Shown: positions 1 through 64,000 of the stretch, piece after piece
Numbering within the stretch: position 1 is the first letter of the stretch
Layout of the letters: each line of letters opens with the position of its first letter
Assembly (NCBI GenBank): GCA_027603945.1
Contig: JADIIU010000040.1
Coordinates: forward strand, 43,652 to 107,651
DNA length: 64,000 nucleotides
DNA from: Terramyces sp. JEL0728
Lineage: Eukaryota; Chytridiomycota; Chytridiomycetes; Rhizophydiales; Terramycetaceae
Direction of reading: 5' to 3'
The notes under the pieces: model-generated
Told to the model about the DNA's origin: nothing
Database searches by the model: none
The model's input: the letters and a program-made list of their open reading frames with translations, nothing else
Position numbers and translations under genes: made by a program

Positions 1-2
1 TT

Positions 3-461
3 GATACTTCCGAAACCGCATATAATGCCGTGGTTTGGGCTTCTAAACATTTGATTAACCCAGATGCTGACAATGTCGTCCTTATAAACTGCAGGGAAGT
101 TGTCTACCCATTAGCAAACTTGCTCTTAGGAAACTCTGATTACATGCAAGGGGTGAGGCCAGCTTCGCAGGAAAATCTCGTCACTTTTGAAAAGGAAAGC
201 AAAGAACTATCTCATGCAGTATTGGCAAGATGTTCCAAAGTTTTGCAAGATAAAACAGTTCAGGTTAAAGGATTTTCGATTGTTGGGGAAGCCAGACAAG
301 TTTTGATTGACTACATTACAGAACACAAACCAGAAATGATCGTAGTTGCCGCAACAGGAAAGTCCGCTCTCAGAGCTGCGTATGTCGGGTCTGTATCGAG
401 CTACCTTTTGAACCACTCCACATCGCCTGTTACTGTCATCCCTCATGCATTAGTTGCTTAA
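3..461 (+). CDS. Universal stress protein (UspA fold), 5' end outside window
   Basis: This is a partial single-domain universal stress protein whose reading frame is open from base 3, so the start lies upstream of the window. It aligns along its length with the next gene: both carry AVVWA..HLIN, V..GFSIVGE/V..GVSIVGE, EHKP and KSALRAA/KSALKAA followed by GSVS.YL. The C-terminal segment resembles the UspA nucleotide-binding loop (A-x-G-K-S-A, then GSVS). Members of this family bind ATP in the cytosol and are linked to stress responses; the ligand here is not visible. No intron is seen. It forms a same-strand tandem pair with 721-1260, probably from duplication. Confidence 0.8.
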   Translation, partial: DTSETAYNAVVWASKHLINPDADNVVLINCREVVYPLANLLLGNSDYMQGVRPASQENLVTFEKESKELSHAVLARCSKVLQDKTVQVKGFSIVGEARQVLIDYITEHKPEMIVVAATGKSALRAAYVGSVSSYLLNHSTSPVTVIPHALVA

Positions 462-720
462 ATAAACAAATACTGTACCAAATTATGTTTTAAAAGCTCC
501 CAGATATCAAACCTTGCACTGTCAAAATAGAATCTCAACAGCAGAGAATTCAAATTACGCCTAGATTTCTCGTAATTAGATTCCGGCTGCAATTACTCCA
601 ATGATTGTAAATTATTTCGATGGTTTGAGTAACTATTACTCATAATGACTTTCTGTAACATTGACTCTTGACGTGGGGTGACAAGTGCATAAATCTGACC
701 CAAAAACAAAACAAATCAAA

Positions 721-1260
721 ATGTTGGTCTTCCACCTTGAAAATCATAAGGATCTCGTTCTTGGCGCAGGTGAAAATCCACAGCTTACCCGTTCAATCTT
801 GCTTCCAGTCGACGGATCGGAAACCTCGTACGAAGCAGTAGTATGGGCAAATAGCCACCTAATCAACCAAGAAACAGACAACGTAGTGTTAATCCACTGT
901 CGTCAAATCTTTTTCCCTTCATTCAAACCATTTGGTAGTGCAGAAAACCAAGCATTGGCTGCTGATGGAGTATCGAATAAACAAGACGCACTGGACAGTG
1001 AAAGCAAAAAAGCCTCGCATGATATTTTGGAACACTGTGGCCAAGTGTTCTTGGATAGCCATGTCCAAGTCAAGGGTGTTTCTATTGTTGGTGAACCTAG
1101 ACATACATTGATGGAGTATATTACAGAGCACAAGCCTGATGTAGTTATCATGGCTTCTCATGGCAAGAGCGCTTTGAAAGCTGCTTTGATGGGATCAGTA
1201 TCTCGTTATTTGGTCTCTCATTCTCCTTCTGCTGTAACTATAATTCCACCTCAAAAATAA
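721..1260 (+). CDS. Universal stress protein (UspA fold), tandem paralogue
   Basis: A 179-residue protein made of one UspA-type domain: the first strand is SILLPVDGSETSYEA and the nucleotide loop near the C-terminus is ASHGKSALKAALMGSVS. ATG 721 is used because the open frame upstream contains no ATG. No intron is needed. The stop codon lies only 6 nt from the stop of the convergent ENPP gene. The family role is adenine-nucleotide binding and stress response in the cytosol; which stress is unknown. It differs from its neighbour at 3-461 mainly in the middle of the domain. Confidence 0.85.
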   Translation: MLVFHLENHKDLVLGAGENPQLTRSILLPVDGSETSYEAVVWANSHLINQETDNVVLIHCRQIFFPSFKPFGSAENQALAADGVSNKQDALDSESKKASHDILEHCGQVFLDSHVQVKGVSIVGEPRHTLMEYITEHKPDVVIMASHGKSALKAALMGSVSRYLVSHSPSAVTIIPPQK

Positions 1261-1266
1261 AACATT

Positions 1267-2604
1267 TTATTTCCAATGAATAGTCCCATTGTTTGGAGCA
1301 GGTTGTATCTGCAGTAGTTTACATAACAGTCCGTAGATTTCTATATTGTGCAGAGGGAAATCGTAATGAATATCGAGAGATTTGTCAGTAGATACGAAAA
1401 TAGAGTGCATATCTGGATGGTGCTCTTCGTATCCGTGAGTTCCTAGAGTTAGATCCGAGTACCTTTGGGAAATGGCGGCTGGTCTGGGCTGTACGTAGAT
1501 CTAAATACAAAATTCCATCCTCGTTCAGGAATCAATAGAATTGGACCAACTCTGATATTGTCATAATGAACATCATACGGAATTTCGTCTTTCAGCCAAA
1601 TTTTAAAGGTGCCTTGTGATTTTGCTTCTATTTTGAATTTATCTGCGATGGCTCTTGTTTGTGCTTGGATTTTGGGATACAGGTAGACTAGGACTCCATT
1701 GTAAATCACATCGTATTCATTTTCTGGCACTAAATCGTCCAAGTAAATAACCTTTGCGACATCCGTTGCACCCATCCCATGATCGCTGACGATTACAATC
1801 TCAGTAGTCGATTCAATCTTTCTATCTGCAATTCCATAAAGCAATTTGCCAAATCCATCATCCTGAGGTTAATTTTGCTTACAATTTCCTTTAGAGTAGT
1901 GTTTACCAAGTCGGATTCTGGTCCAGCTACATGCCCGCTGTGGTCTATATCAGGAAAATACACCGAGATGATATTTGGTCTTTTGTTGGATGGCAAATCA
2001 ATCCAATTGAATATAATTTCGAGTTTTTCGTCTATTGTTGTTGACTGATTGAATTTCTTCCAGTATGTAGCATAAATCCCATCTACAGCTGCTTCACTGC
2101 CCGGCCAAAAACACACTGCAGATTTCAGCCCGTTCTTTACTGCCGTAATCCAGATTGGTTCTCCATTCCACCATCTAGATTCACTGTTTTTCATTGGATC
2201 AGTATAGACAAATGTATCATTAAGGACAGGGTCGTAAAATGTGTTACCAACTATTCTAAATTAGCTATTAGTAACCCGTGCGATTCGGGATACAGTCCTG
2301 TTGCGAGTGTATAATGGTTCGGAAATGTGATTGAAGGAAATACAGGAATCATTTCTGTTTTAAATCCGCTAGATCCGATCTTGTTTATATTCGGAGTTAA
2401 TCCACGTTCAAGGTATTCCGGCCTAGTGCCATCCAGTGATACCAGGATTACAAGAGGACGGTCTGCCTTGGTGTAGTGCAACGTAAGAACTGAAGCTCCG
2501 AATAAAAATAGGGCTGCAACATAAATAAACTTTTTGAAGCTCTTTTTTTCCTTCAATAGATGTGATTCGATAATTAATTCCTGTTCTATTCTCTCCAGAT
2601 GCAT
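1267..2604 (-). CDS. Ectonucleotide pyrophosphatase/phosphodiesterase (ENPP/NPP), type II membrane protein
   Basis: A 425-aa enzyme of the alkaline-phosphatase superfamily that hydrolyses phosphodiester or pyrophosphate bonds outside the cell or in a lumen. A hydrophobic segment (about residues 26-45) follows a charged N-terminus, giving a signal anchor. The metal-site motifs are present: LVSLDGTRPEY, the nucleophile Thr in ITFPNHYTLATG, DIDHSGH, SDHGMG and a late THGYEEHHPDM. Three 20-nt introns are needed (2256-2275, 1863-1882, 1443-1462); removing them restores PESHG-IVGNTFYDP, KEI-DDGFGKLLYGI and PFPKG-THGYEEH. Only 37 nt separate its ATG from the stop of the upstream CoA-transferase gene. 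The substrate cannot be told from sequence. Confidence 0.9.
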
Positions 2605-2641
2605 TTGATTTTCAATGATCGCAAATAAGTTACAAAGTTTA

Positions 2642-4045
2642 TTAAATTAGGACTTTAAATCGTTCGTATGCCTGTTTAGATAATTCATCTTGGTGGGATG
2701 GGTGAGCAATTTTGATCATGGCTTTTGCTCTTTCTAGTAAATTCTTTCCAAACAGATATGCGATTCCGTTCTCCGTTACAACGTAATGCACATGGTTTCT
2801 TGTTGTCGTGATACCAGCTCCCTGCTTGAGAAATGGTACAATGGTAGATCCGCCAGACTTTGCGATAGATGGGAGACAAATTATGGGCAAACCCCCTTTA
2901 GATATGGAAGCCCCGTATTCAAAGTCGCATTGTCCGCCTAGTATAAGCTCATGTTACCCACACCAGATATCATTCTGCTGCCTACAGAATCTGCACAAAC
3001 TTGTCCTGTGATGTCGACTTCAACCGCTGCATTGATTGCTGTCACTTTGGGGTTCTTGCCAATTACACTTGGATCATTCACGACTGAAATATCATTAAAG
3101 TGGATAGAAGGGTTGTCATCCACAAAGTCATACAATCGTTTAGTTCCCATGGCAAAAGCAGTAACTGTTGTATGAGGAAAATGGAATTTTTGCGAGTTAT
3201 TCACTACCCCGCTTTCAATGAGAGCAATCACACCGTCAGAAAACATTTCAGTGTGGATTCCCAAATTCTTGTGATTCTTTAGACATTCCAATACTGCGTT
3301 GGGAATACCACCAATTCCCATTTGTAACGTAGCTCCATCTGGAATCAGTTCTGCCAAATGCTTCCCAATTGCTAATTCAACCGGACTAGCTTTTGCTGGC
3401 GCGATTTCTGGGATGGGTTCATTCACGTCTACAATGGCATCAAATGAATTAATATGAACAAATGATTGCCCTGGATGTTAATCAAAGCTACCATGAGTGC
3501 GCGGCACATTTGGATTAATTTGCGCGATCACCAACTTGGCAGTTTCTACTGCAGCAAGCGCAGTGCACACCTGTATAAAATATATGTTACTTCCAGGCCG
3601 AGAGAGCAAAATCCATGCTTATCAGGAGTGGAGACATTCAGAAATGCAACATCCGTAGATCTAACTCCATTGCGCATCAATTTAGGCAGATCCGACAAGA
3701 AGCAAGGAATCAAGGAACTGATTCCCTCTGCTACCTGTTTTCGCTGATTTGGTCCAATGAAATAATTCGAGACAAAGAAAGAATCTTTCAATTCGGTTGT
3801 CGAGCATGGATTCTCAGGGATAATATGTAAATGATCGATTTCAACATTCCTTAATTCTCTTCTTTTTGCCAATGCGCTTGCTAATACCGTTGGGAATGAG
3901 GCTACACCATGCATGTAAATTCTATCTCCGGAATTCACCAGCTTCACTGCGTCATCTGCATTCAATAATGGCGGCGGTGATCCTGCGTTAGCTTGAACCT
4001 ACTTTTGAATGAAAGAAAAGTTTGTTTAACAGTTTTGGAGAGCAT
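2642..4045 (-). CDS. Acetyl-CoA hydrolase / 4-hydroxybutyrate CoA-transferase family, mitochondrial
   Basis: A 440-aa class I CoA-transferase of the acetyl-CoA hydrolase/transferase family. At 440 aa it is closer to the 4-hydroxybutyrate CoA-transferase subgroup than to the longer yeast Ach1. Visible blocks include SGDRIYMHG, the catalytic-Glu region HTEMFSDG, GVGGQCDFEYGAS and RNHVHYVVTENGIA. The first exon encodes a basic leader without acidic residues (MLSKTVKQTFLSFKRS), a likely mitochondrial presequence, and its ATG at 4045 is in frame only after the first intron is removed. Introns are 3983-4002, 3571-3590, 3471-3491 (21 nt) and 2938-2957. The enzyme would move CoA between acetate, succinate or hydroxybutyrate in the matrix. 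Confidence 0.88.
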
Positions 4046-4171
4046 ATAAACCTTTCATTTTTTCAGCTTAAATGTTTGTGAATAATTGTGAGCAAGAATT
4101 CCTCAGCGATCATAAGATGAAAAATCAAGGTAACGAATTACTATATTTGGTATCATTTCGTGGATTGTTTA

Positions 4172-5632
4172 TCAGTTTGTAGGGCCCTTTTCAGTAGTTT
4201 TCCCATAGTTTTTTGGCGATGCTCTCTTTCTCCTTCCCAGATGCAATGCAGCCTCCCTTAATGATTCGTACATCTTGCAAATCACAACATTATGAATCAT
4301 GTAGCAAAACGAGAGGACAGCTTCGGAAGCGAGCGCATTCCTGTCATTTTGAAGCGCTGACGTTGCGTACCTGAGAATGGAAATTACGATAAACAGCAAG
4401 CAGTTGAACAAATGAACCAGCAAAATACTAAAGATGCTTCCATTTGATAGCAAAACCTCTTCTGTAGTCTCCTTAGTCTTTTTTGCCTTTGTGAGCTGTT
4501 GGAAGAATACCATTTTGAATATAATCAACGGAGGGATCAAATCAAACACAAACATAAACAGCATCCAAGCAATCTGCAGGTTAAAGGCAATATTTGCTAT
4601 TGCGTAATATGCCATTACATCTGTCAGTGCGAAAAAACATGATACATAGTATGGGCCAACCAGCGAAAAGTGCAATGCAAGGAGGGAAACGCTTCCCACA
4701 ATTAAAAATAGATTAGAATTGCTCTTCTTATTGATCTCTGTGGTGATTCTGAAGCTGATGAGCACGGAGAGCAAAGAGCACACTTCTGTGGTTCCAAGTA
4801 ATGCTTTGAATAGCGCGACATCTGTGCTGCTATGAAAAACTGCGTATGTGTAGTATACAACCAACAAGGAGCGTATTAGCCATAAGGTTTGAGTTGTAAA
4901 CATTGCGAAATCTCGCAGTTTCTTTGATCTTCCGCTATATAGTTTTTGGCCGTACACTGAAGACGTTACCAGAAACCCTCCAATAGTCAGCGCAAACGCT
5001 ATCAGCGCTATAATTTCCATCGTTGTGTGTGAATTTGGAACAAGCATCCAGCTTGGGGTATACGCAATCCATCTGTAGTCCGTGATTCCGCTATTTACCG
5101 TATGCTGCGACACTGTGATACCTCCAAGGTATAATGAATTGTAATAGGCAGGATCCATTGATAGTGGATAGTACTCTGCATTTCCTTCAATTATATATTT
5201 AGTACCGTTACAATTCGTTCCTCCGTAAACCGTCAAATGGGTATTATTGCAAATAAACTGGGATTCCGTACATGAATTGGAGTTTAAAAGAAACATATAG
5301 TCGTAACCCCAGATAGACATTCCGTCTCCTTCGATCATGCAATATTGACTATCAATTGCAGATTTTGGCGGTGATGTTTCAACTGTATAGTCGCTGGATA
5401 TCAAGTGTCGTGAAAAACTCTTGTATCCAAAAGTTTGAGTGGTATCTAGTGACGAAAAGCAGCATGAATATCCATTATACCCGCCTTCACTCCCGCACAA
5501 CGGAAATGGAAAGTCTTTCAATTCAAATCGATACAATTTCGTTGGTCTCGTTTCTTTAAACACAAGCATTGTTGAAGGCGGTCCTTGACAGGCATCAACT
5601 TGCCATGTGGACTGAAATACGGTGGATAGCAT
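4172..5632 (-). CDS. Seven-transmembrane receptor-like protein with Cys-rich ectodomain
   Basis: A 486-aa protein with a roughly 200-residue Cys-rich N-terminal region followed by seven hydrophobic helices; the first begins near MEIIALIAFALTIGGFLVTS and the seventh near SEAVLSFCYMIHNVVICKM. The basic cytoplasmic tail (LGRRKRASPK) fits a G-protein-coupled-receptor-like layout. I cannot place it in a named GPCR class. No intron is required after ATG 5632. The N-terminus (MLSTVFQSTWQVDACQG) is not a clear signal peptide, so a leader exon may be missing: a 19-nt GT-AG segment just upstream could join an earlier ATG in frame, but the resulting leader is no better. Confidence 0.6.
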   Translation of the reverse strand: MLSTVFQSTWQVDACQGPPSTMLVFKETRPTKLYRFELKDFPFPLCGSEGGYNGYSCCFSSLDTTQTFGYKSFSRHLISSDYTVETSPPKSAIDSQYCMIEGDGMSIWGYDYMFLLNSNSCTESQFICNNTHLTVYGGTNCNGTKYIIEGNAEYYPLSMDPAYYNSLYLGGITVSQHTVNSGITDYRWIAYTPSWMLVPNSHTTMEIIALIAFALTIGGFLVTSSVYGQKLYSGRSKKLRDFAMFTTQTLWLIRSLLVVYYTYAVFHSSTDVALFKALLGTTEVCSLLSVLISFRITTEINKKSNSNLFLIVGSVSLLALHFSLVGPYYVSCFFALTDVMAYYAIANIAFNLQIAWMLFMFVFDLIPPLIIFKMVFFQQLTKAKKTKETTEEVLLSNGSIFSILLVHLFNCLLFIVISILRYATSALQNDRNALASEAVLSFCYMIHNVVICKMYESLREAALHLGRRKRASPKNYGKTTEKGPTN

Positions 5633-5718
5633 TTGAAATTTCAAAGAAAGTCGCCTCTTATTCTCCGGAGATTACGTAAAGATAGCTCTGTATGGACATT
5701 TCAAACAATAATTCTTTA

Positions 5719-7185
5719 TTAATCATTTCTATTGGCCTTGAAAGTAAAGAAATTTCTTGTTACTAGTCCTGGAGGCAAATAGTCTTGCTTGACAGGATCC
5801 TTGAATTCCGGGTTATATTTGTAACCATCGGAATATCCCATCTCTTTCATCAACTAATATTAGAACCGAGTACTGGTGTTGGGGCGTTTCTAATATGCAG
5901 AGGAACTGGGTAATTGGACTCTGTCTGGATAGTTTTGTGTACCATCTTTATCGCTTGATAGGTTTCAACGCTTTTTGGAGACCTAGCCAAGTAGGTAACA
6001 CAGTGCGCAAGTATAGCATCGCATTCGGGCATTCCTATTACTTGGCATGCCTGGTATGTCGATAACGCAAGCGGAAGGGCTTCATTATTTGCCAACCCAA
6101 TGTCTTCCGATGCAAACCGCACTGTAATTAATAAACATGAACCTAAACGTCTTGAAACATACAAGGGATCTTCTCCAGCATAAATCATCCTTCCCAGCCA
6201 ATACAGCGCGGCATTAGCATCAGAGCCTCTTAAACTTTTGTGCAGTGCTGATATAATATTGTAATGTTCTTCCCCATCCCTATCGTACAACACATTATGC
6301 TTCAAAATTGCCTTTTTAGCTAGTTCAATTGTGATTTCCTGGCCGCTCGACAAAAGATAATCTAATACGTTTAGCGCTGTTCTAGCATCACCGTCGCACA
6401 TGTTTGCAATATATCCATATACATCATCTGACACTGACTTTACTTTTTGCCCTTCGTTTTCCAAATCCATTATTTTAAGCTCCATTGCTCGTTTTAGAAT
6501 TTCAACTAAATACTCGGTAGTTAATTTTTCGAGGACGAATACACGCACTCTGGATAGCAGAGCATTGTTGACTCTAAAGGATGGATTCTCTGTGGTAGCC
6601 GCGATAAAAACATATTCTCCCTTTTCAATATCCAAGAATATATCCTGTTGCGCTTTGTTAAATCTATGAATTTCATCCAAGAATATGACTCCTTTAGTAT
6701 TTGTCCTTTTGTAATGCTCTTTTGCTTTAGCGATCGCTTGCTTTACGTCCTGGATGGTGTGTGTTGTTGCACTAAATTCCTTATACCATCTACTCCTGCT
6801 AATCAGCCTTGCAAGGGTGGTTTTGCCTTGTTAAGAAGATTATACCACATCCGGGAGGTCCGTAGAATATCATTGACGATAATCGATCGTTTTCAATCAA
6901 TTGGCGAAGGATTGAATCTTCCTTTACTATTTCCTGGCCTTTAAAATCCTTGAAATCCATTGGCCTTGACATTTCTGCCAGTGGTTCAGTCCTCTTTCTC
7001 TTCTTTGATGGTATCGATTTTGAATTTTCCTGCAATTCGCCTTTAGTTGCATCGTCGGTTTGCTTCATTGGCACTTCATTGGATTTTGCGGGTTTATCCT
7101 TTACCGCACCGCATTGAATATCCAAGTGAAAGTTTATTTCAGGCTCCTTTACTTTCTCTCCACAGATTGGACAATTAACAAACAT
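5719..7185 (-). CDS. MGS1: Replication-fork AAA+ ATPase MGS1/WRNIP1
   Basis: A 475-aa DNA-repair and replication-fork ATPase. An N-terminal UBZ-type zinc finger (CPICGEKV...HLDIQC) binds ubiquitin, probably ubiquitinated PCNA. A basic linker (KKRKR) may be a nuclear signal. The AAA+ core has Walker A GPPGCGKTTLAR, Walker B FLDEIHRF and sensor AATTENPSF, followed by the clamp-loader-like C-terminal domain ending YKYNPEFKDPVKQDYLP. The Walker A motif is split by a 19-nt intron (6827-6845) and the C-terminus by a 20-nt intron (5854-5873). Without both removals the conserved motifs are lost, which makes this a strong test of the short-intron model. Confidence 0.93.
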
Positions 7186-7253
7186 AAAAATCGGACATTC
7201 AAAATTACAATTTAATTATTACAGTATAAAACATTAAAAGTGCTATTAAAAGT

Positions 7254-9707
7254 TTAGGTTTTAACTCCGCAGTAATCTCCTCCAAAGTAGGATGCATTTG
7301 GATTCAAGGCGTAGACGGGGATTTGGTCTGTAATGTCGACTTGTGTCAGTCCTTGGATTGTGAATACAATCAATGGGATGAGGGCCGCACCACAGTCTAA
7401 AGCCGCAGAGAGAATGTAATTGTAGCGATCGTACCATTTGCGATGATATTTTCTACAGTATACTTGAGAAATGAACACCACAATAATGGTGGACAGGATC
7501 GCATTGGAGTAGCCAACTCCAATATACGAAGTGGACACAAAAATAATCGGCCAATTGACGTACTGGAATCCAATTCTTGGAAATTGTTTGGCAAGGTAAA
7601 ATGTGATTACCGGCAATACAGCTCCAGCGAGGAAAAACCAGTATAATGAGACATATGGAGTCTCTGTGGTATCAAAGAACTTCTTTGGCCCCAGCAGTCC
7701 CCAGATTTTGGTAGCCGTATCTAAAATTAAAGGTTGTTGGCCAGACCAATTGTCGTAGCCGCCACCAGTGGAGTTGGATGCTTTTCTGATTTGGGGAACA
7801 TGGTCAATCATATAATCCATAGTAGCGTAGTTGACAATAGCACCAAGTATGCTTCCATAAATTTGATAAAAGAAAACTTGGCGGGGAGGAAGCTTCATAT
7901 AATATGCAAACTTCAACTGAGCAAGATAGTTGAGACTTTGGTTCAGCAAACTAGTTGTGTATGCTTTGAAAGCAGCATTTGCAATGGGGAATCCAGGTTT
8001 CAAATAGCCCATAACCATTTCTGAAATGATGTTGAGACTGATAGATTGGTTTGCAACTGCTCTAAGAATCCCAACAGGCACAATGAAAACAACAGTCATT
8101 AAAAGTGCGAGGGGAATCACCCAAAAATCACCCAATAGTTGAAAATCGTTGGTGGAAACATTCAACGCAAACATTGAGCAAAGAATCATCGCTGCAAGGA
8201 ACCCAATGTACCAGGCAAGTGGCACATCCTTGTACGTTTTCATTAATTTACTGTGAATGTCACTTTCCGATACTGATTGCTTTAGGCTTTTCTTTAAGCC
8301 TTGAAAGTTGTTCAAGAAGAAATGTACAACAACTGATGACAGAGCTGCGAATCCACATCCATAAGCCAAAGCCCAGTAGATCGAAAGGCGCATTGCTGGA
8401 GTCTTGGTAGATTCCCCGATAAAATCAACCTTCATTGGGGTATTGGCTGGTGACAAATTGTATGGATTTCCATTTTCATCAAATGTTTTAGTTGAAAACA
8501 TTGGAAACTTTCTTGCATTCCAGACGTTAAAGTGGTAGAGTATTGGGACTATAATCCAGCCAAGAGCAACATTGGAAAACAGCACATTCATTTGTGCCCA
8601 TACAGGCGTAATCATAGGAGAAAAGATGGAAATGGCATTCCAGTCAAATGTCAGACTGAGTACGCCGCCTCCCAATCTTGAACCGAGTTGAGACAAAACA
8701 GGATGAACCTGTCTAAGGTTGATACTAGTTCCGCCCCCAAATATACAGAGCAGAGAGATGCATTGCAGCAACGGCATAAAAACCTGGGGCAGGAACTGGT
8801 AAGTTAGGGCCATTAGCAAAAAGAAGCCAAAAGCCTTTACTCTGAGCTTTGTAATCTTCTTGTTGATTACACTATGAAAGGTGTGAATCAAATTAGCAGG
8901 AACCAGGTTTTCTGGCCACCACATTTCAGCTGGAACTACCAAGAATCTTTGGAATAGTCCACCCAAACCAAAGCCAAGGCATTGGACAGATATTAAAAAC
9001 AAGATTGCAATTGGGTAGCCTACATTGATTCCAGCTCCTGGGGCACCATAAAACAACCTTTGGACTACCAATAGGATAATACCATACGCTTCCCCAGACG
9101 AGGTTGCCGCAATCATGATCATAGAATGTTCTTTGTAGTTGAATGGCCCAGGATTCAGCATTGTCCAGGAACGGGGTATTTTTGATAGCAGTAGTCCCAT
9201 AGGGTAGGAGAGTATAATTATAGGAACGTCTATGATTAGTTAAATGATACAGCTGATTGGTACATTGTTTAGTCTAAAAAAGAAGAATTGGGAGCAGAAT
9301 GAATCAATTACAATGAGTATTGTGGATATAGTGAGGATGCGAAAAGTTGAAATGGATATGTTTGGATCATCGCTAATTGGAATGGTAGCTGCAACTTCCG
9401 GTATGGCTGAATTCCACTCTTTCTCTTGGTGATCAGGACTGTAATTGTCTGCATACTCTTCAGGATCGCTGTCTGACGAATAAGTTTCCAGCCCAAAGAA
9501 TTGCTTAGAGCTGTTGTTGCTCTGATCGAATATATTTTGCACACTGGAATCTACAGTTGAATTCGAATTGACTGGTGACTGTGGAGGGTAATTTTGCTTT
9601 GTAGTTGCCATGTCTAATTGGCCCGTAGTGAGTGACAGATCGATATTGCCTCCACCAAGTTCAGTGTTTGGCTCTTTATTTACACTTTCCTTCGGTTTCT
9701 CTTCCAT
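7254..9707 (-). CDS. OPT-family oligopeptide/metal-chelate transporter, copy 1
   Basis: An 810-aa membrane protein of the oligopeptide transporter (OPT) family, with about 14-16 hydrophobic helices. Signature stretches are LSYPMG, a motif ending in NPGPFNYKEH near the start, and QFLPQVFMPLLQ, LGDFWVIPLAL, MGYLKPGFPIANAAFK and YVNWPIIF further on. Family members import small peptides, glutathione or metal chelates with protons across the plasma membrane. A long acidic cytosolic N-terminus precedes the first helix. ATG 9707 is the first in frame. One 21-nt intron (9230-9250) lies at the same codon and phase as the first intron of copy 2 on the opposite strand. Confidence 0.92.
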
Positions 9708-10339
9708 AAATGAAATAAATTCCAAATCGAAGAATGTGATTGTTCAAATTAGTGGCTTTTCACGGGCTCTGGCGCATTGACAATTCGGAAAGACAGCGTT
9801 GTAAATTGAATATAGTTGACTAACTCAACCCACGCATTAAGTACCGTGTGAGCATTGTTGGGCATCCATTGATCTTGTGGTTTGCGGGGTTTGTGGTGTG
9901 AAATTTTTGGAGATGACGGCTCTGCACATTTCATTTACACTTTTGCGTAGACGTTCAAAAAGTGATTAAAGTTAATCGCCATGTGAATGCTATTCAACGG
10001 ATTCTAAAGCAAAGACTCCGTCAAAGTTGAGACATTGCGCGAATGGCGGCTGAAAACACAAGCTGATTCCTTAGTAAACAACCCAATAGAAAAAGCATCA
10101 TGCAGTCTTGGCACTACAGCTACGAATTACTGGCTTGCAGTTGAACTGGCAATTGAATTGCAAAGTGGGAAATCACCAATCAAAAAGGATCGGATATGCA
10201 TCGCAGGTATTCCCGATCACTTTTACCTGTAATTTGGACTATTTATGACTTGTATTCGTTGAACGTTTTAAATTGTTTTTCAATGTTTCACTAACAAGCC
10301 TTGGTTCTCAGGTGAGCAAAATTTTCACCATTTTTCAAC
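9708..10339. other. Shared upstream region of the divergent OPT genes
   Basis: This 632-bp stretch separates the start codons of the two OPT transporters and should hold both promoters. It contains a 61-codon ATG-started minus-strand ORF (9749-9934) with no recognisable domain and an ATG-less plus-strand frame (10035-10232); neither can be supported as a gene. An AAAATTTTCA element sits at 10318-10327, 12 nt before the OPT2 start codon. No tRNA or other RNA gene is evident. Confidence 0.5.
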
Positions 10340-13013
10340 ATGATAGAACAAAAGCTGGATGTACATGACAAGGTTGAACTTCGAAAATCAGAAGACACCA
10401 TAAACAATTCACCGATTAGCCCAGCAGAAAGCACTCTTGAAAGTGCAGGCACATTCAATGAGGAATCTCCCAGCCCACCAAAACAGAAATGTTTAGTGAG
10501 GAGAGCACTAAACAAAGCAGAGACACAGCTGTTTGAAGCGGAAAATACAAAAAAATCTCAATTTTATGGAATCGAAACTTATTCTTCAGATGATGAGTGG
10601 GATCCATACGAAGAAAAGAAAAAAAGGGATTCAGATTTTTATGGATATGGACCAGAAATTAGTTATGAAAAAGAGAATTCGATTATACCTGAGGTCGCAG
10701 TTACCGTGCCCGTAGAAGACGATGTTACAATGCTGGCACTTACTTTTAGAATGTTTCTCATATCGACTGTAGTAGTTGGAACCACCAGTTCAACTGCAAA
10801 CTTTTTTTTCTTTAAATTAAATAGAGTGTATCTGGATGGTAACTAGGAATTAATGGTAGTGTTGTCTGTTATTATCTGTGCATATTTTATTGGGAATGGG
10901 ATGGCGAAATTACCAAAATCATGGAAATGGCTGAATCCAGGCCCTTTTACACACAAGGAGCACACATTGATTGCAATCGCTTCAATGGCGGCAAGCTCTA
11001 ATCTGGGAATGAATGTGATATCACTCCAAAGATTAGTGTATGGGAAAACCAACGATTCCAACTTTGTGAATAGCGGGATCAATATTGGCAACGCAAGCGC
11101 AATTTTATTCTTGATATCAACTCAATGTATTGGAATTGGGTTAGGCGGCTTTTTGAACAAGTATTTGGTGCTTCCAGCTACCTTTTGGTGGCCAGAAACT
11201 ATTACTTCTGCAAACTTGATCCACACTTTCCACAGCACTGTCAGCCATATCATCACAAAGTATCGTATGCTTGCGTTTTTCACTGTATTTGGCATTGGCT
11301 TTGTATATCAATTCCTACCACAATTTTTCATGCCTTTGCTCCAGTCGATTTCCATCCTATGTTTGGCAGCAGGAGGTGCTTCTGGAAAGTTCAATCCGCC
11401 TGATAAGCCAATAGCGAAACAGCATTACAAGCAGCCGTTGATTGGGCAATTAGGTTCAAGCCAAGGTGGCGGGATCCTTTCACTTACCTTGGATTGGACT
11501 GCAATTTCATTTTTGGATCCTTTGGTTACCCCAATCTGGTCCCAAGCCAATGTACTATTTTCCAGCTATTTCTTGGCGTGGATTGTTACCCCGATTTTGT
11601 TTGCTTTGAATACTTGGAGTGCTCAATCTTTTCCCTTATACATGCCTGTAAACTTTCTCCAAAATGGGACCAGATATAGATTACAGCAGTATCTGGTAAA
11701 TGACACACTGCCGGAAGGGGTTGAAGTGCCTCCAATGTGGATTCCGCCGTATTGGGCTATATGCTATGGCTGTGGGTTCGCAGCACTCTCATCTGTAGTC
11801 GTTCACTACTTGGTTCATTATGCTGCGAATTCATACAAAGTCTTTTTCCTCTCTTCAGACGAACTTGCTCAAAAAGATATCCACAGTAGATTGATGAAGA
11901 GATATGAACAAGTTCCATTGCTGTGGTATGTAGGCTGCACCGTTACAATGCTAATTATTGGCGCATATGTAACCACGCTCAATCCCATTGGATTTCAGAT
12001 CTCTGGCGACTTTTGGGTTATTCCTCTAGCTCTGCTTATTGCGACTGTGTTTGCAATTCCCACTGGTATTATCAGATCAATTTCAAATCAAACGATCGAT
12101 CTTTCCATTATCACTGAATTGATTATGGGGGTGCTTAAGCCAGGATTTCCCTTGGCAAATGCAACTTTTACCGCGTTTGCGAATGCTGCGTTGCAACAAA
12201 GTCTTGGTTGTGCTGCTCAAATGAAATTGGCCTACTACATGAAAGTTCCACCAAAAGCTGTCTTTATCATGCAAGTATATGGTGCTGCTTTAGGATGTAT
12301 CGGTTTGTTTATTATTAATTCTAGTAAACTACTTTTCGTTTGATTACATGGTTCGCAATGTTCCTCAAATCTGGAAAGCTACGCATACGATGTTTAGTAC
12401 CGATCAATGGAGTGGTAGATCGTCTGCTATTCTCGAAACCGGGTCAGAAATCTTTGGAGCTCTTTCCCCTTTGAGATTCTTTGATGGAAACAGCACTCCG
12501 TACAGCCTGCTCTTCTGGTTCTTTTTGCTTGGAGCAACTTTGCCTTTAGCGTTTTATTTATTAGCCCGATTCTTCCCTAAAGCTGGTTTACACTATGTCA
12601 ACTGGCCTATCATCTTTCAATCAGCTGCTGTCGTTGGCGGTGGCCATGGAAATGCTATTCTATCTGCCACGCTTGTTGTTATTGGAACTCAATTCTTTTT
12701 AAGAAAGTACAAACGAAGTTTCTATGACAAGTACAACTATATCACAGCTGCCGGTTTAGACTGTGCTGCCACTGCAGTGCCTATTCTGTTGTATTTACTC
12801 TCTCAATTAAAGAGAATCACTGCAGGTGGAACCCACTATGGCTGGGACGATATCACAGATCTTATTCCATATTACGCCTTGAAGCCTGACCCGACTACCT
12901 TTGGACAGGATTACTGTGGAGGATTCAAATTCTTTAAACCAAATCATACCGGTCAATTTAATGGATCAATAGCCTCTGGGTTCAACAGTACCAGCGGCCA
13001 TTCTTGGCATTAA
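10340..13013 (+). CDS. OPT-family oligopeptide/metal-chelate transporter, copy 2
   Basis: An 876-aa OPT transporter and paralogue of the gene at 7254-9707. Shared blocks include NPGPFTHKEH, QFLPQFFMPLLQSIS, QLGSSQGGGILSLTLDW, SGDFWVIPLALLIATV and a motif starting MGVLKPGFPLANATF. The Asp/Glu-rich N-terminus is longer than in copy 1, and a C-terminal extension after DYCGG is rich in Asn, Ser and Gly. Introns: 10839-10859 (21 nt, same site and phase as copy 1) and 12303-12324 (22 nt, absent from copy 1, where IVNYATMDYM is continuous). The predicted role is proton-coupled uptake of peptides or chelated metals at the plasma membrane; the substrate is unknown. Confidence 0.92.
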
Positions 13014-13121
13014 TCACATAATATATTATTGTAATTTGTACTATTTTTCTTTTGGATAACCCCACTGCGATGTAATTGAACGCCTACTTCAGGTTTCCCT
13101 CAAATAATTTTTTCAACCAAA

Positions 13122-13755
13122 ATGGCAAAACCAAAAATTGTAGTTTTCATTTCTGGAAGCGGTACCAACCTTCAAGCCCTGATAGACGCAACAAAGTCTG
13201 GTGATTTGGATTGCGAAATTGCTCTTGTAGTTTCCAACAAAGCTGGTGCATATGGTCTGAAACGAGCTGGTAAGTTATGTTAATCCAGAACAAAATAATA
13301 TCCCGACACTTGTAAAAACCCTAAAACCATACAAGGATCAAGGGAAAACGAGATTGGATTTTGATATTGATTTGGCGACTGAAGTTATTGAAAAAATAGA
13401 GTGCACACCTTCTTTGATTGTACTTGCTGGATTCATGCACATTCTATCTGCTGATTTTCTTCAGCTATTCCCAAAGGACAGTGTCATCAATCTACATCCG
13501 GCTTTACCAGGAGCATTTGACGGAGCCAAAGCAATTGAAAGAGCATTTGAAGCTTTCCAAAAAGGAGAGATCGAACATACCGGAGTGATGGTCCATCGCT
13601 GCATTCCAGAAGTTGATAGAGGAGCAGTTATAGTAAAGCAAATATGTCCGATTGAAAAGACAGACACTATTGGTGATTTGGAAGAGAAAATTCACAAGAT
13701 GGAACATGAACTTATAGTCCAAGGCACCGGGTTAGCTTTGATGATGGGCAAGTAA
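13122..13755 (+). CDS. Phosphoribosylglycinamide formyltransferase (GAR transformylase, PurN type)
   Basis: A 204-aa stand-alone GAR transformylase. It transfers a formyl group from 10-formyl-THF to GAR, step 3 of purine synthesis in the cytosol. Substrate motif GSGTNLQAL starts the Rossmann fold, and the catalytic region INLHPALPGAFDG contains the expected Asn and His; the later EVDRGAVI supplies the conserved Asp. The size matches bacterial PurN and fungal ADE8-type monofunctional enzymes, not the animal trifunctional GART. One 19-nt intron (13270-13288) interrupts LKRA-EQNNIPT. Its stop is 41 nt from that of convergent RRP42. Confidence 0.93.
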
Positions 13756-13796
13756 TTTTTATATAAATCGCGTCGTTTAATTTCGTTTATTATAAA

Positions 13797-14736
13797 TTAT
13801 CTAAATCCTACTGGTTCTTGCAGGTCGATTATTCTCCTTTCTTCATTAGTCAAAAAGCTGTTCATTGCATTGATTACCTCCCGGCCTTTCACTTGGCAAT
13901 GCTATGTTAACCCGGAAATACTTGAATCATCCCAATTAGTAGACTGGTATCTAGTGAACCCTTGAGTCCCTTTTGCACACCGCATAGTTTTCCCTGAGAA
14001 TTCACCATGACAGATACCAAAGAATCTGAACACTGCTCTTCGGCAGGAGTGGCATCTATTACGTGATACTTGTCGATCTGGAATGCAGTAACTGATATCG
14101 GAACATTTTCCCTTCCTTCAAGCACTTCAGTCTCATCATCGGCAACATCAAAGTCGTATGCACCATCAGTGCTTTCAACATTAACTTTGGCAAGACGGGT
14201 ATTGTATATGGCGCCTAAATTAACAACAACAGACCTCTAACTGCCATGAATATCGCATCTAATACACCGCCTCCATAGTTTAAAACCAATACGTCAATAT
14301 TTAAAACCCAGCAGACAGATCCAGGAACAATACATAGCTTGTACAAATCTAAACCGCCTTGCGGACCATTTAATGTTCTATTTAATATCTGTGTATACAA
14401 GATACACATTTCTTCAATTTGGCGTTTATCCAACATTACTTTTGCAGAGGGCGAGCATTCTACAGAACAGACAATTCGGCCAACATCGTTCTTGTTTTTT
14501 GTAGATTCTTCATCTTCATCTCGCGAATCCAATTCCTGAATATCTCCAACAGATACTTTGATCCCAACCAATACCTCAGTTCCACTTTGAACAGACACTC
14601 TGCATGACCCAGATGCCTGGTTAATAATTCCCGTTTCCAAATATAGCTGGCGGGATTCGTTCTGTGCTCTCCCGTCATTCCTTATGCCTGCAGCTATTCC
14701 TTTTGAAATATAATCTTTTTCCACTCTTGAAATCAT
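13797..14736 (-). CDS. RRP42: RNA exosome core subunit RRP42 (EXOSC7), RNase PH fold
   Basis: A 299-aa RNase PH-like subunit of the exosome ring, which handles nuclear and cytoplasmic 3'-5' RNA processing. The opening (EKDYISKGI, then NDGR) and the SGTEVLVGIKVSVG block are typical of the RRP42/RRP45 branch. It lacks an obvious catalytic set, as expected for eukaryotic ring subunits. Two 20-nt introns (14215-14234, 13902-13921) join MAVRG-AIYNTRL and GMIQ-HCQVKGREVI. The start codon is only 24 nt from that of divergent TFIIS. RRP42 rather than another RNase PH subunit is my reading of overall similarity. Confidence 0.85.
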
Positions 14737-14749
14737 GAAAAAATTTTCA
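14736..14749. promoter_or_regulatory. Palindromic AAAATTTT-type (RRPE-like) element in the RRP42/TFIIS bidirectional promoter
   Basis: TGAAAAAATTTTCA occupies most of the 24-nt gap between the two start codons. In budding yeast the RRPE element, with core AAAAATTTT, regulates rRNA-processing genes; RRP42 fits that class. A 13-nt version, TGAAAAATTTTCA, lies just before another RNA-processing gene at 42508-42520. The sequence match is seen; the function is inferred. Confidence 0.4.
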
Positions 14750-14760
14750 AAAACAAAAAA

Positions 14761-15685
14761 ATGACGCTGGAAGCTAATGAGATTCCAATGATCAAGAATC
14801 AAATATCCAAAGCACTGAAAGAAAAGGATTTCACTGTAAGACATTTCTAACATAGAATGTTGCAGATCTTTTATCGCAGCTGGAACATTTTAAAGCCTCT
14901 ACAGAAACCTTAAAAGTAATTTTTGCTAACCGCAGTCGACGAGGATTGGAGTATTTGTTACTGATATCAGAAAGCATCCTGATATATCAGAAGACATTAA
15001 AAGCCAAGCCAGAGTTCTGGTGAATCGATGGAAGCATGACATTGGGAGAACAGTTGAAATTAAACGGCAAGACTCTATAAGCTCGCAAATCTCTACTCCG
15101 ACATCGCCTGTAGATAGAACTGTCACTACGGATAGTATCAAAGTGAAAAATCTGGGAGATAAAGTTCGCATCAAGTGTACCGAAATGATTTATGCAGCTC
15201 TGGCAACTGGATCTAATGAAGGTTTTTTGTATTAATGTAGAACCAAAGGATGTATTGGAGATATGTGAAACAATTGAAAAGACTGTTTTTGCAGAATACG
15301 GTGCTACAAATGAGCACTACAAGAAACGGTTCCGTGCACTGGTATCAAATCTCAAAGACAAGTCCAACCCAACCCTAAAAGCTAAAGTGGTAATCCGCAA
15401 AATTAAACCTGATGTTTTTGCCCTAATGTCTACGGAAGTAAGAATTTCTAAACCTAGGATATGATGTCAGAAGATAGACGAGCAGTAGTAGATGAGGCCG
15501 CAAAAGAAGCATTAGAAGAAGCCACCTCTGCGCAACCAGTATTACAAACCACAGATATGTTCCGGTGCGGAAGATGCAAACAAAGAAAAGCTACATACTA
15601 CCAAATGCAAACCAGAAGTGCTGATGAGCCTATGACTACCTTTGTTACCTGTGTAAATTGTAATAATAGATGGAAGTTTTGTTGA
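14761..15685 (+). CDS. DST1: Transcription elongation factor TFIIS
   Basis: A 281-aa factor that rescues backtracked RNA polymerase II by stimulating transcript cleavage. It shows the full TFIIS order: an N-terminal LW-type helical domain, a Ser/Thr-rich linker with TPTSPVD, a central Pol II-binding domain (LGDKVRIKCTEMIYAAL), and a C-terminal zinc ribbon (CGRCKQRKATYYQMQTRSAD) with the catalytic Asp-Glu pair in RSADEP and CVNCNNRWKFC at the end. Introns are 20, 20, 19 and 20 nt: GT at the end of KDFT, after TETLK, in SNE-EPKDV and in STE-DMMSED. The three gaps inside the TFIIS domains close perfectly when these are removed. Confidence 0.95.
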
Positions 15686-15791
15686 TCCATCCAATAAAGT
15701 TTTATCCTTGCCTTGTTTATACTGGGTCTTGCTCAATCACACTCTGCTGCGATCATGAATATCAAGCACAAGTTGAAAGAAAGCAGAGTCC

Positions 15792-16427
15792 ATGCCAATC
15801 GCAAGATATGAGTGGATTGAACCCCAACCTCTTAATCTCGATTTGGTTATGTCATTAGGCTCAGTAGCAACAAGATATTTTTGGAGATACCCTGAGGTCA
15901 ACTGTGAAACTGCGAGACTGGATGGCATCGCAATAAACAAAAAATAGCTTGATTGATAGGTGCTTTGTGCTTTTCCATTCACAATCGGTTCCGGCATCCT
16001 AAACTGGATTGATTTATTAATTGCCTCGTTTTTGTGCTACTTACTCCTGCAACAGGGGGTTCAACTGGGAACCTGGCTTTCAAGGTGGCGAATCAAAAAA
16101 AGAATAAATAGTGGAGGCTTGCAGCAACCGTACTCTCATATGGCAAAAATCGACTTGTCTCTGTTCGATGAGCTGATGGCAGATATGCCTTCCACATTAC
16201 TGCCAAAGCAGAAAAGACACAAATACCAGCAAAAGAACGACGACCTGTACTTTTTAAATGTAAATCCAACCCCAGGAAGGAATTCTTCAAACTGCCCAGT
16301 TGTAAAAAGTCCACTCACAAGATATTCAGCTCATGTATTATATGTTCACTATGAAATTGAAGAAATCGAATGTCCAAAAAGTGCCCCGTTACCTAAGCTG
16401 AGGGATAGCGGTGTGTACATGAATTAA
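15792..16427 (+). CDS. Hypothetical membrane protein, gene structure uncertain
   Basis: The exon 15960-16427 is open and encodes a hydrophobic helix (LLIASFLCYLLLQQGVQLG), a basic stretch (WRIKKRIN) and a polar tail, but it has no early ATG. The same frame upstream starts at ATG 15792 (MPIARYEWIEPQPLNLDLV) and reads ATRYFWRYPEVN before three in-frame stops at 15945-15959. A 30-nt segment starting GC and ending AG (15930-15959) would join the two parts in frame; no 20-nt GT-AG intron is available. I do not recognise the protein. A minus-strand ORF overlaps the first part, so the first exon is tentative. Confidence 0.35.
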
Positions 16428-16874
16428 ACCTTATATATATATCTCATAATAAACTTAATTTTAGTATATCTTTGGGACATTCTTACCACGTGACCTTAAT
16501 TATGTTTATGAACTATTGAAGCAACCAAGGTGCTGGAAGACTCGTGCCGAGAACGCTGCGAATTAATGTTGCATACAATTAAGGATATCCTTGATTACCA
16601 GACTGCAACAACATTGCGGCAATTGTAAATATTTCTACACCAGCTTAAAACGGTAACCAAATGAGATGTTCAGCCCATGCGGAATGAATAGATTCGCCGT
16701 CAATCAACTCTTAACTAATGTCCATAATTGAAGATAGCCTGCAAGGAACCAAATTTAATATCTGACTGCGCTTAAAAATACTGAGACGTTGGCTAGTCTA
16801 TTTTGTTTCATGGTTTGCTGGCTGTTTGCCCGCATTGCAAACCAAAAGAGATTTGCCAGCCACACCAGTTATAA
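16428..16874. other. Intergenic stretch with a CACGTG box
   Basis: This 447-bp gap is AT-rich and shows no convincing coding sequence. It begins with TATATATATA-like sequence after the preceding stop. A CACGTG E-box core lies at 16487-16492 within ACCACGTGACC, a form bound by bHLH factors in fungi. No RNA gene is recognised. Confidence 0.4.
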
Positions 16875-17183
16875 ATGACAAGGAAAAATTACTTTTTGCC
16901 AATGGCAGAAGGGAAAATTAAAGGAAGATCAACAAAAAAGCCAAACCTCAGAGTATTTATACCAACAGTGAGTTCGCTTGACCAGAAAAGTTTGACCACA
17001 AATTCAATCATGAAAAGAAAGAGCTCGGTTGACTGCTACTCTGCAACAACTCCAAAGTCAGTCCACACATTAATAAAATCTGCTGCACCAGAGAGGCGGT
17101 CCATGAATACCATTCTCTCATTAATGGATACGCTGCTGCTGGAGATAAATGGAGACTTGAACGAAAAAGTATTACCTTGCTGA
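16875..17183 (+). CDS. Small basic hypothetical protein
   Basis: A 102-codon ATG-started frame encoding a Ser/Thr/Lys-rich protein (about 40 % of residues) with no recognised domain and no membrane segment. It sits between an AT-rich gap and PPT1, both on the plus strand. A GT-AG pair downstream (17168-17206) could extend it to 17256, but nothing supports that. It may equally be a spurious frame in a looser part of the window. Confidence 0.35.
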   Translation: MTRKNYFLPMAEGKIKGRSTKKPNLRVFIPTVSSLDQKSLTTNSIMKRKSSVDCYSATTPKSVHTLIKSAAPERRSMNTILSLMDTLLLEINGDLNEKVLPC

Positions 17184-17260
17184 ATTAATTATATATATTA
17201 CCATTAGACTAATAAAAACCTTGCGAATTTTATGCTTGAATTTTTAGACTTTTTTTGAAA

Positions 17261-18153
17261 ATGTTAATCACAAGCCCATTGCTTCCTATTGTATTTTGGC
17301 ACGGTATGGGAGACTCTTGCTGTGACGGAATCAGTAGGATTGAAAATGAAATACAATCTTGGTATCCTGGAACGTTCACATATTCAATCATGGTAGGGAA
17401 AGACAAAGATGAGGATAAAAAGGCAGGATTCTTTGACAAGATTGACCGCCAGGTATTATAAATTAACAAGATTGAATATGTGTGTCAAGACTTGAAGTCT
17501 AAACCAGAACTTGCCAGTGGATTCAACGCGATTGGGTTCTCGCAGGGAGGTTTATTCTTAAGAGGATTAGTTCAGAAATGTGATTCGATTAGAATTGTAA
17601 ATCTAATGACTTTTGGTTCCCCGCATGCCGGCGTAGCTGATATTCCTAACTGCGAAGAAGAGTCTGCGAATTGCTCCTTGATGCGATCGATTGTAAAAGC
17701 CGGTGCATATTGGAGCTGGATTCAGTCCTCTGTGGTTCAAGCGCAATACTACAAGGATTGGAAAAACTTGGAAACGTACCTTGAATCAAATATCTTCTTG
17801 CCAGACTTGAATCAGGAGCTGCCAGATGTTGATAACAAGTATTCTGATAGGTTGAAATCGCTGAAACGACTGATTCTGATAAAGTTTGATCAGGATCGCA
17901 TGATAGTTCCCAAGGAAACAGCGGTAACTGATTTCTAATCAAGTGGTTTGGATTCTATGATAATGAAGGAAAAGTAGTGGATTTGAAAAACCAGGAATGG
18001 TACAAGGCCAACAAACTAGGACTCAAAGACATGGATAATCAGGGGAAGATTGCATTCGTAACTTTGCCTGGAGAACACATGAAAATTACTCATGAAGATC
18101 TCAAAAAATTGATTGAAGAGTATTTTATCTCTCTAAATATACTGAATATTTGA
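17261..18153 (+). CDS. Palmitoyl-protein thioesterase (PPT1 family)
   Basis: A 284-aa alpha/beta hydrolase that removes palmitate from cysteines of proteins, normally in the lysosome or vacuole. Diagnostic blocks are PIVFWHGMGDSCC, the nucleophile elbow GFSQGGLFLRG, FGSPHAGV, GAYWSWIQSSVVQAQYYKD and the catalytic-His region LPGEHMKIT. Introns: 17453-17470, only 18 nt and one of the shortest here, joining DRQ-IEYVCQDL, and 17924-17943 (20 nt), joining KETA-WFGFYD. Starting at ATG 17261 there is little room for a signal peptide (MLITSPLLPIVF), which is odd for a lysosomal enzyme; a leader exon could be missing. Confidence 0.92.
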
Positions 18154-18849
18154 ATCTGTTTGTAGTTATGAAGCCGTTTTCTTACTTTGACAGATGACTC
18201 ACATAGACATAGGGGGTGAGAGGTAATAGATCTGCACTGATCCTCTCGCAGAGACAACAAACAAAGGCGCTAGGGAAATCTATGATACAATGATATGCTG
18301 TCTGTTGGCCCGCTAATTCATATATTCGTTATATCTGACAGTCTGGCTTGATGGAATGCTATTGATCTCACCTCGGCTCAGATACCGAAATAGACGGCCC
18401 CGCATGCGTCGCATTGAAGTGGGGCGAAATCAATTTCATAAAAGACTTTTATCTGACAGGTAATGCAAGTTAGGACAAAAGGAAATGCCAATCCCGTTTA
18501 GATTTCAAGTTTTTCAGTGTGTAGGTTCAATTGGTCCTAATATTATTGTCCATTCACCTCTATATTTAGAGCTTTCATGAGCTAATTTCCGAAAACAGAT
18601 GACTTTTCATACGACCCAAAAACCGCTGGGCAAGGCACAAGTCAGAAGATGGCAGCTGAAAAAGCCGTATTGCCGCTCAATCGATCTAACAAACGCATTC
18701 CTTTGCGATATCCGTTGATCGGCCTAGTATTGCAAATTTTCCATTCTGCACGTTTGTTTATGACGTCTGTGTGCTTCAGTGCCATTTCTTGTGTAACCGA
18801 GCGTGGGTTTATAAGGGGCAAATGAATGACCTACTCACAGTAATTAATA
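18154..18849. other. Longest gene-free stretch; GC-rich hairpin, no gene identified
   Basis: At 696 bp this is the largest gap between genes in the window. No protein frame is convincing. It contains a GC-richer segment around 18396-18426 where GCCCC and GGGGC can pair across about 19 nt, and two copies of TATCTGACAG flanking it. TTTATAAGGGG near 18809 resembles a TATA element for the downstream zinc-finger gene. The segment does not match any snRNA I know, but an unrecognised non-coding RNA is possible. Confidence 0.35.
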
Positions 18850-19303
18850 ATGATTTCGATCGCATCCTTGTTGAATGAGGAGGTAGTATGCAAACCCGAA
18901 CCAGTCCACTACACTCCATACGAATACCCCAAATCTAAACCAAGAACCAATGGCATCGGTAAGATAAAAGCTAACTGTAGAAATCCTTCTTCATTCAGCC
19001 GATCTTGTCAGCGAACCTCCAAAGCCTTCCCCAATCAATACCAATATACATTCATTCCGCAGCGACCACTTGTCCGATGGCACAATTTCGCCAATCTCTC
19101 CAAATGGAAATCGGCCTTTCCCTTGCAGCCGCTGCGATCAGACATTTTCAAGAAAGCACGATTTAATTCGCCATGTACGCATTCACACTGGAGTAAAGCC
19201 ATTCCAATGCACCAGATGCGGAAAAGGATTTGTTCGCAAGGATGCCTTGAAAAGACATGAAGCTATGGACGTCGAAATCCGAAGATTTCGCTGTGTAGTT
19301 TAA
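18850..19303 (+). CDS. C2H2 zinc-finger protein (putative transcription factor)
   Basis: A 143-aa protein with a disordered N-terminal part and two C-terminal Kruppel-type fingers. Finger 1 is complete: CSRCDQTFSRKHDLIRHVRIH, joined by the canonical TGVKPF linker. Finger 2 (CTRCGKGFVRKDALKRH) has Asp where the last zinc-binding His would be (HEAMD), so it is degenerate or ends differently. A 22-nt intron (18959-18980) joins NGI-EILLHS. The pair of fingers suggests sequence-specific DNA binding in the nucleus. Targets are unknown; the long upstream gap may be a large promoter. Confidence 0.8.
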
Positions 19304-19418
19304 ACGAGGACTCCATTGTACTATAAATGCATCTTAATATATTTTTAATCCGTATTTCATTGTATCCGCAGATCATTGACATGGCGTTTTTTCAAAATAG
19401 ACTTTTCCAAATACAATC

Positions 19419-21020
19419 ATGTCCTTGCTGGAATTTCCATTACCCCCAACAATACAGACGGAAGATCAGCAATGGTCCCTGCCGGAACCAACAGCCTATG
19501 TATCTCCAAATAGCAGCGACTCATCTGACTCTGAATTTGAACAGTTTGTAAATCCCGAAGACCCATCAACTCATTCATTTTATATTAAACCGCAACATAG
19601 ACCTGTTCGGGATATTTTCTTTCTATTTTTATATGGACTCTGCATATTGGCGTTTGTTGCAACAGGATTGTATGAAGTACTCTCAAACACTTCAAAAATA
19701 GCAATTGCAAAATCAATATTTTCTATACTTGTGAAAAATGCTGGTAATGCAATATGTTGATACAGGTTTACTTTCAACCCTTTCCTTCCTTTCGATCCTT
19801 GGATCAATTTTATGGCTGCTCATGCTAAAGCAGTTTTCAAAGGTACGAAAATGCTAATAAGGCAATTATTGTAGCGACTGGAATGTTTGTACCCGTCAGT
19901 ATTGTCTCTATATCTGTTTTTAGCCTTGCGCAATTCGCAAAGGAAGCAAGATCTAAGGATTCTCTGTTTGAATTGAACATGATGACTGCTATATCCTGCT
20001 TTGGAATATTACTGGGTCTTTATGCAGCCTTCCATACTTGGAAAAATAGGAATTTGGCAGTTGTGTTGGACAGTATTGTCCAGCTTTCTATGGTGATACT
20101 TAGGGCAAACCCCAGCTTGATTCTCCTATCATTCTTTTTGACAGGAATTCACATTCTCTTCTCCTTGTTTTGGTTTTGGGTATTTGTTCACATCTTTTTG
20201 CACGGATCCCCTGTTTCCGATGGAGACAAGATATCGTTTGTTTTGGACAGTTCTGGCCCTTGGATCATATTTTTCTTCCTGCTGGTTTATTTCTGGACAT
20301 CTTCTTTACTAAAAAACCTGGAGAAGGTAACAGTTGCATCCGTTGTTGGAGAATGGTACTTTGATAGATTTGATGACGCTGCTCCTGTTGATAACACTTG
20401 GTGGCACTTTGAATATGTAGCTTGCAGAAGCCTTGGAACAATTTGTTTGGCTTCCTTGATTATGGGTCTGATAAAATCCATTCAGTTTATGGTACGGCAA
20501 ATCGAGGTAACTATCGCAGCTTACTGTAGAGAATTTCAACTAAAAAGTTTTTATCAAGAAGATTTGTGCTGGCTGTTTTAGGTTTCTTGGAAAAAACTTT
20601 GAGCAACTTCAACTCATATGTTCTCGTGTATGTTGGGTTAGCAGGCGAATCATTTTGGGCTTCAGGGTATCAGTGCACAAAACTTTTTAGAAGAAATTTG
20701 GTTTTAGGATTAATCACTGCAAATATTTCTCGACTGTTCTCGTTCATGGGAAAACTGTTGGTATCGTCCCTTATTGGCGTCATATGCTTTTGGAATTCCT
20801 ATTCAATTACTACTGCAAGTGGAGGCGAGTGGATAACTGCACTGATCTCTTCGATTATCCCGTTCTACGTAATGGGCATCTTAACACATGTTCTAGAAAC
20901 AACGTAAGGTATTTTTAACACAGGATTGATGCAACATTTGTCTGTTACTTGATTGATTTAGACCAAAACTCCTGCCATAATGAAAGTGCACATAGGATTT
21001 TTTCCCGATCGCTAAAGTAG
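19419..21020 (+). CDS. Choline transporter-like (CTL/SLC44/Pns1) membrane protein
   Basis: A 505-aa polytopic membrane protein of the CTL family. It has an acidic Ser-rich cytosolic N-terminus, then about ten hydrophobic helices with family-like features: WFWVFVHIF, WYFDRFDD..APVDNTWW and the late ITTASGGEW followed by DATFVCYLIDLDQN. Such proteins sit in plasma, mitochondrial or Golgi membranes and move choline or ethanolamine, though fungal Pns1 has no proven substrate. Four introns: 19743-19764 (22 nt), 19843-19861 (19), 20507-20529 (23, the longest regular one) and 20904-20923 (20). The last is needed to reach the conserved C-terminal FVCYLIDLD block. Confidence 0.88.
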
Positions 21021-21071
21021 ATGTGTAAATGAATAGTGAATATATTGAATAATAATTTTTCTGCCTACACA

Positions 21072-22544
21072 TTATTCATCGCTCATTTCAAATATTTTGT
21101 CATGCAATTTTATAGGTATTGGATACATAGCAGATGGTTTATGCAGCGACTCTATATTTGATGGTAGTGATTCGGACTTTGATCTTGTATGTATTTCACG
21201 TCGAATGCTTCCACCAGATATTTCCGTGGGAGATAACGTCTTTTGATTTGAGATACTCTTCCTGTGAAGCATTATCGGAGCTAATGCACCTTTATCGGCT
21301 GTGAACATGCTTCCCAGATTTACAGACGGTTTGTCTCCTATCAACATTTTGTGGTATTCGCTTAAAGTAAATACCACATAGTTTTTATCATAATGAATGC
21401 TGGAAATCTCTTTATCCTTCTTTTTGATATCTGGCAGTATCCTAGCTGGTAATTCATCGTATGTCTCGTTAACCCAAGGATCTGCCCTCAATTCTTCCAT
21501 CGATGCCCTACGATTTGGATCTTTAACAAATATTTTTTGAAATATTTTCACAAGACCTTAAATTAGACTATAGGTACTTTCTGAAAATCGTTTTAATGGA
21601 CGATATCTAACTTCTTTAATATTTCTGTACAGCAGAGTTAATGTGGCCCCTTGGAATGGAGTATTTCCAGTCAGCATAACCCACAGAATTACCCCCATTG
21701 ACCAAATGTCTGCTTTTGTTCCAACATACGGAATACCAGAGATTACCTCAACTGCTGCATAATTCGGAGTCCCGCAAAACGTCTACATTAGTTGGAGCGT
21801 ACAACCATATATTCATCGACTTTAGAATTAAATACTCTGCTGAATCCAAAATCAGTTATTAGAATATTCTTTTGTTTGTCAAGCAGAATATTTTCGATTT
21901 TCAAATCGCGGTGAACTACATTAGCCAAGTGAAAATGATCAATCGCAGAAATAAGCTGGCGGAAATACTTTCTTGATTCACTTTCAGATAGATATTCTGT
22001 CTTCTTTATATAATCCACAAGTTCTCCTCCTTCGGCGTATTCCCTAGGATTAATTTTTGAATACATTACGATAAAACTTTCTTCTTCAGAATCGAACACT
22101 TGAAATATTTTTATCGCATTAGGGTGATTGATTTGCATTAAAACTTTAACTTCAGCCATTTCTCAGCGAAAGATATACCTGCAGTTTACTAATGATTCCT
22201 GTTTCTTCGTCCTCCTTCCGTATATAGCTTACTGATGGTATATTTTTGTTTGTAGATAAATCATTTAGGAGTTTGGAAAATTCTGAATCTTCCTGGCTAA
22301 GTGGGTTTTTCTTTTTCTTTGTGCTATCGAGAGCAGCGAGTCTCTGCTTCTCCATTTCTTCTCTGTTTTTCTTGCTCTTGTTTAATCTTTCTTGCATCAG
22401 TTTCTTATTTATAACTTTAATAGCCACCTGTATTAATTGGATACAAACTTTCGATCCCGAATGCATATGAATACCTAGTTTCACTTTTGAGAAAGACCCC
22501 TGTCCTAAAGTCTTTCCTATCTTATATTCTCCCATTATATTCAT
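21072..22544 (-). CDS. Ser/Thr protein kinase of the CAMK/SNF1-related group
   Basis: A 453-aa kinase: glycine loop LGQGSFSKVKLG, VAIKVI lysine, catalytic loop HRDLKIEN, DFGFSR and TFCGTPNYAAVEV, where the usual APE is AVE. About 85 residues rich in Lys and Glu are inserted between the VAIK lysine and the HPNAIKI strand. Introns: 22428-22448 (21 nt), one less certain of 28 nt (22161-22188, joining GII-K-MAEVKVL), 22045-22065 (21, restoring IVMEYAEGGEL), 21783-21802 (20) and 21557-21577 (21). The C-terminal 120 residues are unassigned. The start is 45 nt from the divergent MFS gene. Overall it is closest to Snf1/Kin4-type kinases. Confidence 0.82.
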
Positions 22545-22589
22545 ATTTCTGACTAAATTTGAAATTATGTCATTTTTTCTTATCTCACG

Positions 22590-24238
22590 ATGGTTGACTA
22601 CGATCCACAAGAACAAGAACTTGTGAAAAGAATAGATTCAAAAGTATTACCAATATTAGCCGTGATAATTTGTCACGTATCATTAAACAGATTAATCAAT
22701 TTGCACACGATATCTCCGCTGTACGAATATGCTGGTGTCGACGAGTTTTTCAAAGATGAAGCACATAACTTGATGAACACATATCTAAATATAGCTGGCG
22801 CCATCTGTAAATGCAAAGTTAAAAATAGCTTCTCTATTAACGACACTTCTGTTTGTAATCTCATCAAAAAAATTCAGCCCAAAAATTGTATTAGCGAGGT
22901 ATATATCTATTAATGTTAGCGCGATTTCTATTTCGTCAGCGGCGATATTTCTGTCTTCTTTTTTGCATGATAAATCGGGACTGATATTTCTTTGGATTAT
23001 TAGCAGTATCAGCAATTCAGGGTATAATGCAACTAACTGCAGTTTATTTCCTTCAGTGATTTTATACGCACTATATTTCTACACCAAGGAAGAATCAACA
23101 GTGAGATTTACGGCTGTTTTTGGATTTGCTTATGTGATATCCAACTTACTATCGGAATTGACGCTAAATTTTATTGGAGATATTTCCAAATCCACTCAAA
23201 CTTTTGGTACTTGGCACACGTACTTGCTGTTTAATTTGCAGATTTCTACTAATCAACTCTTTGCTGGGAATGCTAATTTCAATATTTGTTTGGATATACC
23301 TGCCTCAATATCCAGAGAACTGTACCTTTTTTAATTCCTCCGATAAAATACTTGCAAATGCAAGAGGACGAGACGGGTTTGCTAATGAAGATGAATCACT
23401 CAGTAGATCCAGGGCAAACACCGACAATTCTAATTTCAGATTTTCATATTTGCAATTTAAAGAAATAGTCCAGGAATTGAAGACTTACATCCTTGGTTTG
23501 TTATTTCTACTTTTTTTTACAAACATGGACAATGCGTCAGTTATAGCACCGGAAGTATCTGCACTTACCTATAATTCGTCCTGTATAAAAAATTGCAATT
23601 TCTCGGAATTACAGCATAACAAGTTTGAACAGTTATCTGTTCTACTACTTACCGCAATCCCTCTAGGTGTCGGACTGTTAATTTCGTATTTTTTTGCAAT
23701 TAAGACGGACAAAACAGGTAATCGAATATTTCAAGCTGCCATTGGCATTACTGTTTCAACGGTTGGATTTTTGATATTGTCGATTCCAGAATTTGCTCTA
23801 TCTCATTTTGGAAAATACATAGCAGGCTTATTCCCCACCTTAATTGGCATACTTATTGCACTACCAGCACTGATTGCACTTGCAGTGGACAATAGTCCAA
23901 GCGATACTTTCAGAATTTGTCAAACGGCATTGGTTATGGGGATAGAATATAACGTCAGCCCTATGGTTGTGTCTTTAATATCTTTGGGTGATTCTGCAAA
24001 TAGAAGTATTGTGTCGTTCTTTATGTCAGTAATTTCAATATTTCTTTTGTGGTTGCTTCATCGGCAGACACAAAAACAAGAAATTACTTGGGGGCCAGGA
24101 CTACGACGGTTGTTGAACGATGCAGATGAAGCAAAGGCGTGGGACGATGGGTTTGAAATGGAATTGACAGATATGGATTTCAAGAAATCTGGAAGATTGG
24201 AAGGTTGGACAAGTAATGACGAACTGGGAGGTATTTAA
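22590..24238 (+). CDS. MFS transporter, Dal5/allantoate-permease-like
   Basis: A 527-aa major-facilitator protein with about 12 hydrophobic helices. The N-terminus EQELVKRIDSKVLPIL matches the E-x-x-(I/L)-x-R-K-I/V-D pattern of anion:cation symporters of the Dal5 group, and IFVWIYLPQYPENC corresponds to the loop after helix 6. Three introns are essential because each switches frame: 22807-22828 (22 nt), 22899-22919 (21) and 23220-23241 (22); together they recover helices 2-6, including LLTTLLFVISS. Likely substrates are organic anions or vitamins taken up at the plasma membrane. The signature is diverged, so the family call is firm but the substrate is not. Confidence 0.78.
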
Positions 24239-24266
24239 ATCCATAATAAATGTATTTTTATTTATA

Positions 24267-25537
24267 TCAGGGTCTCCAAGTAATTACCTCTATTGCTTGT
24301 TTAGCAGCAACAGAAATAAATTGATGAGGGGTCTCTCTGGCCAAGTTTTTCAATTTATCAAGTGATTGATGTAGTTGAAATCGCCCCCTATAGTCCTCAG
24401 CGCAATTTGTGATGGCCTTACATTAAAATGATCTTGCCTTAATTGTGTTTAGCTGAACAATTTCGTTCTCGTCGTCTAACAGCTTACTTAGTATTCTCAC
24501 CACATTTTCTCTAACCAATATCCTCTTTGCGTCGCAGTCAATGCTAATGCTGGGATTAATAATAGAAACCTCATTAGGGCACCAGCAGCGGCTGCACGGA
24601 CAGAGCTCTTTGAATTTCCCAACAGTGTGATCAATGTCGAAATTACGTCCGAGTTACAGGCAAGTCTTTTGCATTCGTGGTAGAAACTAGTTAAGCGATT
24701 AAATACCATAGTGCCATAATACATTGACAGGTCGCGACTTGAACTTCAACCACTGGACTCGACTTTGCTACTTTGGCAAGCACTTCCAGTGCGTTTGAGG
24801 CTATAGCCAATGAGGGCATATACACCGAATCCCCTTTAGAAATACAGTTGTAGCACGTTGTGAGAATGGCTATTTGAATATCTAGTCTTTCTTGTGGTAG
24901 ACGCAAGATTAAATGTTCAAAAATCATCGACTCTAGTAGCTGAGCAACCCCAATTGGTAAGTAAAATAATACCTAGTCGTTGAGATGTAATGTTTGCCAA
25001 AGTTTCGTGGATGTTCTTGCGGACAATATCGCTAGTATCGGTAAACTACAGTTAGATCAATTTACGTTTCTTGATAGTTTCTCGATACTGTTTGGGCTGG
25101 ACAAAATGGCATTTCTTCCAATAGCGTGATTGGAAATCGTGGTTAGAGCTTCACTTGATTTTTGTCTGCAGGTTATATTCTCAGAAGGTAGAAATCCAAC
25201 TAAATGCTGAATAATATTTTCAGAAATTCCTTGCGATATGTTTTCTGGTGAGTGAAATAGCTCATTCAGGCTGATTAGTGCCTTTTGCTGACCAATTAAC
25301 TGAGGAGCCAATAAATCTGCAACCTTATTATGAATTTGCGAATACCAAGTTTGGAATTGCTTTTCGTCCGTATGACAATTGGTTATTAATAGGAACAGCG
25401 TTCGACGGAATTGTTGACAGCAATAGAGCGGACGCTTCTCCAGGATTTCTGGGGAGTGATGGAGTGCTTCCCAAAGTATACATTGGGTGCCTTGTTGCTC
25501 CTGTGTTCAGTTCCTCTGAGGGTTGTATATCTGTCAT
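24267..25537 (-). CDS. Radial spoke head protein 14 homologue (RSPH14/RTDR1), armadillo repeats
   Basis: A 381-aa armadillo-repeat protein of the axonemal radial spoke. It starts with the family block SYGRKAIPNL, continues LISLNELFHSPENI, then repeats such as ALTTISNHAIGRNAIL and SVRAAAAGALMS, and ends VITWRP, almost identical to the vertebrate C-terminus. Six introns: 25324-25345 (22 nt), 25046-25065 (20), 24951-24972 (22, apparently GT..TG), 24687-24706 (20), 24550-24569 (20) and 24417-24437 (21, GC-AG). With all six removed the 382 codons are continuous. The gene implies the organism builds a motile flagellum. Its stop is 28 nt from the MFS stop. Confidence 0.88.
24417..24437 (-). other. 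GC-AG intron, 21 nt, in RSPH14
   Basis: On the minus strand the segment begins GCAAGATC and ends TTTTAATGTAAG. Removing it joins LNTIK to AITNCAED in frame and leads to the conserved VITWRP end; no GT donor is available nearby. GC donors are the commonest natural variant of GT in eukaryotes. It carries an in-frame TAA. Confidence 0.75.
24951..24972 (-). other. Apparent GT-TG intron, 22 nt, in RSPH14
   Basis: The minus-strand segment starts GTATTATTTTACTTACC and ends AATTG, with a CTTAC branch-like motif at the usual distance from the end. Removal joins TSQRL-GVAQLLES in frame, as expected for the armadillo repeat. The nearest AG gives a 33-nt intron that shifts into a frame with an early stop. 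A 19-nt GT..AA reading is also in frame but no better. Confidence 0.6.
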
Positions 25538-25658
25538 AAAGTCGAAAGAGAAGTTACGTCACCGCTCTCATTAGAACTATACCCTACTAAGTCCCAAGTC
25601 CCATTGAACTAGATAGCTAGTTTCCACTGGGCTACCTGAAATTATTTTTCTTGCTTTA

Positions 25659-26508
25659 ATGAATCTCATCTGGAATGTATACAGAGTTAATAGAATACAC
25701 ATACTCAACATAAATGGATACCTTAAAAGATATTCTACAGCAATTCCTACAGAGACTGTCAGATCGATCGAAGACGCTAGGAATTATGTTGCCCTGCAGG
25801 AAACTCGATTGGTTGATAATTTCAACAAAAGAGATATAGGAGTCTTCCAAAATTCATCTGTAGAAATTCATTCGGCAATAAGATCAGCATTTGCGCTTAT
25901 ACCTTTCTGGAAACTTTTCTGGATGGGGGATTACCTATCGACACGCCTTTACGAAAAATTAAAAGAAAACAATTTTGTTAAGGCTGAATATCAGGTAACT
26001 GAATGATAATTGAGATGGCGTATGCTGTTGGAAAAGCCGAAGGTGCACTGGATCAAACGGTATATGTAATCCATAACAGCTTGGAAGATGGAAAAACAAA
26101 GTCGTTATTGGAAATGTCTTACCATTCCTTTGATCCATTCATACTAAGAAATCAGATTGCCAGCGAAGATTACACTCAGTATTTTACACAGTTATCCAAG
26201 CAAGTAAATTCTTTAGTGCGAAATCAAATAATTTATCAAGTATGCTAGTGCTAATGTAGTTTGGTTTAATGACTGTTGGAGTACTTGGCTTGCACTTTGG
26301 AGTACCGCTTGCCATTGCCCTTCCGTCCTCACTTTTGGGATCGGTTGCAGGATTGTCCTGGATGAACTTGCGCTACACTGGATTCCAAAGGACTTTTATT
26401 GCTTCATTCAGCGAGTCCCACCAAAAGCTGTCCACCAAGCTCAAAGTAATCCTATATAACCGTAGAGTATTTTTGCAAACGAAATTCATGAAAGAACAAA
26501 AATTATAA
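25659..26508 (+). CDS. Mmc1 C-terminal-like mitochondrial protein (tentative)
   Basis: A 269-aa protein with a basic N-terminus and two hydrophobic stretches. ALIPFWKLFWMGDYLSTRL resembles the conserved LPWWKLxWRVDD motif I recall from fungal Mmc1, a mitochondrial protein of unclear function, and a later pair of helices (VGVLGLHFGVPLAIALP) fits a membrane region. Two 20-nt introns (25995-26014, 26240-26259) join AEYQ-MAYAVGKAEG and IIYQ-FGLMTVGV. It starts 121 nt from divergent RSPH14 and its stop is 23 nt from that of the uS13m gene. The family assignment is from memory of one motif and should be treated as tentative. Confidence 0.5.
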
Positions 26509-26531
26509 AGTCAGTATTAAACTAATACAAT

Positions 26532-26933
26532 TTATTTGATTAATCTTCTTAGAGTGGAAAATGCTCTAGTGGCAGCACTCTTCAAGAACTGTCCGTTCAG
26601 TCTTTTTGCAGTTTGGGCATTGGTGTGAGTCCTTTGATGTTTTACAGGTTTCCCAGTTGCATGTCTCATGCCTCTATATGATCCCATATTAACGAGTGTT
26701 TGAATGCGATTTTCGGTGCTTCTTTTTAGTTCGGCTTCAATGTGTAAAGTGTTTAGTAGCTGTGATAATTTAGTCAACTTTGTCTCTGAAAGATCAGAGA
26801 GTCTACATTGCGGGTGAATTTCCAACTGATGGCAAATCTTTTCTGCAGTCTTCCTCCCGATGCCGTAAATTGATGTGAGCGATATGCGGACCAGCTTTTC
26901 ATCTGGTAAATTTATTCCCAACAAATACAACAT
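26532..26933 (-). CDS. Mitochondrial ribosomal protein uS13m
   Basis: A 133-aa homologue of bacterial S13, the head protein of the small mitochondrial subunit. It has LLGINLPDEKLVRISLTSIYGIGRKTAEKIC at the start, the helix-turn GIG, and the conserved basic C-terminal block YRGMRHATGKPVKHQRTHTN with tail sequence TAKR. The N-terminus at ATG 26933 (MLYLLGINLP) starts directly in the ribosomal domain, as in many mitochondrial S13 proteins with internal targeting. It has no intron, which is uncommon in this window. Its start is 77 nt downstream of the NOP58 stop. Confidence 0.92.
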   Translation of the reverse strand: MLYLLGINLPDEKLVRISLTSIYGIGRKTAEKICHQLEIHPQCRLSDLSETKLTKLSQLLNTLHIEAELKRSTENRIQTLVNMGSYRGMRHATGKPVKHQRTHTNAQTAKRLNGQFLKSAATRAFSTLRRLIK

Positions 26934-27010
26934 GGCGAGATGAAATTTTTTTTGTTGCAAAAAATGCAAGTACTTTCAAAATGGATGGAATGAAATTAAA
27001 TTTATTAGAG

Positions 27011-28530
27011 CTATTCTTTGGACTTTTTCTTTTTCTTTTTTTCTTCGTCTTTGGATTTCTTTTCTTCCTTACTCTTCTTTGCCTAAGGTTAGAGCATTTC
27101 AAACCTTCTTTTCCTTCTTTGGTTTGACTTCTTCATCGTCTTCTGCCTTTCTTTTCTTTTCAAGAACAACATCTGTGGTTGTATTATATGCAGGAGCGCT
27201 ACAGTTACCAAATAATTACATGGAATATTCGACTTTGGCCGTTTCTTTCTTTGGTTTGCTGGTGTTTGATTTCTGAACTGCTTTTCCTTCCAATTGTCTT
27301 AGGCGGTTTTCAATCTTTGTACGCAATGCAACACCTACTTCTGGAGTTTCGCTGTCGCCTAAAGCATCGCATCTAATGGCAAGAGCAGCTTTGGTTGCTA
27401 AGGTACGAGCAATTTTCCCTTTGATTTTAGGACCAGCTTGTCCAACTAATGAAGCGTGATAGATAAGACCATATTTAGGTGTGTCATGTTTGGATTTCAG
27501 AGCTCTGAACAAAGCCTTTTCAGCGCCTAATATTTGAACAGTAGAAGCTGGTTGCTTGGAAAGGTTCATCAGAGATCCAGCATGAGAAATTAGTCTAGCA
27601 CCAACCAATTCTCCAACCAAGCAAGTCAAGTTAGGGGCGATTGCAGCCATACGGTTCTTCAAATAATCGTACAATTGAGCACGGTACTCGGAAATAGAAA
27701 TAATTTGATCACACAAGAACGTAATGTTTTCAATATCTTCATCAGAGATTTCAGTTCCCATGGAAACTTCAGCAGCTTCTTTCAATGCGGCTTCTAATTC
27801 TTCCGGCAAAATGCTGGAGAAATCGGTAGTAGCTGCGTTAGTTCTGAAACCCATTATTTTGATAGTTTTGGCAAACGCAACATTGTCCACAATCAGTTTT
27901 GCAATTTCTGGAAAGTGCCATCCGTACCTAGCATAAATTATTAGTTACCATTCCTTTACCCTCATTGAGTATGTGTTCAATTCCTTGTCTAAATCATCCA
28001 AAAGTGCAATCGCTTGGATAATCATGGTGTCAACTTTATCAGGCGAGAATTTCAACTTATAACGAGAAAGAGAGTGGGACAAACCCAAGACCATGGCATT
28101 CATATCAGATTCTGCAAGCCCAGCAATTAGGTTCGACAACTGGCCTCTAATACCGCGGAAAACTTCGTTCACTGCTTGATCAGAAACTACTTTGATTCCA
28201 AGTTTCTTTGCGATAGATGATCCCAACTTTGCGTCGGCTACAGCTAGTGTGTCTTTCAAATCCTTGTCTGTGAATTCAGTGGTCAAGAAAGATTTTAAAT
28301 TTTTGCTGATTTTTCCTTCTACAAGTGCTGTAACTGCAGATAAAGCTTCGGTGGTATTCTCGAATTTAGCGAATGCCTTTAGTTTTACACTACATTAATC
28401 AAAATTACGCTTTGTTTGCTTTCTCTGCGGTTGCAAAGTGCTTGTGGATATCGTCTGGCTTTTCCAAGGAGCCGTCGTCCAATAGCTTGAATAATGCATA
28501 CCCTGCTGAAGTTTCGTATAAAATCAACAT
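27011..28530 (-). CDS. NOP58: Box C/D snoRNP core protein NOP58
   Basis: A 478-aa nucleolar protein that binds snoRNA and fibrillarin for 2'-O-methylation of rRNA. The N-terminus [20 protein letters not shown] is characteristic, followed by the NOP5 N-terminal domain, the coiled coil ([27 protein letters not shown]) and the Nop domain [21 protein letters not shown]. The C-terminus is a Lys/Glu-rich tail. Introns: 28390-28408 (19 nt), 27928-27948 (21), 27199-27219 (21) and 27083-27104 (22). The second splits the highly conserved KEWYGWHFPE motif, which is restored exactly. The tail ends KKKKKKSKE before TAG. Confidence 0.95.
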
Positions 28531-28591
28531 TTCTACAACTAAAAATTTTTTATTTTTTTTCTCCACTTTTGCGAGCAAAGCCACATTCGAA

Positions 28592-30128
28592 TTATGCAAA
28601 AGCTTCCTCCCTGCAGGACTTTGTAACAGTTTCCATGGCTTTGATGAATAGCGTTCTTGATTTCGCGGCATCATATCCTGCGAATTGCACAGTGAAGGTA
28701 GAAGAGGCCAGTTCCTTTGCGCTTTGAGATATATCTGAAGGGGGAGTGGTGTTTGTGGGCCTATTAGAGCCAACTGGGGGTGCAGAGAGAGTAATCCTGA
28801 TAGTATTTGGAAGGCTCTCGTGCATATCCACAATATCTGTTTCCAAAACATCAAGCCATCTGATAAACTTGAAAGTGTAATCAGCACCGCTACTTCTTGC
28901 AAACGCATTTAGAACAGTCTTCTTTTCTGCTAACACGATCATCAACAAGTCAGAACACAGCGTGAGTCTAATATTTCTTTTGGATATAGCGCAGACCGCA
29001 TCAGAATTCAAAATCAATCTTCGTTTGTGAGAAATAAGGGTAGGAGGGCAATTCTTTGTTTGCTCAAACGCTTCAAACAGCCCGGTTGCCTCTTCTTCCT
29101 TTCTCTTTTTGTCGTTTACTGAATTTGCAAGCCCAAGAACTGACTCAAAAGCAGTTTCTAAATTCTGGAAATCTGGGTGATCGTTCAGTGTCTTTGCAAC
29201 CAATTCTAGAATTAATTTCAAATACCTTTCAAATATAGATGGTATCTGGTTGTCCTTTGCACTGGAAATACCAACGAGTCTTTTAGAGACTGGCGGTTGG
29301 TATCTAACTTGCTCCTGGAGGCTTCCAGCATGAACTGATTATAGTCGTTGGTGTCTTTTTCCAGACTCTTTATGGATCGCTGCGAGGCACTGTAATTGTC
29401 AATGAATCTGCTGTAAAGCTTTTCAAGTTCATGCACATGCTTTATAAATAGCGAACCAATCAAAGTCTCAGCCGTTGACCACGAATTCACTACTTCTTCC
29501 AATTCATTCGAAAACGCAATGTGAAACTGTAGTAGTTCAGCTGCGATTAATTAACACTTACGAATCCCAAAGAAAATGGAGTTGGCTGTATGCTCGCTAA
29601 TGTAGCCCCGCTCCACCAATTTCTTTCTATAATACTAAATTAAAGCAAGATATACGTTTTCCAAAACTCTCAATTGCGAGGTATAGTTCTTTTCAGTTTC
29701 ATACATGTCCCATACAATTGCTCCTCTCTTTTCCACAACCATCAAATCTTTTACCGATTCCGCTAGTGTTCGACCATCCATGCTGTCATTTTGCTGGAAA
29801 GCCTCAATTGGCCCAGAGAAATGGTCCCAAGCGTCTGGAGGCAATGCACCTGAATAACAAAATAATTACCAGCAATCGAATCCATTAATAGTGGCATAAA
29901 TGTTCCTTCCATTTCAACATCTACTAGTGGTCCATATTGTTCTGAAGCCCTTGCCAACGGAGGAACTTCACCAAACAAACTTTCGTTGTATAGTTCCAGT
30001 TTCTCCAAATCCCACGGTTCATGTACTCCTCCCATTACGAACGGCCCCAAATATTCATTGACCACTTTCCATTCCAGGATTTTGTTTTGCGCACTGCTTT
30101 GTAAAGGAGATTCCCTATCCGAGTTCAT
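28592..30128 (-). CDS. Rho guanine-nucleotide exchange factor (DH-PH)
   Basis: A 484-aa RhoGEF. After about 120 unassigned residues a DH domain begins at KRGAIVWDMYETEKNYTSQLRVLENYY; its CR3 block is SLVFPVQRTTRYHLYLKELV. A PH-like domain follows (HKRRLILNSDAV..LTLCSDLLMIVL..YTFKFIRWLDVLETDIVDM). Such proteins activate Rho, Rac or Cdc42 for actin and polarity control. Introns: 29850-29869 (20 nt), 29635-29655 (21), 29541-29561 (21) and 29206-29225 (20); the last restores LYLKELVAKTL. The gene shares a 106-bp divergent region with coronin-7, another actin regulator, perhaps by chance. Confidence 0.88.
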
Positions 30129-30234
30129 TGGAAAAAATCAGGAGCAGCAAAAGAATTAAATTTGAAATTCAGTAAAAATCAAAAAAAGTAGATATTAGCG
30201 ATACATTAATTGGATTGACGTTGTAAATTTTCTC

Positions 30235-33072
30235 ATGTCTTTTCTTCAGCCAAGTAAATACCGAAATTCAATTTTCACTGCTGCCAACAAGAATGTACTT
30301 TGTGTTAATATAGGATTGGATCTCGTTCAGCAATCAATCAACCAGCAATTTGACTGATCTTTTGCCGATTAAAGCATCACGCACAACCATCGCAATCCGA
30401 GAAGGGACAAGCAACGTGGCATTAGCTCCACTTTCAAGTAAAGGCAGAGTAGAGCCGTCTATTATCAGCCATTCGTCAGCTGTATCTGATTTGGATTGGT
30501 GTTTATGGCAAGATGGCGGACCCTTATTAGCAGTTGGCGGTGAGCGATCTGGAGCAATTTACGCAATCGACGATGGTTTGAAATCAAATTCTGTTTGTAC
30601 GTTTGGATCATCAAGGATCGATAGAGTGTCATTCCACCCAACCGCCCGGGATTTGATTTTGTATACTTCTGGAAATACTGCTACCATTTATAATTACAAC
30701 TTGCAGACCAATTTTTACGAATGGGATAATGGATCTAAAATCCAATCATTCAGCTGGTAATTCAAACTTATTTCAGGAAGGCAGATGGGGATCTAGTTAG
30801 TTTAATATCAAGCGACAATAAATTGAAGATATTCGATCCAAGGAAAGCAACATCGCCTGCAACAGTAAGCTCTAATAACCATAGGTGTTTGATTCTCATA
30901 ATGGAGTAAAGGAATCAGCCGTTCAATGGTGTGGGCACTCGGATTTCATACTCAGTGCCGGGTTCAATTCAAGAAGGAATCGAGGTATAGGAAACTAACC
31001 CAGAAATTGCCCTATGGGATATTAGAAATGCATCAACCTCGGTCACAACTATCATGCTCGATAATGGACAGGGAATAATGAATTTGATGTACGACGATGA
31101 TACAGGAATGGCATTTATAGTTGGCAGAGGGGATTCAAAAATTTCATGGTGCGAATTTAATACTTCAAACACGAAATTGCCCTTGGATACCCAACGACTG
31201 CCATTTTCATTCAATTCAGCATTTGTTGGTGCTACAATTATACCCAAATTAGCTGTTAACGTGATGGAAGGAGAGGTTAATCGCATTCTTTCAGTCACAA
31301 ACGACAATTGTATTGTGCCGATCAATATCAGGGTGCCTAGAAAGTCATATTTGGATTTCCATGCGGATATTTTCCCCGACACTTTGAAAGACTGTTGTTT
31401 TCAGTCTGCAGATGAATGGAAAACTGGAAACAAGGCTTTGCTACTAAAAATTAGTCTAGATCCTAAATTTAACGCAAAAAATGAAAAAGTAGAGCCAGTC
31501 GCAACAGAATCTGAAAATCTTAACTTGGAGTCGTCCAAGCCTTCTGCAAATACAATCACCCCCGATGTAAGCAAGCTAGCGGTAGCAGAAGTTACAAAGG
31601 TATCCCCTTCCAAGGTTGATTTGCCAAAGCATTCTTCGTTCAAGTACTTGTCTGTTACCCAAAAGTTGCTTCTGGATGATTTGAAAGCAGGACCAGTTGG
31701 CAATTCTAATGAATCGAATGGATTCGAGGTAATTTGTATTTTATAAGGCAAACCAGCTGTTTTATGCGTTTAGAATGAGTGGTAGTGGAGGAAGAATTGG
31801 GATTTATTCAACGCAATCAACAGGTAGATTTCCAACAAAAATCCCAAGCATTATTAATGGTGTTGAATTGGGAGACTTTAAATTTGATCCGTTCAGTCCA
31901 GAAGTTTTAGTTACTGGGTGTGAAGATGGCAAGGTTAGAGAATTCCGTATACCGGCTAAAGGGTTGGAAGAGGATATCAGTGAAACCAAAAAGATTTATT
32001 CTGCCCATGGAGGGAGGGTTTCATTGTTGTTGTTCCATCCTCGAATTAAAAACTTGTTGCTAACGTCCTCGCCTGAAAATGGAATCCCTACGGTAAAGAT
32101 TTGGGACTACACAAATGAAAAATGCTTGCATAACATAGCTATTTCTGATATGGTAATTCACGCTAAGCTAGATCTTGTCCGTTGCGTTCAAGAATGACGG
32201 CCACTTATTTGCAACAGTTACCAAAAATTCTGAAATTGGTATCTACGATCTTCACTCTGGCGAATTAAAATCCAAAGGGCCAGGCCATAAAGGCTCCAAA
32301 GCAGCTAGATTGATGTGGCTGGACTCCAAGTTGATTTCAGTTGGGTTTTCAAGGTAACAGCTTACTCACTGGAGCGGTTCTCAAAGAGAAATCTTGGTTT
32401 ATAACGATAAGGATGTTTCCAACACGATCGGATCAGTCATTATTGATTCTTCTCCATCATTCTTGATCCCTTACTTGGACGAAGATACGAATGTGTTGAT
32501 GCTGTCAGCAAAAGGAGAAGGGGTATTGATTTTCTATGAAATTGACGGTGCGACACCAGTGTACCTTAACAAGGTAAATCTACCTTTAGGAAACACCGTT
32601 GCTATTGCCAATATGCCAAAATCAGGCATAGACGTGGCAATTGTTGAAATCTTTAAGGCGTATCGTTTGACCCAGACTTCCATAACCCAACTATCATTCA
32701 CAGTGCCGCGATTAAGAAAGGAATATTTCCAAGATGACATTTTCCCGCCGACCTTAGACTACTCTGCCTCGATATCAGTAGCAGAATGGCTACAAGGCAA
32801 GCTGGTGCCAGATAAGAAAATCAACCTCTGCCCTAGTGGGATGGTTCCACGTAATTATATTTAACATAGTCTCTAAAGCACCTGTAGAAGCAACTCATAA
32901 AGCTCCAATTCCAACCTTTACAGAAGTAAGATCTGAAGAAGACCAAAAGCAAGCAGTATTCTGAACTAATTATTAGTCGATTAAAGCCATGTTTGAAATG
33001 GCCAAGCAGGAAACAAAAGGCCCACTTGTCCAGGACCTCCTTGAAGGGGTAGCTGAAGATGAATGGGATTGA
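30235..33072 (+). CDS. Coronin-7 (tandem beta-propeller coronin, CRN7/POD1)
   Basis: An 886-aa coronin with two WD40 propellers in tandem and an acidic tail. The first begins MSFLQPSKYRNSIFTAANK and includes LWQDGGPLLAVGGERSG; the conserved coronin-7 block VPRKSYLDFHADIFPDT closes it. The second starts after a linker at ANQLFYAFRMSGSGGRIGIY and ends near a repeat of the same block (VPRLRKEYFQDDIFPPT). The final EGVAEDEWD resembles the coronin-7 CA tail that meets Arp2/3. Nine introns: 30295-30313, 30757-30776, 30865-30884, 30985-31003, 31729-31747, 32153-32171, 32354-32374, 32851-32869 and 32956-32976, all 19-21 nt. The role is in actin and membrane traffic. This is the gene with the most certain introns here. 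Confidence 0.93.
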
Positions 33073-33154
33073 TAATAAACGCCTATTTCTCAAGGGTACA
33101 TCGGTACACCCGTTCTTGTATAAATATTCGGAAAAACCTAGTTTGCCAAAAACA

Positions 33155-33848
33155 ATGAAGCGTGTCACTTTATATTACGACGTAGTATCCCCATTTTCTT
33201 GGTAATAAGGATGTAACGGCAGGTTTGGGTTTCTTGCGATTGTAAAATACAGCAAGATTTGGAATATTGAACTGGTATTGAAACCTGTTTTTTTGGGTGG
33301 GATAATGAAAGGATCGAACAATACACCACCGGCAAATAATCCAATTAAAGGCACATATATGAATCTAGGTTTGGTTTATGTTAACCATAGATTTGGACCG
33401 AAATTACCGTTTGTATGGAATTGAAAAATTGAAATTCCCAAATGAATTTCCAGCAAATTCACTCCCAGCAATGAGGATCCTTACGGTAATCAAAAAACAC
33501 CATAAGGATCAGCTTGTGCCAGCCTCTCTAGCTCTATGGAAACAATACTGGGCAAATGGCAAGGTGTTTTCGCTGGAAAACATGGTCGAGAGTTTATCTC
33601 CAATCTTTGGTGGCAAAACCAGATCCATCTTTGAAGAGTCTACGACTGACCTAACTAAGCAAGAGCTGCAAAGTGCTACCAAAGAAGCTCTGGATTCTGG
33701 CAGCTTTGGTGCACCATGGTTTGTGGTTGAAAATGGCTCAGAGAAACATAATTTCTTTGGTAGTGATAGGTTCGAGGCTATGGCGCACTTCTTGGATGAA
33801 CCTTATCATGGGTTTAACCCAGATAAGCCATTGGGTTCCAAGCTCTAA
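33155..33848 (+). CDS. Glutathione S-transferase kappa / DsbA-like thioredoxin-fold protein
   Basis: A 216-aa kappa-class GST of the DsbA superfamily, active in mitochondria or peroxisomes in animals. Features: VTLYYDVVSPFSWFGF with the catalytic Ser, the LKPVFLGGIMKGSNNTPP block, and the cis-Pro region SGSFGAPWFVVENG followed by FFGSDRFEAMAHFL. Two introns: 33202-33222 (21 nt), which splits the active-site SPFSW motif, and 33369-33390 (22 nt), joining MNL-DLDRNYR. The C-terminus GSKL resembles a weak peroxisomal PTS1 (SKL at the very end is a canonical form), which fits the PEX genes in the same genome. Confidence 0.92.
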
Positions 33849-33879
33849 AATAAAGGTTGTTGATTTCACTCCAAGTCAC

Positions 33880-34765
33880 ATGCCAGATTTGTCTGGTGGA
33901 TTTTTCACTTTCAAGAAAATGGATTTGGATGATGATTACTTGGACGGTTCGACAGCAACTAATTGTAGATGTATTGGATGAATTCAATGAGAAGCCAGCT
34001 GCACCCCCTGGCCAGGAATCAGTGGATGAGGATTTTATGAAGCTGTTGCAGCAAAACATGTCGCAACTTATGCAAAACGACGAAGAGTTGGATTCTTCCG
34101 CTCTATTGGAAGGATTACACAAAGCAGTTCAAACACAGTCTAAACCTGTACATACGGAAAAAGTATTTTCATATTCACAATAGGATTTCCAAGCTACGAT
34201 TTCTGAAACCATGAATAAATTGAAGACCAGCTCGGTTGCGGTTGATGTACTATGGATTAATTGTAGGCGCAAGTGCAGGACGACATCAAAAACAAGGTAG
34301 ACTTTCTGAATGGGGAAAATTTGGAATCCTTGATGAAGGAGTTTGAAGGATTGCTCGATTCTGAGGATTTTGATAAGGTGTTTGGAAATGTATTAAACAA
34401 TTTGGTCACCAAGGACCTGCTATACGAGCCAATGAAGGACCTCGCAGATAAATATCCAAAATATATCAAAGAAAATCAAGACAAAGATTCCCCAGAGGAT
34501 ATAGACAGATACAAGAAGCAATATGCAATAGTACTCAAGATTATTGTTGAATTTGACAAGTGCCAGTCCAATGAGCCAACCGCAGAAGAAAGCAAGCGGA
34601 TTATGGACTTGATGCAAGAGGTATTTCAAACTAACGTAGATGCAAGCATTGGGAAACCCTCCAAATGGATTGATGGATGACATGGCACCCGGAATGAACC
34701 TCGGAGATGGTGTTCCAGGCATGCCAAACCCAGCTGACATGCCTCCGGAATGTAAAAACATGTAA
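33880..34765 (+). CDS. PEX19: Peroxisomal membrane-protein import receptor PEX19
   Basis: A 267-aa chaperone that delivers membrane proteins to peroxisomes through PEX3. After the acidic start (DLDDDYLDDVLDEFNE) comes the alpha-helical domain with LLYEPMKDLADKYPKYIKEN, the PEX19 signature. The protein ends ECKNM, a CaaX box for farnesylation. Introns: 33947-33968 (22 nt), 34163-34183 (21), 34247-34266 (20) and 34621-34639 (19). ATG 33880 is the first in frame; ATG 33919 (MDLDDDYLDD) is an equally plausible start and looks more like other PEX19 proteins. The stop is 8 nt from that of NAD kinase. Confidence 0.92.
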
Positions 34766-34773
34766 AATCTCTA

Positions 34774-35855
34774 TTAATGTGTTTCTTTTGAATTAATAAA
34801 TGTTTGATTCCACCTTAACGTGTTTTTTATCCCAAGCATCCAGTCGATGTTAACCGACTTTACACATGGGATGAAATATTTTGACATCATTACCTCCAAC
34901 CGATGGTTCTTTTTCAATTGAAACATTTCATTCCCGTCCAGAGAGACATCCAAATTCCCTTTACATCTCTTGGACAGCTTGAGTGAAATAATAACATCCG
35001 ACGCGAGGATAATTGGTCTGAAAGACAGCGACCTTGGACAGATTGGTGTTAATATGATCGATTTAACCAGCGGATGCACAATTGGACCACCAGCTGACAA
35101 TGAATACGCGGTTGACCCGGTAGGAGTAGAAACAATCAATCCGTCTGCCTTGGGTTAATCCTAATTACAATTGCATCCGTTAAATGCTCCGAATTGCAAT
35201 AGACATCAACACCGGCCAGCTGGCAATTCCGTCCTCTGTGAATAGCAATCTCGTTCATGATCTTAAAAGCTACGTTAAAGCTAAAGTACAATGGAACTCT
35301 GGCAAGTATTGCTCGTTCTCGTACAATTTGTATTCCAGCCGCATTCTTTTTAATATCGGGATTTCTTTTTCAAATACACTTTCAAGCACTTGTTCGTAGT
35401 TGCTAAAAGCTAAATGAGGAAAGAATTACAAAATGGATTGAGGAAGCCCAAAGATCCTAGCGAAAACGATACAAATGGCGGGACTTTTGCCGGGAACAGG
35501 GATGACGTGTGTAGGATTGTTCCGTCTCCTCCTAGTGTAACAACCAAGTCAACAATTCTGGAATATTCACCAATACTATTGTCTGGTATGCAATACAAGT
35601 CAGGGTTGTTGAAATATTTGTAATCTGCCGGTTCTATTATCACATTCGCCTTGCTTTTCAAGTATGATATTATTTGTCCCATCGCATTTGTTGTTCCAAG
35701 ATCATTAGGCTTCTTTACAACCAGAATATTTTTGGGAGAACAAGGATTGACGAACGACTGGTTCCTACATCAAACACTGCTTACAGCTGGAGGTCATTCC
35801 TGAAGGTTAATCGCTGTGCATTTGCTAATAATTTAGTCGAGAGATATCTCTTCAT
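34774..35855 (-). CDS. NAD kinase, probably mitochondrial
   Basis: A 333-aa enzyme that phosphorylates NAD(H) to NADP(H). Motifs: LVVTLGGDGTILHTSSLF, FSLGSLGFLNPF, NEIAIHRG, VSTPTGSTAYSLSAGGPIVHP and NLDVSLDGNE. The leader MKRYLSTKLLANAQRLTFRN is basic and amphipathic with no acidic residue before Asp21, a likely mitochondrial presequence, suggesting a matrix NADPH supply. Four introns, all exactly 20 nt: 35765-35784, 35410-35429, 35270-35289 and 35149-35168. The start is 24 nt from the stop of ATP synthase gamma, so its promoter must lie within that gene. Confidence 0.93.
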
Positions 35856-35879
35856 CAAAAATTGGAAAAAAGATCAATT

Positions 35880-36792
35880 TTATTCAAGAGCACTAGCTCC
35901 AGTGATAATGTCACACAAGTCATTAGTAATAACAGCTTGACGGGATCTATTGTAAACCAAAGTAAGTTTCTTGATCATTTCATCTGCATTTTTAGTTGCG
36001 TTTTCCATAGCGGACCTACGAGCACTAATTTCAGAAGCATAACCTTCAGCAAGAGCCCAGTAAACAGAGTTGGCAAACATGAATTCATGGTAATCTGTCA
36101 AAACTTCTTCGTCCAACTCATAAGCAGACAATTTTGCTAATGTTAACAATCAAATACGGGCATCAAGGATGGTTTTCAATTGAGGCAACGGGAATAGAGT
36201 GGTTTCAAAAGCTACAACTGATTTGAACGAATTGTAAACAATTACTGAACCTTCGCTTGCCAATTTTTCAGTCAGGATGGTGTCAGCTACCAATGCAGCT
36301 TCATACCAAGACGGAGTGTATTTACAAACACCATCAAATGAAGCTGAAATTTGGTTTGAGAAATCATACTGTAATTTTGAACGAGCTTTCAATCCCAACA
36401 CTGCTGTAGTTGATTCCGGATGTTCAAGCAATTGCTTTTTGGTTGCTTTTGCAAGTGAAGAGTGAATACCACCGCAAAGACCACGATCAGACGAAACAGT
36501 AACGTACACTGGTTTCTTTAATTCTGCATTAGCAGTTTCAGTGTGATCCAACAATGCTTACATTAAATATCTGTTACCAGTTGCTGCTTTTCCGTAGACA
36601 CGAGCGTTTTCCATGGCTTTTTGCGCTTTGTTGACCTTAGTTGAGGCAATCATTTTCATGGATTTGGTAATCTTGGCAATATTTTGAATTGACTTGAGAC
36701 GCAATTGAACTATTATCAACAATCAAAATACTTTCTTTCAAAGTTGCCATGCCTCTGGTTTGCTGAACAGCAGGTACAATTCTCTTGAACAT
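35880..36792 (-). CDS. ATP3: ATP synthase F1 subunit gamma, mitochondrial
   Basis: A 282-aa rotor shaft of mitochondrial ATP synthase, turning inside the alpha3-beta3 ring. The presequence [20 protein letters not shown] is cleaved in import. The N-terminal helix [22 protein letters not shown] and the C-terminal helix ([20 protein letters not shown]) are highly conserved, and [17 protein letters not shown] is the central motif. Three introns: 36710-36731 (22 nt, splits LKE-IQLRLKSI), 36557-36577 (21) and 36137-36157 (21). All lie where the conserved sequence would otherwise break. It is a single-copy core mitochondrial gene, useful for placing the organism. Confidence 0.95.
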
Positions 36793-36862
36793 TTTTGAGA
36801 TTTTCAGATGAAGCTGTAAAAAAAAGAATTTTTAAAAATCAAAAGTTGAAGAGATTATATTA

Positions 36863-37322
36863 CTATTTGTATTCTAGAAAGGTAGAGTCGGTTGGCCCCA
36901 GCAAGTTATACTCTGGGACAAAAGGTTCAAATGGTCTGGGCTTTCTTGGCTCTGGTACGAGTTCGAATTTGGGTTTTAGTTCCTGGTTTTGAATCCAGGC
37001 CGTACTTGTTGATTTCTTTGGTTTTATTACCTTCTTTTTCTGTTCGAGCTCTTGTATATCTCCAAACACTTTTTCATTGTTGTTATAATTCAATGCCTAG
37101 TTAGATAACAGAAACTTGATTCGCAGGGCTAAAGTCTAAATTCGCCAGTTCCGCTACAGGATCAAATACTTGCTGGTTGATCTTGCAGATTTCATTTACG
37201 ACTATTTTCGTGGAATTCAAGGCAGGTTTGATTTCGGATTCTGTCGTCCGTTGCTCCTTAATCAATCCAATCTTGATGCGTGTCCTTGGATCTATGATAT
37301 TATTCGATTCAAGCTTCGTCAT
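36863..37322 (-). CDS. Hypothetical protein with Pro-rich C-terminus
   Basis: A 146-aa protein read from two exons joined by a 19-nt intron (37098-37116). Both parts are charged and lack membrane segments; the C-terminal third is rich in Pro, Glu and Lys (ELVPEPRKPRPFEPFVPEYN). I do not recognise a domain. The clean ATG, the intron of the standard type and the spacing of 70 nt to the ATP3 start support a real gene. A flagellar or cytoskeletal role is possible for such small lineage proteins but there is no evidence for it. Confidence 0.65.
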
Positions 37323-37365
37323 AGCGATTGCAAAAAGTTAAAAACAATTTCATTTTCATTACAAA

Positions 37366-39292
37366 TTATTTAGGGGTCTTGCTGGGTCTATTTATCTTGC
37401 TAAACCAATTCCAGGTATTTGAAGATTCCTTGTTTTCAGTTTCATCAGCATAGCTGGCAGTTAAGGGAGCTGGTGATGTTGGAGGAACATTGACGTTATT
37501 GACATTTAGTAATGGCAGTGATGGTCTCTTTGAATCGGCAGGCGCACGCACACTAGTTTGGACGGCTGGCCTCAGCATGTTCATCCTTGGCCTTAATCTA
37601 GGTGAGGGTATATTTCCTGCAGAATCTGTTTTGGCAATGGCATCCGCTGGAGACATTGGAAGGTCATCATCATCCAAGCATTCCTGACTTGCTAAAATTG
37701 AAGGCGTAGGTGGCTCAACTTCAAAATTTGTTTGTGAGTTTGATGAAGTGTCGATTGATATATGCGGAGCGCTAACTTTGTGTTTCAGTGTTTCAACAGC
37801 TGGCGGTTTCCAGCCATCTGGCATCATTTGCTGGATCATTTCGGTTGCAGAATAAGTTGTAGAACTGTATATGAATAGATAACCCGTTCCAATATTGCTT
37901 TCGCCAAAATATTGTGCCAAATCAGATTCGTCAATCGGCTAGGGTTAATATCAACATACTGTAACATCCTCATCATCTAATAAAATCCACTGCTGATTGC
38001 TTTTCGCAACTGCCACATAATGACCCTGGTGAGGACCGCTATATTAAACAGAAATACCTTCCAATATGAACAATAATTCCTGTCAGATCATAAATGGTTT
38101 CAGGATTTTCAGTTTCATCAGCCTAATATTATCTTTAATTACCGTATTGAACAGGCCAAGCTTTTCCGTAAAACAAACGCGATAAGATAATTTGGAAAAT
38201 CTACCTAGTTGCTCTTGATACTTGAATCTTTTCAGGTGTATAGCAAGAACATTTGGAAGCGACTTGATTTTCATTCTAGGTTAGAGACAGCTACCTCTTT
38301 TCGGCTTCCTGCAGACTATTGCAAGTGTCACAGTAAAACTTGTCCTTGTGGCAGAGAACTTCTGATTTGGAGAATTGTCGAAGGCACGTTGATAGCGATG
38401 TGTGTTGATCAATATCGATGGACAAATCTAAAAATGGTTCGTCTCTATTTGTAATGCTTTCGCAGTTCAGACATTTCGTTTCATTTGTAAGCTGGCCTTC
38501 AAAAAGTTTGTGAATCCACGTTTTAACCGGTTCTTCTTGCACTTTAATATTCGCCGGATCCAACTCCTTGAGCTTTGTGGCCAGCTCCTTCTTTTGCCTT
38601 GTTAATGTGTCGGCGATTTCGTTGATTAAATAATTGAACATTTCATGGGCATCCTGCTGCTGAGTACTGCTGAAAATTTCTAGATTAATCCCATCTAACC
38701 GTTTTCTTGCTTTAATTTTGTTATAAATTGCTTTGGCCCCATTACTCCTGTCTGTTTTTTTTGTGTCGAGATTGACAGGAACAGATTCTGGAGGGCACCC
38801 AGTATTGTATCATTCTGAGAACCATCTAGCCCCAACTTATTCACGAGAGCGTCCATTGTCGTGCCGTTCCATATCTCGGTGCTTTTCTTTGAATTATCTT
38901 GGACAGATCCAACAAACGATCCTTCCAATGGAGCGTCCAGTTCCTTTTTGCTTGGCATATTAGTGGTTGAAGGCACTCTTTGGTTTGTCGAATTTGGAAC
39001 CAACAATGAGATATCAATGTTGTTTTCCAAGGCTACGCTTTTCGCAGCAGAATGCGGATAAGTATATAATATTGTACAGTCTCTAAATGGTTTACAAAAG
39101 TATAAAGCTTGTAGTACTGAATTTGAATAGCATGTGTTTCCAAACTAAAGTTAAATTTCGTTTACGTTTTCCAATCCATAGAACCGCTCTCCAGGTGCAG
39201 AATTTGCTAACCATTCTCCATCCTTGCTTTTTCCCTGTCCCTAGAATTTAAAGCCTAAATACTATTCCTTCTATCCATTTCAAGAACGGCAT
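37366..39292 (-). CDS. Ubiquitin-specific protease, USP12/USP46 (Ubp9/13) family
   Basis: A 594-aa deubiquitinase of the WDR48-activated USP12/46 family. The Cys box [32 protein letters not shown], zinc site [35 protein letters not shown] and the His box [13 protein letters not shown] are all in order. The C-terminal 180 residues after LFIYSS are disordered and Ser/Pro-rich. Seven introns: 39241-39262 (22 nt), 39145-39165 (21), 38680-38699 (20), 38276-38294 (19), 38123-38142 (20), 38039-38057 (19) and 37939-37959 (21). The first two are needed to reach the catalytic Cys from ATG 39292 and split the Cys box region. Confidence 0.93.
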
Positions 39293-39378
39293 TTCAACGA
39301 TTTGAAGATTGAGCCACGCAACAAGAGAAAATCAACAGGGAAATTTAATTATAGTATTTATTTATGTTACATATTCGA

Positions 39379-42110
39379 TTATATATCTAGAGATGAGTTG
39401 CTTTCGATATTTTCTAGATGTCTTGCTGAGGTCCCTATTGCGGATGGTTTCGCACCATCGAGACTCCCATTTGATCTATGCGAAGCGCTTGAAGGGCGTA
39501 TATTATGTCCAAGAAGGCTACTCTGCAAATTGCTGTTCGATTTAGATTCAGGGATGGATGAGTGTTTCGAATCAAAGCTATTTTTCACTTTTTTCGAAGC
39601 TAGTTCAGAATTCGAGTTTTTCAAACTAGCTGTACTATGTTCGGAAACAATCGGCACTATTTTGCCAACGTCCAAGAATCCATTTCTTTTATCGGTAGAC
39701 ATTCGCTTTACAGTGTGAGGCAGTATTGGCTCAAATATCGAAGTCCTCCTATCCTCTATCGTGTCATTTCCCTCTGTTTCTTTGTAATAGGTGGATGTCT
39801 TCCTAGAAAATTGCGTTGCGCCGCGTAATACATTGGAATTATGATGCTCTAAAAATCGCAAGGGGGACACTTGAACCACGGGTATCTGTATTCTTGGGAC
39901 TGGAGTGCCATTTTCGGCCATTGATTTCCAATGGGCTTTGTTATCTAGCAAGTTGTCAATATGGCCGCGCACTTCGTTGGAATAAGCATTCCAGCTTTCA
40001 TATAAAGGTAGGACAATATAATCTATGAATCCCTTTGATTAAAATCGCTTACCAATTGGCATTTGGGTATATCTGTCGAAATCCTGTCCATAAACATTGA
40101 TATTGGCATGCTCCTTGTCTTTTCTTGATCTCCCTGCTTGAAAAATTCATCCATTATTAGTTGCGTCCACATTCGCGAAATTGCTGGTGGTTTTGTCAGG
40201 TTGTTGACATCAGAGCATTTTAGAGCCATATTCAGCACCAGTTTTTTATCGTTTTGATTATCAAAGTTGAGCGAATTTGTCGATACTTTGTTTTTGAACT
40301 TGCTGAGCCATTCAAAGTGATAGGCCATATCGGTAGCTAAAATCATGGAAATGACCATTTCTCTGATATACAGTTTTTGGTCCTTTTCCAGCCCATCAAG
40401 TATGTCATATTCTGGCATTTGGAATATTTCGTACAGAGAAGCTGCATGGAAATGCTCCAACACCGACTGGTCATTATATCGCAAAGCTAAAGGATTTTTG
40501 GTTGCAATTAGAAAGGCGTTCGTAAACCCTGGATGCATATAATCGTGCGCAGCAGCAGCTATAACACAAGCAAAAATGTCCTCAGTAGTCAGTTTACTTC
40601 GAAGTGCATCCCTCGTGACCAAGTAATACAGACAGTGCATTACATCAGCCGCGTGAATAGAATTGTGATAGGTGTTTCCTCTCTCATATCCATTTTCAAT
40701 TTTCCCCATGAAATGTCTAAAAACTCGTTCGTTGGTTCCAAGCAACGATTGAAAGTCTTGATCTTGGAATATTCTTGATCCAACATAAAAAAGGGCGTGT
40801 CCCTCAGAAACGACGTCCAGCTGTATAACATCAAAGAAGGGATTTGTGTATTCATCAAGAAGCTGAATAATCTGTGTGGCAACAATGTGTTTTGGAGACT
40901 GCTTGACAATTGTCTGCTTATTTTTAGCTGGGCTCCAGATTGATGTGTTTTTCCTCGCCTGCAAAACATCTTGTAGGAAATTGGTGACTTCCGTGTCATT
41001 TGTGATTTTCAAGAATTCCGGTTCAAACAACTTGTCCTCATTGAGAATCTCGAGAATTAGCTGAATATCATCTCTTATTGCTAGATCCATTTTCTCGTCC
41101 TTTTGCAGTGAAATCAATAGTTCAGTCGCTCTCGTGAGCGGTGCCGAAATATCACTTTCCTGGGGATTGATCTGAGCGACTTTTAATTGCCTTTGAAGGT
41201 CCAAATTGATATATATCAAGCTCTTTACCCCAGCTTCTTCAGCAATTAGGTTTAATTCATTTCTATGTATTGATTTTTCAAAGTATAGCATGGCCAGGAG
41301 GGAAATCAATCCAATTACTCCTATTAGAATCTCTGATCCCAAGTTTGGAGGGGAATAATAATTTCTATTGTACTGATACAACTTTGTCCCGACGTATAAT
41401 ACGATGACTATTACAAAAGAAGTGATTAAATGTGTGTTTGACCGGATACTTCCTCTTTGAATGAAATTTGAAAACCACCAGACTATCCATAGAAATAGGA
41501 TGGTATGGGAATCACTAGTGTTTGAAATGCAAAGCTCTGCGATTCCGAAAAATAATAGAAATATGAATGTTGGTATGCTGCTGTCTTCTTCGTTTGTCAG
41601 CGAAACCAGTCTGGTGAGATCTGCTACCACACACATGGTGAAAAAGAGCATCACGGTCAGATGTAATACATTGGTTGGCTGATACGTGTCCTTTACTGAA
41701 ATCGCTGAATATACTGCTATATATACACATAATATGAACATTGAGAGTAGTGACCCGAGATATTTCCATTTGGATTTAGTCTTCATTTCTTCCCTGATGC
41801 TTCTATCCATCCAAGTATTATCATGTACGGAATTCTGCTTTTCAGGTGGGCTTATGGTAATTATATCTTTAAAATCTCCTGCTCCAATTTCAACCACAGA
41901 GTCCAAGATTAATCCAGAGCTGCTGCTTTTTCCTTTCATCAAATAATAAATACCTCCCTTGATGTTCTTTTGGCTGAACGAAGTGCTTTTCGTCCATCCT
42001 GGTTTCCCTCCAAGTGAGCTTCTTCGAATTTGTCCATCAAACTGCTTATCTGGTTTAATACTTCTCATGTCTATCCTGTCGTCTGTCTTACTTCCAGAAT
42101 AGTCGTTCAT
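39379..42110 (-). CDS. Membrane-anchored class I cyclic-nucleotide phosphodiesterase
   Basis: A 903-aa protein. After a disordered N-terminus six or seven hydrophobic helices (about residues 120-280) are followed by a PDEase I (HD) domain: HNSIHAADVMHCLYYL, AAAAHDYMHPGFTNAF, LATDMAYHFEWL and LKCSDVNNLTKPP supply the metal ligands, and the block ending QGDQEKTRSMPISMFMDR matches the PDE C-terminal helix. A Ser-rich tail of 190 residues ends it. One 20-nt intron (40033-40052) joins KCQL-GFIDYIVLPLYESW. It degrades cAMP or cGMP at a membrane. The mix of multi-pass anchor and HD domain recalls the receptor-linked signalling of zoosporic fungi. Confidence 0.9.
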
Positions 42111-42345
42111 TAGATTTTATGAGTTCAAAAATATGACGTATCAAACGCGTCAGTTAATTTGAAACCATTTGAGTCAAATTCAGCTCGAAAGGGCCTGGAA
42201 ACTTTTCCATCTCTTTATTTGGTTACTAGGAACCTTTCACATGGGAGCTGAATAGACTCTTAAATCCTTGCTGTTTGAAATACTCAAAAACTAAATTTCT
42301 ATTTATAGGAATCCAATATTGCATTTAATATACAAATTTAGTCCT

Positions 42346-42392
42346 TTCCAATCATCTACTAGATTTCCTACCTGGAAATCTAATAATTGGAA
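42346..42392. repeat. Nested inverted repeat (possible hairpin or dimeric factor site)
   Basis: Outer arms TTCCAAT (42346-42352) and ATTGGAA (42386-42392) enclose inner arms AGATTTCC (42361-42368) and GGAAATCT (42374-42381) around TACCT. Both arms are exact. It could bind a dimeric regulator or form a cruciform. Position between divergent genes favours a regulatory site; no known motif is claimed. Confidence 0.5.
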
Positions 42393-42507
42393 GGATTTTC
42401 CATATTGGCAGTTCTACTGCTTTTGAATTCATAATATAGATTTCAGTAACCGCAAATTCCATCACAGGAAGATATCAACCCTATCCTGTATATTAATCCA
42501 CAATAAT

Positions 42508-42520
42508 TGAAAAATTTTCA
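42508..42520. promoter_or_regulatory. RRPE-like palindrome before the WBP11-like gene
   Basis: TGAAAAATTTTCA is a perfect palindrome around its central base pair and lies 12 nt before ATG 42533. A one-base-longer form sits between RRP42 and TFIIS. Both genes below act in RNA metabolism, as expected if it works like the yeast RRPE element. This is inference from two or three sites. Confidence 0.4.
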
Positions 42521-42532
42521 ACAAAGATCGGA

Positions 42533-43397
42533 ATGGGCAAGAAAAAAGGAAAGGATTCAATTCAAGATTTTAAAAAGCAGGAAAAAAGAAAGCAGCAGAA
42601 AAGAGTAATCAGCTATTTACATAGAATAAGGAGGGATCGAGGAAGAACAGGGAGAACGAGATTCTCCTTCGACAAAACAGACAATATTTGCAGGAATTTC
42701 AAGATATTGTGAATGACGGAGGCAACAAGCCATTGCTGATTGCAAAATTGAATCAGATCAACGAGACAAGATTAAAACTGGGACTACCACCAAAAAGTCT
42801 AGAGGAAATGGATTTGAAAAAAAAGACTGAAGCTAAACAGGTTCAAGATGAAAATAGTGATGAAAGCGAAGAAGAAATGGAAAATGAAGATGAGGAACAT
42901 AGTATTTTCTATTAATTGTAGCAGCCGAAGATTTGTCAAATATCGCGATACCACCTGGCACACCTCCAGAGACAGAGGGCCAAATATTCAAGTCACTCAC
43001 CCAATTACCGCTAATTAAATGCAAAACTACAATAATGTCTACTGATATTCCACCACCACCAACAATTAGCAATGTGCATCGAACCGATACTGCAAAACCT
43101 TTGTCAGATTTACCAAAATACATACCACCGGTAGATTTACCAATACCAACATACAGACCGCCAGTTAATCTGCCAGTTCCAACTTATAGACCTGCAGAAA
43201 CAAAGATCGAAGAAGCACTTGACTATGAACTGGCTTATAAGAATATACAACAGTCACTCCATCCTGTTAAACCATCCGGTAAACCAATAAGGCCAGTTGT
43301 GAGAGAAGCAACGATCAGTCAAGGACCGGTGATGCGGGATTTGGTCAAAGAAGCAGCAAAGATTGTTCCCTCAAAGCTAAAGGCAAAACGGCAATAG
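42533..43397 (+). CDS. WBP11-like splicing-associated protein (tentative)
   Basis: A 274-aa low-complexity protein. It has a Lys/Arg-rich N-terminal region (MGKKKGKDSIQDFKKQEKRK), a Glu-rich middle, and Pro-rich repeats: IPPGTPPETEG and the tandem LPIPTYRPPVNLPVPTYRP. The end (AAKIVPSKLKAKRQ) recalls the FVPTALRVRR tail of WBP11, a spliceosome-associated PP1 and WW-domain partner. Two 20-nt introns (42605-42624, 42902-42921) join KR-NKEGSRK and EEH-TAEDLSN. The architecture fits WBP11 but the N-terminal domain is diverged. If right, it acts in the nucleus during splicing. Confidence 0.5.
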
Positions 43398-43451
43398 CGT
43401 ACAGCTAATAGTACTGAATATAGTAATTTTCTTTTCCTTTTCTTGAGCAAA

Positions 43452-44158
43452 ATGAATAAAAACTGGATTACAATCACAGAAGGAAATACTTATCCTTGCA
43501 AGCAATTTGTTATTCCAGGACATTACAAGGAAGATCTGGATAGCGTATTGATCCCTTACGGATTTATTCAAGACAGGTACTCGTTTTTGATGGTAGAGTA
43601 GAAAAATTAGCTCATGATATCGCAAAAGAAGTGAATAATCCGGTAGTCGCTTGCTGTGTTCTAAAAGGAGCTTATGGGTTCTTTTCTAACCTTACCGATC
43701 ATTTAAAGAAGATGATTAACGCCAAGGGAGCTACAAGTACTTGCAATTAATCTAGTCCCACTTAGCGTTGAATTTATCAAAGTCAAGTCGTACGAAAATG
43801 ATACTTCCACTGGTAATGTAAAAATCTCGCTTTCGGAAGAAGAGCTTAAAGGATTCAGAGGCAAAGATTTATTGATTGTCGAGGATATCGTCGATACTGG
43901 TAATTGCCACTAATTGCAGGAGCAACCATGGTCGCATTAATTGAAATGCTATCCAAATACCAGCCATCTTCAATCAAAGTCGCGAGTCTATTGCTGAAGC
44001 GCACCTCAAGGTCGAATAATTACGTACCAGATTATGTTGGATTTTCAATCCCAGATTTATTTGTCGTTGGCTACGGATTGGATTACAATGAAATCTTTAG
44101 AGATTTGCAGCACATTGCAGTCATCAATGAAAATGGTAAAACAAAGTACGCACAATAA
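43452..44158 (+). CDS. Hypoxanthine-guanine phosphoribosyltransferase
   Basis: A 215-aa purine salvage enzyme making IMP and GMP from bases and PRPP. Features: [51 protein letters not shown] and the PRPP loop [14 protein letters not shown], then [22 protein letters not shown] for the base. Introns: 43577-43596 (20 nt), 43737-43755 (19) and 43900-43919 (20). The last splits the PRPP loop itself (DTG-ATM). Length matches human HPRT. Its stop is 12 nt from that of convergent REX1BD. Confidence 0.95.
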
Positions 44159-44170
44159 AAAATAGTTGAA

Positions 44171-44608
44171 TTATTCATTAAAATCATCAGCCAGCATACA
44201 GTGTAATTCCTGTATTTTTTCATTGATTTCAGATTTCAAGTCATCCAGCTCTTCCTTGATTTGATTCAAGTCTCCCAAATAGTCAACGTCTCCAAACACA
44301 GTCTCTGTTTTCATTGATTGAAACTTTACAACTTTTTCCAACTTTGATTTCTCCAGTTGCTGAATATCATTAATCAAATCAAAATTATGCATCTTTTGCA
44401 TCTCTTTAATTTGGTATGAAATTGAACTAAAAGTTTTTGTGCAGATATTCACCAGCTGAATGTATTCTTGTTCTGTCGCTTCCTTGTTGACGAACAGATC
44501 AAATCCTTTGTCAAAGTCGTTGAATGTCGATGTTCGCTGTCCTTGCAAGTCGATAAACACTAGCAGCAGCTCTTTTAGTTCCTGTTTGGATTGTTCAGTT
44601 GAAATCAT
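44171..44608 (-). CDS. REX1-B domain protein (REX1BD family)
   Basis: A 145-aa intronless helical protein. ELLLVFIDLQGQRTSTFNDF, then KGFDLFVNK and FSSISYQIKEMQ, matches the Required-for-excision 1-B domain described from the Chlamydomonas DNA-repair locus REX1 and found in animals. Heptad-like Leu, Ile and Lys spacing suggests a coiled coil over the second half. The biochemical function is unknown. ATG 44608 overlaps an ATG on the opposite strand (44607) that opens a 33-codon frame of no evident meaning. Confidence 0.7.
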   Translation of the reverse strand: MISTEQSKQELKELLLVFIDLQGQRTSTFNDFDKGFDLFVNKEATEQEYIQLVNICTKTFSSISYQIKEMQKMHNFDLINDIQQLEKSKLEKVVKFQSMKTETVFGDVDYLGDLNQIKEELDDLKSEINEKIQELHCMLADDFNE

Positions 44609-44820
44609 GTGCGAAAAATTAGATCAGAAAAATCAAGCAGACAAGGAGTTTGCTTCTCAGTGTTATCAGACCTCCCAGGTTGGAATTGGGCTTTCTATTA
44701 ACGATTGATATTTGTATTAATCAAACAAGTTGTTGGAGATAATGCGAAATATTGGGCAGAATTCAATCATCAATTAGCGGCAAGACTATCAGAGAATCCT
44801 TCAAAAAAGTATCCCAAAAA

Positions 44821-45977
44821 ATGTGTAAAAAAATAGTTTTAATATCAATTTCCATTACAGGAATCGCACTGTCAATATACTATTTATCAAAAAAGAAGCC
44901 GGAGCCTAAAGGAATCGAACAGTTGATTGGAAATACTCTGTTGATTAAAATAAATTCGCTTTCAAGGGAAACTGGATGCACAATATTGGCGAAAGCAGAA
45001 TTCATGAACGTTGGAGGAAGTTCAAAGGATAGAGTTGCATTGGCAGTCATCGAGGACGCTGAAAGAAGCGGACTAATTGCCCCAAATACTGGAAGCACAA
45101 TTTTTGAAGGAACAGTTGGTTCGACTGGGATATCACTGGCATTAATAGCAAGGGCTAAAGGATACAAGTGTCATATAGTTATGCCAGATGATGTTGCAGT
45201 GGAAAAGTCAAATTTACTATTAATGCTCGGTGCAACTGTGGAAAAAGTCAAACCATGTTCAATTGTTGATCCAAACCATTTTGTGAATTTAGCAAGAAAG
45301 AAAGCAGATGAAATGAATTCTGGAAATACTAGTGCGAAAGGATTATTTTGTAATCAATTTGAAAACTTGATTAATTTTGATATTCATTATAAAACCACTG
45401 GGCCAGAAATTTACAAACAGGCTGGGGGAAAGATTGATGCTTTTGTTATGGGTGCTGGTACAGGTATTTGCTGAATAATCCAGGTGGGACAATCGGGGGT
45501 GTATCTGCTTACTTGAAATCCCGGATACCAAATATTAAGGTAGTATTGGCGGATCCACAGGGCAGTGGGCTATACAACAAAATCAAGTACAACCTGATGT
45601 ATACATCCCATGAAGCAGAAGGAACCAGAAAAAGACATCAAATAGATACTATTATTGAAGGGGTAGGGATTAATAGGCTGACTGCCAATTTCTCTAAAGC
45701 ATTAGATTTCATTGATGATGCAATCAAAGTTAGTGATACTGAAGCAGTTGCAATGTCTCGGTTTCTTGTCAATAATGACGGGATATTTGTTGGGAGCTCT
45801 TCCTCTGTAAACTGTGCTGCTGCAGTGAAATTGGCTAGGGAATTGGGTCCAGGACATACAATTGTCACCCTACTATGCGATTCTGGATCGCGACACTTGA
45901 CCAAATTCTGGAGCGATGAATTCTTGAAAAAGAACGGAATTAATCCGATTGCTGAAGGACTTGATTTCATAAAATAA
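44821..45977 (+). CDS. Membrane-anchored cysteine synthase-like PLP enzyme (Mcy1 type)
   Basis: A 378-aa PLP-dependent beta-family enzyme. The signal anchor (KIVLISISITGIALSIYYLS) precedes LIGNTLLIKINSL, the PLP-lysine motif NVGGSSKDRVAL and the substrate loop GTVGSTGIS, then GAGTGGTIGGVSAYLK and GSSSSVNCAAAV. Fungal Mcy1 and Neurospora Cys-17 have this anchored form in the mitochondrial outer membrane. One 20-nt intron (45464-45483) splits GAGTG-GTIGG. ATG 44821 is the first in frame; the frame is open upstream to 44743 but reaches a stop without another ATG, and no short intron linking it to upstream ATGs is evident. The true physiological role of this branch is debated. Confidence 0.88.
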
Positions 45978-46145
45978 ATTATATTTCAAGATGGATTTTG
46001 GCATTTACTACTGTTGCAATCTAAATGAAAGGATATTCACGCACTCATTCACTCCAGAAGATTCAGCGGGTTAGAATTAGTCCCAACCAAGGTTGCCATT
46101 AAGTCCTTCAAAATATTTTCTGGAAACTTTCAGAACAAAAAAAAT

Positions 46146-47557
46146 ATGACTGAACCTGTAGAAAAGAAAGTCAAATTTACAGAACAAGAAATGGAAGTTG
46201 ACCCAAACCAAGGAATTAAAAGAACAGAAACTCTGTTTGAAAATATTGACGGCGAACAAGCGATTACAGAGGTAGAGTCGCTTTGCATGGCATGTGGGGA
46301 AAACGGAACTACAAAACTGCTATTAACCAAAGTACCGCATTTTAGAGAAATCATATTGATGGCATTCGAATGTCCGCACTGTGGACTAAGAAATAACGAA
46401 ATCCAACCAGCTCAAACAATTGCAGAAAAGGGAATCAGGCAAGCAGTAAAGATTTCAGGCCAAAGGGATTTGAACAGACAAGTCGTAAAGTCGGATTCGG
46501 CTACTGTTAGATTTGAAGAATTGGATTTTGAAATTCCTCCAAATTCACAGACCGGAGTGCTTTCTACGTAATTATGGTTAATATTAGCGTGGATGGTATG
46601 ATTGATAGGGCTATTGAAGGACTCAAGCAAGAGCAACAAGCTAGACTGCTTGCTGACTACGAGCTGTACGAAAAGATTGAAGGGATTATCGGAGCTCTCC
46701 AAGAATACTATGACGACAAGACCCACTTTACTTTTACTATTGACGATCCAGCTGGAAATAGCTACATTGAAAACCTGTGTGCACCAAAGGAAGATTTGCA
46801 AATCAAAACTACCATGTACACCAGAACCAAGGAACAAAACTTGCAGTTGGGTATGCAGGAGCAAGAAGAACCATTGAAAGAAGAAGAGTTTGATTTGAAT
46901 GAGCAAGTTCACGTCTTTCATTCTAGCTGCTCCAGGTGTGGGGCACCAAGGTACACATCAATTTACAATAGTGATACAAGAATGCACATGCTTGACATTC
47001 CTCATTTCAAAGAAGTAATTATCATGTCAACCGATTGCGATGCGTGTGGATACAAAAGCAACGAAGTTAAAGCTGGTGGTGCTGTATCAGCAAAAGGAAA
47101 GAAAATCTCTTTGGTGATGACTGAAATGGATGATTTGTCCAGAGATATTCTTAAATCTGAATCTTGTGGATTATTTATTCCTGAAATTGATTTACAATTG
47201 ACTACTGGTACGTTAGGAGGTAGATTTACCACAGTTGAAGGGTTGCTGGCACAAGTATACGACGAATTGGAAGGGAAAGCACGATTCTTGGCCGGCGATT
47301 CCGCCGAATCAGAATCCAAAGCCAAATTCAAAGATTTCTTGGACCGTCTGCAAAAAGTACTGTTTGGCTAACATCAGGTTTTAAAAGGAGAAATGCTTCC
47401 TGTAACTTTAGTTCTATACGACCCATTAGCCAATTCTCATTTACAAAACCCATATGCACCTGATCCAGATCCAAATATGACTATCGAAGAATTCGAAAGA
47501 ACATTTGAGGAAAATGAAAACTACGGATTAAACGACATGAAAGTGGAAAACTATTAA
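46146..47557 (+). CDS. ZPR1: ZPR1 zinc-finger protein (eEF1A chaperone)
   Basis: A 456-aa protein with two copies of the ZPR1 module, each a C4 finger followed by an A/B domain. Finger 1 is CMACGENG..CPHCGLRNNEI, finger 2 CSRCGAPR..CDACGYKSNEV. Both modules end with a TVEGLL or TVDGMI stretch. ZPR1 assists folding of eEF1A and is needed for growth. Introns: 46568-46587 (20 nt), joining GVLST-VDGMIDRA, and 47357-47377 (21 nt), joining DRLQK-VLKGEMLPV. The second is needed to include the conserved tail DPDPNMTIEEFERTFEENE, which would otherwise be lost behind a stop at 47369. Confidence 0.95.
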
Positions 47558-47685
47558 TAAAGCAATTTCATTAATTTCCGACCAGCTCCAGGATGTTCCG
47601 AGGCAGTTATGCCATGCAGTGATTCTACCAGCACAATTTTCATTTTTCAGTTTCGCCTGATTTTTTCTTTTTGAATTAGAACCCA

Positions 47686-48162
47686 ATGAGACTATTCCGG
47701 AGTATATTTAAAGCAAAGCCAAGACAATTTCACTCGTCACTCAGTAAGTACAATTAATCTAGCCGCATTACATAAACCGTTCGAAAAACCCACTGATGCT
47801 GAAAAGCTGTCTGTCACATTCATTACACCTCAGCAAGAAAAAATAACTGTATATGCTAAACCAAATACCAATCTTTTGGATATCGCACATGGAAATAATA
47901 TCGATTTGGAAGGTGCATGCGAGGGTTCACTAGCTTGTTCTACATGCCACTTGATAATTGAACCAAAATTTTATTCAAAATTGGAGGAACCTTCGGATGA
48001 GGAAAATGATATGCTGGATTTGGCATTTGGATTGACCGAAACGTATTTTTGGATTAATCTAGTTCTCGTTTAGGATGCCAAGTAACGTTGACAAAGGAAT
48101 TGGATGGAATGACGGTTACAATGCCGAAAGCTACGCGAAATATGCAATTAAAGGACAATTAA
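47686..48162 (+). CDS. Mitochondrial [2Fe-2S] ferredoxin (adrenodoxin/Yah1 type)
   Basis: A 145-aa ferredoxin for Fe-S cluster assembly and haem or steroid redox steps. A basic leader ([18 protein letters not shown]) targets the matrix. The cluster cysteines are in [16 protein letters not shown] and the late RLGCQVTL, as in adrenodoxin; [26 protein letters not shown] is conserved but written here only in parts. Introns: 47744-47762 (19 nt) after the presequence and 48043-48062 (20 nt) splitting LTET-SRLGCQ. Its stop is 4 nt from the stop of EF-Ts. Confidence 0.95.
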
Positions 48163-48166
48163 AATA

Positions 48167-49129
48167 TTAATTCTTTATTTGGGCCATTACCTCGTCGGCA
48201 AAGTTTTCGACTTTCTTTTCCAATCCTTCGCCGCATTCATATCTCTTGATGTCAACGATACTGAGGCCGGTTTTCGCAGACTCTGATTGCTTTTGGAGTG
48301 CCTCTAAAACTGTTCCGCCTCCAAATAAGTAAGGTTGGCTGAGCAGAACTGCTTCTTCTGGTACACCATCAGCTGGAGCAATCGACTGTGGAGCAAACCC
48401 AGATACATGCTGTGCAATCTTTTTAGCGAATCCAGCCAATTCTTTACGTTGATCAAACGATAGTTTATCAGATGATTGCAAGCAAACTAAACTTCCCAAT
48501 CTCCCTAATCCCGAGGGCAATCCGGCAGATGTGTGTGCATAACCCCCAAAAATTAATGGTTCAAGGCCAACTTGATGTCCAATCAAACCTCTCCGCAACT
48601 TGATGTTTTCTCCAAGTTTACCAATGACTTGAGTACATGCTTCTTGAATTGACTTCTGTTCCTCTTCCGCCTTTAAACTTTCATCCGAATCAACGATATT
48701 TCTAGTAGATAATGATTCAATATTAATAGGCGAAATAACATCTCCCCCAGTTCCAGTTTCGTATAATACCGCTGTGCTTGCGATACGAGAAACCAAATCC
48801 ACAAATGCTGGTGATTTTGCTACGAAATCAGTCTCACAATTTAGCTCCACTAACGATGCATTAATTCCAATTTCATGGACGCTGATCCCAATTAGTCCTT
48901 CAGCTGCAACTCTGGTGCTTAGCTTTTCTTGTTTTTTTGCTGCACTAGCTAATTGGTCATTCTTTACCCATTCTATTGCTGCATCGAAATCATTATTTGT
49001 GTTGGTCAATGCATCCTTGGCCTTGCTGATAGAGCATTCCATTTCTTTTCTTAATTTACCAACCAATCCAACATTTAATTTGAACGGGGCATTAGAATAT
49101 AATCGAGTGTAATTCCTGATGGCGACCAT
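48167..49129 (-). CDS. Mitochondrial translation elongation factor EF-Ts
   Basis: A 320-aa nucleotide-exchange factor for mitochondrial EF-Tu. After the leader MVAIRNYTRLYSNAP comes an N-terminal UBA-like domain (LVGKLRKEMECSISKAKDAL), then VELNCETDFVAKSPAFVDL, the core motif, and a second dimerisation subdomain with HVSGFAPQSI. It is intronless, one of few such genes here. ATG 49129 is chosen; there is no upstream in-frame ATG. Its 3' end abuts ferredoxin so closely that the two transcripts must overlap as antisense pairs. Confidence 0.92.
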   Translation of the reverse strand: MVAIRNYTRLYSNAPFKLNVGLVGKLRKEMECSISKAKDALTNTNNDFDAAIEWVKNDQLASAAKKQEKLSTRVAAEGLIGISVHEIGINASLVELNCETDFVAKSPAFVDLVSRIASTAVLYETGTGGDVISPINIESLSTRNIVDSDESLKAEEEQKSIQEACTQVIGKLGENIKLRRGLIGHQVGLEPLIFGGYAHTSAGLPSGLGRLGSLVCLQSSDKLSFDQRKELAGFAKKIAQHVSGFAPQSIAPADGVPEEAVLLSQPYLFGGGTVLEALQKQSESAKTGLSIVDIKRYECGEGLEKKVENFADEVMAQIKN

Positions 49130-49447
49130 CACAGCAAAAAAATTCTTGCCTTAAAACTTGGACTGTGAGAGTGAGTTGGCAGATTTCCAAAGTCTGATTG
49201 GAAGGAGGAAAGAGCAATTTAAAGTCGGGTGGATTGATGTTGGCATCTATTAGTCGTAAAGAAAGGCTCTATCTCTAGATCCTCCTGTGAAATCGAAAGA
49301 CCCAAGTCAAACAATAACTAAAGCTATTGGATACTCGTGCCGATTCCAGTATCCGCATTTCATATTTCTTGGTCGACTATTTCTCCACTGAGACTTGAAA
49401 CCAGAAAAGTCACGACAAGCGCTTTGAATTTTTGCTCCAAAATAAGC
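49130..49447. other. Divergent gap between EF-Ts and EFR3
   Basis: This 318-bp stretch separates the divergent start codons. The plus-strand frame of EFR3 is open back to 49337 but has no ATG before 49448. I see no repeat, RNA gene or known motif in it. Confidence 0.4.
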
Positions 49448-52189
49448 ATGGGGTGTGCGTTTTGCAATTGCCATAACCATTCCTCCCTAATTAACAATGT
49501 ATATCCAAGCGGACCAGGAGAAGAAGGACCAAAGAGCTCCGCTCTTTCCCTTCTCATATTCTATTCAACCTCAAAACCGCAAAAATTGCCAAAAATTGGA
49601 GCCTATTTAGAAAGCAGAGTGGAGCAGGATTTAAGAAGAGGAAGATTTGGGTATCGTTCAATGTTTAATCATAGACACGTTAAAATCAGCCTTCACATTA
49701 TCAATTCCATCCTAAAGTATTTCTCAATTTACCATAGCGAATGCCAGCAGCATTCTTCATTGATATCAAAGAGCATCCTCAGAATCGTCCTTGCCATTCT
49801 CAACTGCCCTGATGCTGATTTAGTATTGTTGGCCACAAACACAGTATTTATTTTTTGATGCCAGTTTATATTGTTTTCAAGCGTCAGGACTAATGAAGAG
49901 AATATCGACCCAGAGTTCAATATCCTGCATAATCAGCTAATTAAAAAGTTTTGTGCGGAGGCTACACGCGAAACTGCCATCAGCGTTGAAAAGAACAAGT
50001 ACTTTTTAACTTAATTCAAGGTCGCGCCTATCAGGATTGAAAGCATTGGAGGCATTGTGCGACACCAGCTACTTTAATGAATTGTCGCATATTGAATCGT
50101 CAATGGATAATGTGTTTACCGCCATATTCACGAATCTTGATCTAAACACAAAGAGGGATTCCGGACTTAGGTATATTCTCGTTTATTCAGTAATCACTTT
50201 CCAAAGATGGGCGAATTAAAACCAAATCCGTTAGACAAAAGACAATCCATTACAGATCAATTGATTACAGACGATGAATTGAAACAAACTGCAGAAAGAT
50301 GTTTGATCAGCATATTTAAGAAATCAAATGCCACTACAATCAAACCATTGATTACCTGCACGTTCAAGTAATTTTCACTAATGTAGAAATTTGGATCAGC
50401 TCAAGTACTGGGAGAATTCATTGTATGTACAAAGATTAGTCCAAATGGTAGCGCATAACTGCGAAGTAGTTGTTTTTTGATATAGACCCAATATCACTAT
50501 GCGATTGTATCCCAATTATTAGACCGACTTGAAAATGAAGGAAATGTAATGATCAAATCTACCATTGTGAATGTTTTAGGAACATTGTTTTCGGACGGGT
50601 TCTTGGGAGGATTGACCATACCGGAACTATTGGATACTTTAATCAAGCACATGCAGGGAGTCACACTACAGCAAAAGACAGACCTGTCTGGAAGGAGACT
50701 ATTCCAAACTGGAATTGTCAGTACAATTGGCAATCTTTCCCAGAATATTGCGTATCCAAATCAAGCGAATGAAATGGTGTCTTTCTTGGTAAATAGGATG
50801 CAAAGAGACCACTCATACGGTTCGTTTTCCCCTACTGACAACGAGCTAGTCTTGTGCTTGCTTGAATGTATCGGAGCAGTAATGGAAAAGTACGGAAATA
50901 CCAATTCATCCCAAAAACGCTCGTCGGTGCTACCAACAACACTCTCTTACCATATTTTCACAGCGATTGTGCCTTTCCTGGAATCAAAGAGCTCAGAAGT
51001 GAGACTAGTCTTGTACAGTATTTTCTTGCGGGCAGTGCAATACGTGAGACTTGTATCAAAAACTGACCAGTACAGAAACGAATTTTTGGAAATGATACGA
51101 AGGAATATTTACATTCTTGCACTGTCGCCAAACAATACTCCAGTTGACTTTGTAATCTTTGGTAACCTGCTAAACGCAATGACTGCGGTAGATTTCAATG
51201 CTACTTTTGGGAAATCATCAAGTCTGTTATTCAATATTCAGGTAAACATTGCTAATCGTAGCAAAAAATGGCAGAAGCTGGTATTTCTCTATCGCAGCGT
51301 CGTGCCCTAGCTAGCATCACTGTCGAACTGTTATTGTCATTCGCCGACCTCAGTTCCAACACTGGCTTGACAACATATATGACCAACATTAAAAATTTAA
51401 GATTAGAAAAACAACAATGGTCTCCCGGAATTGAACTCAGCGAAAAGGCAATCCCTGCATTGAAAGACCGCCAATTTGATGATACTGAAGTCACCAGCAA
51501 ACCATTAAATTCTCCTGATGATTTGAATATCCAGGAAATTAAAGATTTGATAAAAGCTCAAGCTGAAAAAGACGCACCGGAAACTTTAGCAGATATGATA
51601 AAAGAATGGGATACAGAATACGATCCAAGTACGCATATGCTAATAGTAGATGTTGGTTCAAGTGGCGAGATTCTTGCTTCTTCCTTTGAAATGAATGCAG
51701 AATCACCTCCTCCAGTTTCTGTGGTAGTAAAGGTTACCAGAGTGAAATCGATCAAGAAGCAATCTAACCTTCCACACAAAAGATCGGCATCAGCAATCTC
51801 TTCAGTATTTTTAATTAACCATAGCGGTCCGAAAAGCCGACTGCAGTAGTCAGTGTTGCTGATTTCAACAAAGACGCTCTGGGTGTAGCCACAGATGCCA
51901 AAGCAGTAGCTCCGCAACTAGAGTCTCCTAAAGTAAACGACTTGCTTAAATCTATCACCGCGGCATTTGGGTAATTATCTATTAACCAAGATCCCGTCCT
52001 GCTAGTGCACCTGCAAAAGACGCTGAAAATGGCGACCATGAGCTAGAATGGCTAAAAACAAGATCTAGAGCTGTTAGTACGCAAAACAACCAAAGTAAAG
52101 CTCATAGGGCTAAATCTCCAACTGGACTGGTCCAGCTAGGGAAAATTAGAGAGCCTACCATCTTTGATCTGAAAGATGAAGATAACTAA
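49448..52189 (+). CDS. EFR3: EFR3, plasma-membrane scaffold of PI4-kinase
   Basis: An 859-aa HEAT-type helical protein that recruits Stt4/PI4KA to the plasma membrane. The N-terminus MGCAFCNCHNHSSLINNVYP carries the cysteine cluster palmitoylated in animals. PKSSALSLLIFYSTSKPQKL and KIGAYLESRVEQDLRRGRF are conserved. The tail ends in Pro/Ser-rich sequence and LVQLGKIREPTIFDLKDEDN. Eight introns: 49844-49864, 49999-50020, 50171-50190, 50368-50386, 50466-50485, 51242-51261, 51805-51824 and 51971-51990 (19-22 nt). Five of them fall within one 640-bp stretch, making exons shorter than 200 nt. All are of the GT-AG type. Confidence 0.9.
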
Positions 52190-52232
52190 CTTTTGCAATT
52201 AAATAAATAGACAATTAGCTGAATCCTCTTTA

Positions 52233-52540
52233 TTAATGTAATTCCTCCAACGCTGCATCTTCCAACCCCGAATCTTTAAGTGCTTTTCTATTGGCTAATT
52301 TTCTCATTCTTCGACGATAGCTACATTAGCAGTAATTTACTCATCGTACTGACACTTTTGCCAAGTCAATCGTTCTAATTCACATTTCCATGGTTTGTAA
52401 AAATTTTCATGTCTACATTTGTTGAGCTCTGGTAATAAATGAGCGCAATAATCTCTCCAGGCTAATGGAATTTGGGTTTTGTTCAGCTCTTCTTGGGTGA
52501 TATACATTTTTGGAGGTTGCGAATCGTCGTGATTGGTCAT
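52233..52540 (-). CDS. Complex I subunit NDUFB7 (B18)
   Basis: A 95-aa intermembrane-space subunit of NADH dehydrogenase with a twin CX9C (CHCH) fold: YCAHLLPELNKCR and WKCELERLTWQKCQ, ten residues apart in each pair. The block IPLAWRDYCAH matches B18. One 20-nt intron (52321-52340) adds the C-terminal helix DYRRRMRKLANRKALKDSG. A working complex I argues for aerobic mitochondria, against a reduced parasite. It shares a 35-nt head-to-head gap with OPA3. Confidence 0.93.
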
Positions 52541-52575
52541 TTTTTTTGTAAAGCTGAAATTCTGAAATTCATCTT

Positions 52576-53101
52576 ATGTCAGCTTCAATTAAATTGGGAT
52601 CTTTGTTGGTAAAAACACTTTCCAAACCGCTTGCAACCTCACTGAAGCGGAAGGTGATTTGAATTAATACAGGCGCAATCCAGTCCAAAATTCGAATCCT
52701 TTTGTATCAATTTAGCCCAAGCTTATAATAGAGTGGATCTGAATTTAAAGATGTCTATCTTTGATTATAAAACAGAGCCAATTAAACCCCTTTCTGAAGC
52801 AAAAGCGGTTGAATTGGGTGCCAACTTTCTTTCTGAAATAATCATTTTTGGAGTGGGAGTGCTGACGATATTGGGAGAAACTTGGAGGTCCAGTAGAAGT
52901 AAGAGCAACCAGAGACACGAGATGGAAAAGGATATTCTGGCGTTAGAAGGAATGGTACTTGAATTGAAATCCACAGTTGCACAGAAATCCAATGAATTGG
53001 AAGTGGTGGGTCAAACAGTCGCCATTCAAGCAAATGACATTGAAAATCTAAAGAAGTTTATTGGAAATATACAGAATCAGGAACAGTCTAATAAAAATTG
53101 A
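52576..53101 (+). CDS. OPA3-like mitochondrial protein
   Basis: A 168-aa protein of the OPA3 family in the mitochondrial outer or inner membrane. MSASIKLGSLLVKTLSKPLA matches the KL..L..K..SKPLA start; LNLKMSIFDYKTEPIKPL and AVELGANFLSEIIIFGVGV follow the human order, then ETWRSS and a coiled-coil tail. One 19-nt intron (52654-52672) joins LKRK-AQSSPKFE. Function is linked to mitochondrial shape and lipid handling, not biochemically defined. Confidence 0.9.
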
Positions 53102-53358
53102 TGTATTTACAAGCTGAAATTGTGATTTCGAGCCAACCAAACAATGGTGATTGATTCTACAAGATAATTGCTTGTTTCAATTGCGGTAGCGCAATCACAA
53201 CACTGCCGGTCCTGGGCTAGGCAAGCTTGCAAACCGATTGAATATCTACTCATTCAGCTGGATAAATATCCACCACAGCAGATGAAATTGCTCAGAGTTG
53301 AAACATAGTTACCAGAGGGCACTATCGTAATTCACAATTATTTAGAGTGTTTGTATTA

Positions 53359-55554
<2,196 letters not shown>

Positions 55555-55587
55555 TTGGATTGTTTAGATCAGGAAAAATATCCAGAT

Positions 55588-55593
55588 CACGTG
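55588..55593. promoter_or_regulatory. CACGTG E-box upstream of HELLS
   Basis: CACGTG lies 33 nt before the HELLS start codon, inside the 195-bp divergent promoter shared with the RAD51D-like gene. The palindrome is a common bHLH site in fungi. A second copy is at 16487-16492. Functional use is inferred only. Confidence 0.3.
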
Positions 55594-55749
55594 CGATATA
55601 TCTGTTTTCATTGATGCAGCTTTGGGGAATACTAATCAGTGGTGATTCTCAGTACTATTAACAGCAGTTGTATTTCTCGTGTATTTCAGATAAGCTAATT
55701 CACATTAACTCTAATGTAAAATCTTGAGCCATTTTCACTGAATCTTCAA

Positions 55750-56582
55750 ATGCAGGATTTTTGCTCATTCAATTGGAAAGGGATAACGGAATTTGCAGGC
55801 CCGTCAGCGTCAGGGAAATCCCAAGTAACGAATTATTAATGTGGTTTGCCCACCTTTGCACTTTAAAATCAGCGGGAAATGGAAAGGTTGTTTACATTGA
55901 TTCTGGGAACCAGTTTTCGTTCAAACGATGCAAAGATCTGATATTGAACTCGGATCATTTGGAAATGGACATCAAAGTCCTGGCAAATATTGCTCATTTT
56001 CACAGTTTTCAAATTTATGATTTGTTTACAATACTATACGACATCCTGGAGTCGATATCCAAGGGTTCAAAGTATGGATTGATCGTTATTGATTCGATTG
56101 GAGCGTTATTGATTCCACTCCTTGGACCAGGGCAGAAGCGAGGATACAAGCTCCTTTCTAAAATAGCAGAACTTTTAAACCAGCTGGCAAAGCATATACC
56201 CATAATAGTACTAATATCCTTACTCAGGTGACAAATTACGCAGTTTCAGCTAAAAAGCTGGAGGATAATACAAGCAGATTGACCAGTACGAAACCAGCAT
56301 TAGGACAATATTGGTCAAAAATACCCAATTATCGGTATTATTTCAGTAGATCAGAGGATGAACTACACTACATTAGTAGAATATTGCAGGATAAATTCAT
56401 TGACGATGACATATTGTCATACGAAAACAAGAGAGGGATAATATTTAAGCTAGTTGAATTTGAAGTGGAAAAATGGAGAAAGGTGCGTTCCATTAACCTA
56501 GGGTGATAAAATCAGGTTTTACGTTGGCAAGTGTGATATTATTGTGCCGAATCCTAATTCGGACAGTGCAACCTCTCAGTAA
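55750..56582 (+). CDS. RAD51D-like RecA paralogue
   Basis: A protein of about 257 aa with Walker A GPSASGKSQ, Walker B YGLIVIDSIGALL and the RecA-like end KPALGQYWSKIPNYRYYF, which resembles RAD51D. No N-terminal helical domain precedes Walker A, unlike complete RAD51D. Introns: 55825-55841 or 55825-55844 (17 or 20 nt, not ending AG), 56208-56227 (20) and 56483-56501 (19). The first junction is needed to go from GKSQ to FAHLCTLKSAG. It would act in homologous recombination in the nucleus, like the neighbouring HELLS product may do. Confidence 0.7.
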
Positions 56583-56904
56583 TGGGCGAATTCCATTCCA
56601 GACTACATTTGAATATATTACCATAATCGATGATACTTGTTCAGTTTTGTTCTTGGTGCAATGCGGATGACAGGATAATACTGTCATTATGTGAAACGAT
56701 TCGCACTTGCCAGCCAAAGAAAGTTTCTCCTGAATTGAGGGCATTCCTCAAAGAAATTCATCTCCTAAAATATAATCGGCAAACTTAATCGTAGCATTTT
56801 ATCGTCTTTGCAGTCGATTTTTTGTTACACTTCACGATGATCCATCTCAATCTCCTGTGGCTTGAACTTACTCATGAAAATTATGGACGATTACACTTAT
56901 CAAA
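56583..56904. other. Gap before ASNS with antisense ORFs of unclear status
   Basis: In this 322-bp stretch a plus-strand frame reads RIPFQTTFEYITIIDDTC then SVLFLVQCG, looking like a beta-strand (OB-type) segment, yet it lacks a start. The opposite strand has an ATG-started 83-codon ORF (56493-56744) that overlaps the last 90 nt of the RAD51D-like gene. They share the same bases, so at most one can be real. Neither is called as a gene. Confidence 0.35.
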
Positions 56905-58731
56905 ATGTGTGGAATATTCGCAGTATTTGGATTTTCTGAAGGTCAAACAGAATTCCGCCAAAAAGCTACTCAACTGTCCAAAAAGTACTTCTCATCTAAC
57001 AATAGAATTCGTCACCGTGGACCGGATTGGTCTGGAGTTAAACTTGCCGGACAAAATATACTATGTCACGAGCGTCTGGCTATCGTTGGTGTTGGTATTT
57101 CCTTATTAATTTGCAGACTCTGGTGCACAACCATTGACCAATGAGGATGAATCTGTAATTTTAGCTGTTAATGGTGAAATCTACAACTATTTGTCCCTAA
57201 AGAAGCAATTGAAGGGTAAATACAGCTTCAAGACTCATTCCGATTGTGAGGTATTGCTGTATTTGGTAACACGCAATTAATGTTAGTGGCAAGAGCAAGG
57301 ACCAGATATGGTTAAAGTTCTGGATGGTATGTTCTCCTTTGTTCTTTACGATGTGAAGAAGGATATTTTCTTTGCCGCTAGAGATCATGTTGGAATCACC
57401 ACATTGTACCAAGGTTGGAGATCGTCAGACAATTCAGTTTGGTTCGCTTCCGAAATGAAGAGCTTGAACGAGGACTGCGATCGAATTGTTGCATTCCCGC
57501 CAGGGCACTATTACCTCAGCAGCACTAAAGAAACTGTTCAATATTATAACCCAAAATGGTACGGAGATATTGCAAGTGGAGTTCCGCTACTTTCGGCAGA
57601 AGATAAAGTATTGTCCCCAAAAGAAGATGAAGAAATGTACACTGCTATCCGCAAAGCATTAGAAGCCTCTGTTAAAAAGAGATTAATGTCTGAAGTGCCG
57701 TACGGTGTTTTGTTATCTGGCGGACTGGATTCAAGTTTAATTGCATCTATTGCAATGAGAATGCGCGGCACTGAAAATGGAGACGATGAAGACTTTGACA
57801 TTAGATGTAATTCAGATTTAACAGGTAGCTGGTGTATCTGCTTGGCCTTCTCTTCACTCTTTCTCAATTGGATTACCAGGTTCGCCTGATTTGGCTGCAG
57901 CAGAAAAAGTAGCTAAATTTTTGGGAACAATCCACCACGCATTCACATTCACTGTTCAAGAAGGTATAGATGCAATCTTTGATGTCATTCACCACCTTGA
58001 AACTTATGATGTAACTACCGTAAGAGCCAGTACTCCAATGTACTTGTTGTCTCGCAAAATCAAAGCTATGGGTGTAAAGATGGTTCTTAGCGGGGAGGGG
58101 TCTGATGAAATCTTTGGAGGTAGTCTTTGTTTTGACTCTAGGCTATTTGTACTTTCACAATGCTCCAACCGCTCAGTCATTACACCATGAATGTATTTCG
58201 CGTATCCAAAACCTTCATACCTCTGATAACTTGCGCGCAAACAAATCTACCATGGCTTGGGGGTTGGAAGCCCGTGTTCCTTTCCTTGACCGCCATTTCC
58301 TGGATGTAGCCATGGAAAAAGTACCTGCAAATCACAAATTAACTGGAGCTGGACCTTACAAGCACAATATGGAGAAACATGTCCTCCGTAAAGCTTTTGA
58401 TACACCAGAATCACCTTACTTGCCGCATGAAGTATTGTGGAGACAAAAAGAGCAATTCTCTGACGGTGTAGGGTACTCTTGGATTGATACTGTAAAAGAT
58501 TGGTCTGAAAAGAATATTACCGATGCCCAAATGAAGGAAGCATCCCGCCGTTTCCCACATGATACTCCAACTACAAAGGAAGCTTACTGGTTTAGAGAAA
58601 TTTTCGACCAACACTTTCCACAAAAAGCTTGCCTGGAAAGTGTAGTCCGTTGGATCCCAAGAAAAGACTGGGGATGTTCTGAAGACCCTTCTGGACGTGC
58701 TCAAAAAGGACACATTGCGTCTTATGAGTAA
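56905..58731 (+). CDS. Asparagine synthetase (glutamine-hydrolysing)
   Basis: A 579-aa class II amidotransferase that makes asparagine from aspartate, glutamine and [13 protein letters not shown] gives the catalytic Cys2; [25 protein letters not shown] and GMFSFVLYD complete the glutaminase part, and [17 protein letters not shown] is the ATP pyrophosphatase loop. [18 protein letters not shown] and [17 protein letters not shown] are conserved synthetase blocks. Introns: 57095-57116 (22 nt), 57266-57286 (21), 57807-57828 (22, skips an AG at position 18) and 58120-58141 (22). Confidence 0.97.
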
Positions 58732-58816
58732 TATAATCATTATCATAACTGTTAATATTAACTTGCTTCAAAAAAGTAATTTAGCGGTGGTAAGCAGACT
58801 GGAACATTGTTTAGTA

Positions 58817-59580
58817 TTAAGTATATTTTGGAATAGCAGCTTTGTAGCTGGTTGGAGCCTGTCCATTATTATGCAACCCACTTGCATTTGCGAGCTCTGC
58901 GAATCCTTTTTGCTGTTTCTGTACTGCTCCCAGCTTGACTGCCTTTTCAGCAAGCAACCGTTCTAGATTAATAGTAGATTACCTGATTCCGTCCCATGTC
59001 TTTCTCCTTTCCCATCCTTCTTGAGAGCATACTGCACAACAATGCTCCTATTCATGAGAAACCCTCCATTCATAGCCTCCATTGCGGCATCGGAAGAAGC
59101 AAAATTATCATAAAATATAAATGCAAATCCTTTCCCATCCTTTGTCCCTTGTACATCTCTGGAAATTTTTGGTGTTTGGGTCAACACTCCAAATACACCA
59201 AAGGTATCAAACAATAGCTTTTCGTCAACCATAGGGTCCAAGTTGCCTACGAACAGAGTAGCTCCAACTTCCACTACTTGGTTATCCTTTTCATTTGTAG
59301 CTTTGTTGACTCTAATAGGCTTTCCGAATAATTTGACCATGTTTAGTATTTTTATTGCGTAATCAGAGTCTTCTTCCGACATGAATTCTACAAATCCGTA
59401 TCCTTGATGTGACTGTGATACTCTGTCTTTTGGTAAATGCACGTTCACCACTGGTCCTGCTTGGATAAACAGTTCCCACAGTAACGGCTCTGTCGCTCTT
59501 TCGTCTACGTTGGCAATGTATACTGTCGCTTCTTGGTTACGATCGTCACCAAGTGGTAATGCTGCTGGCTGTTGCATCAT
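58817..59580 (-). CDS. Spliceosomal U2 snRNP protein SF3B4 (Hsh49), two RRMs
   Basis: A 247-aa SF3b subunit that holds the U2 snRNP near the branch site. RRM1 reads [20 protein letters not shown].. with the RNP1 YGFVEF, and RRM2 has LFVGNLDP with FAFIFY. After the RRMs a short tail starting ERLLAEK matches SF3B4's HGSAAERLLA. One 20-nt intron (58963-58982) splits TES-ERLL. The human protein has a long Pro-rich C-terminal tail that is absent here. In a genome with 20-nt introns this branch-site-binding factor is of special interest. Confidence 0.92.
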
Positions 59581-59633
59581 TTTGAAATGTGATCGCTAAA
59601 AAACAAACCAAAAAAATTGACAATGTTGATATA

Positions 59634-61894
59634 TTAAAAATCAAATTCATTTTTAAATGCTTCTAGATCGTGGCTATCACATGCAGCAGCCAAATCATCA
59701 CGTTTAACTACAATTAATTCAAATTACTGTAAGTGTTGAGCAACATTCTCAGTGCAGTCCATACACATTCGCTTTGTCCAATATGCATTTGAATCATTTC
59801 GTCCTTGTTGAACTGAGTTTTATCGTTGACTGCTTTCATGCTTGCCTCCTGTGTCGCCAGCGCACCTAAAAGGTACCCGGCAGCTTCCCTGTATTGACCA
59901 AACTGAATACAAGCTATCGCCAAGTTGTATCTAGCTCGAATATAAGAAGGATTGATTTCTAGTGCATGGAAATATGCATCCAGAGCCTTTTCTGCTTCGC
60001 CAGAATTGGCCAATGTAGCCCCCAGTTTATTCCACAGCTCGTAGTTGTCTGGTGTTTTTGATAATGCGGATTGGAAACAGTCTATAGCCTTCTTGTACTC
60101 CATGCCGATATTAAATAAAACTCCGAGAGCGGTTTGCACATCTGCATCAAGGTTATCCCCCGGTCGCGACATTGCTGCTTGGATAAATCGCTCAATAAGG
60201 TTTTCATACCGCTCCATACTCGATCCAGCTTGCTTGGACGGAAAGTTTTTGTATTCTGGATGTCTGCCTAACCATTGATTCAAACATTCATAAGCTTCAT
60301 TGTTGAAATTTTCGTTTGTGTGTGAAACAGCTAACGGAATGTAACTCTCAAGGTTTTGAGGATCAATGTCAATTGATTTACGGAATGCTGATATTGCTGC
60401 AAATTCATTTTCATTTTCCTGCTGTTTTTTCCCTAATTGATGCCAAGCTGTTGCATTTTGCGGATCTTTTTGTACCATTGCTTCTAATGCCAAGATAGAT
60501 TCAGTCAGATTGTGATTTGTTACAGAGCTAGCTAATTCCTCTGCAGTGTACTCTAAATATGGGTTCTTTTGGGAGAATTGATATTGACTACTCCTTGGAT
60601 CTGTAATTACATGTGCAGATTGCATATCTTTCCATGATTGTTCCATTTGATCCAACTGATCCTTTAATTCCCTGGTCTTTTCATCAATACTCATTTCATT
60701 TAATGTATTTGACAAGTCTTGCTGATACAATTCCTTTTCTCTTTCATCGTTTGGATCAATGAATTGCTGTGGGAAATCCATATCATGAGAAACATCACTG
60801 GAGAATTGCTGTTGCCGTTCGCCTGTTTCTTCTTTTGATTTAGTTTCATTTATTTCGTTTTGCCAGTTTCTTGGCGGAGCGTTTTCTTGTTCTTGCATTT
60901 CTTTGAATTCAGACTCCCATTGGATATCTCTTTCTTTGTTTAAATTTTGGTGCATTGGTTGAAAGTGTGGTTGGAAACCCATGTTCATAGGCTGATGCAT
61001 ATTCATCATTGGTTCCATTGCTGGTTCCATCCCCATCTGGGGATAGTTCATTCTACTATTTTCACTATTCTTGAAATATTCGTTCCATGAATTAGTTTCT
61101 TGCTGAACATCCTGAACATTTTGCATATTAAAATCTTCTTCCCAGCCACTACTATTAATCTTGGCCCCAGTATATTCCATTGCAGCTTCATGTGAAGAAG
61201 CAGGTGTAATCTGTTCAACCATCTTGTCACCTTCAACAGCAACTTCTCCATCACGCAGCTTTTCCATCATCTCCAAGAATTTGCTATTCTTGAACTTTGG
61301 GTTTTCAGAGTTACCCACAAGCTGTGCCAAGAGTCCAGCGGTTTTAGCAAGTGCATCTTTAGAATCATTAGATTCTATATTAAATTCTTCAGCCCAGTCA
61401 TTTTCCTTTTGAAATTCGTTTGCCCAATCGTTCTCTTTGAATTCGTTTGCCCAGTCATTTTGTTTTTGAAATTCATGTTCCCAAGACTGATTTTGAAACG
61501 CAAGTTCAAATTCCTTATCAGCTGGCCGATTATAAACCTGTTCAAAATGAGATTGCTGTTGGTATACCTGTTCCATATTGTGTTGCTGCAGCTGAGGATG
61601 GAATTCATTCACCCACTGGTGCTGGCTTTGTGTGTGTTGTTTAAATTCTCCTGCCCAGTCTTCTTGCATTGGTCCACCAATTGGTCCAGCAAGTATTGTG
61701 TTTGGTTCCAACCCCATAGGATTTAATTGTGGGACGAGTCCATTCATTTCGATTGGAATATCCATTCTTCCTTTCCTGATATTTGTTACAATTCTGTCAT
61801 TTTGTAATGAGATATCTTTTTCGAAATGTTTTTGTATTTGATTTATTGCAGAAGAGGAGCAATCCATTTTGCGGAGATTTTGCAAGATTTTCAT
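59634..61894 (-). CDS. PEX5: Peroxisomal targeting-signal receptor PEX5
   Basis: A 746-aa PTS1 receptor. The N-terminus has the monoubiquitination-type Cys at position 12 (MDCSSS), followed by nine WxxxF/Y repeats (WAGEF, WVNEF, WEHEF, WANEF twice, WAEEF, WEEDF, WNEYF, WESEF) that bind PEX14. The C-terminal half holds TPR repeats: AWHQLGKKQQENENE, NYELWNKLGATLANSGE and ARYNLAIACIQFGQYREA. One 20-nt intron (59708-59727) adds the final IKRDDLAAACDSHDLE helix. The PTS1 cargo candidate GST-kappa (ends SKL) lies in the same window. Confidence 0.95.
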
Positions 61895-62020
61895 GTGCCT
61901 GTTTTACATTTGATCTACATCCGATTTGCACACTTGATTAATCCGCTCTCTAGTCTAAAGCATCTCTAGTTTATAGTAATTTAAATTCACATGACATTAA
62001 AAGTTAACCGAACTTGAATA

Positions 62021-62080
62021 ACCTTTCTGATTTACTTGTTAACTTTCTGATTTACTTGTTAACTTTCTGATTTACTTTTA
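62021..62080 (+). repeat. Three tandem copies of a 20-bp unit in the PEX5/TRAPPC6 promoter
   Basis: The copies are ACCTTTCTGATTTACTTGTT, AACTTTCTGATTTACTTGTT and AACTTTCTGATTTACTTTTA, at 62021-62040, 62041-62060 and 62061-62080. The first and third differ from the second at one and two positions. It sits upstream of both divergent genes. Such a unit could be a repeated factor site or slippage product. Confidence 0.8.
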
Positions 62081-62144
62081 CAATTAAATTTGCATTGACA
62101 AGTAGTTGAAATGGGTTTCCAAATCAAATTCTAAATCCAAACAA

Positions 62145-62597
62145 ATGACATCTCAAAAAGAAGGTAAAATAGCAGAGCCTTGTTTTGATTATTTACTAAT
62201 GGAAATCTCAAAAAGCAACTACGAATCACTAGACCAAATCGGCTTCAGAATCGGTTACTCAATAGTAGAAAGGATGACCAAAGATAAACCACGTATGCTG
62301 GACACTCTAGATAAAGTAAAATTCATCTGCAAAGATTTCTGGATGGGAGTATTCCAAAAACAAGTTGACAATCTCAAAGCGAATCACAGTAGAGGGATTT
62401 ACGTGTTGACTGATAATAGTTTTAGGATTATTTCTAGGCTTTCGAGTGATTCTATTAGCGGCGAGCAAGCTACTTTGTTTTATTCGCAGTACTTGGCTTT
62501 ACCTTGTGGGATTATCAGAGGTGCACTTTATAACCTTGGATTACCTTGTTCTGTAATGGCAGAAGTTACTTCATGTCCATCATGTAATTATCGTTAA
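62145..62597 (+). CDS. TRAPP complex subunit TRAPPC6/Trs33
   Basis: A 150-aa subunit of the TRAPP Rab-activating complex for ER-Golgi traffic. Key blocks are CFDYLLMEISKSNYESLDQ, GFRIGYSIVERMTKDKPRM, FWMGVFQKQVDNLKANH and LALPCGIIRGALYNLGLPC, typical of the TRAPPC6/Bet3 fold. No intron is seen. ATG 62145 is the first in frame (MTSQKEGKIAE). The 20-bp tandem repeat lies 65 nt upstream. Confidence 0.93.
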   Translation: MTSQKEGKIAEPCFDYLLMEISKSNYESLDQIGFRIGYSIVERMTKDKPRMLDTLDKVKFICKDFWMGVFQKQVDNLKANHSRGIYVLTDNSFRIISRLSSDSISGEQATLFYSQYLALPCGIIRGALYNLGLPCSVMAEVTSCPSCNYR

Positions 62598-62703
62598 CTT
62601 AGGTACATTTCAATTAAAAATAAAGTCTTGATCTTTATATTATTATATGCATTACTATTACTGTGCCAGAAGCTGTATACCATTTGATCAGCCAATCCCA
62701 GAG

Positions 62704-63369
62704 CTACTTTTTCTTTTTTAATTCTACAATCGGGCCATGAATACCGTAATCACCAATTTCACTCTCTTCAATAACCATAAACCTAATTACAACATCCACC
62801 GGCAGAGTATAAAAACACTTTTTCAATGCATTCAATATCTGCAATTCAAACGATCCCTTGATTATTGTTTTTTCATATCCATTCAACTGCTGATACAAAA
62901 TACTGAGTTTATAGAAATTGTTTTGTTTGATTGCCAGGTAGAACTGAATGTTTTTGTGGTTGGAAAAGAGTAGATTCTGGATTGATTGGGTTTGTCTTGT
63001 CTTTAATAAAATCAGATATCCTATCATTTCTTGATACTCTCTTTCTAATGAATCATTTTCAACTGCTGCCATTTCTATCTGATCTTGATTTCCAGCATTG
63101 TGCTCCAATAAGTTGATCACAGACAAGAGACAAACAAGTAGTTCTTTCCAGTCCTTTTCCATAATGCAATAATAAACATTACTTTTAATCACTTTAACAG
63201 CAAACAAATCCCTTCTATTGGTAAACAGCAATATTTCTCGTAATTTCCTATAGTCCAAACTATTAGGTTTCTCTTGGATTTGCTTGAATAGATCCACATG
63301 CAAGTCATAATCTTTTAATCTGGTGTCTGGCTCTGACCTTGAAATTAACTGAATTTCCCTGATTTTCAT
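62704..63369 (-). CDS. Possible SAC3/GANP- or PCI-like protein (weak)
   Basis: A 221-aa intronless helical protein. It has LEREYQEMIGYLILLKTRQTQ and FYLAIKQNNFYKLSILYQQL blocks and ends FMVIEESEIGDYG, a layout reminiscent of SAC3/GANP or other PCI-type TREX-2 proteins, but no residue pattern is decisive. It lies head-to-head with THOC7, a TREX subunit, with just 7 nt between start codons. The pairing makes an mRNA-export role attractive but unproven. The stop-free frame and clean ATG support a real gene. Confidence 0.5.
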   Translation of the reverse strand: MKIREIQLISRSEPDTRLKDYDLHVDLFKQIQEKPNSLDYRKLREILLFTNRRDLFAVKVIKSNVYYCIMEKDWKELLVCLLSVINLLEHNAGNQDQIEMAAVENDSLEREYQEMIGYLILLKTRQTQSIQNLLFSNHKNIQFYLAIKQNNFYKLSILYQQLNGYEKTIIKGSFELQILNALKKCFYTLPVDVVIRFMVIEESEIGDYGIHGPIVELKKKK

Positions 63370-63376
63370 TTTTAAA

Positions 63377-63884
63377 ATGAATGATCAGATTATAAAACAG
63401 AGATTGTTTTTGGATACAAGACCGATTAAAAAGAGTTTGAAAGCGTATCAGGAAGGGAATTTGTTTGAACTAAAGCAGTTGGTATTTCATTTTAATCTAG
63501 GTACAGCTCAACTAACCAAAGGAATATTTGTTTATAAAAATAGAAATTCAAGCTAAAATGTATGAAACAGAACTGCAAAACTATATTGCCAAAATCAAAG
63601 AAAAAGAATCAGAAATTATAGAAAAGGAAAGCGAAATCAACAGCTTAAAAGAAATCCTACAAACAAAGAAACAAGAACAAGTGCAAAAGAAGCAATACGA
63701 TGAAGTTTGTTTTTCTATTTCAGATTACTATTCAACCAAAAAGACTCTTGTGGAAATTAACAGAATTAATGGTTTGATTAAAGAGATTCAAGGAGAGATT
63801 AAGGAAGCTGAACAGGAATTCGAAAGGAAAAAGAAGCTGTTTGCGTGCATTTTATCTCAAATTCATTCATTAAAAACAATTTAA
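63377..63884 (+). CDS. THO complex subunit 7 (THOC7)
   Basis: A 155-aa coiled-coil protein of the THO/TREX mRNA-export complex. The N-terminus IIKQRLFLD matches the VIRKRLLID start of human THOC7; YETELQNYIAKIKEKESEI and KKQYDEVCFSISDYYSTKKT, and RKKLFACILSQIHSLK at the end follow the human order closely. A 40-nt segment (63482-63521), made of two abutting introns, must be removed to join LKQL-EYLFIKIEIQAKM; removing only one leaves a stop. It starts 7 nt from the neighbouring divergent gene. Confidence 0.88.
63482..63521 (+). other. Two abutting introns (19 + 21 nt, AG|GT) in THOC7
   Basis: A 19-nt unit GTATTTCATTTTAATCTAG is followed directly by a 21-nt unit beginning GTACAGCTCAACTAACC and ending AAAG. 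Each looks like a complete intron with its own branch-like motif. Together they are 40 nt. Splicing only the first leaves an in-frame TAA; the second alone leaves a wrong frame. Removing both yields the THOC7 coiled coil. Confidence 0.65.
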
Positions 63885-63945
63885 ATAACGCTTGCCACTC
63901 TCCCTATACCAAATAATACCACTCATTCTCTGATATTAGCAAAAT

Positions 63946-63951
63946 AAAAAA
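63946..63951 (-). terminator. RNA polymerase III T-tract after tRNA-Thr
   Basis: On the minus strand TTTTTT follows directly after the discriminator base of the tRNA. A run of four or more T ends Pol III transcription. Further T-rich sequence continues downstream. Confidence 0.7.
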
Positions 63952-64000
63952 TGCCCTTTCCCTGGATCGAACAGAGGACCTCTTGCTTACTAGGCAAGCG
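63952..64000 (-). tRNA. tRNA-Thr (AGT anticodon), 3' part, cut by window edge
   Basis: The minus strand reads from the anticodon arm: stem CTTGC/GCAAG encloses a 7-nt loop CTAGTAA, giving anticodon AGT (Thr). A 5-nt variable loop AGGTC and the T-arm CTCTG-TTCGATC-CAGGG follow, then AAAGGGC as the 3' acceptor strand and A as discriminator. The D arm and 5' acceptor strand (expected GCCCTTT) lie beyond base 64000. No intron is seen in the visible part, though one would sit just after the anticodon in loop position 37/38, which is intact. Confidence 0.85.

Follow-up and report, generated by a model that had tools for sequence, protein, structure and literature searches.

The 64,000-nt stretch of Terramyces sp. 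JEL0728 DNA analyzed here (the window) carries genes for, among others, an acetyl-CoA hydrolase, MGS1, a protein kinase, NOP58, a WD40 protein, a GST kappa, the gamma subunit of ATP synthase, a ubiquitin hydrolase, HPRT, ZPR1, EFR3, an SNF2 helicase and an asparagine synthase, and their coding sequences are interrupted by predicted introns of about 20 nt. A trained motif model called 95 introns in the window, 93 of which are 18-22 nt long (one of 18 nt, 17 of 19 nt, 40 of 20 nt, 26 of 21 nt and nine of 22 nt); the first base called is 1443 and the last 63521, exactly the limits that an earlier note on this DNA had given for the system. The count is below the "about 120" of that note, which was given without itemization, and the model misses some introns, since the two in the GST kappa gene were found by hand. 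The genes listed below as "presumed" are named on our assumption. Every entry is a call of the trained model unless stated otherwise; "Pfam" refers to the Pfam-matched stretches of the gene, and fractions give the homologues in which the junction is gap-free.

1443-1462, minus: 20-nt intron
1863-1882, minus: 20-nt intron
2256-2275, minus: 20-nt intron
2938-2957, minus: 20-nt intron, acetyl-CoA hydrolase, inside Pfam
3471-3491, minus: 21-nt intron, acetyl-CoA hydrolase, inside Pfam
3571-3590, minus: 20-nt intron, acetyl-CoA hydrolase, inside Pfam
3983-4002, minus: 20-nt intron, acetyl-CoA hydrolase, outside Pfam
5185-5205, minus: 21-nt intron
5854-5873, minus: 20-nt intron, MGS1, inside Pfam
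6827-6845, minus: 19-nt intron, MGS1 Walker A motif, inside Pfam AAA
9230-9250, minus: 21-nt intron, presumed OPT transporter-like gene
10839-10859, plus: 21-nt intron, presumed OPT transporter-like gene
12303-12324, plus: 22-nt intron, presumed OPT transporter-like gene
13270-13288, plus: 19-nt intron
13902-13921, minus: 20-nt intron
14215-14234, minus: 20-nt intron
14836-14855, plus: 20-nt intron
14916-14935, plus: 20-nt intron
15222-15240, plus: 19-nt intron
15438-15457, plus: 20-nt intron
15488-15509, plus: weak 22-nt call without branch motif
17453-17470, plus: 18-nt intron
17924-17943, plus: 20-nt intron
21557-21577, minus: 21-nt intron, protein kinase, inside Pfam
21783-21802, minus: 20-nt intron, protein kinase, inside Pfam
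22044-22064, minus: 21-nt intron, protein kinase, inside Pfam
22428-22448, minus: 21-nt intron, protein kinase, outside best Pfam stretch
27083-27104, minus: 22-nt intron, NOP58
27199-27219, minus: 21-nt intron, NOP58, beyond the part compared with structures
27928-27948, minus: 21-nt intron, NOP58 (KEWYGWHFPE), PDB alignment
28390-28408, minus: 19-nt intron, NOP58, PDB alignment
29206-29225, minus: 20-nt intron
29541-29561, minus: 21-nt intron
29635-29655, minus: 21-nt intron
29850-29869, minus: 20-nt intron
31729-31747, plus: 19-nt intron, WD40 gene, outside Pfam stretches over cut-off
32153-32171, plus: 19-nt intron, WD40 gene
32354-32374, plus: 21-nt intron, WD40 gene, weak branch motif
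32851-32869, plus: 19-nt intron, WD40 gene
32956-32976, plus: 21-nt intron, WD40 gene
33202-33222, plus: 21-nt intron, GST kappa, from the earlier note, structure match, missed by the model
33369-33390, plus: 22-nt intron, GST kappa, hand-placed, structure match, missed by the model
33947-33968, plus: 22-nt intron
34163-34183, plus: 21-nt intron
34247-34266, plus: 20-nt intron
34621-34639, plus: 19-nt intron
36137-36157, minus: 21-nt intron, ATP synthase gamma, inside Pfam
36557-36577, minus: 21-nt intron, ATP synthase gamma, inside Pfam
37939-37959, minus: 21-nt intron, ubiquitin hydrolase, 114/115 alignable
38039-38057, minus: 19-nt intron, ubiquitin hydrolase, 120/120
38123-38142, minus: 20-nt intron, ubiquitin hydrolase, 115/116
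38276-38294, minus: 19-nt intron, ubiquitin hydrolase, 119/119
38680-38699, minus: 20-nt intron, ubiquitin hydrolase, 117/117
39145-39165, minus: 21-nt intron, ubiquitin hydrolase, 108/112
39241-39262, minus: 22-nt intron, ubiquitin hydrolase N-terminus, only 3/48
40033-40052, minus: 20-nt intron, presumed phosphodiesterase-like gene
42605-42624, plus: 20-nt intron
42902-42921, plus: 20-nt intron
43577-43596, plus: 20-nt intron, HPRT, PDB alignment
43737-43755, plus: 19-nt intron, HPRT, PDB alignment
43900-43919, plus: 20-nt intron, HPRT PRPP loop, PDB alignment
45464-45483, plus: 20-nt intron, presumed cysteine synthase-like gene
46568-46587, plus: 20-nt intron, ZPR1, inside Pfam
46951-46971, plus: 21-nt intron, ZPR1, inside Pfam
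47357-47377, plus: 21-nt intron, ZPR1, outside best Pfam stretches shown
47744-47762, plus: 19-nt intron, presumed ferredoxin-like gene
48043-48062, plus: 20-nt intron, presumed ferredoxin-like gene
49717-49737, plus: 21-nt intron, EFR3, 11/11
49844-49864, plus: 21-nt intron, EFR3, 14/14
49999-50020, plus: 22-nt intron, EFR3, 12/13
50171-50190, plus: 20-nt intron, EFR3, 2/3
50368-50386, plus: 19-nt intron, EFR3, 6/7, deposited model two residues different
50466-50485, plus: 20-nt intron, EFR3, 7/7
51242-51261, plus: 20-nt intron, EFR3, 2/3
51629-51649, plus: 21-nt intron, EFR3, 0/2 (two homologues), in frame in deposited protein
51805-51824, plus: 20-nt intron, EFR3, 3/5
51971-51990, plus: 20-nt intron, EFR3, 2/5
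52321-52340, minus: 20-nt intron
54574-54593, minus: 20-nt intron, SNF2 helicase, inside Pfam
54805-54824, minus: 20-nt intron, SNF2 helicase, inside Pfam
54954-54973, minus: 20-nt intron, SNF2 helicase, inside Pfam
55261-55280, minus: 20-nt intron, SNF2 helicase, inside Pfam
55381-55400, minus: 20-nt intron, SNF2 helicase, preceded by a 6-nt exon, outside Pfam
55407-55425, minus: 19-nt intron, SNF2 helicase, then a 6-nt exon, outside Pfam
56923-56941, plus: weak 19-nt call without branch motif, asparagine synthase, outside Pfam
56985-57005, plus: 21-nt intron, asparagine synthase, outside Pfam
57095-57116, plus: 22-nt intron, asparagine synthase, inside Pfam
57266-57286, plus: 21-nt intron, asparagine synthase, inside Pfam
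57807-57828, plus: 22-nt intron, asparagine synthase, inside Pfam
58120-58141, plus: 22-nt intron, asparagine synthase, inside Pfam
58963-58982, minus: 20-nt intron, RRM gene (presumably SF3B4-like)
59708-59727, minus: 20-nt intron, TPR gene, presumed PEX5-like
62584-62602, plus: 19-nt intron
63482-63500, plus: weak 19-nt call, adjoining the next
63501-63521, plus: weak 21-nt call, zero-length exon before it

Removal of these segments restores conserved proteins. The four cases that the earlier note had singled out all stand: those in the Walker A motif of MGS1 (inside Pfam AAA; the junction reads GPPGCG|KTT), in the KEWYGWHFPE stretch of NOP58 and in the PRPP loop of HPRT were reproduced base for base by the trained model, and the fourth, at 33202-33222 in GST kappa, was missed by it, yet its removal gives VSPFSWFGF and the surrounding 64 residues match solved GST kappa structures (best E 3.1e-17). 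With both GST kappa introns out, the whole protein matches such structures with an E value of 1.2e-35. HPRT with its introns removed also aligns to solved structures (PDB), as do the first 423 residues of NOP58, which cover two of its four junctions, and in eight further gene models Pfam stretches enclose 20 of 32 short introns. In the ubiquitin hydrolase, six of the seven junctions are gap-free in 108/112 to 120/120 alignable homologues, a list of 120 proteins none of which is named Terramyces or Boothiomyces, which we count against the explanation developed below; at the first junction, in the variable N-terminus, homology support is absent. The EFR3 junctions are mixed, and we regard the eighth to tenth as weak. 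The deposited EFR3 protein of Terramyces sp. JEL0728, 99% identical to ours, already lacks eight of the ten segments, keeps 51629-51649 in frame and differs by two residues at 50368-50386. In the present models the length is always divisible by three, as the earlier note had stated for its multi-exon models, but this is no independent evidence, because the models enforce frame by construction.

The length class was also seen in 264 kb of the same genome, made up of the window and 20 stretches of 10 kb. In an unseeded, homology-free scan of this sample, stop-removing GT..AG excisions numbered 15 at 19 nt, 32 at 20 nt, 11 at 21 nt and 11 at 22 nt, a total of 69, against 8-29 for 12 control dinucleotide pairs. 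A gene finder given a flat prior on lengths of 12-80 nt placed 195/258, 207/275 and 200/267 introns at 19-22 nt in three rounds, with a mode of 20; with a flat prior of 12-300 nt, the figure was 144/255, no second length class was seen, and letter-swapped-motif controls gave 1/153, 3/155 and 0/73. An early scan confined to the window, in which the codon model was weak and the threshold strict, yielded 22 GT(A/T)..AG matches, four of them at 19-22 nt; its sensitivity was too low. The trained model, whose training introns came from the same sequence (a point against the explanation), predicted 355 introns of 18-24 nt in the 264 kb. Such introns occur in 20 of the 21 stretches examined, and 107 of 143 gene models carry introns; extrapolation from the 355 gives about 20,000 introns in the 15-Mb nuclear genome. 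The system described in the earlier note is borne out by the unseeded peak, by the flat-prior peak and by the lack of a peak in the letter-swapped controls, and its genome-wide spread is supported by the 20 of 21 stretches.

The anatomy of the introns is uniform. The donor is GTA(A/T)TT, and 89% of the 20-nt introns carry A at +3; G at +5, usual elsewhere, is no more frequent than background, and GTAAGT accounts for 10 of 355 donors. The acceptors are TAG or CAG. A YTAAY-like branch motif lies at a nearly fixed position, with 13-15 nt of intron before its A (intron position 14-16) and 5-6 nt after it. Motif, spacing and phase tables count in favor of the explanation given below. Counted against it are the 79 of 355 short introns without any motif of the form YTRAY (present in the other 276) and the slight enrichment of the rigid pattern GTA N9 CTAAC NN AG, with 54 matches genome-wide against 40 for the reversed pattern. 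The genome encodes a U2 snRNA (140 bits) that contains the branch-pairing sequence GTAGTA, together with SF1, Yju2 and PRP8 (PROCN, 774 bits; 4571 bits end to end against human PRP8), and PRP8 itself closes at all six of its junctions, gap-free in 24/25 to 40/40 alignable homologues. Against the explanation also stands that searches for U1 and U6 snRNAs found neither, which leaves the donor-pairing side of the proposed mechanism unsupported. Judged by this anatomy, the introns are U2-type spliceosomal introns; the spliceosomal nature proposed earlier agrees with the GT-AG ends, the near-fixed branch motif and the spliceosome parts encoded.

The sequence evidence makes it very probable that U2-type spliceosomal introns were reduced to about 20 nt across the whole genome of a true fungus of the Chytridiomycota, for which the "fungus-like" of the earlier note is too weak a term. 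The GTAGTA of U2 snRNA would pair with the branch motif, and an ordinary spliceosome would form a lariat with a loop of about 14-16 nt and a tail of 5-6 nt. Each intron would be recognized as a single unit, since its length allows neither a polypyrimidine tract downstream of the branch nor a wide separation of U1 and U2. Length may be kept at the lower limit for efficient splicing, with any shorter form strongly deleterious, a proposal already made for mikrocytids (PMC10245619). The best reading is convergent shrinkage to near the minimum of the spliceosome.

Ciliate internal eliminated sequences, too, are short and precise inserts that interrupt coding sequence across the genome, and the segments could in principle be removed from DNA, the genome being of germline type; GT-AG ends, a branch motif whose distance hardly varies and a chytrid host make this very improbable. 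Nor is it at all probable that the segments are minor (U12-type) introns: the branch-like TTAAC near the acceptor is reminiscent of these, but GTA(A/T)TT differs from the consensus U12 donor, and the genome encodes a U2 with GTAGTA.

An arbitrary excision can always be fitted to repair a frameshift, and the introns used to train the motif model come from the data that it annotates, as would suit a pattern that arose from faulty sequencing or assembly and from over-eager modeling of genes. However, a peak emerges with the real signals and with none of the substitutes, in the unseeded scan as well as in the letter-swapped comparison, PRP8 closes at six of six junctions and the depositors' own EFR3 model drops eight of ten segments, so we give an artefact very little credence. 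Ribosomes hopping over the segments, as in the translational bypassing of some yeast mitochondria, would restore the frame as well; this leaves the branch motif and the acceptor unexplained, and bypassing is not known to occur outside organelles and phage; we consider it improbable in the extreme.

Shrunken spliceosomal introns, our preferred reading, place Terramyces near the smallest inserts whose removal is known from any cell and offer a simple system in which to study the lower size limit of introns; no published description of its introns of about 20 nt was found in the literature searched. Ordinary fungal introns have GT-AG ends and a YTAAY-like branch consensus, and those of Terramyces share both, but differ in that just 10 of 355 have a GTAAGT donor. 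They are also far shorter than the mean of 63 bp that a study of 644 fungal genomes calls relatively short for Cryptococcus (PMC8476143). Nucleomorphs and ciliates, named in the earlier note, are apt comparisons, and mikrocytids belong beside them. Chlorarachniophyte nucleomorphs have introns in the same length range (18-21 nt) and many per genome, but their >800 lie in a relict endosymbiont nucleus (PMC10245619), as against about 20,000, by extrapolation, in the 15-Mb nuclear genome of Terramyces. Mikrocytids, obligate parasites, share a narrow length range (16-17 nt) and a common motif, but have 224 introns and a reduced spliceosome (PMC10245619); Terramyces has far more introns, and its spliceosome is judged from PRP8, SF1 and Yju2. 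Paramecium introns are short and uniform too, but longer (about 25 nt) and of an unrelated lineage (PMC5014332). The heterotrich ciliate Stentor, with introns of 15-16 nt, resembles Terramyces in its near-fixed branch position, AT-rich introns, U2 with GUAGUA, 5-nt tail after the branch A and conserved Yju2 N-terminus, but its branch A is at position 10 rather than 14-16, and 18% of its genes have introns (PMC9505925), against 107 of 143 Terramyces models. Stentor and Terramyces are not related.

GT..AG was the only one of 13 dinucleotide pairs for which excisable segments showed a length peak. The genome (15.0 Mb in 231 contigs; GC of the window, 39%) was sampled as a test set of 264 kb, composed of the window and 20 more stretches, each 10 kb in length; 185 long open frames from this set served to train a dicodon score, and we counted the excisions that joined two coding-like flanks of 60 bases and that removed a stop or a frameshift. 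For GT..AG, 15, 32, 11 and 11 excisions were found at 19, 20, 21 and 22 nt (69 in total), against 8 to 29 for each of the twelve other pairs over the same lengths; in seven of those twelve the overall number of hits exceeded that of GT..AG. A common motif was seen by eye in the sequences beneath the peak. The threshold of an earlier scan, with a codon model derived from the window alone, was too strict, and a genome-wide search for the rigid pattern GTA N9 CTAAC NN AG gave an enrichment barely above the control.

A small gene finder combined a motif table, trained on the same sequence with introns of 18-24 nt, with a flat length prior of 12-80 nt; introns of 19-22 nt made up 195/258, 207/275 and 200/267 of its calls in rounds 1-3. 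With a flat prior of 12-300 nt the share was 144 of 255, against 1/153, 3/155 and 0/73 in three controls in which the letters of the intron motif were exchanged and which carry equal information. Above 22 nt, the real motif gave 0.39 introns per nt of length and the controls 0.25-0.54; under this flat prior no second, longer class up to 300 nt is visible for the motif, the rate outside 19-22 nt being at the control level. With a learned length prior, 375 introns were predicted in 143 gene models in the 264 kb, 355 of them of 18-24 nt (hereafter, short introns); these were present in 20 of the 21 stretches and in 107 of the 143 models, with about 1.9 introns for every kb of coding sequence. Because the learned-prior model reinforces its own length peak, it was used for intron anatomy and not for the length test. 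Nearly all introns predicted with this motif belong to a single, narrow length class of less than about 25 nt, as in genomes with ultrashort introns. The sole stretch of the 21 in which no short intron was predicted is L028, a locus fetched from the same genome.

In the window, the learned-prior model predicts 93 introns of 18-22 nt and two further calls, 39 and 40 nt long, without the motif. An earlier note, made from the sequence alone, had placed introns of about 20 nt between positions 1443 and 63521, which are the first and last intron bases in the trained model. The introns that it named in MGS1 (6827-6845), NOP58 (27928-27948) and HPRT (43900-43919) were recovered to the base. A fourth, in GST kappa (33202-33222), was overlooked by the model, which chose a later start codon; its excision, together with that of a second segment, yields a protein of 216 residues, which can be aligned over its length with solved structures of GST kappa (E 1.2e-35). 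Individual features were as follows.

Introns of particular structure or annotation in the window (coordinates, strand, description)
33369-33390, + strand, second GST kappa intron, 22 nt, placed by hand
51629-51649, + strand, 21-nt intron kept in frame as STHMLIV in the deposited JEL0728 EFR3 (protein comparison)
55381-55425, - strand, exon of 6 nt flanked by two introns in an SNF2 helicase gene (trained model)
63482-63521, + strand, two abutting calls of 19 and 21 nt with zero exon between them (trained model)

The abutting calls at 63482-63521 represent either a tandem excision, one intron of 40 nt or a false call.

Homologous proteins were aligned across the predicted junctions, which were scored as gap-free within 8 residues, rows of less than 35% identity or without a counterpart around the junction being left out. 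The PRP8 gene has six short introns, and the fetched stretch stops just short of its stop codon; with the introns out, the product matches human PRP8 from one end to the other (4571 bits), and its junctions were gap-free in 39/40, 40/40, 24/25, 40/40, 39/40 and 38/39 alignable homologues, 40 of the 120 listed having been used. For a ubiquitin hydrolase gene with seven introns, all 120 homologues listed were compared; six junctions were gap-free in 108/112 to 120/120 of them and the first, in the variable N-terminus, in just 3/48. The ten junctions of EFR3 were gap-free in 11/11, 14/14, 12/13, 2/3, 6/7, 7/7, 2/3, 0/2, 3/5 and 2/5 of its matches (all 15 compared). Against solved structures, HPRT aligned across all three of its junctions and NOP58 across two, within the 423 residues compared. 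In addition, 20 of the 32 short introns of eight models searched with Pfam, among them a kinase model shortened to 325 residues, lie inside matched stretches.

Along the entire length of PRP8, identity with the Boothiomyces sp. JEL0866 protein was 98%, in a database clustered at 90%, such that a protein of the same strain would be hidden in the Boothiomyces row. The next rows were chytrids, with 83-90% identity over 35-100% of the length, and the Batrachochytrium protein was 85% identical over 100% of the length. EFR3 was 99% identical to a protein deposited for Terramyces sp. JEL0728; the 120 matches listed for the ubiquitin hydrolase included none named Terramyces or Boothiomyces. The closest PRP8 and EFR3 proteins among the matches listed are therefore those of chytrids, which takes out common descent with a nucleomorph, heterotrich or mikrocytid lineage and makes the ultrashort introns described here an independent case. 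An aphelid origin was rejected: the GC content of Aphelidium insullamus is 52%, and introns are not mentioned by that word in the main text of its paper.

The deposited JEL0728 EFR3 omits eight of the ten segments exactly and is two residues shorter at one; the STHMLIV that it contains is absent from the EFR3 protein of Boothiomyces macroporosus and is likely to be an annotation error. The PRP8 protein of JEL0866 has no extra residues at five of the six intron places, where its gene may or may not have introns, and has seven extra residues, RLSFTNC, at the sixth. The genome studied here carries a 20-nt intron at that place, with TTTACTAACTGTAG as its end, and in the other chytrids shown nothing is inserted there. 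Back-translated from the protein, which alone was inspected, RLSFTNC fits an intron of 21 nt with the same features, so that a second genus, Boothiomyces, which is placed in Terramycetaceae, probably has at least one of these introns. For annotation, the consequence is that each of the two deposited proteins compared keeps one intron-length segment in frame. Near-identical stretches, one T apart where compared, were found on contigs 199 and 111 (positions 1441-1660 of both L009 and L010, two loci fetched from the genome), and contigs 37 and 56, like contigs 209 and 223, carried identical pattern hits, which suggests repeats or uncollapsed haplotype contigs.

The commonest donor among the 355 short introns is GTAATT (64 introns); GTAAGT, the usual donor consensus, is found in 10. 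At donor position +5, G is present in 18%, which is not above base composition, and T in 50%; at +6, T is present in 64%. The exon end before 20-nt introns is A-rich, and its last base (-1) is G in 52%. YTRAY was found in 276 short introns, with 13-15 nt of intron ahead of the branch A in 261 of the 276 and a tail of 5-6 nt after it in 247; the branch position being nearly fixed, the length spread of 19-22 nt amounts to 1-2 bases on either side. Acceptors are TAG (220), CAG (92), AAG (41) and GAG (2), the intron interior is 74% AT, and the three phases hold 165, 107 and 83 introns. In-frame stops were present in 58 of 77 introns of 21 nt, the other frames predicting 41.5; this excess could reflect selection or detection bias. 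Introns of 19 nt leaned in the same direction (49/68, 41.5 expected), and those of 20 nt (99/178, 119.5 expected) and 22 nt (11/27, 14 expected) in the opposite one, so that no claim is drawn from in-frame stops.

The three core spliceosomal proteins sought, PRP8, SF1 and Yju2, are all encoded. In SF1, two parts of the SF1-HH domain match in different frames and are connected by a 19-nt intron, GTAATTTTCCACTTATTAG, as read by hand; upstream lies RRKTRWG, which we take to resemble the U2AF65-binding motif. A U2 snRNA was found at one locus (140 bits) and carries GTAGTA, with which the YTRAY branch motif is able to pair. No U1 match was obtained at E up to 1. For U6, two weak, near-identical matches below the family cut-off were read as false; one pattern search found nothing, and the single exact match from a second was read as coding, by eye, in a helicase-like frame. 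A pattern from the conserved 3' region of small-subunit rRNA likewise had no match in the assembly, which makes assembly gaps likely, and the plain reading of the missing U1 and U6 is such a gap; alternatively, U6 may be changed or interrupted. At the gathering score, Rfam had no match in the window, where a tRNA scan also found none, and gave one tRNA, one SNORA53 and the U2 in 33 fetched loci. The SNORA53 match in this fungus, at 1745-1925 of the fetched locus L019, scores 55.8 bits, the cut-off being 38.

The GT..AG boundaries, with no peak for any of the twelve other pairs scanned, are those of U2-type introns, and a U12 type was rejected since the donor table does not fit the U12 donor consensus. 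In the mechanism that we propose, each intron would be recognised as one unit, U2 would pair with the branch motif, and branching would form a loop some 14-16 nt long and a tail of 5-6 nt. A polypyrimidine tract does not fit in behind the branch; its place may be taken by the T-rich stretch at +5 to +9, for example as a site for a factor that is linked to U1 and resembles TIA1/Nam8. In yeasts, one study links a donor switch to METTL16 and SNRNP27K (PMC10581693); that switch is at +4, and the change in this genome is at +5. We tentatively suggest, with somewhat less than even confidence, that essentially all introns of a free-living fungus have been brought down to about 20 nt with its spliceosome complete and unreduced, and that recognition of donor +5 has been given up, introns being defined by GTA together with a stretch rich in U and a branch motif whose spacing is fixed. 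U1 and U6 would perhaps have changed to match, or U6 would be cut by such introns, explaining why neither was found, and the state would be common to Terramyces and Boothiomyces and hence at least as old as their split.

To our knowledge, minimal introns are known from relict nuclei, parasites and ciliates. Two studies give 15-16 nt for heterotrichs (PMC9505925), and 16-17 nt for mikrocytids and 18-21 nt for nucleomorphs (PMC10245619). According to the former, the branch A of Stentor introns lies at position 10 and is followed by a tail of 5 nt; the tail is thus alike here and the loop longer, and the N-terminus of Yju2 is conserved here, as in Stentor (PMC9505925). In a study of 644 fungal genomes, a mean of 63 bp, that of Cryptococcus, was called relatively short (PMC8476143), and a survey of over 3000 genomes excluded introns of less than 30 nt, which shows how such genomes get missed. 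The present fungus is related to chytrids in which introns have been annotated by the tens of thousands. Searches on Boothiomyces, Terramyces, its strain and its family, in a literature that excludes most subscription journals, returned no title on introns, and no description of the present introns was found in the same scope. We regard this genome as a further, convergent case of ultrashort introns, and as the first in a true fungus within the literature searched. A true fungus from a strain collection with 20-nt introns allows one to ask directly which features a spliceosome has to forgo in order to remove 20 nt, whether G at +5 is dispensable and whether protein loss is needed.

Two pairs of neighbouring genes were also present among the gene models of the window.

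Adjacent gene pairs in the window (coordinates, arrangement, description)
3-461 and 721-1260, in tandem, two adjacent genes, presumably universal-stress-protein-like
7254-9707 and 10340-13013, opposite strands, two adjacent related genes that we take to be oligopeptide-transporter-like
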